Shown piece by piece: positions 1 to 64,000 of a stretch of DNA of 64,000 nt (its first letter is position 1; each line of letters begins with the position of its first letter). Both the position numbers and the translations under genes were made by a program. Origin of the DNA: Prevotella sp. (GTDB lineage: Bacteria > Bacteroidota > Bacteroidia > Bacteroidales > Bacteroidaceae); the NCBI GenBank assembly GCA_017462915.1, contig JAFTQG010000049.1:124001-188000 (forward strand). The letters are read 5' to 3'. The notes under the pieces are model-generated. The model worked only from the letters and a program-made list of their open reading frames with translations. It made no database searches and had not been told where the DNA came from.

Positions 1-995
1 CTGCAAGGGCAGGAGCAAGCTCTGAGGCGAGATGCAGGGCGTACATTGCCACAGCACCGGCAAGGTCTGTCTCGCAGGCGCAAGGGATGCCCTTCTCGCC
101 GAGCATAGACATCGTGACGCAGGCGGCACAGCCGTAGTTTACCTCAAGTGAGTCCCAGCACTGCATTGCCACACAGTCGACCTCGTTGGCCTCTATCCAA
201 TTCTCCACGGCAACACCGAACTTCGCCTGTGTCTTCACCTTATCATCATAAGCCTCTGGCACTGTAGCGTATCCGCGTACGGCAGCCATCTTCCCGATGA
301 GCTTAGGGTCGTTATCGTCTATGCGCTCTGCATTGTAGAGTATTTCAGAAAGGTCTACAGGTACAACGGTGATGCCGGAAGCCTGCAACAGCTTCTCTGA
401 CGCGCGGCAAGTGTTGAAGCCGAGAGGACGGGTGCCTATCTGGCCTACACGGCAGTGTGTGAGTTTCTTGACTACACGGCACACGGCGGCAAACCTGTTG
501 ACGTCCTGCATCATCAGAGGAGAGTTGATGGAGTATGTGTGGAGCGTGGTATCCGTGAACGGGATGCCGTACTGGTAAAGGTTGTTGCAGACGGAAATCT
601 TTCCGCAGAAAGAGTCGCGGCGGTGGTCAAGGTCTACCTTGTCGTTCTCGTCGTCACATGCCTGTACGAGCACCGGCACATTAAGCTCTGCACGGGAGAT
701 GGCATTGATGATTCCTATCTCGAAGCCGAAGTTCGGGAGAGACACGATAATGCCGTCGATCTCGTCGCGGTGCTTGCGGAAAAGCTCGGCACACTTCTTG
801 CCGTCCTCCACTGTCTCCATGGCACCTGCCGTCACTGTCTCGTCCTCGTCCAGGAGCACGAAGCCGTAACCTGCCTTGGTGAGTTCGTTGATAAGAGTGT
901 TGCGCACGTCAATGGCAAGCTCATAATTGAAATAGGCGCGTGTGCCTATGATGAGACCGAAAGTCTCCTTACCTGGTTTAGCTGGTTGATACATG
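1..995 (-). CDS. apsI: L-fucose/L-arabinose isomerase-fold sugar isomerase, 3' part missing; probable D-apiose isomerase
   Basis: The frame is open from an ATG at 995 to the window edge (about 331 codons), so the C-terminal part lies outside. It begins MYQPAKPGKETFGLIIGTR and contains the VSLPNFGFE stretch and a late Cys-rich WDSLEVNYGCAACV segment. This resembles the L-fucose isomerase-like proteins that interconvert aldoses and ketoses. It follows a kinase and a two-subunit transketolase on the same strand. I remember the same four activities from the Phocaeicola vulgatus apiose pathway: apiose isomerase, apulose kinase and apulose-4-phosphate transketolase A and B. The isomerase fold is seen in the sequence; the apiose substrate is inferred from gene company. 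L-fucose or another pentose remains possible. About 157 bp separate it from the kinase, so it may have its own promoter. Confidence 0.6.
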
Positions 996-1152
996 ATTTT
1001 TGGGTTGTTTAGTTGTTAGTGGTTTAGTTGGTTGGTGGTTTGGTCGTTTAGTTGTGAGTTATGAGTGGTGAGTTGAGCTTCGCTCGAAGTTCCTTCCGCT
1101 CGACAGTCTTGAAAGCAGGCTTTCGAATGTTCTCGCCTAATCGGGACGTTGA
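996..1152. repeat. GTTTAGT-type low-complexity intergenic run
   Basis: The first 60 bases are a degenerate run of GTTTAGT/GGTTGGT words with no coding sense. The rest (about 1075-1140) holds short self-complementary pieces such as gagcttcgctc. Similar T/G-rich or A/C-rich stuttering runs occur at 5290-5400 and 27835-27910. I see no clear terminator for the kinase gene here. Confidence 0.5.
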
Positions 1153-2649
1153 CTAAACGACCAGACTCCTCACAGCCTTCTGCCATCCTGCATACGCCGG
1201 TGCCATATCTGCCTCGGTATGTGCCGGGAGTGTGGAGTCGAGAGCTGTCCATGCCTGCTGAGCTTCGTCAAAGGTTTTCCACACGCCGAGGGCGAAACGG
1301 TTCATGACAAGTGCTCCGAAGGCGGAAGCGTCCTCTACCTCCGAGCGCACGACAGGCACTTGGAGCAGGTCGGACTGCATCTGCATGAGGAACTTATTCT
1401 TTGTAGGTCCGCCGTCGACACGTATCTCCTTCAGGTTTATCCCTGCCTTGCCTGTCATCGTCTTGATAAGGTCAGTCACCTGATATGCTATGCTTTCGAG
1501 CGCCGCGCGTACCACATGAGCCTTTGTAGAGGCGAGGGACAGACCGGAGATGCAGGCCTTTGCTTCAGCGTTCCACCATGGTGCACCGAGACCTGAGAAT
1601 GCCGGGACGAAATATACGCCACCGTTGTCAGGGACAGATGTCGCCATAGCCTCAACCTCCTGCGGTCCGTTGATGAGCTGGAGCTGGTCACGAAGCCAGT
1701 TGAGCGTGGCACCTGTGCAATGGATGTTACCCTCGAAAGCATAGAATGTCTTGCCGAGAGCAGAGAATCCGACCGATGTCACGAGGCCGTCAGGTGCAGG
1801 AGCACAGTGCTCACCGATATTTACCATGACAGAAGAGCCTGTGCCGTATGTCGCCTTGCCGAAGCCTTCGGCGAAGCACATCTGTCCGCTGAGCGCACCA
1901 TGGCTGTCGCCGAGGATTCCGGCAATCTTCACCGGACCTGCATTATATCCGAGCATGGCAAGGACATCGTCACAGACCTCGCCGTAAACGGCATCGCAAG
2001 GGAGAGGCGCAGGCATCATCGAGCGTGGCACAGTCAGCATATCCAGCAGTTCGTCGTCCCAGTCGAGGGTATGCACATTGAAGAGCATCGTGCGTGAAGC
2101 GTTGGTATAGTCTGTCGCATGTACCTTTCCGCCCGTCAGTTTATATACGAGCCATGAATCGATAGTGCCGAAACACAGCTTGCCGGCCTCAGCCTTGGCA
2201 CGCGCTCCCTCGACATTATCAAGAATCCATTTCGCTCCAGAACCTGCGAAATACGGGTCGATAAGCAGTCCGGACTTCTCCTTTACCATCTTGCCATAGC
2301 CCTTTGCCTTCAGATTCTCGCAAATCTGCTGTCCTCTCATGCACTGCCACACGACAGCATTATAGACAGGTCTTCCGGTCTCGCGCTCCCAGACCACGAC
2401 GGTCTCGCGCTGGTTGGTTATGGCGATGCTGAGAGACTCTCCCTCGTCACCCGTTTCCCTGAGCACGGCGAGAGCCTCCTTCATGGCCTTTATGGTGTTC
2501 TGCCAGATCTCCTCTGCATCATGCTCCACCCATCCTGGCTGAGGATAGTGCTGCTGATGTGGTATGCCCACCTGCTTCAGGAGCTTGCAGTTGTCGTCAA
2601 AGAGCAGGGCCTTTGTGGCCGAAGTGCTCTGGTCTATGGAGATAATCAT
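1153..2649 (-). CDS. aplK: FGGY-family carbohydrate kinase, probable D-apulose kinase
   Basis: The 498-residue protein has the FGGY kinase layout. An N-terminal phosphate-binding DQSTSATKALLFD segment lies at residues 6-18, and a C-terminal VDGGPTKNKFLMQMQSDLL segment near residue 410 matches the second family signature. It looks most like glycerol kinase and xylulokinase and would phosphorylate a sugar in the cytoplasm with ATP. Its start codon overlaps the stop of the transketolase C-subunit gene in an ATGA, so the two are translationally coupled. Kinase directly after a split transketolase is the arrangement I recall for D-apulose kinase. The fold is clear. Substrate choice between apulose, glycerol and xylulose is inferred from neighbours only. 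Confidence 0.65.
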   Translation of the reverse strand: MIISIDQSTSATKALLFDDNCKLLKQVGIPHQQHYPQPGWVEHDAEEIWQNTIKAMKEALAVLRETGDEGESLSIAITNQRETVVVWERETGRPVYNAVVWQCMRGQQICENLKAKGYGKMVKEKSGLLIDPYFAGSGAKWILDNVEGARAKAEAGKLCFGTIDSWLVYKLTGGKVHATDYTNASRTMLFNVHTLDWDDELLDMLTVPRSMMPAPLPCDAVYGEVCDDVLAMLGYNAGPVKIAGILGDSHGALSGQMCFAEGFGKATYGTGSSVMVNIGEHCAPAPDGLVTSVGFSALGKTFYAFEGNIHCTGATLNWLRDQLQLINGPQEVEAMATSVPDNGGVYFVPAFSGLGAPWWNAEAKACISGLSLASTKAHVVRAALESIAYQVTDLIKTMTGKAGINLKEIRVDGGPTKNKFLMQMQSDLLQVPVVRSEVEDASAFGALVMNRFALGVWKTFDEAQQAWTALDSTLPAHTEADMAPAYAGWQKAVRSLVV

Positions 2650-3569
2650 TCTTTTGCTGCTGCATAGATGCCGTCGGCATCGAGTCCGTAATAGTGGCGT
2701 ATTTCCTTGTCGGTGCCGTGCACGGCGTTCTCGTCAGGGATGCCGAGTATTGTCATCTCTGTGCCAGGGACTTCCTCGCATACAATCTCAGCCACAAGAC
2801 CTCCGAGACCTCCGTAGCGGGAGTGTTCCTCGACGGTGATGATACGGCCAGTCTCGCGTGCAGCCTTGATTACGGCTTCACGGTCGCAAGGCTTGATAGC
2901 GAGCGACATATCTATGACACGGGCGTGGATACCGTCCGCCTCAAGACGCTTCGCTGCCTCAAGAGCATGCCATACAGGTTCGCCGACAGCGATAATCGTG
3001 AGGTCGTCACCGTCATGAATCTGTGTCGCCTTGCCTATCTCGAAGTCAGTCATTGTCTCTGGATACACCTCCGGTACGGCAGCACGGCCTACACGTACAT
3101 AGGCTGCCTGGTTATAATCCACGAGCTTACCCACGAGGACTTTTGTCTGCTGGGCGTCAGCAGGAAGGAACACCGACATACCCGGGAATGTGCGGAGGGC
3201 GGCGATGTCATGAAGAGAATGGTGTGTCGCACCAAGCGCGCCGTAAGCTATACCGCCCGAAACGCCGAGGATTGTCACAGGATTCTGCGAATAAGCGAGG
3301 TCTACCTTTACCTGCTCCAGCGAGCGTGCGACATAAAAACATGCCGGGCCGCAGCAGAATACCTTCTTTCCCGAGTGTGCAAGTCCTGCGGAGATGCCTA
3401 CGGCGTCCTGCTCTGCGATACCGCATTCCACGAACTGTTCAGGAAGTTCATTGGCAAAATCGCCCAATGTCACTGAGCCGCGAGCGTCACTTGTCACGGC
3501 TATAATATCTTTGTCTTGCTTACCGAGGCGAAGCAGCTCGTCGGTAAAGCTCTTTCTACAAGCAATCAT
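2646..3569 (-). CDS. aptB: Transketolase C-terminal subunit, probable apulose-4-phosphate transketolase subunit B
   Basis: This 307-residue protein corresponds to the pyrimidine-binding and C-terminal domains of transketolase. The catalytic glutamate is visible in FVECGIAEQDAVG near residue 50, the region that activates thiamine diphosphate. The HHSLHDIAALRTFPGM stretch is typical of split transketolases. It needs the N-terminal subunit encoded just upstream. In the pathway I recall, the pair splits apulose 4-phosphate, giving dihydroxyacetone phosphate and passing a two-carbon unit to glyceraldehyde 3-phosphate to make xylulose 5-phosphate. A general pentose-phosphate transketolase is the alternative, but the adjacent kinase and isomerase argue for a dedicated sugar pathway. 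Confidence 0.65.
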   Translation of the reverse strand: MIACRKSFTDELLRLGKQDKDIIAVTSDARGSVTLGDFANELPEQFVECGIAEQDAVGISAGLAHSGKKVFCCGPACFYVARSLEQVKVDLAYSQNPVTILGVSGGIAYGALGATHHSLHDIAALRTFPGMSVFLPADAQQTKVLVGKLVDYNQAAYVRVGRAAVPEVYPETMTDFEIGKATQIHDGDDLTIIAVGEPVWHALEAAKRLEADGIHARVIDMSLAIKPCDREAVIKAARETGRIITVEEHSRYGGLGGLVAEIVCEEVPGTEMTILGIPDENAVHGTDKEIRHYYGLDADGIYAAAKE

Positions 3570-3772
3570 TTCTTTTCTTTTTTTAGGTTAAGGATTAACG
3601 GATAGAGACTGGAAAGGACATCTCCCTTTTCATGCCCTGTCAGCCTTTGTCCTGCCGTCTCCTGCATTTCATGAAGCGTCATGGCAGGTAACAACGAGCC
3701 GAACGACAGTTTCCGGGAGTGAAACGGACAGGATAAAATATTCGAGCGACGGTTTCCGAGTCCCGAGGATGT

Positions 3773-4600
3773 TTATTTCAGGCTTTCGATACGGGCACTT
3801 ATCTCGCTGATAGCCTGTTCATACTGTTCCTGATTAGGCATACCGTGATGCCACTTCGCCACATTCTCCATATAAGAGATACCATATCCCTTTGTCGTAT
3901 GTGAGATGATGAGGTGAGGCTTGCCGTTATTATAATCTATGGAGTGGAAAGCATCAAGAATCTCCTCGCAGGAGTCTCCGTTTATTTCGATTACATCCCA
4001 TCCGAAAGCTGTCCAGCGTTCCTTCACAGAGTCAATCTTCATCACATCCTCTGTATTGCCGGAAATCTGGAGATGGTTACGGTCGATGATTGCGACAAGG
4101 TTGTCGAGCTTGTAGTTTGAGCCAGCCATAGCCGCCTCATATATAGAACCCTCACCCTGCTCTCCGTCACCCATCATGACATAAGTGCGCCATGTCTGCT
4201 TGTCCATCTTCGCAGCTATTGCCATTCCTACGCCTATAGGGAGACCGTGGCCGAGCGCTCCAGAGTTGACTTCTATGCCCGGAACCTCGATTGTAGGGTG
4301 ACCGGACAATACGGACTTGAACTGGCCGAGAGTGTCGGTAAGCTCCTTTGTGATGAATCCTTTTGCCTCAAGCACACTGTAAAGAGCCTCGACGCAATGG
4401 CCCTTGGAGAGCACGAAACGGTCTCTGCCCGGCATCTTAGGGTCTTTCGGGTCAACATTCATCACGTCAAAATAGAGGGCTGTCATCACGTTAAGGCAAG
4501 ACAGGTCGCCACCGATATGACCGGCACCTCCATTGTAGACAATCTCAACCAAGCGTTTGCGGTTGGTCTCTGACTGCAGAGTAAGTTCTTTTGCTGTCAT
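3773..4600 (-). CDS. aptA: Transketolase N-terminal subunit, probable apulose-4-phosphate transketolase subunit A
   Basis: The 275-residue protein is the thiamine-diphosphate-binding half of a split transketolase. The cofactor motif starts at GDGEQGEGS and ends at IIDRN about 30 residues later, as in the GDG...N consensus. GHIGGDLS near residue 27 and SKGHCVEALYSV near residue 70 are further hallmarks. It is the first gene of the set, and a 203-bp gap (3570-3772) separates it from the second subunit. That gap contains a short imperfect direct repeat (cgacrgtttccgrg, near 3697 and 3747) but no recognisable promoter or terminator. The subunit split is common in Bacteroidetes and archaea. The apulose assignment is inferred. 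Confidence 0.65.
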   Translation of the reverse strand: MTAKELTLQSETNRKRLVEIVYNGGAGHIGGDLSCLNVMTALYFDVMNVDPKDPKMPGRDRFVLSKGHCVEALYSVLEAKGFITKELTDTLGQFKSVLSGHPTIEVPGIEVNSGALGHGLPIGVGMAIAAKMDKQTWRTYVMMGDGEQGEGSIYEAAMAGSNYKLDNLVAIIDRNHLQISGNTEDVMKIDSVKERWTAFGWDVIEINGDSCEEILDAFHSIDYNNGKPHLIISHTTKGYGISYMENVAKWHHGMPNQEQYEQAISEISARIESLK

Positions 4601-4711
4601 TGTTAGTTTGATTTATGGTTAATATATTATGGTTTTCCTGTTTCCGTGTCAGCCATCCGTCCTCTCACCCCTGTGGTCTCGTCGTCTGAAGACAGTCTGC
4701 CTGCACATTGT

Positions 4712-5293
4712 TCACTTTATAAGGTTCATGAATTCCTGACGTGTCTCCTGTGCCTTGAATACGCCCGAGAACGCCGATGTAGTCGTTATGGAATTCTGCT
4801 TCTCCACACCACGCATCTGCATACACATGTGCGCCGCCTCTATCACTACCATGACGCCCATGGGATGAAGGGTCTCCTGTATGACTTCCATTATCTGGTG
4901 TGTCATGCGTTCCTGCACTTGCAGGCGACGGGCGAAAATCTCCACGACACGCGCTATCTTCGACAGACCTGTTATCGTACCATTAGGGATATACGCCACA
5001 TGTGCTTTCCCGTAGAACGGCAACATGTGATGCTCGCACATCGAATAGAAATTGATGTCCTTCACGATGACCATGTGGCTGTATTTCTCATGGAACAAGG
5101 CCTTCTCAAGCACAGCCTTCGGGTCTTGTCCGTAGCCTTTCGTAAGGAACTGCATGGCCTTTGCCACCCGCAACGGTGTCTTTTCCAGCCCCTCCCGTGC
5201 AGGGTCTTCGCCAAGAAGTCCGAGGACTGCCTTGTAATGTCCGGCAAGTTCCTCTAGTCCAGGGCGTAAGTATGTCTCTTCCTCGTTCATCAA
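4712..5293 (-). CDS. folE: GTP cyclohydrolase I
   Basis: FolE opens GTP to 7,8-dihydroneopterin triphosphate, the first step of tetrahydrofolate and queuosine-type pterin synthesis, in the cytoplasm. Zinc ligands are visible: Cys86 and His89 in [16 protein letters not shown], and Cys157 in AHMCMQMRG. The C-terminal TTTSAFSG is typical. The 193-residue length fits the family. It is the last gene of a minus-strand run after tpiA and a SPOR protein, an order familiar from Bacteroides. A 106-bp low-complexity spacer precedes it. folK, a later folate gene, lies at 48.7-49.1 kb. Confidence 0.93.
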
Positions 5294-5399
5294 TTTGGTT
5301 GTTTAGTGGTTCGGTCGTTTAGCTGATGGTTATTGAGTTATAGGTGTGGGTTAAGGTTTGTGGCAATAAACCTAAGACCTAAAACCAAGAACCTAACAC

Positions 5400-6011
5400 C
5401 TAATACTGTATATTAATTTTCCCTTTGACAAGACACGCCTGCGAGTATCCCATGGCACGTATCTGCTTGAGCATCGCCATCGCCTCCTCCTGACTTGTGA
5501 AATTTCCTGCGCGGCACTTCCAGCTCGGTGAGTAGAAATGCACATATACCGGAAGATTCGGGAAATGATTCTTCACCCTTTGCGATATCTGCTCACACTT
5601 GATGCGGTCAGCGCGCTTGTTTCCTCCACTGTAAATCTGTATGCGGTAGCCAGTAGTCTTATAACTATGGCGCATTATCTTCTTGCCTGTGTCCACTGTG
5701 GCACCTGTGCCCTCTGTCGTGGAAGCACCCCTGTCAGCCGACGGGGTGCCAGGATTTGCCGGTTCCGCGGTCTTTGCAGAAGGCTGCGTGCCGCCTGCCG
5801 CGGTCCCCTGTCCATGGGCGGTTGCCGTTCCCGTCTCCGTCTGCTGCCGTACAGCAACGGCATTCACGAGACGCTCCACCTCCTGACTCTGATGTATGAT
5901 GACTGTACCCTCTCCGCTTTGCGAGCGACGAAGTTCGTCAGTAATAGTCTGCGCATTGGCAGCAGAAGCCACCAATGCCAGACATATTATAAGAAAGAAA
6001 TGTTTCATCAT
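5400..6011 (-). CDS. Secreted SPOR-domain protein
   Basis: A 203-residue protein with a clear signal peptide (residues 1-20, ending SAANA). A low-complexity Ala/Thr/Gly-rich linker follows (about 60-110), then a C-terminal SPOR domain from about residue 120 (RIQIYSGGNKRADR to the end). SPOR domains bind glycan strands stripped of stem peptides at division sites. The protein probably sits in the periplasm or is anchored to peptidoglycan. Neighbours are tpiA upstream and folE downstream, and the three probably share a transcript. Its exact role in the cell envelope cannot be told from sequence. Confidence 0.8.
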   Translation of the reverse strand: MMKHFFLIICLALVASAANAQTITDELRRSQSGEGTVIIHQSQEVERLVNAVAVRQQTETGTATAHGQGTAAGGTQPSAKTAEPANPGTPSADRGASTTEGTGATVDTGKKIMRHSYKTTGYRIQIYSGGNKRADRIKCEQISQRVKNHFPNLPVYVHFYSPSWKCRAGNFTSQEEAMAMLKQIRAMGYSQACLVKGKINIQY

Positions 6012-6068
6012 ATCAATTACTCATATATATAAATATGTTCCTCCCCTCGCCGTCACGCCATCAAGGCA

Positions 6069-6821
6069 TTAGCCCCAGGCGTCGATGATGCCCTTGAAGT
6101 CTGCCGCCTTGAGCGATGCGCCACCGATAAGTCCGCCGTCGATGTCAGGCTTTGCAAAAAGTTCAGGAGCATTGGAAGCCTTGCATGAGCCACCGTAAAG
6201 GATTGTGGTGTCGGCAGCAACCTCTGCGCCGTAAACCTCTGCAACGCATGAACGGATATAGGCATGGATTTCCTCTGCCTGCTCAGCTGTGGCGGTCTTG
6301 CCTGTTCCGATAGCCCAGATTGGCTCGTAGGCGATGACGATATTCTTCCACTGCTCTGCGGTAAGATGGAATACAGAACCTGCGAGCTCCGCCTTCACTA
6401 CCTCGTTCTGCTTGTTTGCCTCACGCTCAGCGAGAGACTCGCCGATGCAGAATATCACTTTCAGTCCGTTGGCAAGAGCAAGCTCCACCTTCTCCTTGAG
6501 TATCTCCGGTGTCTCGTTGTAGTATTCGCGACGCTCAGAGTGGCCGAGGATAACATACTCTGCACCAGTAGACTTGACCATCTCTGCAGAAACCTCGCCT
6601 GTATATGCGCCAGAAGCCTTGTCGGCACAGTTTTCCGCACCGAGCTCTATGGCTGTTCCCTTGACAATCTCTGCCACACTTGCAAGGTGGATGAAAGGAG
6701 TGCAGATGATTACTCCGCAGTTAGGATTCTTCACAACCTCTGTAAGTTCTTTTGCAAGGGCAACGCCTTCCTGAAGATTCTTGTTCATCTTCCAGTTGCC
6801 CGCTACAATTTTCTTTGCCAT
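6069..6821 (-). CDS. tpiA: Triose-phosphate isomerase
   Basis: TpiA interconverts dihydroxyacetone phosphate and glyceraldehyde 3-phosphate in glycolysis. All active-site elements are present: Lys11 in GNWKMNKN, His94 in LGHSERREY, and the catalytic Glu in [11 protein letters not shown], followed by the phosphate-binding LYGGS and GGLIGGASL loops. The 250-residue length is normal. The gene lies between the DoxX-like gene and the SPOR gene in one minus-strand operon. Fructose-bisphosphate aldolase, the preceding step of glycolysis, is 5 kb away at 11.6 kb. Confidence 0.97.
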
Positions 6822-6879
6822 TTTCTTTTCTGTTTTTTTTGTGTTAAACTATAATCTTTTCTACCTTATATCTGATTCT

Positions 6880-8025
6880 TTACTGTCCTGTCATTCTCCC
6901 GAGCCTTTCAAGCGACGGGAGCATGTTGTGGCTCCATTTGCCTACGACCTTCCCGTCGTGAAGGAGCAGCAGGCCAGGGTTGCTTCTCACTATCGTCTTC
7001 AGCGTGGTACCGTCCGTCAGACAGAACGGATATTCCGCCCCTGTGATGTTCCTCCAGTGAGCCATGGCCTTCTCGCCGCTCGATGTCAGGCAATAGAATC
7101 GGTGTCCATTATCGTCCGCGAACTCGTATATCTGGTCTATCTCGCCGAACGTGGAGTCCTCCGCCCTCTCTATGAACGGGGCTATAAGGAGGAACGTGTA
7201 TCCCTTATACGACAGCACATCGTCGGTGATGTCCTCGCCCTCGGATGTCGTTATCGAGAAGTCGTGTATCGGCGGGACATATCCCGGCTTCACCACTGTC
7301 GTCCTGCTGTCCACGAATGTCCATGTGGAGTCCGGATAATCCTCAAGCGAGAATTCCTTGCGCTCGCCGTCTTTCTCCAGGATAAAGGTCGTCTCCAGCA
7401 CCGGCTGCTCGGCATCGGCAGGGATTTTCATGCCCTGACGTATGTCGGCACCGACATGATACGGTCGGAAATCCACCACCGGGAGGTCATAGAGACACCA
7501 TGCGCTGAGCACTATCGAGCCTGCCACGGTGACATGCACCGTCATCCACTGGACGTTCTTGCCGAGCATCCGCGGCATTGCCAGCGGCCAGCGTGCAAGC
7601 ATGGCGGCACAGGTCAGGAGGACGATGTTCTTGAGGAGTGTCTCGCCGTTTGTCAGCACGACAGCATCGCCGAAACATCCGCAGTCCTGCACAGGGTCTG
7701 CCACGTATATCCACACCGTCACCAGTGTCATTACGGCCATGAATGCCGTCACCGCCTTGGATGTCTTGCGCCGCCATATTGCCAGCAAGATGAAGACACC
7801 CATTGCCAGTTCTACCGTAGACAAAGCCACCGCACACAGCAGGAGCAATGCCTCCGGGACAGTGTTTCCGAGGTCGAGGGCAGCAAGATAATCCTGGAAC
7901 TTATACACCGTGCCCAACGGGTCTACCGCCTTGGCGAAGCCGGAGAGCGCGAATGTAAGGCCGAGTATCACCCTGCCGAGGTTTACCGCAACGGTCTTTA
8001 TGGTCTTACGCTTGTCCACAGGCAT
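6880..8025 (-). CDS. DoxX/MauE-like membrane protein with C-terminal thioredoxin-like domain
   Basis: The N-terminal 150 residues hold four hydrophobic segments of the DoxX/MauE type, including ILGLTFALSGFAKAVDPLG and the Cys pair in VQDCGCFGDAV. MauE-like proteins support disulfide or redox chemistry at the inner membrane. The C-terminal part, from about residue 270, reads like a thioredoxin/AhpC fold (GYTFLLIAPFIERAEDST ... LLLLHDGKVVGKWSHNMLP) but has no CxxC. Its start codon follows the DUF1599 stop with no spacer (TAAATG). The order DUF1599, DoxX-like, tpiA is one I recall from Bacteroides. The function is unknown; a role in periplasmic redox or thiol handling is a guess. Confidence 0.7.
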   Translation of the reverse strand: MPVDKRKTIKTVAVNLGRVILGLTFALSGFAKAVDPLGTVYKFQDYLAALDLGNTVPEALLLLCAVALSTVELAMGVFILLAIWRRKTSKAVTAFMAVMTLVTVWIYVADPVQDCGCFGDAVVLTNGETLLKNIVLLTCAAMLARWPLAMPRMLGKNVQWMTVHVTVAGSIVLSAWCLYDLPVVDFRPYHVGADIRQGMKIPADAEQPVLETTFILEKDGERKEFSLEDYPDSTWTFVDSRTTVVKPGYVPPIHDFSITTSEGEDITDDVLSYKGYTFLLIAPFIERAEDSTFGEIDQIYEFADDNGHRFYCLTSSGEKAMAHWRNITGAEYPFCLTDGTTLKTIVRSNPGLLLLHDGKVVGKWSHNMLPSLERLGRMTGQ

Positions 8026-8586
8026 TTACCTTTCCGCCGCTTCCATGAATTTTATGACACCGAACGTCGCATAATTGATGATGTCCATATAGTTGGACGC
8101 CACGCCTTCCGAGACGAGGGTCTCCCCGTTATGGTTCTCTATCTCCTTGATGCGCTCTATCTTCGTCAGTATGAAGTCGGTATAGCTGCTCACACGCATA
8201 CCCCGCCATGCCTCGTCATAGTCATGGTTTTTCTTTAGCATAAGGAGCAGGCAGCTCTCCGCATACTGGTCGTAGAGGGCCATCGCCTCGTCGTTGGTGA
8301 TGTCTATCTCGTCTACAAAGCCGTTGTCGAGCTGTATCAGCCCGACTATGCCGTAGTTTATCAAAGCCATGAATTCGGGAAAGATGCCCTCACCCACCTT
8401 CGACTCTCTCTTTATCTCCAGGGAGCGGATGCGCTTTGCCTTGATGAAGAGCTGGTCTGTCAACGATGACGGGCGTAGCATTCTCCATGACGGCTTGTAG
8501 TCATAGAGCTTTTTCTGGAAAATATCTCTGCACAGCCCCATAGCTTCCTGGAACTGATATTCTGTCTTCTGCAAGTCTTTTGCCAT
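8026..8586 (-). CDS. DUF1599-domain protein
   Basis: A 186-residue soluble protein with two similar halves. Both contain a motif of the form K..YDYKPSWRMLRPSSLTD (first half) or KNHDYDEAWRGMRVSSYTD (second half). This internal duplication is typical of the DUF1599 family of Bacteroidetes, which I recall as distantly related to nucleotide-pyrophosphohydrolase-like all-alpha proteins. It is the first gene of the operon that continues with the DoxX-like gene, tpiA, SPOR and folE. A strong promoter lies just upstream. No activity is established. Confidence 0.75.
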   Translation of the reverse strand: MAKDLQKTEYQFQEAMGLCRDIFQKKLYDYKPSWRMLRPSSLTDQLFIKAKRIRSLEIKRESKVGEGIFPEFMALINYGIVGLIQLDNGFVDEIDITNDEAMALYDQYAESCLLLMLKKNHDYDEAWRGMRVSSYTDFILTKIERIKEIENHNGETLVSEGVASNYMDIINYATFGVIKFMEAAER

Positions 8587-8606
8587 CGCGGTTCGTTAAT
8601 TTGCGA

Positions 8607-8638
8607 CAAAGGTACTCAATTTTCCCGAATTTTCCAAA
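8607..8638 (-). promoter_or_regulatory. Bacteroides-type promoter of the DUF1599-tpiA-folE operon
   Basis: On the minus strand TTTGG (8638-8634), 19 nt, then TACCTTTG (8614-8607). This is the primary sigma-factor consensus of Bacteroidetes with exact spacing, ending about 20 bases before the DUF1599 start. Confidence 0.75.
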
Positions 8639-8745
8639 CTTTTTACCTTATTTAATATGCATTGTCACAGACGGCTATTTGCACATAAATCCACACCGAC
8701 ATATTTCGGCACAATAAATCGGGGAGAGATGCGTTATATAGGAAG

Positions 8746-9489
8746 ATGAAGACAATTTTTACCATATTAGCAGCCATGACGCTGGCCGTCAGTGCCGGCG
8801 CACAGGACAGGTCGGTGGAGAACCGCCCGTACACTGACCTGCGGCCGTTCCATCTCGGTGTGGTTCTCGGTACTCACCTGCAGGACATGGAACTGAACAA
8901 TGTCGGTCCTGTCGTGATAGAGACCGAGGATGGAGGGCAGTATACATCCACCGTCAGTGTAGACCAGGACCGATGGGACCCGGGCTTCCATGTCGGTGTG
9001 CTCGGCGAGGCACGCCTCGGCACTCATTTCGCGTTCCGCTTTGCGCCGATGCTTTATTTCGGCACCAAGCACCTCACGTTCCGCAACTGGACAAGCCTTG
9101 ACGAGCAGGGACAGCCGAGGGAAGAGGTGCAGAACATGAAGTCGGTGTACATCGCCACGACTATGGACATGATATTCAGCGCGAAACGCTTCAACAACCA
9201 CAGGCCTTACGTCGTCGCCGGACTGACGCCGATGTTCAATCTCACAACCAAGGCGAACGATTTCCTGCGCCTGAAGAAATACGATGTGTTCCTGTCGGCA
9301 GGCATAGGATGCGACTTCTACCTCCCGTTCTTTAAGCTACGGCCCGAACTGAAGTTCATGTACAGCCTGACAAACAGCCTCGACACCAAGCACGCCGGCA
9401 CTCTTCGCGACCAGAATATGCTGCCTTACGCCTACTCCGTCGACAAGACACGCACGAAGATGATTTGCCTCTCGCTGTATTTTGAGTAA
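8746..9489 (+). CDS. porT: Type IX secretion outer-membrane protein PorT
   Basis: A 247-residue protein with a signal peptide (residues 1-19, ending SAGA) and a predicted beta-barrel. Family stretches are HLGVVLGTHLQDMEL, DPGFHVGVLGEARLG, FAPMLYFGTKHLTF, RFNNHRPYVVAGL and FYLPFFKLRPELKFMYSL. The last strand ends on TKMICLSLYFE with a terminal aromatic-acid motif suited to BAM insertion. PorT (SprT in gliding bacteria) is needed for secretion by the T9SS. The gene stands alone here, divergent from the DUF1599 operon. Other T9SS genes in the window are porX and porW. Confidence 0.85.
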   Translation: MKTIFTILAAMTLAVSAGAQDRSVENRPYTDLRPFHLGVVLGTHLQDMELNNVGPVVIETEDGGQYTSTVSVDQDRWDPGFHVGVLGEARLGTHFAFRFAPMLYFGTKHLTFRNWTSLDEQGQPREEVQNMKSVYIATTMDMIFSAKRFNNHRPYVVAGLTPMFNLTTKANDFLRLKKYDVFLSAGIGCDFYLPFFKLRPELKFMYSLTNSLDTKHAGTLRDQNMLPYAYSVDKTRTKMICLSLYFE

Positions 9490-9760
9490 GAGCATTTTTC
9501 ATCACATGTCACTGCTTTTACATTGATTCACAGTATTTTATCCAGCAAGCGGCAGTCCTCTTGCAACGGAAGCGCAGGGATGCAAAAACAGAAGGTGACC
9601 TTTTACACAGCAAAAGGTCACCTTCTATATGGCAAAACGTAACCTTTTGGCTCTCAAAAGGTCACCCTCAGGAAAACAGCAAGCCACTCCCACCAAAACA
9701 GGGAATGACATTGCGCATGAAATAAGCCACACTCTATATTCCCTTATCTATCTTCTGACA
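9490..9760. other. Convergent intergenic region holding repeat array 1
   Basis: No gene is supported between porT and the 5'-nucleotidase terminator. The stretch contains the 22-bp repeat array at 9590-9677 and otherwise AT-rich sequence. A short open frame here simply reads through the repeats in changing register. Confidence 0.5.
9590..9677. repeat. 22-bp palindromic tetrad array, copy 1
   Basis: Four units start at 9590, 9612, 9634 and 9656, an exact 22-bp pitch. The unit consensus over all four arrays is AAAAGGTSACCTTTT followed by about 5 variable bases and GC. Cores here are GGTGACC, GGTCACC, a degenerate CGTAACC and GGTCACC. Sister arrays are at 23450, 37084 and 54506. Confidence 0.85.
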
Positions 9761-9805
9761 AAACAAAATCAGGCGGCATCCGTCATATACGGATACCGCC
9801 TGATT
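9761..9805 (-). terminator. Terminator of the split 5'-nucleotidase operon
   Basis: Inverted repeat AATCAGGCGG...CCGCCTGATT, extended by ATCCGT/ACGGAT. On the minus strand it is followed by a T-rich TTTTGTTTTG. It lies just beyond the stop of the metallophosphatase gene. Confidence 0.75.
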
Positions 9806-9873
9806 GCTGTAAACGGCATTGTGGTCTTCCCACATGCCACCATCCATATCCTTGACGGACAGGAAAATAAATA

Positions 9874-10716
9874 TCATTTCTCCAGTTCAAGGACAATCTT
9901 GCCGACATATATTCCCGACTTTCCGTTCTGGTCGACAGGGACATCGCGGCCGTCAAGGTCCTTGACATACTCGAGTTCTGTGAAATAACTGTGGCTATGG
10001 CCTCCGAGGACAATATCTATGTCTCGTGAGCCTTTTATCATCCCTATATCGCCACGCTCGTCCCAACCGAGATGAGAGATACAGATGACTACATCACACT
10101 TCTTCTCCTTTTTCAGGAAAGTGCCCATCTTCAGGCCGCAGGCGACAGGGTCGTTGTAGACAACGCCCTCGCAGTTCTTTGCGAAGACAAGTCCCTCGAG
10201 CTTCGGGCAGAGGGCAAACATGCCTATTTTCAAGCCGTTACGCTTGATGATGGTATACGGCTTGATAAGTCCGTCAAGCTCCGTACCCTTGAAATCATAG
10301 TTGGAGCAGATAATCGGGAACTTCGCCATACGGGCATTGCGTGCCAGATTCTCAAGTCCGTAGTCCCACTCGTGGTTGCCTATCGTAGAGGCGTCACAGC
10401 CCATCTCGTTCATCAGCTTTATCTCCACGTCACCCATGAACAGGGTATAGTATGAAGAGCCCTGGGAGAAATCGCCCGAGTCGATATAGAGAAGCGAAGG
10501 GTCCTTCTTGCGCTCCTCGTTGATAAGCGTCATGCGTCGCAGGTATCCGCCGCGCCCAGCCACATTCTTGTCGGCAAGATTAGGGTTCAGCGGCAATATG
10601 CAGGAGTGCGTGTCGTTTGTGTGAAGTATAGTCAGCCGCTTCTGTGCATAGCACGGCAATACCGTGCAGACAATGATGCAGAAGACAGCAGCCTTGGTCT
10701 TTATGAAGCTAATCAT
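9874..10716 (-). CDS. 5'-nucleotidase/UshA-type metallophosphatase domain protein, exported
   Basis: A 280-residue protein with a signal peptide (to about residue 24, CYAQ) followed by the N-terminal metallophosphatase domain of the UshA/5'-nucleotidase family. The dimetal motifs are visible: LHTNDTHSC, YIDSGDFSQGSS, TIGNHEWDYG (usually NHEFD), CISHLGWDE and VLGGHSHSY. The second UshA domain, which binds the nucleoside, is missing. It is encoded by the gene immediately upstream in the operon, so the two probably act together in the periplasm on nucleotides or sugar nucleotides. The length shows this is a natural single-domain protein and not a truncated one. Confidence 0.85.
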   Translation of the reverse strand: MISFIKTKAAVFCIIVCTVLPCYAQKRLTILHTNDTHSCILPLNPNLADKNVAGRGGYLRRMTLINEERKKDPSLLYIDSGDFSQGSSYYTLFMGDVEIKLMNEMGCDASTIGNHEWDYGLENLARNARMAKFPIICSNYDFKGTELDGLIKPYTIIKRNGLKIGMFALCPKLEGLVFAKNCEGVVYNDPVACGLKMGTFLKKEKKCDVVICISHLGWDERGDIGMIKGSRDIDIVLGGHSHSYFTELEYVKDLDGRDVPVDQNGKSGIYVGKIVLELEK

Positions 10717-10825
10717 GTTTTTACGCTTTTGTTTTGTTTACGTTGTATTTCATTCAGCCTCCACAGCCTATGGCAATACCGTGTCGGACACGTGCCACAG
10801 GCATGGCGGCATGACGGAGATGCTG

Positions 10826-11578
10826 TCACTTCAGCACCAGGCGCCCCTCTATCTCCGCGTCGATAATCTCTCCAGCCTTGCTCTTCTCGAGGAAATATTC
10901 CACTATGAACTCCCGTGTGCGGGCATGTTCATCCTTAGGGAACTTCATGTCAGAGCCCTTGGTCAGCTCAAGGAATCCGTCATTGCCCATGGCAAGATAA
11001 TCGAGCGTGACGATGCGGTAGACGCGGTTAGGGTCTATCGGTTCGCCGTTCAAGGTGACAGATTCTACCTTCCTGTCCTTTATTACAAGGGTTATTCCCT
11101 TCGACAGTCCGCATCCGTTGCTCTTCGCAATCTGGTCAAAGAGGATATTCATCTGGGTGCCTGTCAGGGATATGAAGGATATATAGTTCTCAAAAGGAGC
11201 GACATCGTTGACATCTCCGAATGTCACATCTCCGGCAGGAAGTGCCGCACGGATACCTCCCATGTTGTATATGCCGAGGTCTGGATTCTCGCCATAACGC
11301 CGTCCCTGCCATACCATGATGTCGGCAAGAAGATTGGAAAGCTCGCTTTCCGGATTATGCGCCGCCATATACTTGGCGACCTTGCCAACGACCGGCGACA
11401 TGATGGAATCCACAACGTGCTTGTAGGGCGCAAGAACCTCCATGCCACGGGCATCCGCCACGAAGGTGCTGTCGATGAGAATGCGCTCCCTCGTGACATT
11501 GGCGACATGGTATTTCTGTGCAAAAGCGGAAATGGCAGTCGTCAAGAAGACGACTGCCATAACAATATATTTCTTCAT
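10826..11578 (-). CDS. 5'-nucleotidase C-terminal domain protein, exported
   Basis: A 250-residue protein with a signal peptide (residues 1-21, AISAFAQ), then only the substrate-binding C-terminal domain of UshA-type 5'-nucleotidases. Recognisable stretches are LGIYNMGGIRAALPAGDVTF, VNDVAPFENYISF and the base-stacking region TLDYLAMGNDGF. It lies 109 bp upstream of the separate catalytic-domain gene. In transcription order the C-terminal domain therefore comes first, the reverse of the fused enzyme. It starts 9 bp after the aldolase stop, so aldolase and the split nucleotidase may be cotranscribed. Confidence 0.85.
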   Translation of the reverse strand: MKKYIVMAVVFLTTAISAFAQKYHVANVTRERILIDSTFVADARGMEVLAPYKHVVDSIMSPVVGKVAKYMAAHNPESELSNLLADIMVWQGRRYGENPDLGIYNMGGIRAALPAGDVTFGDVNDVAPFENYISFISLTGTQMNILFDQIAKSNGCGLSKGITLVIKDRKVESVTLNGEPIDPNRVYRIVTLDYLAMGNDGFLELTKGSDMKFPKDEHARTREFIVEYFLEKSKAGEIIDAEIEGRLVLK

Positions 11579-11587
11579 TTGTAGAAT

Positions 11588-12586
11588 TTAGAGTTTATCG
11601 TTAGAGCCGAGCACGTCAACAATCTTGTGGATATACATGTCCTTCATTGCTGTACGGGCCGGTGTAAGATACTGACGTGGGTCGAAATGACTTGGGTTCT
11701 CAGCAAGATACTTGCGGATAGCCGCTGTCATTGCAAGACGTGAGTCAGAGTCGATATTGATCTTGCATACGGCAGACTTGGAAGCCTCGCGGAGCTGCTC
11801 CTCAGGAATACCTACAGCGTCAGGGAGCTTGCCGCCGAACGCGTTGATTGTGTCAACACAGTCCTGTGGCACGGAAGAAGAGCCGTGAAGCACGATTGGG
11901 AAGCCAGGGAGCTTCTCCTCTATCTCGTGGAGGACATTGAAAGCGAGCGGAGGAGGAACGAGCTTGCCTGTCTTAGGGTCGCGTGTGCACTGCTCCGGTG
12001 TGAACTTGTATGCACCGTGTGATGTACCGATGGAGATGGCAAGAGAGTCACAGCCTGTACGTGTGGCAAAGTCAATGACCTCCTCAGGCTTTGTATAGTG
12101 AGACTCCTCAGCGACAACTTCGTCCTCTACGCCGGCGAGGACACCGAGCTCTGCCTCTACAGTGACGTCAAACTGATGTGCATATTCAACGACTTTCTTC
12201 GTGAGGGCGATATTTTCCTCGTAAGGAAGAGAAGAGCCGTCGATCATTACTGAAGAGAATCCCATATCTATGCAAGACTTGCAGGTCTCGAAAGAGTCAC
12301 CGTGGTCAAGGTGGAGAACTATCTCAGGATTAGGGCAACCCAGCTCTTTTGCATACTCGACAGCACCCTCGGCCATGTAGCGGAGGATTGTAGGATTTGC
12401 ATAATTGCGTGCACCGCGTGATACCTGCATGATGACAGGGGACTTTGTCTCAACTGCAGCCATAACGATAGCCTGCATCTGCTCCATTGTATTGAAGTTA
12501 AACGCTGGAATGGCATAGCCGCCAGCAACAGCCTTCTTGAACATCTCACGAGTGTTCACGAGACCAAGGTCTTTGTAATTTACCAT
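11588..12586 (-). CDS. fba: Class II fructose-1,6-bisphosphate aldolase
   Basis: A zinc-dependent aldolase that splits fructose 1,6-bisphosphate to dihydroxyacetone phosphate and glyceraldehyde 3-phosphate. Family features in the 332-residue sequence are AIPAFNFNTMEQMQAI at the start, HLDHGDSFETC (zinc-binding His and catalytic Asp), the IGTSHGAYKF segment and HGSSSVPQDCV, which carries a further zinc His. The length and the FDPRQYLTPARTAM tail fit the type found in Bacteroidetes. A strong promoter precedes it. Confidence 0.95.
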   Translation of the reverse strand: MVNYKDLGLVNTREMFKKAVAGGYAIPAFNFNTMEQMQAIVMAAVETKSPVIMQVSRGARNYANPTILRYMAEGAVEYAKELGCPNPEIVLHLDHGDSFETCKSCIDMGFSSVMIDGSSLPYEENIALTKKVVEYAHQFDVTVEAELGVLAGVEDEVVAEESHYTKPEEVIDFATRTGCDSLAISIGTSHGAYKFTPEQCTRDPKTGKLVPPPLAFNVLHEIEEKLPGFPIVLHGSSSVPQDCVDTINAFGGKLPDAVGIPEEQLREASKSAVCKINIDSDSRLAMTAAIRKYLAENPSHFDPRQYLTPARTAMKDMYIHKIVDVLGSNDKL

Positions 12587-12645
12587 AGTTTTGATTTGTT
12601 TTTATATAGTTGGATGATTTTATACGGTACTGATTTTTAATACCG

Positions 12646-12677
12646 CAAAGTTAAGAAAATTCTCAATAAGTACCAAA
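12646..12677 (-). promoter_or_regulatory. Promoter of the aldolase gene
   Basis: Minus strand: TTTGG (12677-12673), 19 nt, TAACTTTG (12653-12646). The match to the Bacteroidetes consensus and spacing is exact. Confidence 0.75.
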
Positions 12678-12723
12678 AAGTTTGCCAGTTTTTTTGCCAT
12701 TTCAAAGAAAAATAGTATAGATA

Positions 12724-12755
12724 TTTGGCTAATTCGGTTTTTTTTTGTTATTTTG
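12724..12755 (+). promoter_or_regulatory. Promoter of the malic enzyme gene
   Basis: Plus strand: TTTGG (12724-12728), 19 nt, then TTATTTTG (12748-12755). The second base of the downstream box is T and not A. It lies about 65 bases before the start codon and is divergent from the aldolase promoter. Confidence 0.65.
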
Positions 12756-12819
12756 CATCAAGTTTTTTATATTCAAAACCTCACGCACGATAACTGAACT
12801 TTTTAATATATAGATTATT

Positions 12820-15102
12820 ATGGTGAAAATTACTAAAGAAGCCGCTCTCGAATACCACGAGACCGGCCGACCTGGCAAGATTGAGGTTGTGCCAACCAAA
12901 CCTTACCGAACACAAACAGACCTTTCACTGGCTTATTCGCCCGGTGTAGCCTACCCCTGCCTGGAAATCCAAGAGAATCCCGATGCAGCCTACAAGTATA
13001 CAGACAAAGGTAACCTTGTTGCCGTCATATCCAACGGTACCGCAGTCCTCGGACTGGGCGACATCGGCGCGATGTCCGGCAAACCGGTAATGGAGGGTAA
13101 AGGACTTCTTTTCAAGATATACGGCGGTGTCGATGTCTTTGACATTGAAGTGAACGAGAAAGACCCTGAGAAATTCTGCGAGGCTGTAGAGAAGATTGCG
13201 CCTACATTCGGCGGTATCAACCTCGAGGATATCAAGGCGCCTGAATGCTTCTATATAGAGGAACGCCTGAAGAAGTCGCTCGACATCCCTGTCATGCACG
13301 ACGACCAGCACGGCACGGCCATCATCTCTTCTGCCGGACTCCTCAATGCGCTTGAGGTGGCAGGAAAGAAGATTGAGGATGTAAAGATTGTCGTCAGCGG
13401 TGCAGGCGCAGCAGCCATCATGTGCACAAAGCTTTATGTGGCTCTCGGCGCAAGACTCGAGAATATCCTTATGCTCGACTCCAAGGGTGTGATAACAAGC
13501 GACAGACCTAACCTCACGGAGCAGAAGAAGTTCTTCGCGACAGAACGCCGTGACGCACATACTCTCGAGGAGGCCATGAATGGCGCAGACGTGTTCCTCG
13601 GTCTCTCGAAGGGCAATGTCGTCAGCCAGGACATGATACGCTCCATGGCAAAGAATCCTATCGTATTCGCCTGCGCAAACCCTGTTCCGGAGATTTCATA
13701 CGAGGACGCCATGGCTGCACGTCCGGATGTCCTCATGTCAACAGGACGTTCCGACTATCCTAACCAGATAAACAATGTCATCGGATTCCCTTACATCTTC
13801 CGCGGCGCACTGGACGTAAACGCCTCTGCCATAAACGAGGAGATGAAGATTGCGGCAGTACATGCCATCGCCGACCTTGCAAAACAGCCTGTGCCAGACG
13901 TAGTGAACCAAGTATATAAGGTGAACAATCTCACGTTCGGCCCTGACTATTTCATACCGAAACCTGTAGATCCACGCCTCATCACTGAGGTATCCGCCGC
14001 TGTGGCGAAAGCCGCTATGGACTCTGGTGTGGCACGCACGCCGATTACCGACTGGGAAGCATACAAGCGTAACCTCCGCCGCAAGATGGGACAGGAGACG
14101 AATGTGACGCAGTCTCTGTACGAGACAGCCCGCAAGCACCCTCAGAGAGTGGTATTCGCGGAAGGACTTCACCCTACAATGATTAAGGCTGCCGTGCAGG
14201 CAAAGCAAGAGGGTCTCTGCCAGCCTATCCTGCTCGGCAACGACGAGATGATAGCAAAGAAAGCCGCAGAGCTTGACCTCGACCTTACAGGAGTCGAGAT
14301 TGTCAACCTCCGTCATGACAACGAGATGGGCCGCCGTGAAAGGTATGCGCAGATACTTGCCGAGAAATGCTGCCGCGAAGGATATAACTTCGAGGAGGCT
14401 AACGACAAGATGTTCGAGCGCAACTACTTCGGCATGATGATGGTTGAGACAGGAGAAGCGGACGCATTCATCACTGGTGTCTACACAAAATTCTCCAATA
14501 CCATCAAGGTTGCCAAGGAGGTCATCGGCATACGTGACCATTACAAGCATTTCGGCACGATGCATATTGTCAATTCAAAGCGCGGTACATACTATATCGC
14601 CGACACTCTCATAAACCGTAATCCTGACAAGGAGACACTGAAAGACATCGCTCGCCTTACAGCAGACTCCATACGATTCTTCAACGACGAGCCTAAGATG
14701 GCGATGATTTCCTACTCTAACTTCGGTGTCGACAAGGACGGCAGCCCACGGCTCATGCATGATGTCGTCGCAGAACTGCAGGCAGAATACCCTGACCTGA
14801 AGATTGACGGCGAGATGTCTATAGACCTTGCCCTCGACCATGAGCGCAGAGACAAGAAATATCCGTTCCTCCGTCTGCACAATGAAGTGGTGAACTCCAT
14901 GATATTCACAAACCTCTCCGCAGCAAACTCTGCATACAAGCTCATCAAGGGCTTCTCTCCAGAGACCGAGGTGATAGGCCCTATACAGATGGGTCTGAAG
15001 AAGCCTATCCACTTCACTGACTTCGACTCCAGCGTACGTGACGTGGTGAACATCGTGGCGGTAGCTGTCATCGACGCTTATGTGAACAAGATAAAGCAGT
15101 AA
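12820..15102 (+). CDS. maeB: NADP-dependent malic enzyme with phosphotransacetylase-like C-terminal domain
   Basis: The 760-residue protein has an N-terminal malic enzyme (about 1-425) and a C-terminal phosphate acetyl/butyryltransferase-like domain (about 430-760), the MaeB architecture. Malic-enzyme motifs include [47 protein letters not shown] and the dinucleotide-binding [15 protein letters not shown]. It converts malate to pyruvate and CO2, giving NADPH. In MaeB proteins the C-terminal domain is thought to sense acetyl-CoA and not to catalyse transfer. Codon use is like that of its neighbours. It stands alone with its own promoter. Confidence 0.95.
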
Positions 15103-15190
15103 AGCTCACATTCCGGATATACAGGTTACAACCCAAACCTTCCTTGCCTCGTCATACAGGCATGTAGATATTCTGGAACAGATATTCAAT

Positions 15191-15229
15191 ACAATGCCCT
15201 GTATCGTATCAACCGATACAGGGCATTGT
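15191..15229 (+). terminator. Hairpin downstream of maeB
   Basis: A perfect 16-bp inverted repeat (ACAATGCCCTGTATCG and its complement) with a 7-base loop, 90 bases after the maeB stop. There is no T-tract, so intrinsic termination is uncertain. mRNA 3'-end stabilisation is possible. Confidence 0.55.
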
Positions 15230-15538
15230 CATATCCATGCACCAAAGGACTCGGAAATGAACAATATTCGTCTGCATTTTGTACAAATCAAAGACTATAA
15301 GACCACAATATGTATACTTGTCTCCTGTTGCAAAATGTAAGAAATCATCACCATTATTATATATATGTGTCACAAAAATGACACATAATCACTAAAAACA
15401 CGATAAAATACACATAGTGACAAAGACACCAAAGATAGTCAAAAACATGCAAAAGTGTTATATTTACACTATAAATCGAAATACCTGCTTGACCCTTATC
15501 AAAAATAATGATTTTTTGAATAAAAAACAATACGAATA

Positions 15539-15570
15539 TTTTGCCATATCCGAGAACAGTCGTACCTTTG
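15539..15570 (+). promoter_or_regulatory. Promoter of candidate small RNA
   Basis: TTTTG (15539-15543), exactly 19 nt, TACCTTTG (15563-15570). No protein gene follows within the transcript, only structured sequence ending in a terminator. Confidence 0.75.
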
Positions 15571-15576
15571 CATCGT

Positions 15577-15870
15577 CAAAAGGAACAAAGACGTAAAGAC
15601 ACGCTGAAGTCCGGATGACAGCAGGAACTGAAACACAGTCCTGAACACAGAAAAGAATTTAGTTTTTCATAGATAGTATATAGTTAGGTTTTAGTTATTA
15701 GGTAAAAGTTAGTTAGTTTAGATTGTATTAGATTTTTAAGAGTAAAAAGATTTGTTGTTAATTCAGGTAACACCGACCGGCCGTGAGGCCAGTCATCTTT
15801 TAGAAAAGTTTAGAAATCAATACAAACAAGAGGTGCAGACATTGGGAAATGTCCGCACCTCTTTGCTTTT
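15577..15870 (+). ncRNA. Candidate small RNA of about 290 nt
   Basis: A strong promoter is followed by about 290 bases and an excellent terminator, with no convincing reading frame. Two compact hairpins are visible. At 15775-15794 a stem GACCGGCC/GGCCAGTC is closed by a GTGA tetraloop (GNRA type). At 15830-15861 lies the terminator stem. The middle (15660-15745) is AT-rich stuttering sequence. An ATG at 15616 gives only 9 codons. I do not recognise tmRNA, RNase P or SRP RNA signatures. A 6S-like or regulatory RNA is possible. Confidence 0.5.
15830..15870 (+). terminator. Intrinsic terminator of candidate small RNA
   Basis: A 14-bp stem (GAGGTGCAGACATT with AATGTCCGCACCTC, one G-A opposition) and a GGGA loop, followed by TTTGCTTTT. 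Confidence 0.75.
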
Positions 15871-15936
15871 ATACGGATTTTCGGATGGCGATATGTCAAG
15901 TGCCTATACCATACGGGAGGCAGCAGACTCATGGCG

Positions 15937-16008
15937 GCTCAGCCGATAAATATGGGCTCACCCGATAAATATAGGGGATTAAGCATATATCAGCTCAGCC
16001 GATAAATA
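15937..16008. repeat. Three copies of a 16-bp GCTCAsCCGATAAATA repeat
   Basis: Copies at 15937-15952, 15956-15971 and 15993-16008 differ only at one base (G or C). Spacings are 19 and 37 bp. No gene is associated. The rest of 15103-16234 holds no supported CDS. Confidence 0.7.
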
Positions 16009-16179
16009 CAGTATATCCAAGAAACATAAGAATATGCTATGGGAAAAGGCATCTACAGGATTCACATAAGATATGGAACTCTGTAAACGCCCTTTGGAAC
16101 ATATAACCCAATTCAAAACATTCTGTCACACGATATGTCACAGACTTTACAACTATGCATGAGATTTCCTACAAGCCTC

Positions 16180-16225
16180 CTTGACGGTATCCGATAACAC
16201 TGTATCATCCAACGTCAAGGAAAGC
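16180..16225 (-). terminator. Hairpin at the 3' end of the lipoprotein gene
   Basis: The inverted repeat TCCTTGACG ... CGTCAAGGA, separated by about 25 bases, lies 10-50 bases beyond the stop of the minus-strand lipoprotein gene. No clear T-tract follows, so this is a weak call. Confidence 0.4.
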
Positions 16226-16234
16226 ATACGGGAC

Positions 16235-17092
16235 TTAGTCGGTCTGCACAACGAGATAGTTGCTGAGCTCCCAAAACTGTTGCGGTTTTGTTATGCGCAA
16301 CACTTTCTGTCCGTTATTGTCCACCAGTTCATAAGAGCTGGCAGGATGATTTGTCAGCAGCTTTGCCTTCTTTGATTTCAGATTGATTGTGCCGAGAGTC
16401 CTCTTGTCGCTGATGACAAAGACATTCTGGTCGAAGTCGCTCTTCATGAGTTTGGACTTGCGGAGGAATCCGGTTTCAATGACCTTATGCTTCTTCAGGT
16501 TGGCCTTTGTCTCTACAGCATAATAGCATGTGTTAAGCTCATTCTCAAGCTGCCGTGATGCCTTCTGTGCCGCTTCCTTCTCCGTGGTGACATTGGCAAC
16601 AGTAGTATTGAGTGAATCCACAGAATGATGCAACTGTCCTATGCGCTCCTTGGCGGCGGTAAGCTGTGTACGAAGGTCGTCAATCTCTGTCGCCTGAGCA
16701 TCAATCTGTGCACGGAGAGCCCCGATGGTCGTCTGTAGCTCCTTGTTGAAGAGTGTCGACTCCTTCAGCTTTGCCTCAAGTTTCTCAAGCTGCTCCCTTC
16801 TCTCCTGCAGAGTCTTCTGTATGGTCTCCATGTCAGCAAGCAACTGTGCACGCTGTGACTTGTTCTCGCCGGACTTTGAGAGTGTAAGTATATTCTCTAT
16901 ATGCTTTATCTGCTCCATTCCCGATGATACTTCACTGACAAGGCTCAAGAGCTGGTCGCGCTCGGAAACGGCCTCTGCAAGTTCCTGCTTTGAGGCTTCC
17001 ATAAGACTTTGCTGCTCCTTGGACTGTTTGTCATTGCCACAGGCGCAAAGAAGAGCCAGTGCAACGCATGATGTGATGATTTGCTTTTTCAT
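16235..17092 (-). CDS. Coiled-coil lipoprotein of unknown function
   Basis: I place the start at the ATG at 17092, because it yields a perfect lipoprotein signal (MKKQIITSCVALALLCACG, lipobox Cys at residue 18) and lies downstream of the promoter. An ATG 36 bases earlier would spoil the signal. Mature residues about 20-190 are a long heptad-like Glu/Lys/Leu/Gln-rich coiled coil. A globular C-terminal part of about 85 residues (FLRKSKLMKSDFDQNVFV, ... VDNNGQKVLRITKPQQFW) follows. It probably sits at the inner or outer membrane facing the periplasm. It is divergent from the LytS-type kinase gene. The family is not recognised. Confidence 0.75.
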   Translation of the reverse strand: MKKQIITSCVALALLCACGNDKQSKEQQSLMEASKQELAEAVSERDQLLSLVSEVSSGMEQIKHIENILTLSKSGENKSQRAQLLADMETIQKTLQERREQLEKLEAKLKESTLFNKELQTTIGALRAQIDAQATEIDDLRTQLTAAKERIGQLHHSVDSLNTTVANVTTEKEAAQKASRQLENELNTCYYAVETKANLKKHKVIETGFLRKSKLMKSDFDQNVFVISDKRTLGTINLKSKKAKLLTNHPASSYELVDNNGQKVLRITKPQQFWELSNYLVVQTD

Positions 17093-17125
17093 ATCGTTTT
17101 CTCCTGTTTGGTTAGTAACTGTCCG

Positions 17126-17157
17126 CAAAATTATGACTTATTATTGGATATTCAAAA
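17126..17157 (-). promoter_or_regulatory. Promoter of the coiled-coil lipoprotein gene
   Basis: Minus strand: TTTTG (17157-17153), 19 nt, TAATTTTG (17133-17126). Its position supports the start codon at 17092, giving a leader of about 25-30 nt. Confidence 0.7.
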
Positions 17158-17206
17158 TATGTGTCAATATCTGACATGAATGTGTCAACGAATGGGCTTG
17201 AAGAAA

Positions 17207-17238
17207 TTTGCCGACACCATATTTTTTTACTGACTTTG
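17207..17238 (+). promoter_or_regulatory. Promoter overlapping the start of the sensor kinase gene
   Basis: TTTGC (17207-17211), 19 nt, TGACTTTG (17231-17238). The box ends only four bases before the ATG at 17243, so transcripts would start at or next to the start codon. Confidence 0.5.
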
Positions 17239-17242
17239 CACT

Positions 17243-18271
17243 ATGAAATTCTTAGTACAACGAACAACCCTCGTCTTCGACCTGTTTTTCTGTCTCGTGT
17301 TCGTGCCGCTCATCATCATTCTTGGACCGGCACGCTACTGGCTTACACGCTGGACATTCTTTTTCTTCCTCGTATGCGCGTACCTTTACCTATGCTATTT
17401 CATCATAAAACATCTTGATTTCCCGAAACTCATGATTGCAAGGAAGTACAAGAAGATAGGAATAGCCATCCTGCTCTTCATCTGCTCCAACTGCCTTCTG
17501 TCACATTTTCCCTTGCCCGACGTGGAGTTTATCACGCCGGCAATGACAGAATACCAGACGAGCGTCCGCAACCAGAGCATAGAACTGAGCATGTGGCTTA
17601 TGTTCTCCCTTGTCATAGGCTATTCGCTCACCGTCTCCTTTGTCAATGCACTCTATGAACAACTGCTGCTGAAGAAGCAGATAGAGAATCAGAAGAACAA
17701 GGCCGAGATGGCAATGTTCAAGGCGCAGATAAGTCCGCATTTCCTCTTCAACACCCTCAATTCCCTGTATTCCCTCGTGATAGGTACGTCGCAAAAGGCA
17801 GAAGACGCATTCATCAAATTCACGGAGATACTGAGATACACGTATGTCACCATAGAAAACGAGTCTGTAGCCCTGAAAGACGAAGTAGCATACATACAGA
17901 ACTACATAGACCTGCAGGCACTGCGCCTCAACAGGCACACTACCGTATACTGGACACATGACATCGATGACGACAGCGTGATGGTTCCTCCGATGATACT
18001 CCTCACATTCGTCGAGAATGCCTTCAAATACGGCACATCGACAAGCAGGGACTGCTCCATCATCATAAACCTGACACTAAAAGACGGTGTCCTCGCCTTC
18101 GAGACGCAAAACGGTGTCATGAAACATGCCGACGAATTCCGCCGCGACCTACCTGTAGGCATGGAAAACTGCCGTGCTCGCCTCGAAGCCCTGTTCCCTG
18201 ACAGACATACTCTCGACATATCCGAAGCCGACAACAAGTTCAAGGTTTCATTGACAATACAGCTTTTCTGA
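17243..18271 (+). CDS. LytS-type sensor histidine kinase
   Basis: A 342-residue membrane kinase. About four transmembrane helices occupy residues 10-140 with no large extracellular domain. The His_kinase region follows, with phospho-acceptor His166 in AQISPHFLFNTLNSLYSL. The ATP-binding N-box is LLTFVENAFKYG, and the C-terminal GMENCRARLEALFP is typical of this family. It would phosphorylate the LytTR regulator encoded 90 bp downstream. The signal sensed is unknown. No start codon other than 17243 fits the membrane topology. Confidence 0.9.
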   Translation: MKFLVQRTTLVFDLFFCLVFVPLIIILGPARYWLTRWTFFFFLVCAYLYLCYFIIKHLDFPKLMIARKYKKIGIAILLFICSNCLLSHFPLPDVEFITPAMTEYQTSVRNQSIELSMWLMFSLVIGYSLTVSFVNALYEQLLLKKQIENQKNKAEMAMFKAQISPHFLFNTLNSLYSLVIGTSQKAEDAFIKFTEILRYTYVTIENESVALKDEVAYIQNYIDLQALRLNRHTTVYWTHDIDDDSVMVPPMILLTFVENAFKYGTSTSRDCSIIINLTLKDGVLAFETQNGVMKHADEFRRDLPVGMENCRARLEALFPDRHTLDISEADNKFKVSLTIQLF

Positions 18272-18361
18272 CAATCCATTACCTTGACGGGCAGGAGAAA
18301 CTGGAGAAACAGTCCTTCGTCTGACAAACAACATTAAAACAACATACAACATCACACGACC

Positions 18362-19057
18362 ATGAGCAACATCATAAACTGCATAGCCATAGACGATGAA
18401 CCGCTGGCACTGGAGGTAATCAGCAAATTCTGCGCACGCATGGACGGCTTTGCGCTAAAGACTTATTCAGACCCGGAGGAAGGGCTCGCCGCCATACTTG
18501 CCGAAAAACCGGACATCGTATTCCTCGACATAGAGATGGAGACCGTCACAGGTCTCACCATCGCACGCCAGCTGCCTAACGACATCTGCATCATCTTCAC
18601 GACAGCCTACCTCAACTACGCCCTCGAAGGATTCAATCTTGATGCTGTAGACTATCTTCATAAGCCGTTCGCCTTCAGCCGTTTCCAGGCCGCATGTGCC
18701 AAGGCCTTACGCAGGATAGAGTTCAATGTGAAGAATTCCGCAAGCCAGACCATCATCGTCAAGCAGGAATATAATAATGTAAGCATCGCGCTTGACGACA
18801 TCCTTTACATCGAAGCCATGGAGGGCTACTCCAGAATACATAGGGTCAAGGACAAGCCTGTACTCTCAAGAGGCGTGCTCAAGTCCTTCGGAGACAGGCT
18901 CTCCCCTACCGAGTTCATCAGGACACACCGCTCGTATATCGTGGCAGCAAGCAAGGTGAAGAACTTCAACAAGCACACACTGACACTCGTGAACGGGACC
19001 GTATTGCCTATCGGCAGACAGTATTCCGAGAAGGTCGTGCAGCTTCTGGGGCAATGA
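18362..19057 (+). CDS. LytTR-family response regulator
   Basis: A 231-residue regulator with an N-terminal receiver domain (acidic pair DDE at 11-13, phospho-acceptor Asp56 in DIVFLDIEM, Lys in LHKPF) and a C-terminal LytTR DNA-binding domain from about residue 125. LytTR motifs are YIEAMEGYSRIH, FIRTHRSYIVAASKV and LPIGRQY. It forms a two-component pair with the kinase just upstream. Targets cannot be named; the divergent lipoprotein gene is a plausible one because of its position. Confidence 0.92.
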   Translation: MSNIINCIAIDDEPLALEVISKFCARMDGFALKTYSDPEEGLAAILAEKPDIVFLDIEMETVTGLTIARQLPNDICIIFTTAYLNYALEGFNLDAVDYLHKPFAFSRFQAACAKALRRIEFNVKNSASQTIIVKQEYNNVSIALDDILYIEAMEGYSRIHRVKDKPVLSRGVLKSFGDRLSPTEFIRTHRSYIVAASKVKNFNKHTLTLVNGTVLPIGRQYSEKVVQLLGQ

Positions 19058-19211
19058 CATGCCGCATAGCCTTCATACCGGCAAAACCACAGGCTGACAG
19101 CATAGGCAGCAAGCGGGCATCTCCTATGGACACACGTCACCAACACGCCTAAAATTACAGGAAAAAACCTCTGCAAAAATATTTTTATTTGTTCAAAAAA
19201 ACACAAAAACA

Positions 19212-19243
19212 ATTGTAGGTTATAGATTTTCTTCGTACATTTG
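19212..19243 (+). promoter_or_regulatory. Promoter of the rubrerythrin gene
   Basis: An ATTGT box (19212-19216), 19 nt, TACATTTG (19236-19243), about 115 bases before the start codon. The long leader may carry regulation. Confidence 0.55.
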
Positions 19244-19356
19244 CTCCCGAGATTTTCAACCAAGGTTGCCGACCATATCGATAATCGGAGACAAGAATTT
19301 CCGTCAATACCGATTGTCGACAAGCTTGACAAGTTTAACCTTTCAAAAAAATCATT

Positions 19357-19935
19357 ATGGAGAAAAGTATTAAAGGGACTCAGACAGAGAAGAATCTGAT
19401 GCAGTCATTTGCAGGAGAGTGCCAGGCAAGAATGCGTTATACATATTTTGCCTCAAAAGCCAAGAAGGAAGGTTTTGAACAGATTGCTGCCATTTTCGAG
19501 GAGACAGCCAATCAGGAGAAGGAACATGCAGAGCGCATGTTCAAGTATCTTGAGGGAGGCGAGTGTGAGGTAAAGGCCTCTTTCCCGGCAGGAGTAATCG
19601 GGACAACCGTTGAGAATCTTCACGCAGCAGCAAAAGGCGAGCACGAGGAGGCTGAGGTTGACTATCCTAAATTCGCCCAGATCGCCCAGGAAGAGGGATT
19701 TGACGACATCGCGAAGATGTACCGCAACATCGCCGTTGCCGAGCGCGGACATGAGAACCGCTACAGCAAACTCCTGAAGAACCTCGAGGAGGGCACGATA
19801 TTCAAGAAGGACGGCAAGGTCTACTGGCAGTGCCGCAACTGCGGATACATCGTAGAGGCGAGCGCCGCTCCTCTGGAGTGCCCTGCATGTCTGCACGCAC
19901 AGGCATACTTTGAAGTCATGAAGGACAACTATTGA
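19357..19935 (+). CDS. rbr: Rubrerythrin
   Basis: A 192-residue non-haem iron protein that reduces hydrogen peroxide in anaerobes. The N-terminal four-helix ferritin-like domain carries the diiron ligands (FAGECQARMRYTYF, ETANQEKEHAERMF, IAVAERGHENRYSKLL). A C-terminal rubredoxin-like zinc or iron site has two CxxC pairs (CRNCGYIVE and CPACLHAQ). It lies next to sodB, making an oxidative-stress pair. The genes are 124 bp apart, without a terminator that I can see between them. Confidence 0.96.
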   Translation: MEKSIKGTQTEKNLMQSFAGECQARMRYTYFASKAKKEGFEQIAAIFEETANQEKEHAERMFKYLEGGECEVKASFPAGVIGTTVENLHAAAKGEHEEAEVDYPKFAQIAQEEGFDDIAKMYRNIAVAERGHENRYSKLLKNLEEGTIFKKDGKVYWQCRNCGYIVEASAAPLECPACLHAQAYFEVMKDNY

Positions 19936-20059
19936 CAAAGGGTTCTTGACAGTCCGTCGCCAGCCGTTCCGGCAATATACACTGTCAGGACAGTGGCGAA
20001 TGGAGACTGCAACATACCACAATCTTAACACTTTTTACTGACTTAATCAGCTTGCAATT

Positions 20060-20653
20060 ATGAACAACACAAATTTTACAATGCCAGAACTTGGCTATCC
20101 AGCTGACGCACTTGCGCCGATTATCAGCACAGAGACCATAAACCTGCATTACGGCAAGCACCTACAGACATACGTCGACAACCTCAACAGGCTTGTGACA
20201 GGAAGTGAATTCGAGGGAAAATCCCTTGAGGAGATTGCGGCAAAAGCCACAGGACCACTCGGCAACAACGCCGGACAGGTGGTCAACCATACATTGTACT
20301 TCAAGCAGCTGTCACCCGACGGCAAGAATACCAGCCCGTCTGCCTCTCTGAAAGCAAAGATTGACAGCGCTTTCGGCAGTATGGAAGGCCTGCGCGAGAA
20401 GCTCAGCGAGGCAGCGACAGGTCTTTTCGGCTCAGGCTGGGCATGGCTTGCAATGGACGAAAACGGCAACCTTTCCATCCATCAGATGCAGAATGCCGAC
20501 AACCCTCTGCGTCACGGACTGAAACCGTTGCTGACCATCGACGTCTGGGAGCACGCATACTACCTTGACTACCAGAACAGAAGGGCGGATCATGTGAAGG
20601 CCATCTGGGACATCATCGACTGGGATGTTGTCTCCGCCCTGGCAGAGAAGTGA
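20060..20653 (+). CDS. sodB: Iron/manganese superoxide dismutase
   Basis: A 197-residue Fe/Mn-type SOD. Metal ligands are visible: His30 in LHYGKHLQTYV, the His of VNHTLYF, and Asp and His of DVWEHAYYLDYQNRR. The FGSGWAWLAMD segment is standard for the family. It converts superoxide to peroxide, which rubrerythrin can then remove. A strong terminator closes the unit downstream. Confidence 0.96.
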   Translation: MNNTNFTMPELGYPADALAPIISTETINLHYGKHLQTYVDNLNRLVTGSEFEGKSLEEIAAKATGPLGNNAGQVVNHTLYFKQLSPDGKNTSPSASLKAKIDSAFGSMEGLREKLSEAATGLFGSGWAWLAMDENGNLSIHQMQNADNPLRHGLKPLLTIDVWEHAYYLDYQNRRADHVKAIWDIIDWDVVSALAEK

Positions 20654-20724
20654 CAGCATGTCGGGCACGAACATAGCCTGACGGATGGAAAATAACCGCA
20701 CAGCATCATGCTGCATATAAAAGG

Positions 20725-20774
20725 ACATGTGGTGACACAGCCCGAGAATACAGGCATGTCACCACATGTTTTTT
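20725..20774 (+). terminator. Terminator after sodB
   Basis: A 13-bp perfect stem (ACATGTGGTGACA with TGTCACCACATGT) followed directly by a run of T. Confidence 0.85.
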
Positions 20775-20783
20775 GGCTTTAAA

Positions 20784-20976
20784 CCCAAATCAGCCATTAG
20801 ATTTCACATCGTTTCGTTTTTATCTCCGTTGTATTGCGACCATTTCGGCGAAGGCATAGCGGGCTATGTCGAGACGGAACGGGAAGCAAGACAGCGAAGA
20901 GAAAGGCGAAACGGAGGAAAAGACCGTATAATAATAACAGAACATCACCGTATATCGGTCTAATGACCGATTTGGG
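20784..20976. mobile_element. 193-bp MITE-like element, copy 1
   Basis: A 193-bp sequence is bounded by terminal inverted repeats CCCAAATCrGyCATTAGA / TCTAATGACCGATTTGGG. The left end of this copy differs from the perfect repeat by two bases. A second copy of identical length lies at 61564-61756, and I count about 14 differences between them (about 93% identity). No transposase is encoded. The interior holds a small CATAGC/GCTATG hairpin and a purine-rich stretch. A short open frame through it is not credible as a gene. Confidence 0.8.
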
Positions 20977-21069
20977 TTAACCGAGAATATCCTCACGCAA
21001 TGCACAGCATACCGTCATCTATAAGCGATCTACAGGTACACGGCACACGGCACGGCATGACACCCTCCC

Positions 21070-21621
21070 TTATATCTCCTCCAGCTCTCCCGTCTCAGAA
21101 TCGATGATGAAGCCACGCACCACGATGTCCTGCGGCACCAGCGGGTGTGTCCTTATCGTCTCGACAGTGCGGCGCACAGACTCCGGCGTGTCCTTGAATC
21201 CCTCAAGCCATGCGTCAAGGTCTATGCCACACTTGCGGATAGTATCAAGAGTCTTGTCTGTCACGCCACGGGCAATCATCGCCTCATGGAAATGCTCATA
21301 ACTCATGTGACATGCGCCGCAATGGGTATGCGCCACGACCATTATCTCCTCCACTCCGAGCTCGTATATGGCAACAATGATGCTGCGCATGGCTGAGTCG
21401 AAGGCGGAAATGACTAAGCCACCGGCATTCTTTATGATTTTCGCATCGCCGTTCTTCAGTCCCAATGCCGCAGGCAACAGTTCCGTGAGGCGTGTGTCCA
21501 TACAACTGAGCACGGCAAGCCTCTTGTCTGGATACTTGTCCGTCACATACTGCTCATACCTCTTGTCAGCAACAAACATCTTGTTGTACTCGATAATCCG
21601 GTCTATCATTGCTATATTCAT
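21070..21621 (-). CDS. Beta-class carbonic anhydrase
   Basis: A 183-residue zinc enzyme that interconverts CO2 and bicarbonate. Zinc ligands are Cys40 in LSCMDTRLTELLP, and His98 and Cys101 in AHTHCGACHMS. Asp42 and Arg44 form the usual dyad. The compact length with IIKNAGGLVISAFDSAMRS matches a common bacterial subgroup. It may serve bicarbonate-dependent carboxylation or pH homeostasis in a capnophilic anaerobe. It is a single gene with its own promoter. Confidence 0.93.
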   Translation of the reverse strand: MNIAMIDRIIEYNKMFVADKRYEQYVTDKYPDKRLAVLSCMDTRLTELLPAALGLKNGDAKIIKNAGGLVISAFDSAMRSIIVAIYELGVEEIMVVAHTHCGACHMSYEHFHEAMIARGVTDKTLDTIRKCGIDLDAWLEGFKDTPESVRRTVETIRTHPLVPQDIVVRGFIIDSETGELEEI

Positions 21622-21672
21622 TTTTAGGTGTCCATTTTTCCGGTAATGATTTCCGGCTTACATAATCCATTG

Positions 21673-21704
21673 CAAAAGTACATAATCTCAGCGACAGCAC
21701 CAAA
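21673..21704 (-). promoter_or_regulatory. Promoter of the carbonic anhydrase gene
   Basis: Minus strand: TTTGG (21704-21700), 19 nt, TACTTTTG (21680-21673). Consensus boxes with consensus spacing. Confidence 0.75.
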
Positions 21705-21940
21705 TTATTCCGGCATTTATCATCATTTCAATCCCATTTATTGACTTGCCACCCATCCAGATTACAGCCTAATGTATAGTCATCTGCCTGCATGTCCTTA
21801 AATAATACAAAAACAAAAGGTGTGAAAGCGTATATATGTCAAGAATGGGGAGAGATTATGCAACTGAAGCCACCGCTATGTTAAAAAATGTTCCTGTGTC
21901 CGCGCACAATTTTTGCACAATGAAAAACGTTGCCCAAATA

Positions 21941-21972
21941 CTTGCAACTCTCCTGAAAAGTCCTTATCTTTG
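21941..21972 (+). promoter_or_regulatory. Promoter of a short non-coding unit
   Basis: CTTGC (21941-21945), 19 nt, TATCTTTG (21965-21972). A hairpin with a T-run follows less than 100 bases downstream, with no gene between. Confidence 0.6.
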
Positions 21973-21978
21973 CATCCG

Positions 21979-22068
21979 TTATCCTGAAAACAATCTTTTT
22001 ACCTTAAAAAAAAGACTAATACCTATTGAAGCTAAGAGCGGTTGCCTGTGAAGGTCATCGCTTTTTTT
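21979..22068 (+). ncRNA. Candidate small RNA of about 90 nt
   Basis: The unit runs from the promoter at 21941-21972 to a terminator hairpin at 22037-22062 (AGCGGTTGCC/GGTCATCGCT with a TGTGAA loop, two mismatches) followed by seven T. No reading frame of note fits. The remainder of 21622-22252 shows nothing else that I can support. Confidence 0.45.
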
Positions 22069-22187
22069 GTATGCAGAAGCCACGATATTGATGTCCGCAA
22101 GCTGCGACACACTGTAAACAGAACATCTGTACCCCACCGAAAGACACATCTTCCTGTACATGAAGGCCATCTGGTCCATATACATAT

Positions 22188-22228
22188 CACGCCTGCAAGT
22201 CTCCGTCACGGAAAACCTTGCAGGCGTG
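22188..22228. repeat. 12-bp perfect inverted repeat
   Basis: CACGCCTGCAAG and CTTGCAGGCGTG are separated by 17 bases, 25 bases beyond the stop of the small zinc-ribbon gene. It could be a 3'-end hairpin of that gene, but it has no T-tract. Confidence 0.55.
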
Positions 22229-22252
22229 AGGCTTCATGCTACAGGGCAAACG

Positions 22253-22447
22253 TCATTCCATCTGCTTCCACAGCACAGTATATCTCATCCTGTCCAGCCA
22301 GGATGTTATCTTCGGACAAGTATGCATACTGCCGCATTTCTTGCACTTCACAGGCGTGACAAGGCTGGTGTCTTTCCAGACAAGGCCTATTTCCTCAAAC
22401 TGATGGCCGCAGTCATCACATAAAAATGTAACATAACCTTTCAACAT
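22253..22447 (-). CDS. Small zinc-ribbon-like protein
   Basis: A 64-residue protein with two CxxC pairs (FLCDDCGHQF at the start and VKCKKCGSMHT in the middle), spaced as in a zinc ribbon. It has no signal peptide. A plausible promoter box TATCTTTG (minus strand, about 22520-22513) lies about 65 bases upstream. The Cys arrangement and promoter make a real gene likely. Function is unknown. The neighbours are other tiny minus-strand genes. Confidence 0.6.
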   Translation of the reverse strand: MLKGYVTFLCDDCGHQFEEIGLVWKDTSLVTPVKCKKCGSMHTCPKITSWLDRMRYTVLWKQME

Positions 22448-22644
22448 AATATTCCTGTTAGTTTATAAATTTTTAATTTTTCATCCCTCACATAAGCCTA
22501 TACATTGCAGCACAAAGATACTGCAATGATGCCGACATCGCAGACTATGTCTCTCTCCACAAAACGGATATGCTCCGCAAAAATACGGGTAACCACAACA
22601 CTCCCTGCCGTAAGGAGGCATGATCGTCCGACTTGTGTTGAGAG

Positions 22645-22685
22645 AAAAAGAGCCCAGAAGCCCTTAGACTTCCAAGGCTCCAATC
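22645..22685 (-). terminator. Terminator of a 40-codon transcription unit
   Basis: Minus-strand stem GAGCC..GGAAGTC / GGCTTC..GGCTC with a short loop, followed by TTTTTCTCTC. It closes the small unit that starts near 22856. Confidence 0.6.
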
Positions 22686-22713
22686 CTCTCTCCACATATC
22701 TTATATAATTACC

Positions 22714-22836
22714 TCATACATAAATCCACAAGTGGAACCCTCTGAAGCCAACAGCTCTGCAGATTGCCTTTACACGATTATTTCCAATCATCTCACATGC
22801 CAGAACCTCTGTTTCACGGAATTCAAGCGCCAGCAT
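22714..22836 (-). CDS. 40-residue small protein
   Basis: A 40-codon frame starts MLALEFRETEVLACEM and ends GFHLWIYV. It has its own promoter box TACCTTTG at 22856-22849 and a terminator at 22645-22685, so promoter, frame and terminator form a complete unit. It shows no membrane segment or known motif. The unit could instead be a small RNA. Apart from this unit, 22448-22988 contains nothing I can assign; a G-run lies at about 22890. Confidence 0.4.
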   Translation of the reverse strand: MLALEFRETEVLACEMIGNNRVKAICRAVGFRGFHLWIYV

Positions 22837-22988
22837 GATGTATTTATACAAAGGTAACGATATTATTGTAATTCAAGTCCTTTTTTTAGGGGGGGGGTAA
22901 CACTTATTAACAATACTCGCAGGATTTTATCCCTTTTTAAGGTTTTATTAGGGTATATCAAGCCGGAATCACATTAAAATAACATCCA

Positions 22989-23222
22989 TCACCCCATTTT
23001 TATGCAATCGAAATATGACCTGTTCATCTTACGTGGGTCTATCTCGATGCCATACTTGCTCATGAACAGGTGGGCAAGCGGCATCTGTTCACGACTCAAT
23101 CCGAGAGGCGGAGTGGTCGATACCGTACTTGTCTCGATGAACATACCCTTCTCAAGGCGTTGACTTCTGTCCTTACATGCGGCGTTGCCGCTGCTTTTCA
23201 CAATGATTTTCCAGTGTGCCAT
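22989..23222 (-). CDS. DUF6140-like small protein
   Basis: A 77-residue protein with RLEKGMFIETSTVS after a short beta-like start (MAHWKIIVKSSG), and a C-terminal HLFMSKYGIEIDP segment. This spacing matches the small Bacteroidetes family I remember as DUF6140, which has no known function. A promoter box ATACCTTTG lies at about 23272-23264. It stands alone. Confidence 0.6.
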   Translation of the reverse strand: MAHWKIIVKSSGNAACKDRSQRLEKGMFIETSTVSTTPPLGLSREQMPLAHLFMSKYGIEIDPRKMNRSYFDCIKMG

Positions 23223-23449
23223 AGTGATCGCTTGTTTTGTTTATATTTTAGGTTTCATGGCACAAAGGTATGACAGGGGTATGCCATTTTGAGGCAGAGG
23301 ATTGGAAAATCTGCACTTTTTTGTAAGAAAACATCAAAAAATCTGCATTTTTCTGCAAAACGAACTGTTTGAGAGCATGGAGACAAGCCTCATGGGTATA
23401 ACATGGCATGATGATGCATCACGGAGCTCTACCTATAGCCATACACGAC

Positions 23450-23537
23450 AAAAGGTCACCTTCCGCATTGCGAAGGGTGACCTTTTACACGACAAACGGT
23501 GACCTTTTGAACAGCAAAAGGTCACCGTTTATTATGT
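23450..23537. repeat. 22-bp palindromic tetrad array, copy 2
   Basis: Cores lie at 23454, 23476, 23498 and 23520, an exact 22-bp pitch: GGTCACC, GGTGACC, GGTGACC, GGTCACC. The bases before the first unit (acacgac) repeat the tail of a unit, as if an outer unit has decayed. The surrounding stretch 23223-23820 holds no supported gene. Confidence 0.85.
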
Positions 23538-23821
23538 TATTTATTTTACTTTGATTTTCAACACCTTACAACAAACTCCGTCTTTATCGTAAGACCGAAG
23601 CAGAAAATAGACATCTGCGTGACTCTGAAAACTGACAAGTCTGAGGCAGAAGGCTATCCTGCACAGGCGCCCCCGTCATGTCTTTCCCTGAGATATGTCT
23701 TTGCACATCATCGTTCGCCCAACATGACAATGCGTATATTTATACAGGTACATTTGAGACGATACATAAATCCGTCAACAAAATCAAACGACACAGTAAA
23801 CAACCAAGCACGCCAACAAAC

Positions 23822-23885
23822 AAAAAAGCTCATGCGTGAGCCCTGTTCTACCACATTAAGGGCAGACAAGATTCACGCATGAGCT
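23822..23885 (-). terminator. Terminator of the P-loop/CYTH gene
   Basis: A 13-bp perfect outer stem (AGCTCATGCGTGA/TCACGCATGAGCT) and an inner GCCCT/AGGGC stem. On the minus strand it is followed by TTTTTTG. It lies about 80 bases beyond the stop. Confidence 0.8.
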
Positions 23886-23962
23886 GTATAAAGAGCACAC
23901 CGCACGGCATGGCGGTGCTGGATATAGACATGCAAAGACGGCACGGAAGACCGTATGCTGTA

Positions 23963-25066
23963 TTACCGTTTCAATGCAAGGTTGTAGTTATAGTATTTTG
24001 TATTGCCGGTAATATCCTCCACAACCCTAAGGAACGGAGGGAAATTGACCTCCTCATGGCAGGTCTTCTCCTTTGTCTCGAGAATCATGAGACCGGATTC
24101 GGGCGTGAGATAGGTGTCAAGTTCGAAATACTGTCCGCACCAGATGAAGCTGCGACGCTGTTTGCGTATCGTGACACGGTACGGGTCTGCCTGTTGCAGG
24201 AGTGACTCGTAGAGGCTGTTGCTGACTTGACGCTCGGTGACAATCTTCTCTTTCGGGGAAATCATCTTTGTCGTGGTATGGATGTTTATCGCCTGTCCAT
24301 CCTGCCGGCGGCGGCGCAGACGCACCTCATATCCCGGGTCGGCGACAAGGTATGTCTGGATAATCTCGCTCTCGATGCACTCCGGCATATCGCCGATTAT
24401 CTCCACAATATACTTGCGCTCCTCCTTTACAGGCAACGGAAGTTCCAGCACCTGGGAGATTTCCGTGAGCACACGGTTGAGTTTCAGGTCAAAGTCAGAA
24501 CTGTTGTCTATGACGCGGACATGCGGATGGGTAAACCATGCATCGAAGACTTTATGGTCAAGCATACGCGCTATCCGCAGTCCCTCCTCGTTGGCCTGCT
24601 CATAGCGGTTGGCATTAGTCTCTGTGGTATAGAACTCCTCGGCGCCGTCGGCTGCTGTGACAAGATGCAGTACAGCGTCGTAACGGTCACGCAGCTCGTC
24701 GGTGGTGTACCCTACCTTCTGCGCCAGTTCTTCCCACATCTCGCGTGGGATGTAGGTGGAGATGTCCATTGTGCCGCGGTCGCAGATTATCACGCAAGGC
24801 GTATAGGGCGCAACAGTCTCGGCCATCCGCTGCACACTGTCCTCAAGTGCGAGCTGCAACTGCAGGATGACAAGCTCGCCCTCGTAATAGAACTTTTTGT
24901 TGTCCGTAAGATAATTCCAGCCTGTCTGGGTTATCATCGTCGGGACTTCGGGGACTGTAAAGACCTTATATCCTAGATTTGAGAAATGTTCCCTGATTCT
25001 AACAAGAGCTGTTGTCTTGCCGGCGCAAGGACCACCGGTAAGCACTATTCGTTTTATATTATTCAT
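23963..25066 (-). CDS. P-loop kinase-like ATPase fused to a CYTH domain
   Basis: A 367-residue two-domain protein. The first half (1-185) is an AAA_28-type nucleotide kinase-like domain with the Walker A motif TGGPCAGKTTAL (residues 10-21) and CDRGTMD as the likely Walker B region. The second half (about 205-360) is a CYTH/triphosphate-tunnel domain: ERKYIVEIIGDMPE supplies the ExExK-like entry strand, and alternating charged strands such as YEVRLRRRR and YRVTIRKQRR line the tunnel. Such proteins probably act on nucleotides or polyphosphate, but no substrate is known to me. It has its own terminator. Its start at 25066 is well supported by the Walker A position. Confidence 0.8.
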   Translation of the reverse strand: MNNIKRIVLTGGPCAGKTTALVRIREHFSNLGYKVFTVPEVPTMITQTGWNYLTDNKKFYYEGELVILQLQLALEDSVQRMAETVAPYTPCVIICDRGTMDISTYIPREMWEELAQKVGYTTDELRDRYDAVLHLVTAADGAEEFYTTETNANRYEQANEEGLRIARMLDHKVFDAWFTHPHVRVIDNSSDFDLKLNRVLTEISQVLELPLPVKEERKYIVEIIGDMPECIESEIIQTYLVADPGYEVRLRRRRQDGQAINIHTTTKMISPKEKIVTERQVSNSLYESLLQQADPYRVTIRKQRRSFIWCGQYFELDTYLTPESGLMILETKEKTCHEEVNFPPFLRVVEDITGNTKYYNYNLALKR

Positions 25067-25204
25067 ATATTATATGTGAAATTGACGATATACTGGTAGA
25101 TTCGGAATGCTATTCTGCCGTTATGCACACTGTTTCCCGCAGGTCTGCGAGAATCCTGCTGCCCCATAATACATGGCAATAATTGCGAATGGCAACCTCT
25201 ACCA

Positions 25205-27646
25205 TTATCTGATGATGGATTTGCGTCCGTTAGAGATGACTATGCCACGGGCATTGGTCCCGACACGCTGGCCTGCGGTGTTGTATACATCATTGGAATG
25301 GCTGTCGGGTGTGTCGCCAAGAATCGTGCTTATGTCACTCGTCCCTGGTATCTCGCGTCCGAGAATATAATGGACAGCATTGTTGACAAGTGTCTGTGCG
25401 TCAGCCGTTGCCGTAGCCATGGATGACTCATGGATACCCATGACAATATACTTTTGCGAGATTTTCGTTCCGTTCATCGTCGCCCCTGTCAGTTCGGCGA
25501 TGCAGTCCTTGCCGCTGACGGTGGCAAGGGGTGTGACACCAGAGCAGTTTGTATATGAGCTGACATAGGAAAGGGCATCGCCGGAAACAGTGCCGATAAG
25601 GCACAGTGTGCCTCCTTTGGTGTCTAAGCCTGTAAATATCTTATGGTCGGCCTTGACGATATCGACATCAGGCGAAGAGGTATTTACCGCTGTGGCCCAG
25701 TTCCAGACAGAGCTTTTCATCATCCATGGCTTCAGGAGGAGTGTCGGCAACGTGTTGTTTTTCAAGCCTTTCACACCAGCAAGGCCTGAGCTTGGCAGCG
25801 AACTGATGACGAGGGCGTCGCAGTCTGAATAGTCATTGGAAGAGGAAGAGGCGTCAAACAGTTTCACTTCAAAGGTTCTGCGGATAGCCTCCACTATCTT
25901 CGTGTCTGCGGAAGGTACGGAGGTAGAGGATGTCGTGACATAGGCGATTACTGGAGCTGTAGGGTCGGTGACTGTTATCGTCAGCGTGACGGCCTGCTCT
26001 GTGTCATAGTCGACGACAGGAGCGAGGATGACAGAGTATGTCCCGGGCGTCGCAGGGGCTCCGCTTACTGTGGCGGAAAGGCCTTTTATCGTGACCGTAA
26101 CGCCTTCAATATCAGCAGCGTCCTTCTGCATGATGCCTTTTGCGCCTCCGCCGGCAGTGACTGTCACGGTCGCGATGTTACGGCCTGCACGGACGGTCTG
26201 TGACACCGGACCTGTGATATCCATGGAGACAGCGATGTGTTCCGTGCCTTCCTCATACTCATAACATCCGAGGTCTGGGGCTGAGCCATAGAAAGCCAGT
26301 CCTGTGTTTGCCGTTCCTGCATCGATAAGGCGTGAGCCCTTGACAAGGCGCATGAAAGGTATCTCCGGCAGAGAACCGTCGGCATTTCGCGGAGAGAGTA
26401 TCAGAGTGGTGTCGAGTGACATAAAGTCGCTCTCTGACAATTCCAGCCCTTCGATGTCCCAAGTGTTGTTGCTGCATACTATCTCACGGCAGTTGAGCTG
26501 GTCTCCCCTGCTCTCTGCCGGCTCTTTCAGCTCTTTATCGCCATGCAGACTGATATTGTTGTATAGGACAGCAGAACCGTACGATGGATTGTTCATGCCT
26601 ACATTATGCACATTATTGTAACAGGTGTTGTTGTAGAAATACATCTTGCCGTCGTTGTTGTTCTGGTCCAGTCCACGGGCATTGTTGCCCACGGCGAGAC
26701 AGTGGCGCACGGTAAAGTTGTGGCGGGTATAGTCGCCGCCCATCTTGAAGCCGTTGGCATTACCTTCATTGGCATAGTTGGCGATTGTTACGCGACGTGT
26801 ATCGCCATGGCGCATAGTGACATCGATGCCTTCACCCTTGAACTTGTCAAACCAGTCCTTATCCACCTCATAGCGCGGATGGCCGGTCATGTCGTAGGTA
26901 TAAGGACCGTTATTGTAGCAGATGCAGTTCTCCACGATGGTCTGAGTCGTGCCTGACACACGCTGGTAGCAGTCCCAACCGTCATCGGAGTTGTTCCATG
27001 CGCGGCAACCTCTGTAGGTATTTCCCTCTCCGGTATACTGCTTATCGGCAAAACCGTCGGCATTGCCGCCGAAATCTGCGGAAGTAAGATTGCCGGACTT
27101 GTCCAGTTTGTAGTCGAAATTATCATGGGAGTCACAGTTTAGTATAAGGTTGTGGCCTCCCGCGCCTTTCATCTGCACACCTGTATCGCCACATCCATAG
27201 ACATCGAGCAACTCGAAGATGTTGTACGCTCCACTGTTGTGAAGGCCGTTCTTGCCGGCATAGCGTATGGTAAGTCCCTTGATATGGATGTAATCGGCAC
27301 TCGTGGAGATGCCTGTCTTGCCGTATGCCTGTTTGCGGAAATCAAAGACTGGCGTTTCTCCTGGATATGCAAATATTGCCGTACGGTAGTCTGCCGTGCC
27401 TGACTTGCATTTCAATGATATTGAAGAGGAATAGTTGTACACACCGCCACGGCAATACAGTGTATCGCCGGAAGCGAGCTTGCCCACTGCCGTGACAAAG
27501 TCATAGGGGCTGGACAATGTTCCGTTGCCATTGCTTGAACCGTTTGGGGCACAGTAGATTTTTGTGACAGCCGATGACGGCATACTGCTAAAAGCCAGAA
27601 ATATGGCTAAAAGGGCTTTACTTACAGAAAGGAGTTTAGTTATCAT
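25205..27646 (-). CDS. Secreted PL9-type pectate lyase with C-terminal sorting-like tail
   Basis: I choose the ATG at 27646 because it gives a proper signal peptide (MITKLLSVSKALLAIFLAFS). The upstream 27 codons run through promoter sequence. The mature protein, about 813 residues in all, has a right-handed beta-helix (about 35-440). GGNADGFADKQYTGEGN and RAWNNSDDGWDCYQ are hallmarks of polysaccharide lyase family 9, which cleaves polygalacturonate. Ig-like or Big-type repeats and a Rossmann-like segment follow. The end (VYNTAGQRVG ... IVISNGRK) resembles the C-terminal tails of Bacteroidetes secreted proteins and may be a T9SS sorting signal. It probably degrades pectin at the cell surface. 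Confidence 0.8.
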   Translation of the reverse strand: MITKLLSVSKALLAIFLAFSSMPSSAVTKIYCAPNGSSNGNGTLSSPYDFVTAVGKLASGDTLYCRGGVYNYSSSISLKCKSGTADYRTAIFAYPGETPVFDFRKQAYGKTGISTSADYIHIKGLTIRYAGKNGLHNSGAYNIFELLDVYGCGDTGVQMKGAGGHNLILNCDSHDNFDYKLDKSGNLTSADFGGNADGFADKQYTGEGNTYRGCRAWNNSDDGWDCYQRVSGTTQTIVENCICYNNGPYTYDMTGHPRYEVDKDWFDKFKGEGIDVTMRHGDTRRVTIANYANEGNANGFKMGGDYTRHNFTVRHCLAVGNNARGLDQNNNDGKMYFYNNTCYNNVHNVGMNNPSYGSAVLYNNISLHGDKELKEPAESRGDQLNCREIVCSNNTWDIEGLELSESDFMSLDTTLILSPRNADGSLPEIPFMRLVKGSRLIDAGTANTGLAFYGSAPDLGCYEYEEGTEHIAVSMDITGPVSQTVRAGRNIATVTVTAGGGAKGIMQKDAADIEGVTVTIKGLSATVSGAPATPGTYSVILAPVVDYDTEQAVTLTITVTDPTAPVIAYVTTSSTSVPSADTKIVEAIRRTFEVKLFDASSSSNDYSDCDALVISSLPSSGLAGVKGLKNNTLPTLLLKPWMMKSSVWNWATAVNTSSPDVDIVKADHKIFTGLDTKGGTLCLIGTVSGDALSYVSSYTNCSGVTPLATVSGKDCIAELTGATMNGTKISQKYIVMGIHESSMATATADAQTLVNNAVHYILGREIPGTSDISTILGDTPDSHSNDVYNTAGQRVGTNARGIVISNGRKSIIR

Positions 27647-27695
27647 TTTGTTGTTAATTAAGTTTAGTTTCCAGTGTGTATAGGCGTCTGTTAAA

Positions 27696-27973
27696 TAAGT
27701 CAACAAAATTAATGTATAATATAACATGTAGTTGTTTTTGAGATGTTTTCGTCTTGGTTCGAAGGAGCATAGCGGGCTATGTGACTGAGTGAAAAGGCGG
27801 AAACAGCCGAAAAGAACAAACTGATGTCGTTTGGTGGTTTAGTCGTTTAGTGGTTAGTGTTGTTGCTGACAACAAAATAACCAAACAACAAATATCCAAA
27901 CAACCAAATTTATACATACAGGATTTTACTACTCATTTCGTTATAGATTGTATCGGTTAATTTTGTTGACTTA
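27696..27973. repeat. 278-bp segment bounded by perfect 17-bp inverted repeats
   Basis: TAAGTCAACAAAATTAA at 27696-27712 is exactly inverted at 27957-27973. The interior holds a GCATAGCGGGCTATGT hairpin core shared with the 193-bp MITE-like elements, then GTTTAGT-type runs with an imperfect inverted partner. Each end contains a TAATTTTG promoter-like box, and the left one points towards the pectate lyase gene. No CDS is supported in 27647-28055. Confidence 0.6.
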
Positions 27974-28055
27974 CTTATATTCATGTTGTATAGTGCATGG
28001 CAGATAGAGCATCGGCATATAAAGCCATTGTCAATAAGATGATACTGCATTTGCG

Positions 28056-28490
28056 TCAGCGCCTTTTCCTGAAGAAAGACTGCATGAGTTCTTTGCATTC
28101 ATCACACAGCACGCCTACTGTCACCGTAGCTTTCGGATGAAATGCCTTAGGCGCATACTCACGATAGCCGCGCTTGACATCCGGACAGCCATAGACTATA
28201 CGTGGTATCTGTGCCCATCCTATCGCACCGGCACACATGGGACATGGTTCGACTGTAACGTACAACGTACAGTCTTGCAGATACTTGCCTCCAAGTGTAT
28301 TGGCAGCTGAGGTTATGGCTTGCATCTCCGCATGAGCCGTGACATCGCACAATGTCTCTGTGAGGTTGTGGGCACGTGACAGCACCCGCCCCTGACAGAC
28401 GATGACAGCACCTATAGGAATTTCATTCTCCTCTGCCGCCTGCTCTGCCTCTTTCAATGCCATACGCATGAATTTCTCGTCATCGTTCAT
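28056..28490 (-). CDS. tadA: tRNA adenosine deaminase-type nucleoside deaminase
   Basis: A 144-residue zinc deaminase that converts the wobble adenosine of tRNA-Arg to inosine. The active site is intact: His53-Ala-Glu55 in TAHAEMQAI, and PCPMC at 82-86 in TVEPCPMCAGAIG. The C-terminal CDECKELMQSFFRKRR is as in other Bacteroidetes TadA proteins. The ATG at 28490 overlaps in ATGA fashion the stop of a frame that runs through a 72-bp tandem repeat. Guanine deaminase is a less likely alternative. Confidence 0.9.
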   Translation of the reverse strand: MNDDEKFMRMALKEAEQAAEENEIPIGAVIVCQGRVLSRAHNLTETLCDVTAHAEMQAITSAANTLGGKYLQDCTLYVTVEPCPMCAGAIGWAQIPRIVYGCPDVKRGYREYAPKAFHPKATVTVGVLCDECKELMQSFFRKRR

Positions 28491-28518
28491 AAATGATTGT
28501 ATTTCATTAGTCTATCTG

Positions 28519-28785
28519 CACGCTCGGCACAGTAAGTAAACTTACTCTGCTCTCGCTTAATCAAGTGGTTGGATTTCGTCCGACTATTTTCACGCTCGGC
28601 ATAGTAAGTGAACATACTCTGCTCTCGCTTAATCAAATAGGTGGATTTCGTCCGACTATTTTCACGCTCGGCATAGTGAGTGAACTTCCTTTGCCCTCGC
28701 TTAATCAAATGGTTGGATTTCATCCGACTATTTTCACGCTCGGCATAGTAAGTGAACCAACTCTGCTCTCGCTTAATCAAATAGT
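28519..28785. repeat. 72-bp tandem repeat array upstream of tadA
   Basis: Three full units start at 28545, 28617 and 28689, with partial units at each end (about 3.7 copies). Units differ at only a few positions. Because 72 is a multiple of three, one minus-strand frame stays open through all copies and encodes a 24-residue repeat (containing YAERENSR). That frame ends in the ATGA overlap with tadA at 28487-28490. I do not call a protein gene here: composition is odd and there is no homology that I know. Confidence 0.8.
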
Positions 28786-29054
28786 TCTTTTTTACACCTT
28801 ATTTCTATATATACCTTGTATCAAATAAGCATTTATAGAGTATTTCTATAACATATCAAGTATATTTTCTGAAAATTACAGAAAGTACACATGAGACCGT
28901 AAAAAGACCTGCGTGAGACTATGTATGCAACTAAAATAGGCAGGATTGATGCTATCCATATGCTGCCTACCTTTTTACAATTCGACCAACATTAGACGTA
29001 ATAGAAACTCTGCATAATGCTTATCTCTGCGATTCGACATACAGCAATAACTGA
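28786..29054. other. AT-rich intergenic stretch
   Basis: Nothing supportable is seen between the tandem repeat and the terminator of the TPR gene. Confidence 0.4.
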
Positions 29055-29090
29055 AAAATAGGGACAAACTGAATCCAGTCTGTCCCTATG
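29055..29090 (-). terminator. Terminator of the TPR gene
   Basis: The minus-strand stem ATAGGGACAGACTG / CAGTTTGTCCCTAT with a short loop, one mismatch, is followed by TTTTTC. Confidence 0.8.
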
Positions 29091-29114
29091 TCATACAATT
29101 TCAGTCATTACTGA

Positions 29115-30560
29115 TTAATTCATGATTTCAAGAACCTGCTTTGCAAGAGCATTCTCTGGGTCTATTTCCTGAAGCTTCTCAAAATATGGCTTAGCTGTTG
29201 CATTGTCGTTCTGTATCTTGAAGAAATAGATGCCGAGATACTGGCAAGCCTCTACAAGACGTGCTTTATCGCTATTGTCCTTAACACCAGCAGCGCAGAG
29301 TGAGCAGAAGAGCGCGTCATAATATGGACGTGCAAGGCCGAGCTTCTGGTCTGGGTCAACGATTGAGCTTGTACGAGCTGCCATGAAGTTGCAATAATCT
29401 GCAGATGTAGGGAATTTCCCTATCATGTCCTTATATATGGCAAGAGCCTTGTCGACAGACTCTTTCTGTGCAGCACCTGTCTGCTCAGCAGCCATATTGC
29501 GGTAGATATTTGCAAAGCCTGCATAGTCATTTGCACTTGCCTTTGGATTGAGTTTCAGGTATTCCTCGTATGTTGCAAGTGAGTTTGCAAGGTCGCCCTT
29601 TGCCTTGTAAGAGTCGGAAAGGTCTTTCAGTGCCGCAGCCTTCTGAGTGTCAGATGTAGAGGCCTCTACCTGCTTCTTGTAGTTTGCGATAGCATTGTCA
29701 AGGTCATTGATACCTGTATATGCAAGGGCTGCATACTTGTAGTCCATAGCTGTGAAGTTTGCTGTATCACTCTCGTTGAAGAGCTTGTTTGTATACTTTA
29801 CAGCATCCTCAAACTGCTTCAACTCTACAGAGTTGTACATTGCCAGACGGTTGTAACCGGCATTGCGCGGTGTAGCTTTAAGTCCGAACTCTGCTATCTG
29901 CTTAGACAAATCGTTCTTCTGTGAAGCAAATGCGACAAGAGCATACTCTGTCATATAGTAAGGCTCCAGCTTTGCAAGGTCAGCAAGCTGCACCTTCTGA
30001 TAAGCCTGAAGGGCCAGCGGCATATACTCATGGCTCTTTGTAGCTGACATATAATAGATATGTCCTGCCTCTGCATCAACAGGATATGAAGGGTCTACAG
30101 TGCGAAGCTGCTCAAGTGTCTGCACAGCCTGCTTCGGGTCACGGCCACGATAGATGAAAGCATACTTCTTGTAAGCCTCTGCGGCCTTCGGGTTGAAGTA
30201 TATTGCATTCTGATACCATGCGGCAGCATCTCCCGGATTGTCATTGAAAACCTCAAGGTCACCGAGAAGAATATAACCGACGGCACTCTTGCCCTCCTTC
30301 AGCTTCTTCTCTGCCTCGACAGAGAGATTGGCATACTTACGTGTGTTGAGGGTATCCTTCACGTCAAGATATGCACGGCCGACCTGTGCCAGACCTACTG
30401 CATTCTTCTTCCAGTCCTTAACATCCTTAACAAGAGATTCTACCTCTTTAGCGGACTTTCCTGATTTAATTGCATTCACTGCCTCGTCGAAAGACTGGGC
30501 CATTGCTGAGCCACTGATAACCATCAGTGCTCCAGCCAAAAGATATTTCATTGTATTCAT
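29115..30560 (-). CDS. Exported TPR-repeat protein
   Basis: A 481-residue protein with a signal peptide (residues 1-21, GSAMAQ) and TPR-like helical repeats over nearly its whole length, for example EDAVKYTNKLFNES, LDNAIANYKKQVEAS and ANSLATYEEYLKLNPKAS. It probably acts as a periplasmic scaffold. It is the last gene of a minus-strand series exbB, exbD, exbD, tonB, second tonB, PstS-like, TPR that I recall as conserved in Bacteroides and Prevotella. About 200 bp separate it from the PstS-like gene. The partner protein is unknown. Confidence 0.8.
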   Translation of the reverse strand: MNTMKYLLAGALMVISGSAMAQSFDEAVNAIKSGKSAKEVESLVKDVKDWKKNAVGLAQVGRAYLDVKDTLNTRKYANLSVEAEKKLKEGKSAVGYILLGDLEVFNDNPGDAAAWYQNAIYFNPKAAEAYKKYAFIYRGRDPKQAVQTLEQLRTVDPSYPVDAEAGHIYYMSATKSHEYMPLALQAYQKVQLADLAKLEPYYMTEYALVAFASQKNDLSKQIAEFGLKATPRNAGYNRLAMYNSVELKQFEDAVKYTNKLFNESDTANFTAMDYKYAALAYTGINDLDNAIANYKKQVEASTSDTQKAAALKDLSDSYKAKGDLANSLATYEEYLKLNPKASANDYAGFANIYRNMAAEQTGAAQKESVDKALAIYKDMIGKFPTSADYCNFMAARTSSIVDPDQKLGLARPYYDALFCSLCAAGVKDNSDKARLVEACQYLGIYFFKIQNDNATAKPYFEKLQEIDPENALAKQVLEIMN

Positions 30561-30757
30561 AAGTCTATTGATATTTGTTATCTATCTATTATCTTCTGCT
30601 GATTAATGTATATTCTGGTTATGCATATCCTTAGACATCTACAGCAACGCCTAAACTCACGGCAATGCGACATCACTTAATCACATATCCGCAAACTTCA
30701 TGCCAACATAAAGACGTCAACTGTTACTGTTGCAGGAATATATCGTCTGTCATCCGT

Positions 30758-31714
30758 CTAATTCGTCTGAACCTTACGCCACTGCAGGTCTCCACGATAA
30801 GGGAGGAGAGCTGATTTAAGGATTATCTTCTGTCCAATCGGCGACTGCATGAAATTGGCAAATCCGACAGGTAGTCCATGATACGGGTCTACCAGCAAAG
30901 CGTATACCGTACGTGCGAAAGGATAACGGCCGTCAAGGAGGTACAGCTGATATGGCTTCCAGGAATTCATCTCGCCTGCCGTTGCTCCTTCTACCTGACA
31001 GACTGACATGACATTGATATTCTTGTTGAATGTCACATTTGTCGTATCGCGCTTGTCATTAAGCCAGTTGCTGCCTATAATGCCGATGGCATTTTTCGTC
31101 TTCTCTACATAATTGATAACCTCTGCACTTGTATTGACAGCCGTTATATTAGGACTGTTTATCGGTTTGCCTCCAAGAATGGAGTCCACAGCCCAATGAA
31201 CTGCCGCTGACTTGGCATTATCGAAAACGACATCTATCTCTCCGAGCTTTGAGCCTTTATTGATTTCGTTCCAGTTGCGCACCGCACCGCTGAGGATACG
31301 CTTTATATCATTGACATGTATGCATGAATCGACATTGTCTTTGTTGATGATGAATGCAAGACCATCATAACCGAGAGGGAAATAACGTGGTTGCAGGCCG
31401 TTGGACTTGAAGAAATTCAGCTGTTTCTCACTGTAATTGCGTGCAGTGATTATCAGATGGACTTTCTGTTCCATGAGAGCATTGAAGGCATCGAGCTCAT
31501 TTGTATATTCCGGTGTGACTTGCGCATCCGGATATGTTGCATGGAAGACCTTTATCTCTTCATTGATTATCGGACTGAAACTCTCGTCACACATCACAGT
31601 CATCTCGCCTGAGGCATAAGTATCAGTCCTGCCTTCGGATTTCGACTTGTTCTGACATGCTCCAAGAGCTGTCAGGAATATCAGTGCCAACGATATATAT
31701 ATGACTTTCTTCAT
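30758..31714 (-). CDS. PstS-like phosphate-binding lipoprotein
   Basis: A 318-residue substrate-binding protein with a lipoprotein signal (MKKVIYISLALIFLTALGAC, lipobox Cys20). It has the PBP-like fold of PstS: GEMTVMCDESFSPIINEEI in place of the usual phosphate-binding TGSGS start, then GYDGLAFIINKDN, ILSGAVRNWNEIN and a C-terminal FANFMQSPIGQKII. No PstCAB transporter genes are nearby. It lies in the TonB operon, so it may serve that system and not phosphate uptake. The first phosphate-binding loop looks atypical, and the ligand is uncertain. Confidence 0.75.
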   Translation of the reverse strand: MKKVIYISLALIFLTALGACQNKSKSEGRTDTYASGEMTVMCDESFSPIINEEIKVFHATYPDAQVTPEYTNELDAFNALMEQKVHLIITARNYSEKQLNFFKSNGLQPRYFPLGYDGLAFIINKDNVDSCIHVNDIKRILSGAVRNWNEINKGSKLGEIDVVFDNAKSAAVHWAVDSILGGKPINSPNITAVNTSAEVINYVEKTKNAIGIIGSNWLNDKRDTTNVTFNKNINVMSVCQVEGATAGEMNSWKPYQLYLLDGRYPFARTVYALLVDPYHGLPVGFANFMQSPIGQKIILKSALLPYRGDLQWRKVQTN

Positions 31715-31802
31715 GGTTTATACTTTAACTGAAAGACTTGTATACTCTGTATCTGACGTCTCAAAAGACTATAATATTTACTGGAATCACTCTATCTATG
31801 CC

Positions 31803-32312
31803 CTACAGTCTGAATACTATCGGCAGATGATAACGTACCCGCACCAAGCGTCCATCCTGTCGTCCCGGACTCCACTTCGGCATTTTGGAAACCACACGCA
31901 GAGCCTCTCTATCCAAGAGGTTGCTTGTGGAATGCTGACTTATATCTATCCCTGTTATGGAACCGTCCTTTTCAACGGTAAAACCAACAACGACCCTTCC
32001 CTGAATACGTCTCTTGGCGGCCTCTGCAGGATATTTGAGATTCATAGAGAGGAACCTGAACAAGTTTTGCTGTCCACCTGGAAAGCTCGGAAGGACATCT
32101 ACTTTATCATAAACGACCATATCCTCATCTCCATGTACAGTCCCATGCAGTGAGTCTCCACAACATTCAGTATATGACAAAAGATTCAAGGCATCAGTGT
32201 CTGCATTCTTGGACTTCATCGACTGGAGTATGAAAACCAACAATGCAACTATCAGACCAATACGTCTAAATTGATGACTGTCTTTTCTTTGTGTCGATAA
32301 TACTGCTGTCAT
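31803..32312 (-). CDS. Second TonB-like protein, short
   Basis: A 169-residue protein with one N-terminal membrane anchor (IGLIVALLVFILQSM) and a C-terminal TonB domain (LKYPAEAAKRRIQGRVVVGF ... KMPKWSPGRQDG). The central spanning region is only about 45 residues, without a Pro-rich stretch, so it may not reach far into the periplasm. It repeats the domain of the full tonB gene just upstream, from which a hairpin at 32382-32428 separates it. It may be a duplicate specialised for one receptor. Confidence 0.75.
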   Translation of the reverse strand: MTAVLSTQRKDSHQFRRIGLIVALLVFILQSMKSKNADTDALNLLSYTECCGDSLHGTVHGDEDMVVYDKVDVLPSFPGGQQNLFRFLSMNLKYPAEAAKRRIQGRVVVGFTVEKDGSITGIDISQHSTSNLLDREALRVVSKMPKWSPGRQDGRLVRVRYHLPIVFRL

Positions 32313-32372
32313 TCGTATGTCTGTGTATAATTCGTATGTCTGTGTATAGCTAAGAGCGGGAAGTTGCTGTTG

Positions 32373-32428
32373 AAAAATGATGAAGAGTAGAGGAAACCCC
32401 TCTTTGAGAAGCCTCGCCCCTACTCTTC
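32373..32428 (-). terminator. Hairpin between the two tonB-like genes
   Basis: The inverted repeat GAAGAGTAG ... CTACTCTTC (9 bp) carries GC-rich inner sequence. On the minus strand an ATTTTTCAAC stretch follows. It is probably a partial terminator behind the main tonB. Confidence 0.5.
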
Positions 32429-32456
32429 ACATATTACATAGTGTTTATTTTACATA

Positions 32457-33290
32457 TTACTGGAGACGGAATACAACTGGAACGAAGTACTTCACACGAA
32501 CAGGTGAACCGTTCTGCTTTCCAGGAATCCACTTAGGCATTGACTTGACAACGCGCTCTGCCTCCCTATCAAGTGATGGGTCTACAGACTTCATTGTCCT
32601 GACGTCTGTCACACTACCGTCACGCTCTACGACGAACTGTACTGTAACACGGCCAGAGATGCCATTCTCCTCAGCAACTGCAGGATACTTGACGTGAGAA
32701 GAGAGATACTGCATAAGAGCTGCCGGACCGCCTGGGAAGGCTGGCATCTGCTCTACAACGTCGAACACCTTGTTCTCTTCCTCATGCTTAGGAGGTTCAG
32801 GTGCTGCAATCTCTTCCACAGCCTTGAGGATTGTACCACCCTCTTCGTCGTTACCCTCTACAGTGAAGGCGCCGACGGCTGTCTTGCTCTCATTAAGCTG
32901 ATCCTGAGTCTTCATCTCCTCCTCAGGCTTTACCTCAGAGTCCTTCTTGATGACAGGAGGTGTGAAGGCGATAGAAGACTTGACCTTCTCTACCTGCTTA
33001 ACCTGCTCTATCTTAGGAGTCTCGGTCTTCTTCTCGACCTTGGCTTCCTTCTTCTGCTCAAGGAGAGATGCCTCCATCTCAGCCTCGAACTTGGCTTTCT
33101 GAGCTTCCTGATAAGAGTTGTATGCTGAAAGACCTACATATGCCAACGCAGCGACAGCAGCGACGAACACCATAGACCAGATGTTACGTCTGCCTGTACC
33201 TTTACGCAACTGGTAAGCACCATAGGCCTGATTGCGACCTGAGAAGACAATCTCGGTCCAATCATTTGAAATAAGATCTATCTTTGACAT
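32457..33290 (-). CDS. tonB: Energy transducer TonB
   Basis: A 277-residue TonB. A cytoplasmic N-terminus precedes a single transmembrane segment near residue 40 (WSMVFVAAVAALAYVGLSAY). A charged Glu/Lys-rich linker spans about 60-185, and the C-terminal domain includes HVKYPAVAEENGISGRVTVQ and KSMPKWIPGKQNG. It passes proton-motive force from ExbBD to outer-membrane TonB-dependent (SusC-like) receptors. It sits directly after exbB-exbD-exbD. Confidence 0.93.
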   Translation of the reverse strand: MSKIDLISNDWTEIVFSGRNQAYGAYQLRKGTGRRNIWSMVFVAAVAALAYVGLSAYNSYQEAQKAKFEAEMEASLLEQKKEAKVEKKTETPKIEQVKQVEKVKSSIAFTPPVIKKDSEVKPEEEMKTQDQLNESKTAVGAFTVEGNDEEGGTILKAVEEIAAPEPPKHEEENKVFDVVEQMPAFPGGPAALMQYLSSHVKYPAVAEENGISGRVTVQFVVERDGSVTDVRTMKSVDPSLDREAERVVKSMPKWIPGKQNGSPVRVKYFVPVVFRLQ

Positions 33291-33337
33291 AGTTCTGTTC
33301 TTTCTTTTTATGGTTTAACAATTTGCCATTTCGCAGA

Positions 33338-33982
33338 TTACTTGACACCGGCTGCGTTCAGAAGACGCATGTCGTCATCGTTGATCTGGTCAATAACATA
33401 CTTACCTATTGCGCAAATCTGCATTTCATCAAGAGCATCAACAAGGTTCTTGTATGAAGCTGTGTCCATAGCCTTGATGATGATTGTCAAGGTAGGAACC
33501 TTGCCTGTCTCCAGTTCACCGCTCTTGATCTTTGCAAGACGTGCGTTATACACGGAGTCTGTCATAGACTTGTCTTTTGCACGCTCTGCATCAAGAAGGG
33601 CCTTGGAAGCCTTGATGTTCTTTACAGGAGTATAGCCATCCTCAGTCTTATGGTTGATGAGGACATCACGTATACCCTCTGCGCCCCATGTAGTCTTTTT
33701 CAGACAAGCAGGGTTGTCGTACTCAGGAATACCGTCAACATGGTATATTGCGTCATTGCCTGCAAGATACAATGTGATGGTCTGTGATGCCTTTGTCGCG
33801 CCACGATCCTGCTCTGCCACATTCTTGTCGTTACTTGGCATCGTCAGCTGCATAGACTGAGGCTTGCTCAGAGATGTACACAGCATGAAGAAGGTGATAA
33901 GCAACATCATCATATCCACCATCGGGGTGAAATCCACGCGGGTCTCAGCCTTTTTCTGGCGGCTTGCATTTTTCTTTGCCAT
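33338..33982 (-). CDS. exbD: ExbD-type biopolymer transport protein, second copy
   Basis: A 214-residue ExbD/TolR protein. The N-terminal transmembrane helix contains the conserved aspartate in DFTPMVDMMMLLITFFML, and a periplasmic domain follows. It begins one base after the stop of the other exbD. Two different ExbD proteins per operon are usual in Bacteroidetes, and they may form a mixed dimer within the ExbB pentamer. Confidence 0.9.
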   Translation of the reverse strand: MAKKNASRQKKAETRVDFTPMVDMMMLLITFFMLCTSLSKPQSMQLTMPSNDKNVAEQDRGATKASQTITLYLAGNDAIYHVDGIPEYDNPACLKKTTWGAEGIRDVLINHKTEDGYTPVKNIKASKALLDAERAKDKSMTDSVYNARLAKIKSGELETGKVPTLTIIIKAMDTASYKNLVDALDEMQICAIGKYVIDQINDDDMRLLNAAGVK

Positions 33983-33983
33983 A

Positions 33984-34604
33984 TTATTCGCCCTCCTTCT
34001 TTAACGATGTTATAAGATAGTAACGGTTCTCACTCATGTCCTGGAGTTCTGACATCATCTTCTTGACAACCTTGTAAGGTGTCGCTGCGTCAGCCTTGAT
34101 GGCGATCTTCATGTCGGAGCCGAATGATGAGTTGCGAGCAGCATCCACCCAAAGCTGGAATTCGCTCATGCCACCATTGATGCTGTCCGTAGGGATGCCC
34201 ATAGGTTTCTGCAGTTCGTTGACATCAGATGCCTCATGCTTGAGGACATTTGACATTTCTGACACTGGCATACCGAAAGAAGCGAGACCAACGAAAGTCT
34301 TCTCCTGCATTGGCGCGAGGCTGAGACCGCTCACTTGGCTCTGGAAGTTCTGCAACATTTCTCTCATGTATCCAGGTTTGTCCAGACCGAGGAATATCTT
34401 GCCGTCCTTGTCTACAAGAATCTGCAAGACCTCGGTTTCCGGGACTTTGATTTCAGACACGGAGCCAGGTGTATTGACCTTCACCACCTCATTCTTCACG
34501 AACGTTGATGTCAACATGAAGAAGGTGAGAAGAAGGACCATGACATCTGACATAGGGGTCATATCAATCCAGATGTCGGCTTTCTTAATTTTTACTTTAC
34601 CCAT
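33984..34604 (-). CDS. exbD: ExbD-type biopolymer transport protein, first copy
   Basis: A 206-residue ExbD family member with DMTPMSDVMVLLLTFFML carrying the transmembrane Asp. Its periplasmic part differs strongly from the second copy. The C-terminus (PYKVVKKMMSELQDM) matches ExbD. It lies 33 bp after exbB and would form the proton-channel motor with ExbB and TonB. Confidence 0.9.
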   Translation of the reverse strand: MGKVKIKKADIWIDMTPMSDVMVLLLTFFMLTSTFVKNEVVKVNTPGSVSEIKVPETEVLQILVDKDGKIFLGLDKPGYMREMLQNFQSQVSGLSLAPMQEKTFVGLASFGMPVSEMSNVLKHEASDVNELQKPMGIPTDSINGGMSEFQLWVDAARNSSFGSDMKIAIKADAATPYKVVKKMMSELQDMSENRYYLITSLKKEGE

Positions 34605-34637
34605 AGCGATAAAAGTTTTAAAGGGTTAGTAAAAAGA

Positions 34638-35471
34638 TTAAGCCTCTTCGTGGTTAGCCTCGTATGTCTTAGCAATTGTGTAACCAACCTCGTCAAGAGC
34701 GAAAGTAAGCTTGTCGATCTTGTTAGAGTAGAAGTTATAAGCAATAACGGCACACCAAGATGTCAAGATACCTGATGCTGTATTTACGAGGGCCTCAGAG
34801 ATACCTGTAGAGAGTTCGAGAGAGTCACCGCCGCCACCAGCTGCGAGGGCTGCGAATGACTTGATCATACCGACCACAGTACCGAAGAGGGCTGTAAGAG
34901 TACCAAGAGTAACGAGAGTTGCAAGGATAGGCATGTTCATCTGGAGAGTTGGCATCTCAAGCTGTACAGCCTCCTCGTGAGCCTGCTGAATCTTGGAAAC
35001 CTTCTGCTCCTTCTTGATACCTGTAGTTGTCTCCATCTCCTTGTAAGCCTTGAGGGAAGCGGAAACGACGTTGCCTACTACACCCTGCTGCTTGTCGCAG
35101 AGCTGCTGTGCCTTTGCGAGGTCGTTAGCTGCGAGAGCTGCCTTTACCTCAGCGACGAACTTAGCGAGCTTGCCCTTACCGTTAGCTGTAGAGAGTGCGA
35201 GGCCGCGCTCTACTGAGAGTGCTACCACAGTGAAGAGGAGTGTGATGATCACAGGAACGACGATACCACCTTTGTAGATTGTACCGAGAAGGTTGCCTGG
35301 AAGTGGAGCGTTAGCGTTGTCGTTACCCTGGAAGTTTCCTGGGTTACCGAGCACGAACTCGTAGAATGCTACACCTGCGATGAAGCAGAGTACAATAATC
35401 CAAATCGCTGCGCGAACACCCTGGAAGCCCTGCTTCTTCTGAGCTGGAGCTGCTTTCTGTGAATTTGCCAT
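34638..35471 (-). CDS. exbB: MotA/TolQ/ExbB proton channel protein
   Basis: A 277-residue ExbB with a first transmembrane helix (AAIWIIVLCFIAGVAFYEFV), a second (VVPVIITLLFTVVALSVERG) and the C-terminal pair starting PILATLVTLGTLTALFGTVVG, including the SFAALAAGGGGDS region. It forms the inner-membrane pentamer that powers TonB. It is first in the operon, with a TATCTTTG promoter box at 35547-35540. Confidence 0.93.
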   Translation of the reverse strand: MANSQKAAPAQKKQGFQGVRAAIWIIVLCFIAGVAFYEFVLGNPGNFQGNDNANAPLPGNLLGTIYKGGIVVPVIITLLFTVVALSVERGLALSTANGKGKLAKFVAEVKAALAANDLAKAQQLCDKQQGVVGNVVSASLKAYKEMETTTGIKKEQKVSKIQQAHEEAVQLEMPTLQMNMPILATLVTLGTLTALFGTVVGMIKSFAALAAGGGGDSLELSTGISEALVNTASGILTSWCAVIAYNFYSNKIDKLTFALDEVGYTIAKTYEANHEEA

Positions 35472-35539
35472 AATTGATTTTTTTAGATTTAGTTATGAAT
35501 ATTGATTTAGAAATAAGATTCTATTATTGTTTTTCCTCG

Positions 35540-35547
35540 CAAAGATA
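35540..35547 (-). promoter_or_regulatory. Promoter -7 box of the exbB operon
   Basis: TATCTTTG on the minus strand, about 70 bases before the exbB start. The upstream box is not clear. Confidence 0.5.
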
Positions 35548-35625
35548 CGCAATTTATTAGAATAAACCACGCGTTTAAGGAATTTTAACCGTGATTCGTG
35601 TCAAAAAAGTCTTTTACTCCTTTTA

Positions 35626-36819
35626 TTATTTAAGAGAAGCGAGACATTCTTTTATCCTGCGCATTGCCTCGACGATATTCTCGTCGCTCGTGGCATAGCT
35701 CATGCGGAAACACTCTGGAGAGCCGAAGGCGTCGCCTGCGACTGTCGCCACATGGCCTTTCTCGAGGAGGTAGAGGGCGAGGTCTGTAGAGGTGTTTATC
35801 ACCGTGTCGCCGCAGCTCTTGCCGAAGAAGCTCGAGCATTTTGGGAAGAGATAGAACGCTCCATGAGGGTCATTGACCTCCAGTCCCGGGATTTCCTTGG
35901 CAAGTTTCACGATAAGGTCCTTGCGGCGTTCGAAAGCCTTGCGCATATCCTCCACGCACTGCTGGTCGCCGGCGAAGGCTGCCTCGGCGGCTTTCTGCGA
36001 TACGGAGCATGGGCCGGACGTGTACTGTCCCTGGAGCTTGTTGCAGCCCTTCACTATCCATTCAGGCGCGGCGATGAAGCCTATGCGCCAGCCTGTCATG
36101 GCGTATGCCTTGGAGACGCCGTTGATTACGACTACCCTGTCCTTTATATCGGCAAACTCTGCCATGGAGGCGTGCTTGCCTACATAATTGATATGTTCGT
36201 ATATCTCGTCGGCGATGACTATGACACGCTCATGCTTCAGGAGCACATCCTTCAGTGCCTCGAGCTCTTCCTTGCTGTATACGGAGCCGGTAGGGTTGGA
36301 CGGCGAGCACAGGATGATGGCACGTGTCTTAGGCGTGATGGCGGCTTCAAGCTGCTCGGGAGTAATCTTGAAATCCTGCTCTATAGGAGCTTCGACAAAT
36401 ACGGGAGTGCCTTCTGCCAGAAGCACCATCTGCGGATACGACACCCAGTAAGGAGCCGGGATGATGACTTCGTCACCTGCATTGACAAGTGCCATGATGG
36501 CATTGCAGACAGACTGTTTGGCACCGTTGGAGCAAAGAATCTGGGACGGCTCGTAATCGAGGCCATTCTCCTTTTTCAGTTTGTTGACGATAGCCTTGCG
36601 CAGTTCCGGGTATCCCGGCACAGGACTGTAACGGCTCCAGTTGTCCTCGACAGCCTTGATAGCGGCAGCCTTGATATGGTCCGGAGTGTTGAAGTCAGGT
36701 TCACCCACGCTGAGGTTGATGACATCGATACCCTGTGCCTTCATCTCAGAGCTTTTCTGTGACATAGCAAGAGTTGCCGATGGCGCCAGACGGTTTAGAC
36801 GATCTGATAAATTTGACAT
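35626..36819 (-). CDS. Pyridoxal-phosphate aminotransferase, aspartate aminotransferase type
   Basis: A 397-residue class I aminotransferase. PLP-binding features are SNGAKQSVCNAIMALV, the CSPSNPTGSVYSKEEL loop, VIADEIYEHINY, the Schiff-base Lys in NGVSKAYAMTGWRIGF and the C-terminal Arg in FRMSYATSDENI. It closely resembles the bacterial Ib-type aspartate (or aspartate/prephenate) aminotransferases. It stands alone, with a TAATTTTG promoter box at 36869-36862. Substrate preference is not visible from the sequence. Confidence 0.9.
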   Translation of the reverse strand: MSNLSDRLNRLAPSATLAMSQKSSEMKAQGIDVINLSVGEPDFNTPDHIKAAAIKAVEDNWSRYSPVPGYPELRKAIVNKLKKENGLDYEPSQILCSNGAKQSVCNAIMALVNAGDEVIIPAPYWVSYPQMVLLAEGTPVFVEAPIEQDFKITPEQLEAAITPKTRAIILCSPSNPTGSVYSKEELEALKDVLLKHERVIVIADEIYEHINYVGKHASMAEFADIKDRVVVINGVSKAYAMTGWRIGFIAAPEWIVKGCNKLQGQYTSGPCSVSQKAAEAAFAGDQQCVEDMRKAFERRKDLIVKLAKEIPGLEVNDPHGAFYLFPKCSSFFGKSCGDTVINTSTDLALYLLEKGHVATVAGDAFGSPECFRMSYATSDENIVEAMRRIKECLASLK

Positions 36820-37083
36820 AGCAATTCCGTTTTACTTGTTGTTTTGGTTTGTTAATCTCTGCAAAATTAATCATTTTTATCCGTTTCTGCTAATATTTGC
36901 TACACTTTTCCATTTACCTTTTTGTTCTTTTAACGTATTTGACACACAGGAATCTGAATCGGAAGCATATTCCCGAGGCTTTTCGTGTCACAGCAACAGA
37001 TAGACACCAACATCACGCACCGCCACAGGCGGCAAAAAAAACAGCATAGCCTCGCAATAATGCCATGGGAGACAAGGCACGAA

Positions 37084-37171
37084 AAAAGGTGACCTTTCGC
37101 CATGCAAAAGGTCACCGTATAGACGGTGAAAGGTGACGGTCTGCCGAGCAAACCGTCACCTTTCGCAAAGC
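37084..37171. repeat. 22-bp palindromic tetrad array, copy 3
   Basis: Cores lie at 37088, 37110, 37132 and 37154, again an exact 22-bp pitch: GGTGACC, GGTCACC, GGTGACG, CGTCACC. The last two have paired decay at one arm. It sits 74 bp from the end of the LptF/G gene. Apart from it and the aminotransferase promoter, 36820-37244 shows nothing. Confidence 0.85.
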
Positions 37172-37244
37172 CTGTAGCCAAAGTTTTCTTTTTCATCCGG
37201 CAGCGACAGACGGGATTCGCCCCATTGCCTACCGCATAAAATGT

Positions 37245-39170
37245 CTACGGCTGTGTATTATTATATAATAAGGTGTCAATCTCCTTGACAAGCGCGTCAT
37301 TGAGTTCGTGCACCTTCTTCAAGTCTGTGAAAAGGCGAAGACGGAACCGCCACATCCTTATATAAAGGAATGCGCCTACAGGAAACAGCAGGAAGGCCGC
37401 GACATTCATCCAGCGGCGGTCAAAGGGACGGGTATGCGCCTTCACCGATACCACAGGATACTGCTTCAGCAATTTCATGATGCTCTTCTCGCGCGTGTTG
37501 CCAAGGTCCTCTATCACACCTTCCAGCTCCGCGACTATGCGCTCCACCTCCTTGTCGGGGATGTAGACGAAGAACACCTTCAGGATGTTAGGCATGAGCC
37601 ACAGGCGGTGTTTCTGGTTGTAGTCGACGATGTCGCGCGTAATCTCCGCCAGCCTCGTCTTGTCCGCCTCGTAGTCCGGGTCGTCTATGATGACCTGCTT
37701 CATCGCGACACGGCGGCTCAGTCTCAGTCCGAGAATCTTGCGGAACGTGTCCGTGTACATGTCCATATTGAAGACGACGGAGTCCTTGTTGGCCTTGTAC
37801 GTGAAGAACGCCGCCGTAGGTATCAGCACCACAGGGGCTATGCCTTTGGCAAACCATACCGGCCAGTCGCCGATGCGCGCCATGCGGAAACCTGTATTGT
37901 CGAGGATATAGAAGATGATGAACACCACCACGGAGATTATCACCGGAACACCGAGACCGCCTTTCCTGATGATGGCTCCGAGGGGCGCACCTATGAAGAA
38001 GAACACCAGACAAAGGGATGCCGTGGTGAACTTGTTTATCCATTCAAGATAATGTTCGCGCACCACCTGGTGTCCGTCCTTAGCCATCAGTCCGCCGAAG
38101 GCAAGAAAATCCTTTGCCATCCTCACCTCGCTTGCTGTCTGCGTCATGGCCGTGCGCCTGTCGTCTGCCGAGAGGGAGGCATAGACGCTGTCCGGGTCGT
38201 ATGCCTTGCCGCCCGATTTCGCGAGGCGTGCACCGGTGACCGAGTCGCGCTTCTCAGGCGCATATTTGGCGAAATACTGTCGGTCGACATCGGTCTTTAT
38301 CGCCCTGCCGACACTGTCTATGGCATGGCGGGTCTTCACAAGACCCTCCTTGATGGCAGAGATGCTCTTGCCGCGTGCATCGCCGGCAAAGACATTATTG
38401 TCCACCTCAAGGTCGTCATTGTAATCGAGCACGATGCGCTTGTCCATGAATGTCTCCCTGCGGTAAGGCACACTGGCGGCACCTGCCATCTCCTGCGACT
38501 TCATATTCTCGAACCATTCGCCCGAATGGAGCGTGAGGACGATATGATGCTTGTCGGCTGTCGACTGCAGGCGGCCGGAGTCTGCAAGGATTATCGCCGC
38601 GTCCTCAAACGAGTCCGTCATCCTGTATATCATGACGCCGTACAGCATACCTGTGCCCACGTCTTTCTTCTGCACATAGAGATTACAGCCGGGGATGCCG
38701 TCGTAGAAGACACCCTCGGGGATTTCCAGTTCCGGACTCTTCTGCTTCATGGCGACAAGCAGCTGCGCCATCTTCTTGTGACATTTCGGCGCGATGTCGT
38801 TCTGGAAGAAATACGACCCCACTGTGATAAGCAACGCTATGGCTATCAGCGAGCGGAACGCCTGCATAAGCGATATGCCGGCAGCCTTTATGGCTGTCAG
38901 CTCCGAACTTTCGCCGAGATTTCCGAAGGCTATCAGCGACGACAGGAGGATAGCAAGAGGTATGGCCTGAGGCACAAGCATCAGACCCATATAGAAGAAG
39001 AACTTCGCCAGCACCTCCAGCGAAAGTCCCTTGCCTATCAGTTCGTCGACATAACGCCACAGGAACTGCATCATCAGCACAAACTGACAGATGAAGAATG
39101 TTCCTGCGAAAAGCAGTCCGAACTGTTTGGCAATAAATATATCGAGCTTCTTTATTCTGAACATAAACAC
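37245..39170 (-). CDS. LptF/LptG-family lipopolysaccharide transport permease, long form
   Basis: A 641-residue permease of the YjgP/YjgQ family that moves lipopolysaccharide from the inner membrane with the LptB ATPase. Three N-terminal helices (from LDIFIAKQFGLLFAGTFFIC) precede a periplasmic beta-jellyroll (about 130-370), and three more helices end near residue 470. The E. coli proteins stop there at about 360 residues in total. This one has a longer periplasmic domain and a C-terminal extension of about 170 residues, which includes another hydrophobic segment (AAFLLFPVGAFLYI). A long form is usual in Bacteroidetes. Promoter box TAACTTTG lies at 39221-39214. Confidence 0.88.
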   Translation of the reverse strand: MFMFRIKKLDIFIAKQFGLLFAGTFFICQFVLMMQFLWRYVDELIGKGLSLEVLAKFFFYMGLMLVPQAIPLAILLSSLIAFGNLGESSELTAIKAAGISLMQAFRSLIAIALLITVGSYFFQNDIAPKCHKKMAQLLVAMKQKSPELEIPEGVFYDGIPGCNLYVQKKDVGTGMLYGVMIYRMTDSFEDAAIILADSGRLQSTADKHHIVLTLHSGEWFENMKSQEMAGAASVPYRRETFMDKRIVLDYNDDLEVDNNVFAGDARGKSISAIKEGLVKTRHAIDSVGRAIKTDVDRQYFAKYAPEKRDSVTGARLAKSGGKAYDPDSVYASLSADDRRTAMTQTASEVRMAKDFLAFGGLMAKDGHQVVREHYLEWINKFTTASLCLVFFFIGAPLGAIIRKGGLGVPVIISVVVFIIFYILDNTGFRMARIGDWPVWFAKGIAPVVLIPTAAFFTYKANKDSVVFNMDMYTDTFRKILGLRLSRRVAMKQVIIDDPDYEADKTRLAEITRDIVDYNQKHRLWLMPNILKVFFVYIPDKEVERIVAELEGVIEDLGNTREKSIMKLLKQYPVVSVKAHTRPFDRRWMNVAAFLLFPVGAFLYIRMWRFRLRLFTDLKKVHELNDALVKEIDTLLYNNTQP

Positions 39171-39281
39171 TCCGCACGCATATACGCGTACATTTATATA
39201 TCATTTCGAGGTGCAAAGTTAGCAATAAAATCTCGAATAAAAGAAAATTTCAATGTATTTGATAAAAAAAAAGGCAAAACT

Positions 39282-39313
39282 CTTTGTCAATTCAAAAAAA
39301 ATGACTACCTTTG
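39282..39313 (+). promoter_or_regulatory. Promoter of tRNA-Met
   Basis: CTTTG (39282-39286), 19 nt, TACCTTTG (39306-39313). The 23 bases 39306-39328 are identical to those behind the tRNA-His promoter. Confidence 0.8.
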
Positions 39314-39340
39314 CACTCGCTTTTGAGAAACAAGCGGTAT

Positions 39341-39414
39341 GGCGGGATAGCTCAGCTGGTTAGAGCGTCGGATTCATAATCCGGAGGTCGAGGGATCGTG
39401 ACCCCCTCCCGCTA
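39341..39414 (+). tRNA. tRNA-Met (CAT)
   Basis: A 74-nt cloverleaf without encoded CCA. The acceptor is GGCGGGA/TCCCGCT with a G1-T72 wobble, the D arm GCTC...GAGC, and the anticodon loop TTCATAA. The initiator hallmark (three G-C pairs in the anticodon stem, 1-72 mismatch) is absent, so it is elongator Met. An Ile tRNA with lysidine at CAT is less likely but not excluded. The T loop reads ATCGTGA, with A54/T58 in place of T54/A58, and the T stem has one A-C mismatch. Confidence 0.9.
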
Positions 39415-39425
39415 CATACAGAATC

Positions 39426-39457
39426 AAGGAGTTGCGAGAAATTGCAACTCCTTTTTT
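39426..39457 (+). terminator. Terminator of tRNA-Met
   Basis: The stem AAGGAGTTGC/GCAACTCCTT with an 8-base loop is followed by TTTTTT. Confidence 0.85.
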
Positions 39458-39530
39458 ATATATCTATCCGACCACCTCAACGACGGGAGGTATTAGATTT
39501 GGAAATTCGTAAAATCAATAATGGGAAAGA

Positions 39531-39695
39531 ATGGAATTATTTGACGTACAGGTAACAACAGACTTAGGAGAGGTTGTTATATTACAAATCTCAGCAAATG
39601 ACCCACAGGAGGCAGAAATGACTGCTATCTATATGGTCGAATGCGGTCAGGCAGATACAATCGGAACGACTGTAGCTGATTGTTTTGCACTATGA
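39531..39695 (+). CDS. 54-residue acidic small protein
   Basis: A frame of 54 codons starts MELFDVQVTTDLGEVV and contains QISANDPQEAEMTAI. It reads as a plausible compact alternating beta/alpha peptide with sensible composition, ending TVADCFAL. It has no signal peptide or known motif. It is followed by a second tiny frame in ATGA overlap. No clear promoter lies between it and the tRNA terminator, which lowers confidence. Confidence 0.4.
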   Translation: MELFDVQVTTDLGEVVILQISANDPQEAEMTAIYMVECGQADTIGTTVADCFAL

Positions 39696-39784
39696 ATTAT
39701 ACCCAACAACATCCAAGACCTTCTATTACTGTGAATGTAGTTGGCATAACAAAAGAAAAGGTTTCTAATGTAAAAAGACACTGA
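39692..39784 (+). CDS. 30-residue possible small or truncated frame
   Basis: Thirty codons start MNYTQQHPRPSITVNVV, and the ATG overlaps the preceding stop (ATGA). It may be a remnant of a longer gene. The remaining stretch to tRNA-His shows no other gene. Confidence 0.2.
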   Translation: MNYTQQHPRPSITVNVVGITKEKVSNVKRH

Positions 39785-39903
39785 TGCCCATGCACAAGGA
39801 CTTGAATACGTAAGGAGAAACACCATTTTCATCCTACTTTTTGCATATTAGGCCTGAAATTATCTGGACGCAGATATATACCGACAAGAAACCATAAATA
39901 AAC

Positions 39904-39940
39904 AAAAAAGTTCCTGCAAACTGCTGTTTACAGGAACTTT
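39904..39940 (-). terminator. Terminator of tRNA-His
   Basis: Minus strand: AAAGTTCCTG(T)AAAC stem, AGCA loop, GTTT(G)CAGGAACTTTTTT. Confidence 0.85.
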
Positions 39941-39947
39941 CGTTAAG

Positions 39948-40022
39948 GGTGCCCGGTGGGGCTCGAACCCACGACATTCAGAACCACAATCTGACGCTCT
40001 AACCAACTGAACTACGGGCACC
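39948..40022 (-). tRNA. tRNA-His (GTG)
   Basis: A 75-nt cloverleaf including the extra G-1 opposite C73, which identifies tRNA-His. The acceptor is GTGCCCG/CGGGCAC, the anticodon loop TTGTGGT and the T loop a canonical TTCGAGC. No CCA is encoded. Confidence 0.95.
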
Positions 40023-40096
40023 ATCTATATTAAACTAATGAGACCGGACAGGAATCCGTGGCTTGACGCTCCAAGCACTAATCTCAAAAGCGAGTG

Positions 40097-40128
40097 CAAA
40101 GGTACTGTTTTTTTTCCAACTGACCAAA
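40097..40128 (-). promoter_or_regulatory. Promoter of tRNA-His
   Basis: Minus strand: TTTGG (40128-40124), 19 nt, TACCTTTG (40104-40097). The sequence from this box to 40082 equals that of the tRNA-Met unit over 23 bases. Confidence 0.8.
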
Positions 40129-40227
40129 TAATTCTTACGTTTTTTTGCTCTTTACCGTAAATTTGCTTCCTATTTGCCTTCTACATATATAACTTTGTAG
40201 CTTACAGGACATCTGCGGAGATGTTTC

Positions 40228-41856
40228 TCAACGTCTGCGTGGTTTCAAGGTTATAATAGGCACGAGCATTTCTTCCATGGATATGCCTCCATGCTGGAAT
40301 GTGTCCTTGAAATAGGAAACATAGTAATTGTAATTGTTCGGATAGGCGAAGAACGAGTTGCCTGTAGCGAAAACATAGCTTGTAGAGAGATTTGGAGACG
40401 GCAGTTGGGCCTTGGCAGGTTCCTTTATCACAAAGAGTTCCTTTGAGAGGTCTTTCTCCTTTGCATTGCCGTTACCGTTGGCAAGGACATTAAGGTTTTT
40501 GCCGAGCTTATAGCGCAGGTTGGTATTGGTATTCTTATCGCCTATGATTTTCACAGGTTTTCCGCAACGGATAGAGCCGTGGTCTGTTGTCAGCACAATG
40601 CGATAGTCGCTCTGTGCAAGCAGGCGGAATAGTTCTGCAAGGACAGAATGACGGAACCATGAGAGCGTGATGGAGCGGTATGCCGACTCGTTATTGGCAA
40701 GTTCGCGCACCATCTTCGACTCTGTCCTTGCATGTGAAAGCATGTCTATAAAGTTGACTACGAGAACATTGAGATCGTTCTGTGCAAGACTCGGCAACTT
40801 ACCGAGGAAGCGCTCTGCCCCCTGAGAGTCGTTTACCTTATTGTAAGAGAACGAGTATTTACGGCGGTACCGTTCTATCTGGGTACGTATGAGCGGTTCT
40901 TCGTTAAGGTTCTTGCCCTCCTCGCTGTCTTCATCCACCCACAAGTCCGGGAACATCCGTTCTATCTGCTCGGGCATAAGTCCAGAGAAGATGGCGTTGC
41001 GTGCATACTGTGTAGCCGTGGGGAGTATTGCAAGATACATGTCTTCGTCAATGTCAAACATATCCCCAATCTCCTTTGAGAGTATGCGCCACTGGTCATA
41101 GCGGAAATTATCCACGACGATGAAGAACACCTTCTCCTGCTTTGTATCAGGGGATGCTTTGCCATCAAGCGCAGGGAAGATATATTCGCGGAAGATATCC
41201 GGCGAGAGCACCGGGCGGCTGTCGTAGTCGAGGAATGTCTTCGGGTCTACCCATGACATGTAGTTCTGCTTTATGAACTTTGCGAATCCGATGTTCGCCT
41301 CCTCTTTCTGAGAAGCAAGCATTTCCATCATGCTGGAGTCCGTCTCCGACAAATCCAGTTCCCAAAGGACAAGGCGGTGGTAGACAGCTTTCCAGTCGGC
41401 CAGTGTACGGCAGTCCATAATCTGCATGGAAAGCTGTCCGAACGACTGCTGATACTGTGTCTGTGTCACCTCTGTGACTATCTCACGTCGATGTATATGC
41501 TTCTTCAAGGCGAGAAGTATCTGCGAAGGGTTGACAGGCTTTATGAGGTAGTCGGCAATCTTCTGCCCTATCGCTTGGTCCATGATATTCTCTTCCTCAG
41601 ACTTTGTTACCATGACGACAGGAGTCTGTGGCTGTATGTCCTTTATCTGCTGGAGAGTCTCAAGTCCTGTTATGCCCGGCATCATCTCGTCAAGCAGTAT
41701 GAGGTCAAACGTCTGTTGCTGGCACTGCTCTATGGCGTCAGTGCCGTTGGATACGGTTATGACCTCGTAATCTTTCTTTTCCAGAAATATGATATGGGCG
41801 CGGAGGAGTTCTATCTCATCGTCTACCCAAAGGATTTTGCCGTTTGTCATGTCCAA
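40228..41856 (-). CDS. porX: PorX, type IX secretion response regulator with PglZ domain
   Basis: A 542-residue protein with an N-terminal receiver domain (VDDEIELLR, phospho-acceptor Asp56 in LILLDEMMPG, TKSEEE, LIKPVNPSQ) and a C-terminal PglZ domain of the alkaline-phosphatase superfamily. Metal-site stretches FIVVDNFRYDQWR and VLTTDHGSIR are visible. This architecture is specific to PorX, which controls T9SS gene expression and function; its PglZ domain has been reported to hydrolyse nucleotides. The start may be the ATG two codons later. It lies 34 bp after the porW frame, and the two are probably cotranscribed. Confidence 0.92.
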   Translation of the reverse strand: MDMTNGKILWVDDEIELLRAHIIFLEKKDYEVITVSNGTDAIEQCQQQTFDLILLDEMMPGITGLETLQQIKDIQPQTPVVMVTKSEEENIMDQAIGQKIADYLIKPVNPSQILLALKKHIHRREIVTEVTQTQYQQSFGQLSMQIMDCRTLADWKAVYHRLVLWELDLSETDSSMMEMLASQKEEANIGFAKFIKQNYMSWVDPKTFLDYDSRPVLSPDIFREYIFPALDGKASPDTKQEKVFFIVVDNFRYDQWRILSKEIGDMFDIDEDMYLAILPTATQYARNAIFSGLMPEQIERMFPDLWVDEDSEEGKNLNEEPLIRTQIERYRRKYSFSYNKVNDSQGAERFLGKLPSLAQNDLNVLVVNFIDMLSHARTESKMVRELANNESAYRSITLSWFRHSVLAELFRLLAQSDYRIVLTTDHGSIRCGKPVKIIGDKNTNTNLRYKLGKNLNVLANGNGNAKEKDLSKELFVIKEPAKAQLPSPNLSTSYVFATGNSFFAYPNNYNYYVSYFKDTFQHGGISMEEMLVPIITLKPRRR

Positions 41857-41890
41857 GAGTGATTAAAATATACGTTTATCTCCTACTGTA

Positions 41891-44800
41891 TCAAAAGCCA
41901 TCGAAGTCGAAGTATTCGTCATCGTTTTCCACAGACTTCTTGCTGTCTTCCTTCCTGTCGGCAGGTGTCTCGCTTTTTGGAGCATCCTCATCTATAATCT
42001 CAAGGATATCACTGTTTATATCCATGCGGACGGTATTGCCGTTGTTCTGTGTCTGCGGCTTTTCTTCCTGCTTTGTCTTTATATCCTTTGTCTTTGTATC
42101 AACAGGGACTGTGACCGCCTTTTCTACCGGAGGCTCCTGTGGTTGCTCTACTACAGTTGTTTCATCGGAAGGAGTCTCCTGTGGTTGCTCTACCACAGTT
42201 GTATCATCAGCAGGCGCATCTTGCGGTTGCTCTGCAACAACTGTTACCGATGTATCCTGTATATCTGTCGGCTGTTCCGCCGGTTGCTCTGATTGCTCCT
42301 CAGGAACAACGACACTATCGTCTACTGCAGGAGCGTCATTCACAACAGGTGCATCGTCCACAATATCTGAAATCTCTGTATTCTCAGGCGCGACAGGCAT
42401 CTCCTCCGGCACAATGATACTGTTATCCTCTTCTGCTTCAGGAACAGCATTCTCTTCGTCCTCATCGCCTTTGGTCTCCGTGCCCGGTGTCATCTCCGGG
42501 TCATACTGCTCTGGAGATACCACCTGTTCCTCCAGCACGGCGATGGAAGGTCGTGGCAAAGGAGCGAAGTGCTCAGAATAGAATTTGTCATAGTCATTGT
42601 AGCTGAACTGCGCTCCCAAAAGCGGAAGATTGGATCTGCTTATGACAACATTGCGACTGCCCTTGGCGACAGACATAATCTGCGTATTACGATACAGCTC
42701 ACGTGCATACACCAATGCCTCGCCGAAATTGCGGAAACCGCTGACAGAAAGACGATGCATGTCACTGAAATTCTCTATCTCAATGTCAAAATTGCGTACA
42801 AGATAGCTTGTAAAATTATATTTCGCAAGATTGTAAAGCAACTGATTCTCATTAAGAGAGTCTGGATGATATGTCATGAGGAAGACAAACTCCTCATTCG
42901 GATTTGCAGAGAATGCGCTTGCCGTATCAACATCCTCAGCAAGCACTGTGGAGCGGTAGTCCCAGATGTTTGATATGTCAAACTTAGCCCCTCTCAGTTT
43001 TCTTCCAGCCTTGACACCATTTATTATCATTCCGGCAAGAGGAGAGACATCGCTCTGAGGATATTCGGCAACGACACGCTCCATGGCATGGAGACAACTG
43101 TCGGCATCGCCTTGATTGAGGCGTGTCATGCCGCCAATGAAAAGGAATTTGTCACGATGTGCCCCAAGAGGATAACGCGTCTCAGAGATAAGGCTGTTAC
43201 GCGATACTGTCTGGAAATTATCGGCCTTGAATGCATCGTATGTTTCAGCATACAGCGAGTCCTCCTTATGAGTACCATAGCGCATATTATCCTCAAAGTC
43301 AGGGTCATTGACTATCTTCGACCACTGCGAGTCCGCATGGCGTTCCGCAAGCAGTTCCTTATAGTGCCTTGCCTCGAGAGCATCCCCTTTTCTTGAATAC
43401 AGCAGGAACAGGTGATAATACAGTTCATCATTTCTCTCAAAATCAGGGAAGTCTGCCGAAAGGCGTTTCAGTTCTTTTTCCGAGAGAGGAAGATTATCCA
43501 ACTTGTCCTTGAATATCACACCAGCATTGAACAGTGCATCAGACAATATCTGATTAGAGGCCGCAAGTTGCTCTTCTGTAAAAGGAATTTGTGCAAGATA
43601 ATACTCACGTTTATGTGGGTCAAGAGCAGCCGAGTCAGCCTGCTCCGCCATATCGTCACCACCCGAGATAGAATCGTTTCCTGCCACATCCATGCTGTCC
43701 GTCCGTGCATCCATACCGTCTGCATCATTCCAAGAAGCCGAAGCCACAACGGTCTTGTTTGCGCGCTGCCAGTCATCAGTATTCTCTCTCCTGCCCCACT
43801 GTCGGATAAACATCTGTTTACCCTGCTGCACGGCATTAGGATTGTAAAAATAGAAAGTGCTTGTCTGCCCCATTCCAGGAGACTGCGGCATAGTTGGGGT
43901 ATTGTTTCCAGAGACATTACCCTGCGCGGCATTCTTCTGCGCCTCCTCTTCCAGTTTGTTGAGACGCTCTTCTTTTTCCTTCTTTTTAAGAGCGTCTATG
44001 ACACGGTCTATCGCCGCATTACGTTCCTTCTCGTCCATTTTGGCAAGACCTTGCAAAGAGTCCTGCAACTGGATATTGTCTGTATGAGGGACAAGGATGT
44101 CAAGAATCTTGGAACGCTCCGCCAACTGACTGTAATCGGGGCGGTCATTGTCGAGCAGTCCTATCGCCTCTCCATAGCAGCGACGTGCATCGCCAAACTT
44201 CTCCACTTGCCAATAAAGATCTCCGAGATGTAACAGCAGCACACCTTTCTCTATTCCAGAGCGAGTGGCTTCCCTATTGCCTCTTTCATAAGCGGCAATA
44301 GCCTGGGCAGTATCATTCTCGGCAAGATAGACATTGCCGATGGCATAATAAACCTGGTCAAGATACTCTGCATTCTTGTCCGAGCGTGCCATAGACTTGA
44401 GCTTTCCTATCTTTGACTTAGCCAAATCGCGAGGCATGACCTCTGTCATCGATATCCTCGCATTGAACTCAAGTTCGTAAGGAGGATTCTGACGGATACA
44501 ACGGCGGAATGCGGCATAAGCCTCCGTATTCTTTCCCATAGCGGCATAGACCTGTCCGAGGATATACCACTCACGTGCACGTTGCTTGGAACGCATCTCA
44601 TGACGGATAACTTTACGGAGATACACGGCAGACTGCTCAAGGTCTCCTGTGCGGAGATAATAATCGGCAAGAGTGTAGTCCCATTCTTTCTGTGCATGCC
44701 AGTCTATAGAGTCGCGCGACATATTGCGTATGACATCCTCCGCGTCATACAGCCAGTCTTGCTCTATATAGCATTTTGCCAGCCAGGCACGTGCCTTGCC

Positions 44801-45676
44801 GTAGATTGCAGGCTGAGTCTTATACAGTCTCGACATGTACGAGAACGTCGCGGCAGCCTCGTCAAATGCTCCTGTATGAAACTGCGAACGCCCCATGAGC
44901 ATCCATGCCTTCCACAGGAAAGGATTATATTCACGGCGGTTGAGCCATTCAATGTCGCGTTCCGTCTTCTTACGGCTTTTCGTCCATTGCGGACGTTTCT
45001 TTATAGAATGTTGCTTTATGGCTTTCTGCGCTTTCGTTACAGCCGTCTCGAAATTAGACTTTCCCAGTTCGCGGCTGGCTTTATTGCCGACATAATACAA
45101 CGGAAGCATCTCCGTATAATTGTCCTTATTGCCGTTCTCCTTTTCCAGAGAACCCTCTATGTATGCCTGCGAACCGTTGAAATATGTATTATATCTCGCA
45201 TTGAAGCTGTGCCACCAACGGGAAGCGGAGGTATTTTTCTGTGTGGAACATCCTTGCAGGCCGACAAAGACAAAGGCAAAAGCAATAATGACCGAAGCCT
45301 TTGAGAGCAAGGCGATAAGGTCGTCTTTCAACTGATTGGGTATATTGATGTTGCGAAGGATAAGACTGCGGTTCCACCCTGCAACATCCTCTTCTTTCAA
45401 GGTATAAAGGACATCGGCAAACTCCTCTATCTCGTCATCGTCATAACTGTCAGACTGGCGTCCCTGAAACTTGTCAAGCTGCTCGTCATCATAATATTCG
45501 ATGTCCTTAATGGCAGCCTCCATCATGCATTCCTGCTCGCATTTCGTATTCTCTCCTGTACAGGTAGCACATGTCGGTTCGGCATCAACAGGCTGTTCCT
45601 TGCCTCCTTTGGCAAGAAATCCCAACAGTGCGCATACCACACCAAGAACGAGTATAGAGACTATGAGTATAAGCAA
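41891..45676 (-). CDS. porW: PorW/SprE T9SS lipoprotein, in frame with an upstream membrane-protein gene
   Basis: One frame of 1261 codons. Residues 1-122 form a small protein with an N-terminal membrane helix (MLILIVSILVLGVVCALLGF), a Cys-rich patch and an acidic helical tail. I recall this as a separate gene ahead of porW in relatives. From about residue 124 a complete lipoprotein signal follows (ASVIIAFAFVFVGLQGC, Cys143), then the SprE/PorW TPR body (FNARYNTYFNGSQAYIEGSL, MLPLYYVGNKA, SIKKRP, repeats to about 1060). The tail (1080-1250) is acidic and Pro/Gln-rich, with an imperfect VVEQPQE repeat. No ATG lies near the lipobox; a TTG at 45310 could initiate PorW. Either the genes are fused or an internal start is used. 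Confidence 0.82.
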   Translation of the reverse strand: MLILIVSILVLGVVCALLGFLAKGGKEQPVDAEPTCATCTGENTKCEQECMMEAAIKDIEYYDDEQLDKFQGRQSDSYDDDEIEEFADVLYTLKEEDVAGWNRSLILRNINIPNQLKDDLIALLSKASVIIAFAFVFVGLQGCSTQKNTSASRWWHSFNARYNTYFNGSQAYIEGSLEKENGNKDNYTEMLPLYYVGNKASRELGKSNFETAVTKAQKAIKQHSIKKRPQWTKSRKKTERDIEWLNRREYNPFLWKAWMLMGRSQFHTGAFDEAAATFSYMSRLYKTQPAIYGKARAWLAKCYIEQDWLYDAEDVIRNMSRDSIDWHAQKEWDYTLADYYLRTGDLEQSAVYLRKVIRHEMRSKQRAREWYILGQVYAAMGKNTEAYAAFRRCIRQNPPYELEFNARISMTEVMPRDLAKSKIGKLKSMARSDKNAEYLDQVYYAIGNVYLAENDTAQAIAAYERGNREATRSGIEKGVLLLHLGDLYWQVEKFGDARRCYGEAIGLLDNDRPDYSQLAERSKILDILVPHTDNIQLQDSLQGLAKMDEKERNAAIDRVIDALKKKEKEERLNKLEEEAQKNAAQGNVSGNNTPTMPQSPGMGQTSTFYFYNPNAVQQGKQMFIRQWGRRENTDDWQRANKTVVASASWNDADGMDARTDSMDVAGNDSISGGDDMAEQADSAALDPHKREYYLAQIPFTEEQLAASNQILSDALFNAGVIFKDKLDNLPLSEKELKRLSADFPDFERNDELYYHLFLLYSRKGDALEARHYKELLAERHADSQWSKIVNDPDFEDNMRYGTHKEDSLYAETYDAFKADNFQTVSRNSLISETRYPLGAHRDKFLFIGGMTRLNQGDADSCLHAMERVVAEYPQSDVSPLAGMIINGVKAGRKLRGAKFDISNIWDYRSTVLAEDVDTASAFSANPNEEFVFLMTYHPDSLNENQLLYNLAKYNFTSYLVRNFDIEIENFSDMHRLSVSGFRNFGEALVYARELYRNTQIMSVAKGSRNVVISRSNLPLLGAQFSYNDYDKFYSEHFAPLPRPSIAVLEEQVVSPEQYDPEMTPGTETKGDEDEENAVPEAEEDNSIIVPEEMPVAPENTEISDIVDDAPVVNDAPAVDDSVVVPEEQSEQPAEQPTDIQDTSVTVVAEQPQDAPADDTTVVEQPQETPSDETTVVEQPQEPPVEKAVTVPVDTKTKDIKTKQEEKPQTQNNGNTVRMDINSDILEIIDEDAPKSETPADRKEDSKKSVENDDEYFDFDGF

Positions 45677-45837
45677 CGGAATGCAGGTTTTGTCATATTC
45701 GTATCATATCAGGCGACATAGCGGCGTTGCAGACAATCTACACAAGCCATACATCCACCTTATATGTATAACGCAAACTATGTGAAATTATTGTCTCTGT
45801 CATCCGAAATACAGCCAAACGGCAACAATGCACCGTC

Positions 45838-47094
45838 TCACTGTACTTCTTCTATACAGAATCCGGCCTTGGCAAGGTCGTCCCAGAAATGCGGATAAGA
45901 CTTGCTCACCACCTCCGGATGGTTTATTGTCAGAGGTCCAAGGATTATCGACATAGGAGCTATCGCCATCGCCATACGATGGTCGTCATAGGTTTCTATC
46001 ACAGCATCAGCCATCCTCTCACACCGTTCGCCGTCCCAACGCAGTTCCGAGTCATTGAAATCATGCAGGACAAAGCCGAGCTTGCGCATCTCTGTCTTCA
46101 TCGCCTCTATACGGTCCGTCTCCTTTATCTTCAACGAAGCCAGTCCGCGGAAATAGAAATGCAGATTGCAGGCACAGCATGTAGCAATGAGGGTCTGTGC
46201 AAGATCCGGCTGATGGGTGAAGTCAAAATCCATACGCGGCAATGTGCGGTCATGGCAAGTCAGTGTCGCAACAGTAGGCACGAGTTTCTGAGCGGCCTCG
46301 AATGTCGTCTTCACTCCGAGCATCGAGAACATGTACTTCACCTGCGAATCACCCTGCCGCGAACCGTCCATGACTCCTAACAGTCTGACATTACAGTCTT
46401 CATTGCAGTACATTGCCATCATCTGATACCAATAGCTTGAAGCACTCCAGTCGCTCTCTATATAATAAGGTATCGGCTTGTATTGCACAGGCTTTACCAC
46501 TATCGTGTCCACGCCTGTCCAGCAAGCCTCCGCACCGAAATCGCGCATAGTACACAGAGTCAGGTCGATATACGGATGCGAGACGATATTTCCTTCAAGT
46601 GTCAGCGTCAGCCCTTCCTCCATCACAGGACCAATCATCATCAAGGCCGAGATATACTGCGAACTGACATTTCCCGGGATAGACAGCGCACCGCCCGGAA
46701 GCCTCTTTCCCGTAATGCGCAAAGGCGGATAGCCCTCCTCTCCGACATACTCTATCTGCGCACCGATACGGCGCAGGGCATCGACAAGTATCTTTATCGG
46801 CCGATGCTTCATCCTTTCCGTTCCGGTAAGCACATGAGTCTCTCCCGGCAAGGTGCAGAGATACGCAGTAAGGAAGCGCATTGCCGTCCCTGCCGCCTTT
46901 ATGTCTATGGTCTCAGGCATATCATGCAATGCCCGTATGATGACATCCGTGTCGTCGCAGTCAGAGAGATTGTCCATCTGACTGAAATTGCCAGCCATGG
47001 CAGATATTACGAGTGCCCTGTTGCTGATGCTCTTTGACGACGGCAACTTGACCTCTGTCTTTATTATATTCGGTGCCGATATTCTGTATTTCAT
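45838..47094 (-). CDS. aroA: 3-phosphoshikimate 1-carboxyvinyltransferase (EPSP synthase)
   Basis: A 418-residue enzyme joining shikimate 3-phosphate and phosphoenolpyruvate in aromatic amino-acid synthesis. Visible features are KLPSSKSISNRALVISAM (substrate-binding Lys-Ser), AAGTAMRFLTAYLC, IPGNVSSQYISALMM, the KETDRIEAMKTEMRKLG catalytic loop and YDDHRMAMAIAPM. It is slightly shorter than the enterobacterial enzyme. Its start overlaps the cca stop by ATGA, so it is coupled to that gene. Confidence 0.95.
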   Translation of the reverse strand: MKYRISAPNIIKTEVKLPSSKSISNRALVISAMAGNFSQMDNLSDCDDTDVIIRALHDMPETIDIKAAGTAMRFLTAYLCTLPGETHVLTGTERMKHRPIKILVDALRRIGAQIEYVGEEGYPPLRITGKRLPGGALSIPGNVSSQYISALMMIGPVMEEGLTLTLEGNIVSHPYIDLTLCTMRDFGAEACWTGVDTIVVKPVQYKPIPYYIESDWSASSYWYQMMAMYCNEDCNVRLLGVMDGSRQGDSQVKYMFSMLGVKTTFEAAQKLVPTVATLTCHDRTLPRMDFDFTHQPDLAQTLIATCCACNLHFYFRGLASLKIKETDRIEAMKTEMRKLGFVLHDFNDSELRWDGERCERMADAVIETYDDHRMAMAIAPMSIILGPLTINHPEVVSKSYPHFWDDLAKAGFCIEEVQ

Positions 47095-48578
47095 ATCAAT
47101 TTCATTTCTTTTGCCTTTTTCATGAGAAGCTCTATAAGAGGTTCCCGCTCGTTAGGCACGACACTATCCAAGACAGCATTCTTCAATGTCTGCTTGAGAG
47201 TTCCCACTTCGCGTGACGGTGGAAGATGTAACACCTCCATTATCTCGTTCCCGTCGACGACAGGTTGGAAGAGTCTCCTGAAGTCACGTATCTTCAAGTC
47301 TGCAAGTTTCTCACGCACAAGTCTGAAATTCTCAAGGAAATGCTTCTTCCTTACCTCATTCTTCGACGTTATATCGGCCTCGCAGAGGGTCATGAGGTCG
47401 TCAATATCATCACCGGCATCATTCATCAGACGACGCACGGCACTGTCCGTCACCTCTTCGTCGGCAATGACTATCGGACGCATGTGCAGGTCCACGAGTT
47501 TCTGTACATACTTCATCTTCATGTCCATAGGGAGTTTCAGTCTGCGGAAAATCCCCGGCACCATCTTCGCCCCGAGATAGTTATGGTTATGGAATGTCCA
47601 GCCTGCAGGAAGCTCCCAGCGCTTTGACTTCGGTTTGCCTATATCGTGCAGCAATGCGCTCCAGCGCAGCCAGAGAGCCATTTCCGTGGCATCAGGGCCG
47701 GATGTGGCACGTGCGACATTGTCAAGAACCTCCAGAGTATGGTAGAAATTGTTCTTGTGCGCCTTGCCGTTCCTTGTCTCCACGATATCAAGATTTGACA
47801 CTTCAGGCAAGACAAGCTGCAAGAGGCCACAGCGATGGAGGTCCATAAAGCCCTTTGACGGTGTCCGTGTCATCATGATTTTGTTAAGCTCATCCTGAAT
47901 ACGCTCGCCGGAAATGATGCTTATACGTTCACGGTTACGCTCGAGGGCGTCAAAAGTCTCGTCGTCTATGAAGAAATTCAGCTGTGTCGCGAAGCGGATG
48001 CAGCGCAGCATACGCAACGGATCATCAGAGAATGTTATGTCTGGGTCCAACGGAGTGCGTATGATGCCGTCCTCCATGTCATAGAGACCGTCAAACGGGT
48101 CTACAAGTTCGCCGAAACGGTCTCTGTTGATACATATCGCGAGAGCGTTTATCGTGAAGTCACGCCTGTTCTGGTCGTCTTCCAGAGTGCCGTCCTCGAC
48201 AATCGGTTTCCGTGAGCCACGCTGGTAACTTTCCTTACGCGCACCGACAAATTCCACCTCGATTTCCTTGTAAGAAGGCTTGTCCGGATTGCCGTCCTTG
48301 ACACGCTCGCGGAACTTCACCTGTGCCGTTCCGAAATTGCGGAAGACCGACAGGTGCGCTCTCTTCCCAAGTTTGTCCTTCAGAGCCTGTGCCACGCTGA
48401 TGCCGTTGCCCACGACCACGACATCAATATCGTTTGACGGACGTTCAAGGAATATATCCCTCACATATCCGCCAACGACATAACACTCCACCCCAAGTTC
48501 ATCGGCGGTCTCGCCGATAAGGTGAAACACCGGGGTATCAAGTATCTCCGCAAGTTCGTCGTCCGAATATAGTTTCAT
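47091..48578 (-). CDS. cca: CCA tRNA nucleotidyltransferase/poly(A) polymerase-family protein with HD domain
   Basis: A 495-residue protein with an N-terminal class II nucleotidyltransferase head (VVGGYVRDIFLERPSNDIDVVV, with the DxD metal residues; RRDFTINALAI; the DPLRMLRCIRFATQL neck) and a C-terminal HD phosphohydrolase domain (LLHDIGKPKSKR). Both tRNAs in the window lack an encoded CCA end, in keeping with a need for this enzyme. It overlaps aroA by four bases. Confidence 0.92.
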   Translation of the reverse strand: MKLYSDDELAEILDTPVFHLIGETADELGVECYVVGGYVRDIFLERPSNDIDVVVVGNGISVAQALKDKLGKRAHLSVFRNFGTAQVKFRERVKDGNPDKPSYKEIEVEFVGARKESYQRGSRKPIVEDGTLEDDQNRRDFTINALAICINRDRFGELVDPFDGLYDMEDGIIRTPLDPDITFSDDPLRMLRCIRFATQLNFFIDDETFDALERNRERISIISGERIQDELNKIMMTRTPSKGFMDLHRCGLLQLVLPEVSNLDIVETRNGKAHKNNFYHTLEVLDNVARATSGPDATEMALWLRWSALLHDIGKPKSKRWELPAGWTFHNHNYLGAKMVPGIFRRLKLPMDMKMKYVQKLVDLHMRPIVIADEEVTDSAVRRLMNDAGDDIDDLMTLCEADITSKNEVRKKHFLENFRLVREKLADLKIRDFRRLFQPVVDGNEIMEVLHLPPSREVGTLKQTLKNAVLDSVVPNEREPLIELLMKKAKEMKLI

Positions 48579-48679
48579 ATAAGTAAGTCATATTCATGCG
48601 CCTTTTCCCGTAACTACAGAATCGAGCGAGCTCTATTCTCCCGTCAGGGCTAACGAAAATGTTATAGGCGGTTCATCTT

Positions 48680-49087
48680 TCACAATATTTCCCTCAGCGG
48701 TATCATGACAAAGTCACGTTCATGCATCAACGGGTGCGGTATGGCAAGTTCCTCCGTAGACATGGTTATATCGTCATACAGCAGGAGATCTATGTCTATT
48801 ATCCTGTCATGATACTTGCCGTCGACAGACTTCACCGTCCTCCCCATCTCCCGTTCTATCCGTTGCGTGGCGTGCAGCACCTCAAGCGGTGTCCTGCATG
48901 TCTTCACCATTACAGCGGCATTAATGAAAGTGTTGTCGGAGGCAAAGCCCCATGGTTCTGTCTCAAGGAATGAAGACCGGCGCATGACCGCTCCGACCTC
49001 CTCCCCTATCCTGTCGATGGCGACACGGAGATTGTCTTCCTTGTCACCAATATTTGTACCCAGACCCAGATAAACAGTATGCTCCAT
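48680..49087 (-). CDS. folK: 2-amino-4-hydroxy-6-hydroxymethyldihydropteridine pyrophosphokinase
   Basis: HPPK transfers pyrophosphate from ATP to the pterin alcohol in folate synthesis. I use the ATG at 49087, giving MEHTVYLGLGTNIGDKEDNL, because the family begins with this strand; a start 14 codons upstream adds unrelated residues. Active-site segments are SSFLETEPWGF, FINAAVMV, GRTVKSVDGKYHDRIIDIDLLLYDD and IPHPLMHERDFVMIPL. About 135 residues, a normal length. It follows queA closely in a minus-strand run. Confidence 0.92.
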   Translation of the reverse strand: MEHTVYLGLGTNIGDKEDNLRVAIDRIGEEVGAVMRRSSFLETEPWGFASDNTFINAAVMVKTCRTPLEVLHATQRIEREMGRTVKSVDGKYHDRIIDIDLLLYDDITMSTEELAIPHPLMHERDFVMIPLREIL

Positions 49088-49147
49088 ATCCTCTCCACTC
49101 GCCCATAGGGCACTGCCGACAGCGCACATAGGGCTGTCAACAGCAGT

Positions 49148-50329
49148 TTAGTCGTTAAGAATCAGCATCGCGTCGCCGAAGCATCCGAACTGATAACCGT
49201 TGTCAAGAGCCTTCTTGTAAGCCTCCCAGACAAGGTCGTAACCGCCGAAAGCAGCGACATTCATGATGAGTGTAGAGAGCGGATGATAGAAGTTCGCCAC
49301 CATACAGTCTGCAAGCCCGAAATCATACGGAGGGAAAATGAACTTGCTGGTCCAGCCCTCATAAGGCTTCAGGAAGCCGTCGGTGCCGACAGATGTCTCC
49401 GTTGCCTTCGTAACACTCGTACCCACGGCGCACACGCGGTGTCCTGCCTTCTTCGTATTGTTCACCAGTTCGCAGGCCTCAGGCGTGACAACCATCTGCT
49501 CCGAGTCCATCTTATGCTTCGTAAGGTCCTCCACCTCTATGTCATTGAAATTTCCGAGACCGCAGTGAAGCGTTATGAAAGCGGTGTTTATGCCGGCTAT
49601 CTCGAGACGCTTCATCACCTCACGGGAGAAATGAAGTCCTGTGGCAGGAGCCGTCACGGCACCTTCATTCTTTGCAAAAACACACTGGAAATCCTCCATA
49701 TCCTCTGCCGTGACAGGACGTTCGCGCTTTCCGTTCATCGCAGGGTCTATGATATAGCGTGGCAGCGGCGATTCGCCGAGGGCGAAAAGCTCACGCTTGA
49801 ACTCGTCGTGAGGGCAGTCATAGAGGAAGCGTAGTGTACGTCCACGGCTCGTGGTATTGTCTATCACCTCTGCGACCATCGTTCCCGACTCGTCGAAGAA
49901 CAGCTTGTTGCCGATACGTATCTTGCGCGCCGGCTCTACAAGCACATCCCACAGACGCATCTCCTCCTTCAGTTCGCGGAGCAGAAGCACCTCTATCTTC
50001 GCGTCGGTCTTCTCCTTCGTGCCGTAAAGACGTGCCGGGAAGACCTTTGTGTCATTGAATATGAATGTGTCTCCCTCGTCAAAGTAATTTACAATATCCA
50101 CAAAACGGAGATATGCAGGATTGCCATCCACATCCTTCATGGGATTGCCATCCATATCCGTGCGGTACATGTCTATTGTCTGCGATTTCTTATGAAGCAC
50201 CATCAGACGGCACTGGTCGGGACGCTTGATCTTGAATGTCATACCCGATTTCAACGTATGTTCCTCTGTGTGAGGATAAAGTGCCACCTGCTCTGCCGGC
50301 AATTTGAATTTGAAATTACTTAACTTCAT
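49148..50329 (-). CDS. queA: S-adenosylmethionine:tRNA ribosyltransferase-isomerase
   Basis: A 393-residue QueA, which transfers and isomerises the ribosyl group of S-adenosylmethionine to make epoxyqueuosine in tRNA. Family stretches are FIFNDTKVFPARLYGTK, FAKNEGAVTAPATGLHFSRE and FIFPPYDFGLADCMVANFYHPLSTL. It is about 35 residues longer than in E. coli, because of an insertion near residues 50-75 that is common in Bacteroidetes. It lies in the ftsX-uppP-truB-queA-folK order. Confidence 0.93.
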   Translation of the reverse strand: MKLSNFKFKLPAEQVALYPHTEEHTLKSGMTFKIKRPDQCRLMVLHKKSQTIDMYRTDMDGNPMKDVDGNPAYLRFVDIVNYFDEGDTFIFNDTKVFPARLYGTKEKTDAKIEVLLLRELKEEMRLWDVLVEPARKIRIGNKLFFDESGTMVAEVIDNTTSRGRTLRFLYDCPHDEFKRELFALGESPLPRYIIDPAMNGKRERPVTAEDMEDFQCVFAKNEGAVTAPATGLHFSREVMKRLEIAGINTAFITLHCGLGNFNDIEVEDLTKHKMDSEQMVVTPEACELVNNTKKAGHRVCAVGTSVTKATETSVGTDGFLKPYEGWTSKFIFPPYDFGLADCMVANFYHPLSTLIMNVAAFGGYDLVWEAYKKALDNGYQFGCFGDAMLILND

Positions 50330-50445
50330 ATATGATTGTTTTTGTTTTCCTGTTTACTTACCTTATTTTTATATAAGCGAATGGGCAAAATCAATGTACA
50401 GCATGTATATCTTGCCGTTTGATTTTGCTTGTTTTCCTCCACCAA

Positions 50446-51207
50446 CTATTTACGTCTGCGACGCCTTGAAGCACCTCCGCCACCAGCATTGTCACCTCCG
50501 GCAGGATAAGGCTCCACCTCCTGCTGCGCAAACCACTCATGAAACTGCTCGAAATCCATACAGTCTTCTATGCGGACATTGCCCAGCTGTGTCCTGCAAA
50601 GGGACGTAAGATAGGCTCCGCTGCCGACAGCCTCGCCGATGTCCCTGCCGAGAGAGCGGATATATGTTCCCTTGCCGCAAACGACACGGATACGCGCCCA
50701 CTTCCTGACATCGTCAAACTCCAGCAGTTCTATCTCGTCTATATGCACCGGCTTGGGAGAAATCACGACTTCCGTACCTGCCCTTCCGTGCTCATAGGCA
50801 CGCGTACCGTTGATTTTTATGGCACTGTAGACAGGGGGCGTCTGCATGATGTCTCCCACGAACCTCTTCAAAGCCTCTTCCAGAAGCTCTCGTGTGATAT
50901 GGCGTTTCGGGTATGTATGGTCTACAGTATGCTCACGGTCGTAGGACGCTGTCGTGCATCCGAACTGCACACCGGCTATGTATTCCTTTGTATGAAGCTG
51001 CAGGGCCTCTATCTCCTTGGTCTTCTTGCCTGTACATAGTATCAGCACTCCTGTGGCAAGAGGGTCAAGCGTCCCGGCATGTCCCATCTTTACTCTCTTG
51101 ATGCCAAGACGCTTTGACACCACATAACGTATGTGTGCCAAAGCTCCGAAACTCGACATGCCGTATGGCTTGTTTATGTATAGATACTCTCCTTCGTGAA
51201 AGTTCAT
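50446..51207 (-). CDS. truB: tRNA pseudouridine(55) synthase
   Basis: A 253-residue TruB that modifies U55 in the T loop of tRNAs. The catalytic Asp is in MGHAGTLDPLATGVLILCTG. Other segments are YIAGVQFGCTTASYDREH, QTPPVYSAIKINGTRAYEHGR and CGKGTYIRSLGRDIGE. A Gly/Arg-rich tail (GGDNAGGGGASRRRRRK) is added at the C-terminus, perhaps for RNA binding. It is 22 bp from uppP. Confidence 0.94.
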   Translation of the reverse strand: MNFHEGEYLYINKPYGMSSFGALAHIRYVVSKRLGIKRVKMGHAGTLDPLATGVLILCTGKKTKEIEALQLHTKEYIAGVQFGCTTASYDREHTVDHTYPKRHITRELLEEALKRFVGDIMQTPPVYSAIKINGTRAYEHGRAGTEVVISPKPVHIDEIELLEFDDVRKWARIRVVCGKGTYIRSLGRDIGEAVGSGAYLTSLCRTQLGNVRIEDCMDFEQFHEWFAQQEVEPYPAGGDNAGGGGASRRRRRK

Positions 51208-51229
51208 TATCTTTATATGTATACTATAT

Positions 51230-52027
51230 TCAGATGAAATTGCACAGAACGGTGACTGCTCCTGCTATCGCGCAATATATGCCGAAATAGATGAGCTTGC
51301 CTTTCTTCACAATGTTTATCATCCATTTGCACGCCAGACATCCGCTGACGAAAGCCGCAATGAAACCTACGGCAAGGGGAAGCGTGTCTATGCCTCCGAA
51401 AGCCTCGTCGCCCTTGACGGCCTTGAGCACATCGAGCAGTGCCTCGCCGAGGATAGGAGGTATCACCATCAGGAACGAGAACTGTGCAAGGCTCTCCTTC
51501 TTGTTGCCGAGAAGCAGGCCCGTGGCTATCGTGGAACCGGAACGGCTGAGACCCGGCATGACGGCGCAGGCCTGTGCCAGACCGATGATGAAGGCGTCGC
51601 GCATACTGATTTTCCCTTTCTGACGTGGCTTGGCGTAGTAAGAGAATGTCAGCAGGGCGGCAGTGCACAGCAGCATAATGCCGACAATAAGCAGTCCTGA
51701 GCCGAATATCTCCTCCACAGTGTCCTTGAAGAACACGCCGACAATGCCTATCGGTATCATGCTGACAACGATATTGAGCATATACTTTGTCTCGTCGTTC
51801 ATCTCAAACTTGAATATGCCTTTCAGCAACCATACTATCTCGCTCCACAATATGACGAATGTGCTCATCACTGTCGCCACATGTACCGCCACGGTGAAGG
51901 CAAGATTCTCCTCGCCTTCTATGCCGAAGAGGCTCGCGCCGATGGCAAGATGGCCGCTCGAACTTACAGGAAGATATTCCGTAAGTCCCTGTATGAGTCC
52001 CAAGACAAGTGCCTGTAACCAATCCAT
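51230..52027 (-). CDS. uppP: Undecaprenyl-diphosphatase
   Basis: A 265-residue integral membrane phosphatase that recycles the undecaprenyl carrier for peptidoglycan and surface polysaccharides. The two active-site regions are [20 protein letters not shown] near the start and [18 protein letters not shown] near residue 165. It has about eight hydrophobic helices. It is followed by truB and preceded by a DUF3098 gene. Confidence 0.95.
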
Positions 52028-52080
52028 AACCTTATTTTATCGTATTTTTTGTATTTACTTTGAATATCCTCTTCTCTCTA

Positions 52081-52314
52081 TTACTCCTCAGTAGACTTAG
52101 GCTTGCGGATGATGGCGTATATTATCGACACAAAGCCTATGAATGTCACAACCGGCGCAACCTTTATACGGCGCACGCTGAAGATGTCGGCATTATAATG
52201 CTCCACCGTAGAACTGTCGCCGCACATGAGCAGCAGGCCGATGACGACGATGACGAAGCCTATACCCAAGGCTATGAAATTGCCTTTGGCAAATGCAAGA
52301 TTTTTCTTATCCAT
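52081..52314 (-). CDS. DUF3098 small membrane protein
   Basis: A 77-residue protein with two hydrophobic helices (FIALGIGFVIVVIGLLLMCG and APVVTFIGFVSIIYAIIRK) separated by a short segment starting DSSTVEHYNADIFS. It is typical of DUF3098, which lies between ftsX and uppP in Bacteroidetes. The function is not known to me. Confidence 0.85.
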   Translation of the reverse strand: MDKKNLAFAKGNFIALGIGFVIVVIGLLLMCGDSSTVEHYNADIFSVRRIKVAPVVTFIGFVSIIYAIIRKPKSTEE

Positions 52315-52372
52315 GTATAGAAGTTATTTTGTTTATCCTTATGAAAGTAAATTCCCTACGCCACGCCGCCGG

Positions 52373-53257
52373 CTAAATCTTGTATAAGTCCCCAGCCTTC
52401 ATCTTCAGGAACTTATTGACGGAGAACGACGAGCATATTGATGTTATCAGCAGTCCGAGGAGGAGCACAGAGCTTCCCGTTATGGCCATGACCATCCAGT
52501 CTGCGACGACAAGTATCCCCGGCTCCACTGTATACAGACCATAGACGCATCCGGCGAGGACAATATCCGCCACGATGCCTGCCAGCAGACCGATGAGAAG
52601 GGCACGCCTGATGAACGGCCAGCGTATGAATCCCCATGACGCTCCGACGAGCTTCATGGTGTGTATGGAGAAGCGGCGCGCATAGACACTTAGACGCACG
52701 GTGTTGTTTACCAGCGAGAACGACACGAACGTCAGCAGGGCGGCAAGAGCGAGGAGCACGATGCTGACTTTCTTCAGGTTGTCATTGACCTGGTCCATGA
52801 GGTCTTTCTGATATGTGACATCTGTCACCTTGACATTGGATTTCAGCTCCTTGGCTATCCATTTGAGAGAGTCACTGTTGGCATAGTCGGCATTGAGCTG
52901 CATCTCGATGCTGCCTACGAAAGGATTGCCGCCGAGAAACTCGGTAGGGTCTGAGCCCATCGCCTTGACATGCTCCTTCAGAGCCTGCTCCGGACTGATA
53001 TACGTCGTGTGTGAGGTATACGGACGGCGCTTCAGCTTCACGCAGAGATTATGCGCCTCCGGCTGTGTCATCTCCTCGCTGAGCATCACCGTCACCGTAA
53101 GATTCTCCTTCACATAGCTCGAAAGATTGCGGGCTGTGAGGACGGAGAACACCACCATGCCCAGGAGTATGAGCACGAGGGAGGTACTGATGCAGAGGGT
53201 GACTACTTGCAGTCCGCCATGGCGGCGACATTTCTTCTTGCGTTTATTTTTTGCCAC
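52373..53257 (-). CDS. ftsX: Cell-division protein FtsX
   Basis: A 294-residue permease-like protein with a transmembrane segment near residue 25, a periplasmic domain (about 45-165), and three C-terminal helices (from VSIVLLALAALLTFVSFSLV). RLSVYARRFSIHTMKLVGAS is the conserved FtsX cytoplasmic loop. With FtsE it controls peptidoglycan hydrolases at division. ftsE is not adjacent here. A promoter box TACCTTTG at 53292-53285 lies about 28 bases upstream. Confidence 0.92.
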   Translation of the reverse strand: MAKNKRKKKCRRHGGLQVVTLCISTSLVLILLGMVVFSVLTARNLSSYVKENLTVTVMLSEEMTQPEAHNLCVKLKRRPYTSHTTYISPEQALKEHVKAMGSDPTEFLGGNPFVGSIEMQLNADYANSDSLKWIAKELKSNVKVTDVTYQKDLMDQVNDNLKKVSIVLLALAALLTFVSFSLVNNTVRLSVYARRFSIHTMKLVGASWGFIRWPFIRRALLIGLLAGIVADIVLAGCVYGLYTVEPGILVVADWMVMAITGSSVLLLGLLITSICSSFSVNKFLKMKAGDLYKI

Positions 53258-53303
53258 TTTTTATCCAATTTACAAAATACCGTGCAAAGGTACTCAAAAA
53301 AAC

Positions 53304-54227
53304 TCACGCGCGCAAGAGATTAACCTTTTTTAGTAGCCTCCGTCCCCAAACGAGCATGAAGGCAAACAGCATACGGGTAAAGAGTATCCAGAACGCCGAT
53401 ATGCCGACGGCGGCGAACACGAGCGTGTCCTCGAGCATGGAGTGATTCATTATCAGGTGATAGTTCACCTCGTTGGCCTCTTCCCTCGTTATCGCCCCGG
53501 AGTCTTCCAGATCAAGCATCATGGCCGACCCGTAGCTTATGCCGAGGACATTGCCCACGAGCCAGAGGTAAGCGGCGTTTTCGGGCAGACCGAAAAACAG
53601 CATCACAGGGCGTAACGGCCTGTCGAGCAAGGGCATGACGCCGAACTCGCCGAGCAGACGCTGGACGACCATCAGACTGTATATCAGTCCGTAAATCATC
53701 AGCGACAGCTTCACGGAAGCGACAAGCCACACTTCCATGACGCTCCACACCGTGCCTGTCGCTTCTGCCTCCGGATGGGCTGTGAAAGGGCTGCTCATCC
53801 CGGGGAGTACGGCATTGAGGAACATTGCGGCAAGGAAGGCGGCGATGATTCTCAGTGTCGCCATCTTCCAAGGATTGGAGCCCACACGGCTTATCACCGC
53901 GCTCTCGAGTGGCAAGGCATGGCAGATGAGCACCATGATGGATATTATCGTCGCCTCGCGCAATGTCAGTTCCATGCTCAGCATCACGGCGAGACTGGCG
54001 TATGTGGTGACAGAGGCTCCTGTGAGGAACGCTATCGCCGAGGCTCCCGGCAGTCCCATGTACTGGAAGACGACATCCAGATACTGCGCCAGCCACGCTA
54101 TGACGCCGTAATACTGCAACAGTCTCACAAGCAGCGAGATAGGGAGCATTATCTTCAACAGCCACAGTGTCGTCTTCGTGGCTGGGCGAAACGCAGACTT
54201 GAACTGCGCCAAAACTCTATGATTCAT
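53304..54227 (-). CDS. Nucleoside-recognition (Gate) domain membrane protein
   Basis: I prefer the ATG at 54227 (MNHRVLAQFKSAFRPATKTT); a start 30 codons earlier adds a poorly conserved-looking segment. About 307 residues with six to eight hydrophobic helices and two Gate-type repeats (GASAIAFLTGASVTTYASLAV and LVGNVLGISYGSAMMLDL). It resembles the spore-maturation SpmA/SpmB-like permeases. The substrate is unknown. It ends about 45 bp before ftsX but has its own codons and may be independent. Confidence 0.75.
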   Translation of the reverse strand: MNHRVLAQFKSAFRPATKTTLWLLKIMLPISLLVRLLQYYGVIAWLAQYLDVVFQYMGLPGASAIAFLTGASVTTYASLAVMLSMELTLREATIISIMVLICHALPLESAVISRVGSNPWKMATLRIIAAFLAAMFLNAVLPGMSSPFTAHPEAEATGTVWSVMEVWLVASVKLSLMIYGLIYSLMVVQRLLGEFGVMPLLDRPLRPVMLFFGLPENAAYLWLVGNVLGISYGSAMMLDLEDSGAITREEANEVNYHLIMNHSMLEDTLVFAAVGISAFWILFTRMLFAFMLVWGRRLLKKVNLLRA

Positions 54228-54925
54228 TACGATACCACTTTTTACAGATAAGATTTTCTTCTTTAGATGTTCTTGAAAAAGGACAGCAGGAATTCCACAT
54301 ACATTATTATGCAGCACACCTGCACAACATGCACAGAATCGTCCGCAGATGCAAAATTACGAATAAATTCTGAAGTTTCCCTGTTTTTAATGGCTTTTTT
54401 ATAACGACCTCACCAAATACACGTATTACAAAATTGCATAAAAGATATGACATATAGACGTTAAGAGATACGACCATTATATTATTCCGTCACCATACAC
54501 AAAGCAAAAGGTAAGGGTTTGCCGTGCGAAAGGTGACCTTTTTACGGGCAAAGGGTGACCTTTTGCAAGGTAAAAGGTCACCCTCCGCAACGCGCTGTAA
54601 TACAGCAAAATAAGAGAAGCGTCTCCTTTCAGACATTTTTTCATTAAAAAAGCACACTGCATACCGTCATTTTTTCACGTAAAACGACATCTTATTCAAA
54701 ATAATTATGTACCTTTGCATAAGATAAGCTACACTGTGGCTGTAACGAACAAGTTCGGATGCGCTCGGTCTGCATTATCTTTGCATAGGCAACAGAAAAG
54801 CGTTTCCGCTCTGTTAACAATCCATAATTAGCAGTATACATTACAGAAATATGGAACAATTTTTGTAATTTTGCGACCAAAACAACGACTACGGAATAAA
54901 AAAGACATATCAACAGCGACAAAAA
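54228..54925. other. Divergent intergenic region with repeat array 4 and promoter-like boxes
   Basis: No gene is supported. The region holds the 22-bp array (54506-54593) and three plus-strand TAnnTTTG boxes: TACCTTTG 54710-54717, TATCTTTG 54776-54783 and TAATTTTG 54866-54873. None has a clear upstream box at 19 nt. The last is closest to the acyl-ligase gene. Confidence 0.5.
54506..54593. repeat. 22-bp palindromic tetrad array, copy 4
   Basis: Cores lie at 54510 (degenerate GGTAAGG), 54532, 54554 and 54576, with a 22-bp pitch. The others are GGTGACC, GGTGACC and GGTCACC. Confidence 0.85.
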
Positions 54926-57439
54926 ATGATAGAGAATCTTGACAAAACCGCGATTATTGCCGGCACGCACTATGTGTCATACAAGGAAATGGCACAGCGC
55001 ATCAATCACTTTGCGTCTTACACTCCTAAGCGCAAGGCTGGGCAGGACAACGTGAACGATATCCCGAAGGTGGTGATTTTCAGCGAAAACCGTGAGGGAT
55101 GGGCGTATGCCTTCTTTGCCGTCTGGCAGAACAAGGGCATCGCTGTGCCTGTAGACGCTTCGGCGACTGTGCACGATGTGGCGTATATCCTCAACGACTG
55201 CAAACCTGTAGCGGTATGGACATCGCTGTCGCATGTCGACACTGTACGCAAAGCCATTGAAGAAGCGGCAGTCGAGGCGCAGATAATAATCATCGACGAC
55301 CATGAGCAGGCGACAGTCAGCGGTTCACCTGTCAACACGGAAGCGCTCACGCCCGACCCGAAATCTCAGGAGACGGCAATCATCATCTACACCTCCGGCA
55401 CTACCGGTTCGCCGAAGGGCGTGATGCTGTCCTACAGGAATCTCTATGCAAACATCGACAGCGTCTCGCGTGATGTCCCTATCTTCAACAGCGAGCGCAG
55501 GACAATGATTCTCCTTCCGCTACACCATGTATTGCCGCTTGTAGGCAGCCTCATCGCCCCTATCGTCTGCGGCGGAGGCGTGGCTATAAGCCCTTCTATG
55601 ACAGGTCCTGACATCATGGACACTCTCTGCCGTGGAAAGATAGGCATATTCATCGGTGTGCCGCGCCTGTGGCAGGTGCTCTACACGGGTATAAAGAAGA
55701 AAATCGACGAGAAAGCCGTCACACGCGCCCTCTTCGCCCTTTGCAAGAAGACCAACAGCCGCCGGCTGTCACGCTTCGTCTTCCAGTCTGTACACAAGAA
55801 GATGGGCGGCCATCTCGACTACTGTGTCTGCGGAGGAGCGGCGCTCGACAAGGAGATTGGAGAAGGCCTGAAAGTGCTCGGCATGGAGGTTCTGGAGGGC
55901 TACGGCATGACAGAGTTCGCGCCGATGATATCATTCACACGCCCAGGAGACAGCATACCGGGATGTGCCGGCCTGCCTTTGCCTACAATGGACTGCAAGA
56001 TTATAGACGGAGAGCTGTGTGCAAAAGGTCCGAATATCATGCAAGGCTACTACAACCGCCCGGAGGAGACTGCTGAGGTCATAGACAAGGACGGATACCT
56101 GCACACAGGAGACCTCGGACACTTTGACGAGAAGGGCCGCATCGTAATCACCGGAAGAAGGAAGGAAATCATCGTCCTCTCCAACGGCAAGAACGTGCAG
56201 CCCAGCGAGATAGAGTTCCAGATAGAGAAATATGACGACAAGGTCAAGGAGTGTGCCGTGACGGAAAACGACGATATGCTCCTCGCGATAATAGTCCCGC
56301 AGGAACTGTGGGCAAGGGACAAGAGCGACAGCGAGATAGAGACGATTCTGAAACGTGAGGTCGTCGAACCGTACAACCGCACCGTGGAGAACTACAAGAA
56401 GGTGATGCGCATCCTTGTCCATCACGAAGATATCCCGAGAACGCGCATGGACAAGATACAGAGATTCAAGCTCAAGGATATCGTCAAGGCACATGCCGAA
56501 AAGAAAGCATCCGCAGGAGACAAGAAGGAGACGGCCAAGAACGTGGCATACTCTGAGGAATTCATGATTCTGAAGAAGTATATCGAGAGCGAGAAGAAGC
56601 TCCCTGTACACCCCGAGTCACACATCGAGACCGACCTTGCCTTCGACTCCCTCGACAAAGTGAGCCTGCAGGGCTTCATCGAGCAGAGCTTCGGCATGAC
56701 TATTATGACAGACAAGATGGCGGACTTCCCCAACATCATGGCTATGGCAGACCATATCTCTGACCATAAGACAAAGGCTGTCATGGAAGAGACCGACTGG
56801 CACACACTGCTCAGCGATGACTTCACCACAACTCTTACTCTGCCTAAGACCTCGGCGATGTTCCCTGTCGCAGGCAAGCTCTTCAAGGGTTCGGCAAATA
56901 TCTACAACAGTCTGAAAGTGAGAGGAAAAGACAATATTCCGAAGAAAGGGCCGTTTATCCTCGCCGCCAATCACCAGAGCTTCATAGACGGACCGCTTGT
57001 GATGGCAGGAATAGACTTCTCACAGATGAAGGACTTCTACTTCTACGCCACTGAGGAGCATGTGCAGCATCCGTTGGTGAAATATCTTGCACGCCACAAC
57101 AACATCATCCTCATGGAGCGCAAGAACCTCAAGAACTCCATACTCAAACTTGCGCAGGTGCTGAAGATGGGCAAGAACGTAGTCATCTTCCCAGAGGGAT
57201 CACGCACACACTCAGGAGAGATAGGCAAGTTCAAGAAGATGTTTGCCATCCTTGCCATAGAACTTGATGTCCCGGTGTTGCCGGTATGCATCAGAGGAGC
57301 ATACGAAGCCCTGCCGCGCGGAAAGCATTTCGTCAATACAAGCCATATCGATGTGGAGTATCTCCCTGTCGTGAAACCGTCAGGAGACTATGACGAGTTT
57401 GCCGGTAAGATACGCAATATCATCAATGACAGGCTGTAA
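54926..57439 (+). CDS. Acyl-AMP ligase, acyl carrier and PlsC-acyltransferase fusion protein
   Basis: An 837-residue multidomain protein. The AMP-binding ligase domain (1-530) has YTSGTTGSPKGVMLSY, EGYGMTEFAPMISFT and TGDLGHFDEKGRIVITGR. An acyl-carrier domain (about 545-620) has the phosphopantetheine Ser in DLAFDSLDKVSL. A PlsC-type acyltransferase (about 650-837) has the catalytic NHQSFIDGPL and FPEGSRTHSG. The protein could activate a free fatty acid, load it on its own carrier domain and transfer it to a lysolipid, as Aas-type proteins do with external ACP. A terminator lies downstream. Confidence 0.9.
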   Translation: MIENLDKTAIIAGTHYVSYKEMAQRINHFASYTPKRKAGQDNVNDIPKVVIFSENREGWAYAFFAVWQNKGIAVPVDASATVHDVAYILNDCKPVAVWTSLSHVDTVRKAIEEAAVEAQIIIIDDHEQATVSGSPVNTEALTPDPKSQETAIIIYTSGTTGSPKGVMLSYRNLYANIDSVSRDVPIFNSERRTMILLPLHHVLPLVGSLIAPIVCGGGVAISPSMTGPDIMDTLCRGKIGIFIGVPRLWQVLYTGIKKKIDEKAVTRALFALCKKTNSRRLSRFVFQSVHKKMGGHLDYCVCGGAALDKEIGEGLKVLGMEVLEGYGMTEFAPMISFTRPGDSIPGCAGLPLPTMDCKIIDGELCAKGPNIMQGYYNRPEETAEVIDKDGYLHTGDLGHFDEKGRIVITGRRKEIIVLSNGKNVQPSEIEFQIEKYDDKVKECAVTENDDMLLAIIVPQELWARDKSDSEIETILKREVVEPYNRTVENYKKVMRILVHHEDIPRTRMDKIQRFKLKDIVKAHAEKKASAGDKKETAKNVAYSEEFMILKKYIESEKKLPVHPESHIETDLAFDSLDKVSLQGFIEQSFGMTIMTDKMADFPNIMAMADHISDHKTKAVMEETDWHTLLSDDFTTTLTLPKTSAMFPVAGKLFKGSANIYNSLKVRGKDNIPKKGPFILAANHQSFIDGPLVMAGIDFSQMKDFYFYATEEHVQHPLVKYLARHNNIILMERKNLKNSILKLAQVLKMGKNVVIFPEGSRTHSGEIGKFKKMFAILAIELDVPVLPVCIRGAYEALPRGKHFVNTSHIDVEYLPVVKPSGDYDEFAGKIRNIINDRL

Positions 57440-57573
57440 CAGCATCACAGACACCACGAACTTCGCTGTACTACAAGTAAAGGACATGACATTCTCATTA
57501 AGTCTGGCAAACAAAGCAAAGCCTTCCTGAACTGTGTCATGACGAGAAAAGACCGTGTAAATACCCACACAAC

Positions 57574-57620
57574 AATCCTGCCGAAAGCATAATGAATGTG
57601 TATGCTCGGCAGGATTTTTT
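57574..57620 (+). terminator. Terminator of the acyl-ligase gene
   Basis: The stem AATCCTGCCGA(A)AGCATA / TATGCTCGGCAGGATT is followed by TTTTTT. Confidence 0.85.
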
Positions 57621-57716
57621 CATCATCCTTTACAAGTCTTATAAATACAAGATACCTCATTTCGTGCGAGGTTCTTCTATATTCATTCGACAATAACGTA
57701 GAAATGTGTGAAAACA

Positions 57717-57748
57717 TTTTGCTTTTTGCCATATTTTTTATATTTTTG
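57717..57748 (+). promoter_or_regulatory. Promoter of the double URO-D/MFS operon
   Basis: TTTTG (57717-57721), exactly 19 nt, TATTTTTG (57741-57748), about 70 bases before the start codon. Confidence 0.75.
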
Positions 57749-57821
57749 CCAAAAAATAAGCCAGTGACAATATTCCTCTGGCAAAAAAGATAAAAAATAA
57801 TCTATCAATACTACCTACACT

Positions 57822-60065
57822 ATGTTACATATTTGCAGCAAGCAGTTGCCTGTCGATATCGTATTCCATCCTTCTTGGTGGCATCATAACGCAGGCATTT
57901 CTTTTGATGAAAGTTTCTTCTATGACCCTCGTCGCCGCGTGGAGGACGAGCGCAAGATGGAGCAAGTGCTATACGACCGCTTCGGAGACCTTGGACTCGG
58001 CGAGGACCATCTTCGCGACCTTCCGCAGATAGGCGCAGTGCATCTTGCCTCGGGATACTTGCTTTCCGAGATGCTCGGCTGTAAAATAGAATATTATGAA
58101 GATGCTCCTCCGCAGGTTATCTGTGCCCATAAAGACACACTCGACTTTGAAGTGGAGGACGCTTTCAAATCGCCGGCGTTCAGAAGATTGGTAAATCTTA
58201 TAGAGCAACTCAAGGCTAAATACGGCTATGTGGTAGGCGACATCAACTGGGGTGGCGTACTGAACCTTGCTATTGATGTTCGCGGAGAGGAGATTTTCAC
58301 AGACATGCTTCTCCGGCCGGAAGAGACAGAGATTTATTTCAAGAAGATTGCGCAGGTTATCGATAAGTTTGTTTGGTATATTCAGACAAACACAGGCACT
58401 TCTTCTATCTCCGTAAACCGCAGTGCCCGGCTTTTCGATTATCCCCTTGCGATACATTCCGAGTGCAGTCATACTATGATTTCGGAGGACGACTACCGCA
58501 GGTTTATCCTGCCTATCGACCAGGAATGGAGCATGAGGCATGTGCCATACGGCATTCATTATTGCGGCAAAGACCCGCATCGCATGGCGGAAGCGTTCGC
58601 TGAAATAGAGCGGCTGACATTCCTCGATGTCGGCTGGGGCGGTGATGTGGCACTGCTGCGCAAGCATCTGCCGGAGACTTTCTTCAATATCCGACTTAAT
58701 CCTGTTGATATCCAGAAATACACTTACGAAGAACTTGAACGCAACATCCGCGAACGTGTGGAGGCTTCCGGCCCTAACCTTACCCACACCGGGCTTTGCT
58801 GCGTGAATATGGACAAGAGTGTAACAGACCAGCGCATCCGCGAAATTCATGAGGTGGCAGCAAATGTCATCAAGGACTTCCAGACTCTTGCGGAGATAAG
58901 AGAGAGGAACAGCCACAGTGCTCCGGGCTTGGACAAGGAGGAAGACTCTTTCAACTTCAACCTCGCAGACAGTCAGGCAACTGTCGTCAATCCGATACCC
59001 CCTGCCGATTTCTGCATTAACGAATACGCAGATTATGCGGATGCCCTTGATGAGCGCTGCGACAAGTTCTGGAATGCTGATGAAGGAGTGCTTGTCTATC
59101 GCCGAATGAGAGTGAAGGATGTGTTCGCTCAAGACTCCCGCAACATGGAGAAATCATTACACTGGCAGCTCGGTGCATTGAAGGAAAGCATGAAGTTCAA
59201 GAGCGATATTCCTAATTTCCTTGAGCCGTGGCACGGACTTGGCACCGTGGCCTCCGCTTATGGCTTCGGCTATCTGTGGGAAGAAGGACAGGCTCCGGCT
59301 GTCGACGGAAAGTTTGCTTCTGTACAAGAGCTTCTCGATGCACCTTTCAAAGCGGTGAAAGACACGGAGATCGGCAGATACACTCTTGACATGACCCGTT
59401 ATTTCAAAGAGCAGACAAAGGGCAGAATACCTATGAGTTTCTGCGATGTACAGTCGCCTCTGAACACTCTCAGCAACATCATCGACAGCAATCAGTTCTA
59501 TTTGGACTTCTACGATAATCCGGAGGCGATGGCTATTGCACTGAACCGCACTGCCGAGCTCCTCATCGACTACACCCGTGAGCAGCAATCAATCATTGGT
59601 GATGCCCTCGCCCGTCCCGGTCATGGTTTTGCTTCAAGCAGAATGTTTACGGGAATCGGCATGAGCGACGACACCGTAACGATGATGCCCGACGATATAT
59701 ATTTTGATGTTTGTGCACCGGCGATGGTGAAGGTCGGCAACGAGTTTGGCGGAGCTGTATTCCATTCCTGCGGCAACTGGAGCTGCAAGAAGGAAGGCAT
59801 TGTAAAGATGCCGGGCATAAGAATGGCAGACGGAGCTTTCTCGCTTGCTACTGACCCAGGGGCAAATCCTACAGACGGTTATGCGGAAACATTCGCAAAT
59901 ACTGGTGTTATACTGAATGCGAGAATCGTTGGCAATCCGGAGCTCGTCCTTAAAAAGGTGAAGCAACTCTGGCGTCCAGGCATGAAACTCATCGTCGTCA
60001 CTTATGCTGAAACGCCAGAAGAACAGGCTTTCCTCTATGACAAAATACATAAAATAGCAAAATAG
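57822..60065 (+). CDS. Tandem uroporphyrinogen-decarboxylase-like (URO-D superfamily) protein
   Basis: A 747-residue soluble protein that reads as two URO-D-like halves. The N-half (about 1-365) contains GDINWGGVLNLAIDVRGEEI and GIHYCGKDPHRMAEAF. The C-half (about 400-747) contains MSFCDVQSPLNTLSNII and GGAVFHSCGNWSCKKEG. Each half keeps an HxCG motif of the kind that binds zinc in corrinoid-dependent methyltransferases of this superfamily. True uroporphyrinogen decarboxylases are single-domain, about 350 residues. No haem gene is nearby. An ACS-family transporter gene follows 40 bp downstream, so a catabolic or methyl-transfer role on an imported anionic compound is inferred. The reaction is unknown. 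Confidence 0.7.
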   Translation: MLHICSKQLPVDIVFHPSWWHHNAGISFDESFFYDPRRRVEDERKMEQVLYDRFGDLGLGEDHLRDLPQIGAVHLASGYLLSEMLGCKIEYYEDAPPQVICAHKDTLDFEVEDAFKSPAFRRLVNLIEQLKAKYGYVVGDINWGGVLNLAIDVRGEEIFTDMLLRPEETEIYFKKIAQVIDKFVWYIQTNTGTSSISVNRSARLFDYPLAIHSECSHTMISEDDYRRFILPIDQEWSMRHVPYGIHYCGKDPHRMAEAFAEIERLTFLDVGWGGDVALLRKHLPETFFNIRLNPVDIQKYTYEELERNIRERVEASGPNLTHTGLCCVNMDKSVTDQRIREIHEVAANVIKDFQTLAEIRERNSHSAPGLDKEEDSFNFNLADSQATVVNPIPPADFCINEYADYADALDERCDKFWNADEGVLVYRRMRVKDVFAQDSRNMEKSLHWQLGALKESMKFKSDIPNFLEPWHGLGTVASAYGFGYLWEEGQAPAVDGKFASVQELLDAPFKAVKDTEIGRYTLDMTRYFKEQTKGRIPMSFCDVQSPLNTLSNIIDSNQFYLDFYDNPEAMAIALNRTAELLIDYTREQQSIIGDALARPGHGFASSRMFTGIGMSDDTVTMMPDDIYFDVCAPAMVKVGNEFGGAVFHSCGNWSCKKEGIVKMPGIRMADGAFSLATDPGANPTDGYAETFANTGVILNARIVGNPELVLKKVKQLWRPGMKLIVVTYAETPEEQAFLYDKIHKIAK

Positions 60066-60104
60066 AATCGGTCCAAACTGTTTCTGACAACCTAAATAAC
60101 ATAC

Positions 60105-61409
60105 ATGAAGCCTACAAATTACCGCTGGCGCGTTGTCGCTTTGCTCTTCTGTGCCACCACAATAAACTATATCGACCGTCAGGTTCTTGCACAACTGAAG
60201 CCTTTTCTCACTGACGATTTGGGTATTTCCGAATCGGAATATGGCTTTATAGTGTCTGCCTTTCAGGCCGCTTATGCTATCGGAATGCTTGTTGCCGGCC
60301 GCTTTATTGACAAATACGGCACACGGATATCCTATGCTCTCAGTATTTCCATCTGGTCGCTTGCAGGCTGTCTACATGCGGCGGCTACGGGATTTTATTC
60401 TCTTGCCGGAGCCCGTTTCCTCCTTGCCATAGGTGAATCAGGAAACTTCCCAGCAGCTATAAAGACCATCACCGAATGGTTTCCTAAAAAAGACCGCGCA
60501 TTAGCAACAGGCATTTTCAATTCGGGCAGTAATATCGGAGCCATTGTCGCACCGCCGTTGGTTACCTTCCTCGCTCTCAGATACAGTTGGCGTATGGCTT
60601 TCCTGATAACAGGTATGCTTGGCTTTATATGGCTTGTGTTCTGGCTTTTGCTCTACAACACACCGAAACGTATGCGCGGAATAAGTGCAGAGGAACTGGA
60701 ATATATACAGGACACCTCTGCCTGTTCCTCTCCCGACGAGGATGAACAAAAGGAAAACTCTTCTGGAAATAAATCTGACTTGAAGTCGATATTTTCGACA
60801 AAGGAAAGAAGAAAAGTGGCTATCGGTATATGCATCTGCCGCTTTATCGCCGATTGGCCTTGGTGGTTTTTTCTCTTCTGGACACCGGATTTCCTCAAAA
60901 AAACATTTGACCTCGACCTCACAGCCACAGTCGTTCCTCTGATGGTTATCTATATCATTTCCGATGTGGGCAGCATCTTCGGCGGCTGGTTGTCATCGTT
61001 TATGATAAAGCGGGGCATGGACGTCAAGAGAGCCCGTGCGTTGAGTCTGCTTATCTGTGCTTCCACAGTGCTTCCTGTTATGGCAATCCCTTATTGTAAC
61101 GGACTGACTGTAGCAGTTGCAATCATTTCTCTTGCATGTTTCTCGCATCAGGCTTGGGCGGCAAACATCTACACTGTCGTGTCAGACAATTTCCCGAAAG
61201 AGCAGGTTGGCACGATGACTGCCGCTGTTGGATTCTGTGGAGCTGTGGGTGGTATCATTGCGGCTTCTGCCGTAGGACTCATCCTTGAGTGGACACAAAG
61301 CTACCAACTTATTTTCTGCGTAGCGTCTGTGGCATATCTTGCCGGCTGGACAATATTGCAGTTGTTCCTGAAAAGAAAAAAAACAAGCCTGAAAATCATA
61401 AAATATTAG
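60105..61409 (+). CDS. MFS transporter of the anion:cation symporter (ACS) family
   Basis: A 434-residue transporter with 12 predicted helices. Family features are TTINYIDRQVLAQLKPFL in helix 1, GRFIDKYGTR in the first cytoplasmic loop and GIGESGNFPAAIKTITEWFP-like sequence (here AIGESGNFPAAIKTITEWFP). A charged central loop lies near residues 200-225. ACS members import hexuronates, glucarate and other organic anions with protons or sodium. It is the second gene of the operon with the double URO-D protein. The substrate cannot be read from sequence. Confidence 0.85.
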   Translation: MKPTNYRWRVVALLFCATTINYIDRQVLAQLKPFLTDDLGISESEYGFIVSAFQAAYAIGMLVAGRFIDKYGTRISYALSISIWSLAGCLHAAATGFYSLAGARFLLAIGESGNFPAAIKTITEWFPKKDRALATGIFNSGSNIGAIVAPPLVTFLALRYSWRMAFLITGMLGFIWLVFWLLLYNTPKRMRGISAEELEYIQDTSACSSPDEDEQKENSSGNKSDLKSIFSTKERRKVAIGICICRFIADWPWWFFLFWTPDFLKKTFDLDLTATVVPLMVIYIISDVGSIFGGWLSSFMIKRGMDVKRARALSLLICASTVLPVMAIPYCNGLTVAVAIISLACFSHQAWAANIYTVVSDNFPKEQVGTMTAAVGFCGAVGGIIAASAVGLILEWTQSYQLIFCVASVAYLAGWTILQLFLKRKKTSLKIIKY

Positions 61410-61463
61410 GTCTAATATTATTGGTGTCCACTAAAAACAAAATATCTATCTGAATATCATCTA

Positions 61464-61517
61464 TAGACGCGATAGTCCCCGTTATCCTGTTTGTGATAAC
61501 GGGGACTATCGCGTCTA
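61464..61517 (+). terminator. Long perfect hairpin after the MFS gene
   Basis: A 23-bp perfect inverted repeat (arms 61464-61486 and 61495-61517, starting TAGACGCGATAGTCCCCG) with an 8-base loop. No T-run follows. It probably marks the 3' end of the operon transcript, but it is unusually long and perfect. Confidence 0.65.
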
Positions 61518-61563
61518 ACTGTAAAAGGAAAATATTTGATTAGTAAGAGCGGAGAAAGTCAAT

Positions 61564-61756
61564 CCCAAATCGGTCATTAGATTTCACTTCGTTTCGTTTT
61601 TATCTCCGTTGTATTGCAACCATTTCGTCGAAGGCATAGTGGGCTATGTCGAGACGGAACGGGAAGCAAGACAGCGAAGAGAAAGGCGAAACGAACGAAA
61701 AGACCATATAACAATAACAGAATATTACTGTATGTCGGTCTAATGACCGATTTGGG
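61564..61756. mobile_element. 193-bp MITE-like element, copy 2
   Basis: Same length as copy 1 (20784-20976). The terminal inverted repeats CCCAAATCGGTCATTAGA / TCTAATGACCGATTTGGG are perfect over 18 bp here. There is no coding capacity. It lies between the MFS operon hairpin and the end of the next minus-strand gene. Confidence 0.8.
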
Positions 61757-61778
61757 TTAATCTACCATATTGCAGATA

Positions 61779-62933
61779 TCATTCGCGATTGTTCTTGATT
61801 TTGTCAAACCGCAGAATAAAGAACATCTCCACTATCCTGACAAGATTCCATATACATTCTGACGGATAGTGTCTGAACTGTTGCATTCCAGACATCGTCC
61901 GCTTGTACAATCTCATGACATGACCGTCATCTGGTTTACAGGCAAACGGATTGTCTGTCATATAATGTCCGAAATTTCCACCGCTGATGATTTTCCCAAG
62001 CAACAGTTCTCCTAATACTTTGTCTGGCTTTACAATCATCCGTTCGTGTTCGAGGCCAAAAACCTTTTGCAACACCCACATTACCGCGCCGCAGAATCTA
62101 TATAATCCTAAAGTCTTCAGATCATGCCGTAGCCTGTCCATTGTCTTTCTGTCGTCAAGTTTGCCGTCATGTATCCATTTGTTTGTAAGATAATAATAAT
62201 CCATTATCTGTCTCAGACCAATGCCTTCTTGAAGGAAATGACGGAAAATATGTGCCAGCAGGAATACCATATTGAACTCATCTGTCGGACAAGGCACTCC
62301 TAACGAAGTGACATTTGAGAACTGATGAGCGGCCTGTCTACGCAGATATTTCTTGACACGGCGTGTAGCAAAATAACTGTTGAAATAGAATGGCAGGAAA
62401 TGCAATTCCATCGGTATATCCCTGATGACAGGAAAGACTATGTTATGCAGGCATATCTCTGCATCGGCAGAACACTCATGAGCATACTCGACAATAGCCT
62501 TACGGCATCTGTCAAAATCCATATTGCCTGTTGCAAACATGCCTTTCGGCATTGCCCAGACATCAATATCTCCACTTTGACGCCGAAGGGGATTAGGATA
62601 ATACGCCGCAACACCTTGTCCTTTCAGCAGGCAAGCATCGAACCCATCTTCATTTAGTTTTCTGAATATCCTTATCGTCTGCCCATTCAGATATGTGTTT
62701 CTCTGCTCTATCCTGGCGGTTATGAATCCCCATTGCAACAGCAACTTTCTTGGCGGCCGTTGCTCATCTGGCAACCTCTCGATGCCGTCTGCACAGATTC
62801 CGACAATAGCCTGCTCCTTAGATTGCTCAAACAGTCTCTCCCACTGCAAGGCTGTAGGAGGCTCATCCAGCCGAGAACGTCTGCCGTCAGCGACCTGCAA
62901 TAACTGAAAAAGAATATCTGTCGTAACAACCAT
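61779..62933 (-). CDS. Nucleotidyltransferase-family protein (NTP_transf_5)
   Basis: A 384-residue protein of the PF14907-like group. The nucleotidyltransferase core is visible as CLLKGQGVAAYYPNPLRRQSGDIDVWA (cited in part), with the metal-binding DID, preceded by a helical N-terminus. The C-terminal part is helical (VFLLAHIFRHFLQEGIGLRQ). Members are often found in surface-polysaccharide or peptide-modification loci, but no reaction is known to me. It follows a glycosyltransferase gene on the same strand with a 95-bp gap. Confidence 0.8.
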   Translation of the reverse strand: MVVTTDILFQLLQVADGRRSRLDEPPTALQWERLFEQSKEQAIVGICADGIERLPDEQRPPRKLLLQWGFITARIEQRNTYLNGQTIRIFRKLNEDGFDACLLKGQGVAAYYPNPLRRQSGDIDVWAMPKGMFATGNMDFDRCRKAIVEYAHECSADAEICLHNIVFPVIRDIPMELHFLPFYFNSYFATRRVKKYLRRQAAHQFSNVTSLGVPCPTDEFNMVFLLAHIFRHFLQEGIGLRQIMDYYYLTNKWIHDGKLDDRKTMDRLRHDLKTLGLYRFCGAVMWVLQKVFGLEHERMIVKPDKVLGELLLGKIISGGNFGHYMTDNPFACKPDDGHVMRLYKRTMSGMQQFRHYPSECIWNLVRIVEMFFILRFDKIKNNRE

Positions 62934-63028
62934 TTTTTATTGATTATCAAATTGGCCCATTGGTTCTAACCTTCTGAATCTACGTGACACATTTACAGCA
63001 CGCAGATTCAGAAGATGCTTTCCATGCC

Positions 63029-64000
63029 TTAATCAAACATTTTATATATCCGTTGCAGTTCTTTGTCTATACTCTGCAAGGAGAACCTCTCCATGACAAA
63101 TTCACGTGAATACCGTGCCATTTGCTGACGTTTCTCCTCGTTTAATATGAGATATTCAAGTCGCTCGGCAAGAGCCTGCCAATCACCGAAATCGAATGTC
63201 AGGCAGTTTCTGCCATCCTCTATGACATCGGGAAGACCGCCCACAGGTGTAGTGACAACGCAGATGCCATAGGCCCATGACTCCAAGACGACCATCGGGA
63301 ATCCTTCTTCATAAGAGCACATGCAATATATCGAGGCTTTGCGGAAATAATCTTCCTTTTCCTTCCCTGTAACATATCCTGTAAACGTCACAACATCGTA
63401 CAGGGACATGTCATCAGACATTCTCATAAACCTCTCCACCTCACCGTTGCCGAGCATCATTATCTCCCATTCGGGATATTTCATCTTCAATGTCTGCCAA
63501 GCCTTGAACAGAAGGTCTGGAGCCTTATTGTCATTGAAATAGGCTGCCATGATGATTGTCTTTGTCTTCTCAGAGAAATCCACGGGAGGCACTGCCTCGC
63601 AGGCATTATAGAGGACGGCTGTCTTGGTCTTTATACCCGAATACTCTTCCTTGAAAAGCCGTTCCCACTTTTTGGCAAGCAGAATTATCAGGTCCGATTT
63701 TCTGAGACACCAAAGGAAGAGGCTGTTGTCTGTATGATTCCTCAACTGGTTGCCCATGTGTATATGCATGATAATGCTCTTCCTTCCCAACAATGCAAGC
63801 AGGAATATCGGCATCTGGATGACAAGGCATATCCTGTCCGGTACTGTGTGAAAATGCACGATATCATATTTCCATATAACAAATAGTGCAACAAACCACG
63901 ACCGCACAGCATACCACAGTTTCCACATATAGCTACGCTGTATTTGCGTACCAATCCAGCGACAAGAGTATTTCTCCCATGTCGGCATCTTTTCCATCAG
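63029..64000 (-). CDS. GT4-family glycosyltransferase, 5' end beyond the window
   Basis: The frame is open to the window edge. An internal Met lies at 63997, but the codon before it is sense, so the true start is probably outside. A GT-B fold is indicated by YDIVHFHTVPDRICLVI and MHIHMGNQLRNH in the first half. The second half has AAYFNDNKAPDLLFKAWQTL, VTFTGYVTGKEKEDYF, the catalytic EX7E region YCMCSYEEGFPMVVLESWAYG and TTPVGGLPDVIEDGRN. It probably adds a sugar to a cell-surface polysaccharide. It looks like the edge of an exopolysaccharide or capsule locus. Confidence 0.88.
   Translation of the reverse strand: MMEKMPTWEKYSCRWIGTQIQRSYMWKLWYAVRSWFVALFVIWKYDIVHFHTVPDRICLVIQMPIFLLALLGRKSIIMHIHMGNQLRNHTDNSLFLWCLRKSDLIILLAKKWERLFKEEYSGIKTKTAVLYNACEAVPPVDFSEKTKTIIMAAYFNDNKAPDLLFKAWQTLKMKYPEWEIMMLGNGEVERFMRMSDDMSLYDVVTFTGYVTGKEKEDYFRKASIYCMCSYEEGFPMVVLESWAYGICVVTTPVGGLPDVIEDGRNCLTFDFGDWQALAERLEYLILNEEKRQQMARYSREFVMERFSLQSIDKELQRIYKMFD

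Follow-up and report, generated by a model that had tools for sequence, protein, structure and literature searches.

Palindromic tetrads at 22-bp pitch, evenly spaced in the gene gaps of a Prevotella genome, as candidate chromosome landmarks

Four short arrays, each composed of four palindromic units, lie dispersed over a stretch of 64,000 nucleotides from a Prevotella genome (hereafter the window) and raise the question of what such a design is for. The unit AAAAGGTSACCTTTT, with up to 3 mismatches allowed, matched 15 times in the window where 1.24 matches were expected, the highest count in 100 shuffles being 4. Fourteen of these matches belonged to the arrays (Table 1) and the remaining one was found at 13005; two array units, starting at 37128 and 54506, have decayed beyond this cut-off. 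The array positions reported in the earlier note were borne out, as were its 22-bp step between units (12 of 12 cases) and its description of the gene contexts as convergent, codirectional (two arrays) and divergent.

Table 1. Palindromic arrays in the window with their units and neighbouring genes
Feature	Position	Strand	Unit starts	Setting
Tetrad 1	9590..9670	none	9590, 9612, 9634, 9656	convergent gap; outer-membrane beta-barrel gene 8776-9489 (+) / metallophosphoesterase gene 9874-10716 (-)
Tetrad 2	23450..23530	none	23450, 23472, 23494, 23516	codirectional gap; AAA-domain gene 23963-25045 (-) adjoins on the right
Tetrad 3	37084..37164	none	37084, 37106, 37128, 37150	codirectional gap; aminotransferase gene 35626-36765 (-) / LptF/LptG-type gene 37245-39164 (-)
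Units 3 and 4 of tetrad 3	37128..37164	none		inverted pair; stem-loop possible on either strand
Tetrad 4	54506..54586	none	54506 (decayed), 54528, 54550, 54572	divergent gap; nucleoside-recognition (Gate) gene 53304-54212 (-) / AMP-binding/acyltransferase gene 54926-57439 (+)

A survey of 1.138 Mb of the same genome (39%; a 59-contig draft) yielded 68 arrays, which rules out an oddity of the window alone and extrapolates to about 170 candidate sites per genome. The count includes C7:2578, whose score of 31.2 is barely over the reversed-sequence maximum of 27.7, and leaves out C24:6, a broken array (score 10) at the beginning of a contig. Pairs of the core GGTSACC with 4 to 34 bases between them numbered 129 genome-wide, and 127 pairs were found at the exact 22-bp pitch against 2 in the backwards control. 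Within the first 0.80 Mb surveyed, the inter-core distances up to 120 bp were 22 (55 cases), 44 (35), 66 (21), 87 (1) and 109 bp (1). The match, pair and distance counts, when compared with their controls, rule out a chance origin. Exactly four units were present in 59 of the 68 arrays at a threshold of 3 bits (55 at 0 bits and 56 at 5 bits). Real exceptions occur, such as the five-unit array C12:12966, the sister-species ortholog of which has four. Random unit numbers and pitches, named beforehand as the outcome that would speak against a selected design, were not seen across the survey.

To place the arrays relative to genes, ORFs were called with a hexamer-based method of our own, giving 801 genes at 76% coverage. 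Of the 68 arrays, 62 could be classified in this way; the other 6 lacked a called neighbour on one side. None of the 62 lies inside a called gene and every one is intergenic, and we therefore consider the arrays to be non-coding; the argument originally given for this, that 22 is not a multiple of three, is insufficient alone. Convergent gaps contained 20 of the 62 arrays against 9.4-11.1 expected, a two-fold excess, and divergent gaps contained 12 against 10.8-12.0 expected. The 47 inter-array gaps had a mean of 15.6 kb and a minimum of 7.5 kb. When arrays were dealt into the 407 real gene gaps, 21.4 ± 3.1 inter-array gaps below 7 kb were expected and none was observed; the coefficient of variation was 0.42, compared to 0.93 ± 0.11 for random placement with a lowest value of 0.62 among 5,000 trials. 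The longest array-free gap extends over 41 kb (C30:178587-219385). A phage or island was rejected for this region, which consists mostly of packed codirectional ORFs at about 188,000-211,800; all 9 proteins scanned, drawn from 31 ORFs of 140 aa or longer, matched Pfam, mainly as polysaccharide enzymes.

The A/T content of the arrays is periodic, with a peak at 11-11.25 bp and a power of 0.60 compared to 0.23-0.26 in other gene gaps. This 11-bp periodicity is strong over 81 bp and continues weakly on the flanks. Phased A/T tracts that bend DNA would suit strong DNA gyrase wrapping sites, placed at about one per supercoil domain and more commonly where genes converge and positive supercoils accumulate, in line with the convergent excess. 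The arms of the E. coli gyrase motif follow a 10.75-bp period across 130 bp, and BIME-2 repeats are enriched for gyrase cleavage (PMC6379681). Both resemble the arrays in their phased A/T-G/C periodicity near 11 bp and as intergenic repeats, but as described there they are without a sequence-specific palindromic core and differ in array geometry. Moreover, the best-conserved part of the unit weight matrix is the GTnAC core, ahead of the A/T tracts, a separate cleavage centre is not evident, and gyrase wrapping would leave species-specific cores unexplained. We regard it as decidedly improbable.

Over 66 arrays, the units covary in pairs, 1 with 2 (z 3.4) and 3 with 4 (z 3.7), a level reached in 0 of 500 shuffles each. 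These were the two best unit-pair registers among those scanned, and a single long cruciform (pairs 1-4 and 2-3) was rejected, as no covariation was found for it. An example is tetrad 3, in which the changes in unit 3 match those in unit 4 (GGTGACGGT / ACCGTCACC). The covariation suggests single-strand or cruciform pairing, which binding to the duplex would not need. The predicted single-strand DNA folds had z values of −8.6 for tetrad 1, −10.0 for tetrad 2 (two stem-loops), −7.9 for tetrad 3 and −4.7 for tetrad 4, and strong folds were predicted on both strands of arrays. These features are what tandem bidirectional hairpin terminators or RNA 3'-end elements would display, with 1-2 and 3-4 stem-loops flanked by A/T tracts. 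In a scan of 36.5-55.5 kb, the top-ranked terminator-like site indeed falls in array 3, and the convergent excess would fit, as would the first-listed 10 arrays of the relative G108 (6 convergent, 4 codirectional and 0 divergent). Terminators would, however, require neither a constant 22-bp step through loop-linker-loop nor a 15-kb spacing, and divergent gaps are not depleted of arrays. The covariation could also arise from hairpin-templated mutation; in another relative, G403, the strongest of the ten unit pairs reached z 2.0 over 20 oriented arrays, which is no clear signal, and in G108 the variable site of units 1 and 3 was complementary in 14 of 34 cases against 17 expected (hand count). 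Rfam at gathering scores returned two tRNAs only for the whole window and no family at the arrays, and at six array loci sub-threshold matches only, mostly to microRNA models (best E 0.0048). A terminator function of the arrays is quite unlikely.

Comparison with a sister species showed which parts of the arrays are retained. In 11 gapless ortholog pairs, 4.2% of core, 9.4% of arm and 22.5% of spacer positions had changed, so that cores vary about five times less than spacers. These rates use 11 of 17 pairs (a9, without any alignment, a15, a17, a37, a51 and a63 were dropped for gaps or truncation), and the 17 are a biased sample of conservation, some G084 loci having been chosen for containing arrays. 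The sister species has tetrad 3 at the corresponding position with 77 of 81 bases identical, and for at least two arrays, C24:45941 and C30:56298, no array was found beside the mapped gene in the sister species. Of the 9 places testable in the genome G149, whose proteins are about 80% identical, 5 have an array next to the same genes and the other 4 have no called array. The core of G149 has drifted, with centres that are mostly A/T and not C/G. As judged from these comparisons, some array positions turn over between species.

The bare framework RAAA-N7-TTTY-N7, repeated four times and with differing cores, was present in 80 of the 120 well-assembled genomes examined within the genus, in a search that scored shifted registers of longer arrays repeatedly, missed most arrays of the home genome (10 hits) and had a contaminated backwards control, the framework being palindromic in its other phase. 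No match was obtained in 40 of the 120, and thus the system either is not genus-wide or takes forms outside the search. Calling by framework only also picks AT-rich chance sites, which were removed by eye from the G403 list. Repeats of 21 bp in G022 were rejected as the same thing, as they are direct repeats in mostly 4-9 copies. The low core change, the even spacing and the presence of the framework in many genomes support selection on number, pitch and core. To this extent the data agree with the selection proposed in the earlier note, the binding protein and its role being putative.

G108 contains 231 nearly identical tetrads with variable spacers and almost constant cores. Their spacing is less even (coefficient of variation 0.79) and repulsion is weaker than in the home genome, with 2 of 99 gaps below 3 kb against 21.9 expected. 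At 7 of 10 G108 loci and 2 of 4 G403 loci, the array is crossed by an open frame of 70 codons or more; stops are few in the arrays, and for that reason we take these frames to be probably spurious. In both genomes the arrays are surrounded by longer conserved flanks with inverted-repeat-like ends. Ends resembling TTGTAANNNTAATTC with a score of at least 9 were found in 19 of 20 G108 flanks (2.6 expected) and 19 of 38 G403 flanks (3.2 expected). A two-sided flank model also beat its control, but this control does not preserve composition along a flank, and the result is given no weight here.

Because of these flanks, an origin from a repeat element is possible. The arrays could descend from an old REP/MITE-like family of the genus, moved by a transposase acting in trans and inserted solely in gene gaps and away from other copies (target immunity), the tandem palindromes being part of the element. 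Ends of this kind are what a mobile element would have, the nearly identical G108 tetrads are compatible with it, and a preference for gene gaps and convergent settings is usual for such repeats. The BrickBuilt MITE of Porphyromonas gingivalis, furthermore, encloses a 23-nt minisatellite (PMC4596501). In the home genome, however, TTGTAANNNTAATTC-like ends were near control (13 of 134 flanks against 6.9 expected), and G149 showed no excess (1 of 36 against 2.1). The best pair among the 68 home arrays shares 64 of 81 bases and near-identical copies are absent, while the pattern of least change in the cores and most in the spacers, repeated in G108, is also at odds with a mobile element. PF01797 (Y1_Tnp), the sole transposase family tested, had 0 matches in the home genome, which led us to reject RAYT mobilisation there. 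It was found in 52 of the 120 genus genomes, including the array-rich G010, G219, G317 and G367 and excluding G084, G102 and G108. The mobile repeat considered in the earlier note is not supported as regards recent mobility in this genome, and as an ancient origin of the arrays it appears somewhat unlikely.

No description of such arrays was found in the literature (open-licence PMC papers). REP/BIME elements are likewise intergenic palindrome clusters with more than 100 copies per genome and species-specific families, and protein binding as well as roles in chromosome organisation and termination have been suggested for BIMEs (PMC2817692). The arrays share with them extragenic palindromes, a regular step and alternating orientation, features insufficient alone for membership, and differ in having four units fixed at a 22-bp step and an even genome spacing. 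REP/BIME with RAYT are further set apart by the GTAG tag, missing from the array consensus, and by the Y1 transposase that the home genome is without. The CGTC-tagged repeats are also short, palindromic, reported from Bacteroidetes among others and without a dedicated transposase, but they are defined by CGTC at one end, which is absent from the array unit consensus, and the main text of their description does not mention Prevotella (PMC3733652). BrickBuilt occurs as 19 elements with 1 to 22.8 copies of its unit between a leader and a tail with inverted-repeat ends (PMC4596501). Like the arrays it is an intergenic feature of Bacteroidales with tandem units of near length, and conserved flanks likewise surround the arrays of G108 and G403; in contrast, the arrays have a 22-bp pitch and mostly four units, and no such ends in the home genome.

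Cores that differ between species, together with even spacing, could also point to self-recognition marks for DNA uptake, whose dialects biased uptake would propagate, as with the Neisseriaceae DUS. DUS are short single words, whereas the tetrads measure 81 bp. The two do have in common species dialects and inverted pairs with stem-loop potential, but nearly six thousand DUS are present in one 2.4-Mb genome (PMC3630211), and DUS as described there occur as single words in their thousands; one array per about 15 kb is far sparser. The arrays are also restricted to gene gaps. An uptake function is very improbable indeed.

In summary, even spacing, species-specific cores and the pairing of units 1-2 and 3-4 add to the anatomy from which this analysis started. 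We favour, with a probability of roughly 0.4, the reading that each tetrad is a platform to which a sequence-specific factor that organises the chromosome would bind, and that the tetrads would serve as non-coding landmark sites. The putative factor would bind the four palindromic units of each tetrad on one helix face, where A/T tracts every 11 bp may fix the geometry while specificity would come from the core (GGTSACC here). Sites would be maintained in gaps free of genes at a density of roughly one per 15 kb, and they are over-represented between converging genes. This density and the convergent excess make local chromosome organisation the likeliest job, possibly as anchoring, looping or torsion handling between transcription units. 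The matS/MatP-type nucleoid sites are likewise chromosome-dispersed palindromes read by an organising protein; unlike the arrays, they are single, with matS limited to one region, and are not known to form tandem tetrads.

That relatives keep the layout with cores of their own suggests an undescribed kind of chromosome landmark, and a protein reading the units would presumably co-evolve with the core. We propose more tentatively that Prevotella-type chromosomes carry such landmarks throughout, as arrays of a small, fixed number of palindromes at 22-bp pitch, kept in a roughly even series about 10-20 kb apart, with species-specific core dialects on a shared A/T-tract scaffold. A fast-evolving putative DNA-binding reader would then give each species its own dialect.

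How bacterial chromosomes are divided into domains of 10-20 kb is an open question, and we know of no sequence landmarks with this spacing. The arrays, in a genus abundant in the gut and mouth, combine a clear anatomy with variants that occur naturally between species and with rules of pitch and number that can be tested. If they are instead an old repeat, a spacing rule and a four-unit design that were kept despite sequence change would still need explaining. The chromosome-wide landmark reading, if true, would make them, to our knowledge, the first bacterial system of evenly spaced binding arrays that mark a whole chromosome.

The earlier note's description of four arrays in the window, each made of four palindromic units with unit starts exactly 22 bp apart, was borne out by the sequence. 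Across the whole genome containing the window (2.93 Mb, 59 contigs), 129 pairs of the core GGTSACC were separated by 4-34 bases, and 127 pairs stood at 22-bp pitch, versus 2 in a backwards control. The survey covered 1.138 Mb (39%) of this genome, fetched as stretches. Of the core pairs no more than 120 bp apart in its first 0.80 Mb, 111 were separated by 22, 44 or 66 bp and two by other distances. Arrays called by a four-unit weight-matrix scan stand apart from the background: 66 scored at least 39.6, two more were added at 40.1 and 31.2 to give 68, a broken array at a contig start scored 10 and everything else 0 or less; the maximum in any region of the reversed-sequence control was 27.7. 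With the threshold set to 3 bits, 59 of the 68 arrays had exactly four units; thresholds of 0 and 5 bits gave 55 and 56. Median scores were near +20 for units 1 to 4, about -12 for units 0 and 5 and -19 for random sites; a faint trace of the 22-bp register persists to either side of the arrays, with GTnAC at the next unit position. The framework gave 18 hits in this survey at 22 bp with a 7-base inner gap and 0-1 at other pitches. One array (C12:12966) has five units and its counterpart in the sister species (L086:2887) four, one 22-bp unit having been gained or lost.

Arrays and other repeats in the window and beside two further arrays of the same genome
Feature	Position	Copies	Matches
Array	window 9590	4	
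Array	window 23450	4	
Array	window 37084	4	
Array	window 54506	4	
72-bp tandem repeat	window 28491-28786	4.1	86%
42-bp tandem repeat	window 42129-42233	2.5	84%
Simple repeat, TTTAGTTGTT or GGTTATAGGTTTTGGGTTGTT type, in gene gap	window 1003-1055		
Simple repeat, same types, in gene gap	flank of array C14:50644		
Simple repeat, same types, in gene gap	flank of array C16:64007		

In the sister species, whose flanking proteins have a median identity of 97%, 17 arrays of the window's genome could be paired with arrays adjoining matching genes and 16 were aligned. Rates of change in the 11 gapless pairs were 4.2% (11/264) in GGTnACC without its centre, 9.4% (33/352) in the arms, 18.2% (8/44) at the core centre and 22.5% (52/231) in the spacers, with flank identities of 0.71-0.91. 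Because the cores change less than arms and spacers, they look to be under purifying selection. At least two arrays (C24:45941 and C30:56298) had no called sister-species array adjoining their mapped gene. The genes right of C9:27452 and C24:45941 adjoin each other in the sister species (C26:10048-12614) with no array between, which suggests a rearrangement breakpoint at this pair of arrays.

A more distant relative, G149 (median protein identity 80% over 81 matched genes), carries arrays 5-21 kb apart, most of which have four units, the 22-bp pitch and A/T centres (GGTWACC). Two or more neighbour genes could be mapped for 9 arrays of the window's genome; for 5 of these a G149 array adjoins the same genes, and for one of the five, C6:28917, it lies between both mapped neighbours. 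None was called for the other four (C24:85201, C20:32931, C9:27452, C18:20644); in the C20 block a G149 array occupies a different gap instead. This count weakens the case for conserved positions, as does the sister-species sample, which is no fair measure of how many positions are conserved because some of its loci had been chosen for the arrays in them.

None of the 62 classifiable arrays lay inside a called gene. They fell into 30 codirectional, 20 convergent and 12 divergent gaps, against 40, 9.4-11.1 and 10.8-12.0 expected for gaps of at least 139 bp. Convergent gaps are over-represented (P 0.001 when gaps are counted, 0.007 when weighted by length), and divergent gaps are not depleted. 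Arrays were evenly spaced: the 47 gaps between them averaged 15.6 kb and were never shorter than 7,548 bp, with a CV of 0.42, whereas random dealing of 68 arrays into 407 eligible gaps gave a CV of 0.93 +- 0.11 (lowest of 5,000 trials 0.62) and 21.4 +- 3.1 gaps below 7 kb (lowest 12) versus 0 observed. The largest array-free gap contains a long series of tightly packed genes, most of them for polysaccharide enzymes. In two cases a simple repeat of the types tabulated directly adjoins an array.

The strict GGTSACC form was found in 4 of 249 genomes, including this one, and a looser form in 14 of 398. The backwards control of the looser search surfaced G403, where the scaffold is combined with other cores. 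Searched by itself with up to 3 mismatches, the scaffold (four repeats of RAAA-N7-TTTY-N7) matched in 80 of 120 genus genomes of at least 95% completeness and was absent from 40 at that tolerance; by hand count, 47 of the 80 had at least 10 forward hits (maximum 527). At order level 8 of 198 genomes matched at up to 2 mismatches, the window's genome included, and most of these matches look AT-rich by chance. G547 (same family, another genus) has four tetrad-like 22-bp copies and G563 (another family) possibly one such array (loci L264 and L269). G403 has GRYGCCC/GGGCRYC cores, most of its arrays being called with five units by the framework caller; among the matches listed, cores were GGGCTGC in G317 and GCTTAGC in G342. 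Many of the listed arrays of G108 carry GCGGCTS, CCTACGC, SAGCCGC and CAATAGG in that order. G108 has 231 exact tetrads; in the 100 listed, cores are nearly invariant while parts of the spacers vary, and 2 of 99 gaps are below 3 kb versus 21.9 expected (CV 0.79 versus 0.98, P 0.009). This amounts to a repulsion among the G108 arrays, with spacing less even than in the window's genome. The first ten loci of G108 lie in 6 convergent, 4 codirectional and 0 divergent gaps.

Look-alikes occur as well: 21-bp repeats with the GGTSACC word in G022 of the same genus (direct repeats without pairing, in most cases 4-9 copies), and two-unit CAAAGGTSACCTTTG at 22 bp in records titled Candidatus Doudnabacteria (L067, L087, L091). 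The record titled 'Bacillota bacterium NALB_7861_17' (L058, L081) matches G168, which is placed in this genus, so the title is probably wrong.

Among rival explanations the strongest is that the arrays are an old REP/MITE-like repeat that follows an insertion-spacing rule, which is favoured by the flanks of two genomes: TTGTAANNNTAATTC-like ends were present in 19 of 20 flanks in G108 (2.6 expected) and 19 of 38 in G403 (3.2 expected). The window's genome does not favour it (13 of 134 versus 6.9 expected), and G149 had 1 of 36 versus 2.1. Among the 68 surveyed arrays the most similar pair agrees at 64 of 81 bases and the median pair at 51, so no recent copies are seen. Conserved flanks with TTGTAA...TAATTC-like ends extend past the repeat in G403 and G108 (L217-L222, L255, L277-L285). 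Of the REP/BIME hallmarks (PMC2817692, PMC3733652), the Y1 transposase was not found in the window's genome and the tag is not seen in the units; the unit length and variable copy number of BrickBuilt (PMC4596501) do not match the arrays.

As single strands, the arrays fold into stem-loops. In a comparison across 66 arrays, units 1-2 (z 3.4) and 3-4 (z 3.7) were more complementary than units from different arrays, were equalled by 0 of 500 shuffles each and topped all pairing registers scanned; the other four unit pairs had no such excess (z -1.9 to 0.1). Two results count against a general hairpin: the 20 oriented arrays of G403 had no clear covariation (units 4-5 ranked highest of the ten pairs, with z 2.0), and in G108 the position that varies in units 1 and 3 was complementary in 14 of 34 arrays by hand count, versus 17 expected. 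The step stays at 22 bp from loop to linker to loop and A/T tracts recur every 11 bp, which points to a constraint on duplex DNA; the unit covariation may be an additional local feature or a product of hairpin-templated mutation. Weaker explanations of the arrays are terminators, gyrase sites (whose motif is 10.75-bp periodic and linked to BIME-2; PMC6379681) and uptake signals (PMC3630211).

Anatomy, distribution and low core change of the arrays are direct observations. Their most likely reading is a binding platform for a putative sequence-specific factor that would mark out the chromosome; we infer the protein, the co-evolution and the role. Consistent with such a platform are the pitch of about two turns, the constant number of units and their palindromic form, cores that change slowly, core dialects shared across a species and the even spacing. 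Rfam searches of the window and of six array loci assigned the arrays to no family, and no description of such arrays was found in the open-licence PMC papers searched. Finally, the arrays are classed under the broad heading 'dispersed palindromic chromosomal sites', as a variant; a landmark role, if shown, would make them categorically new.
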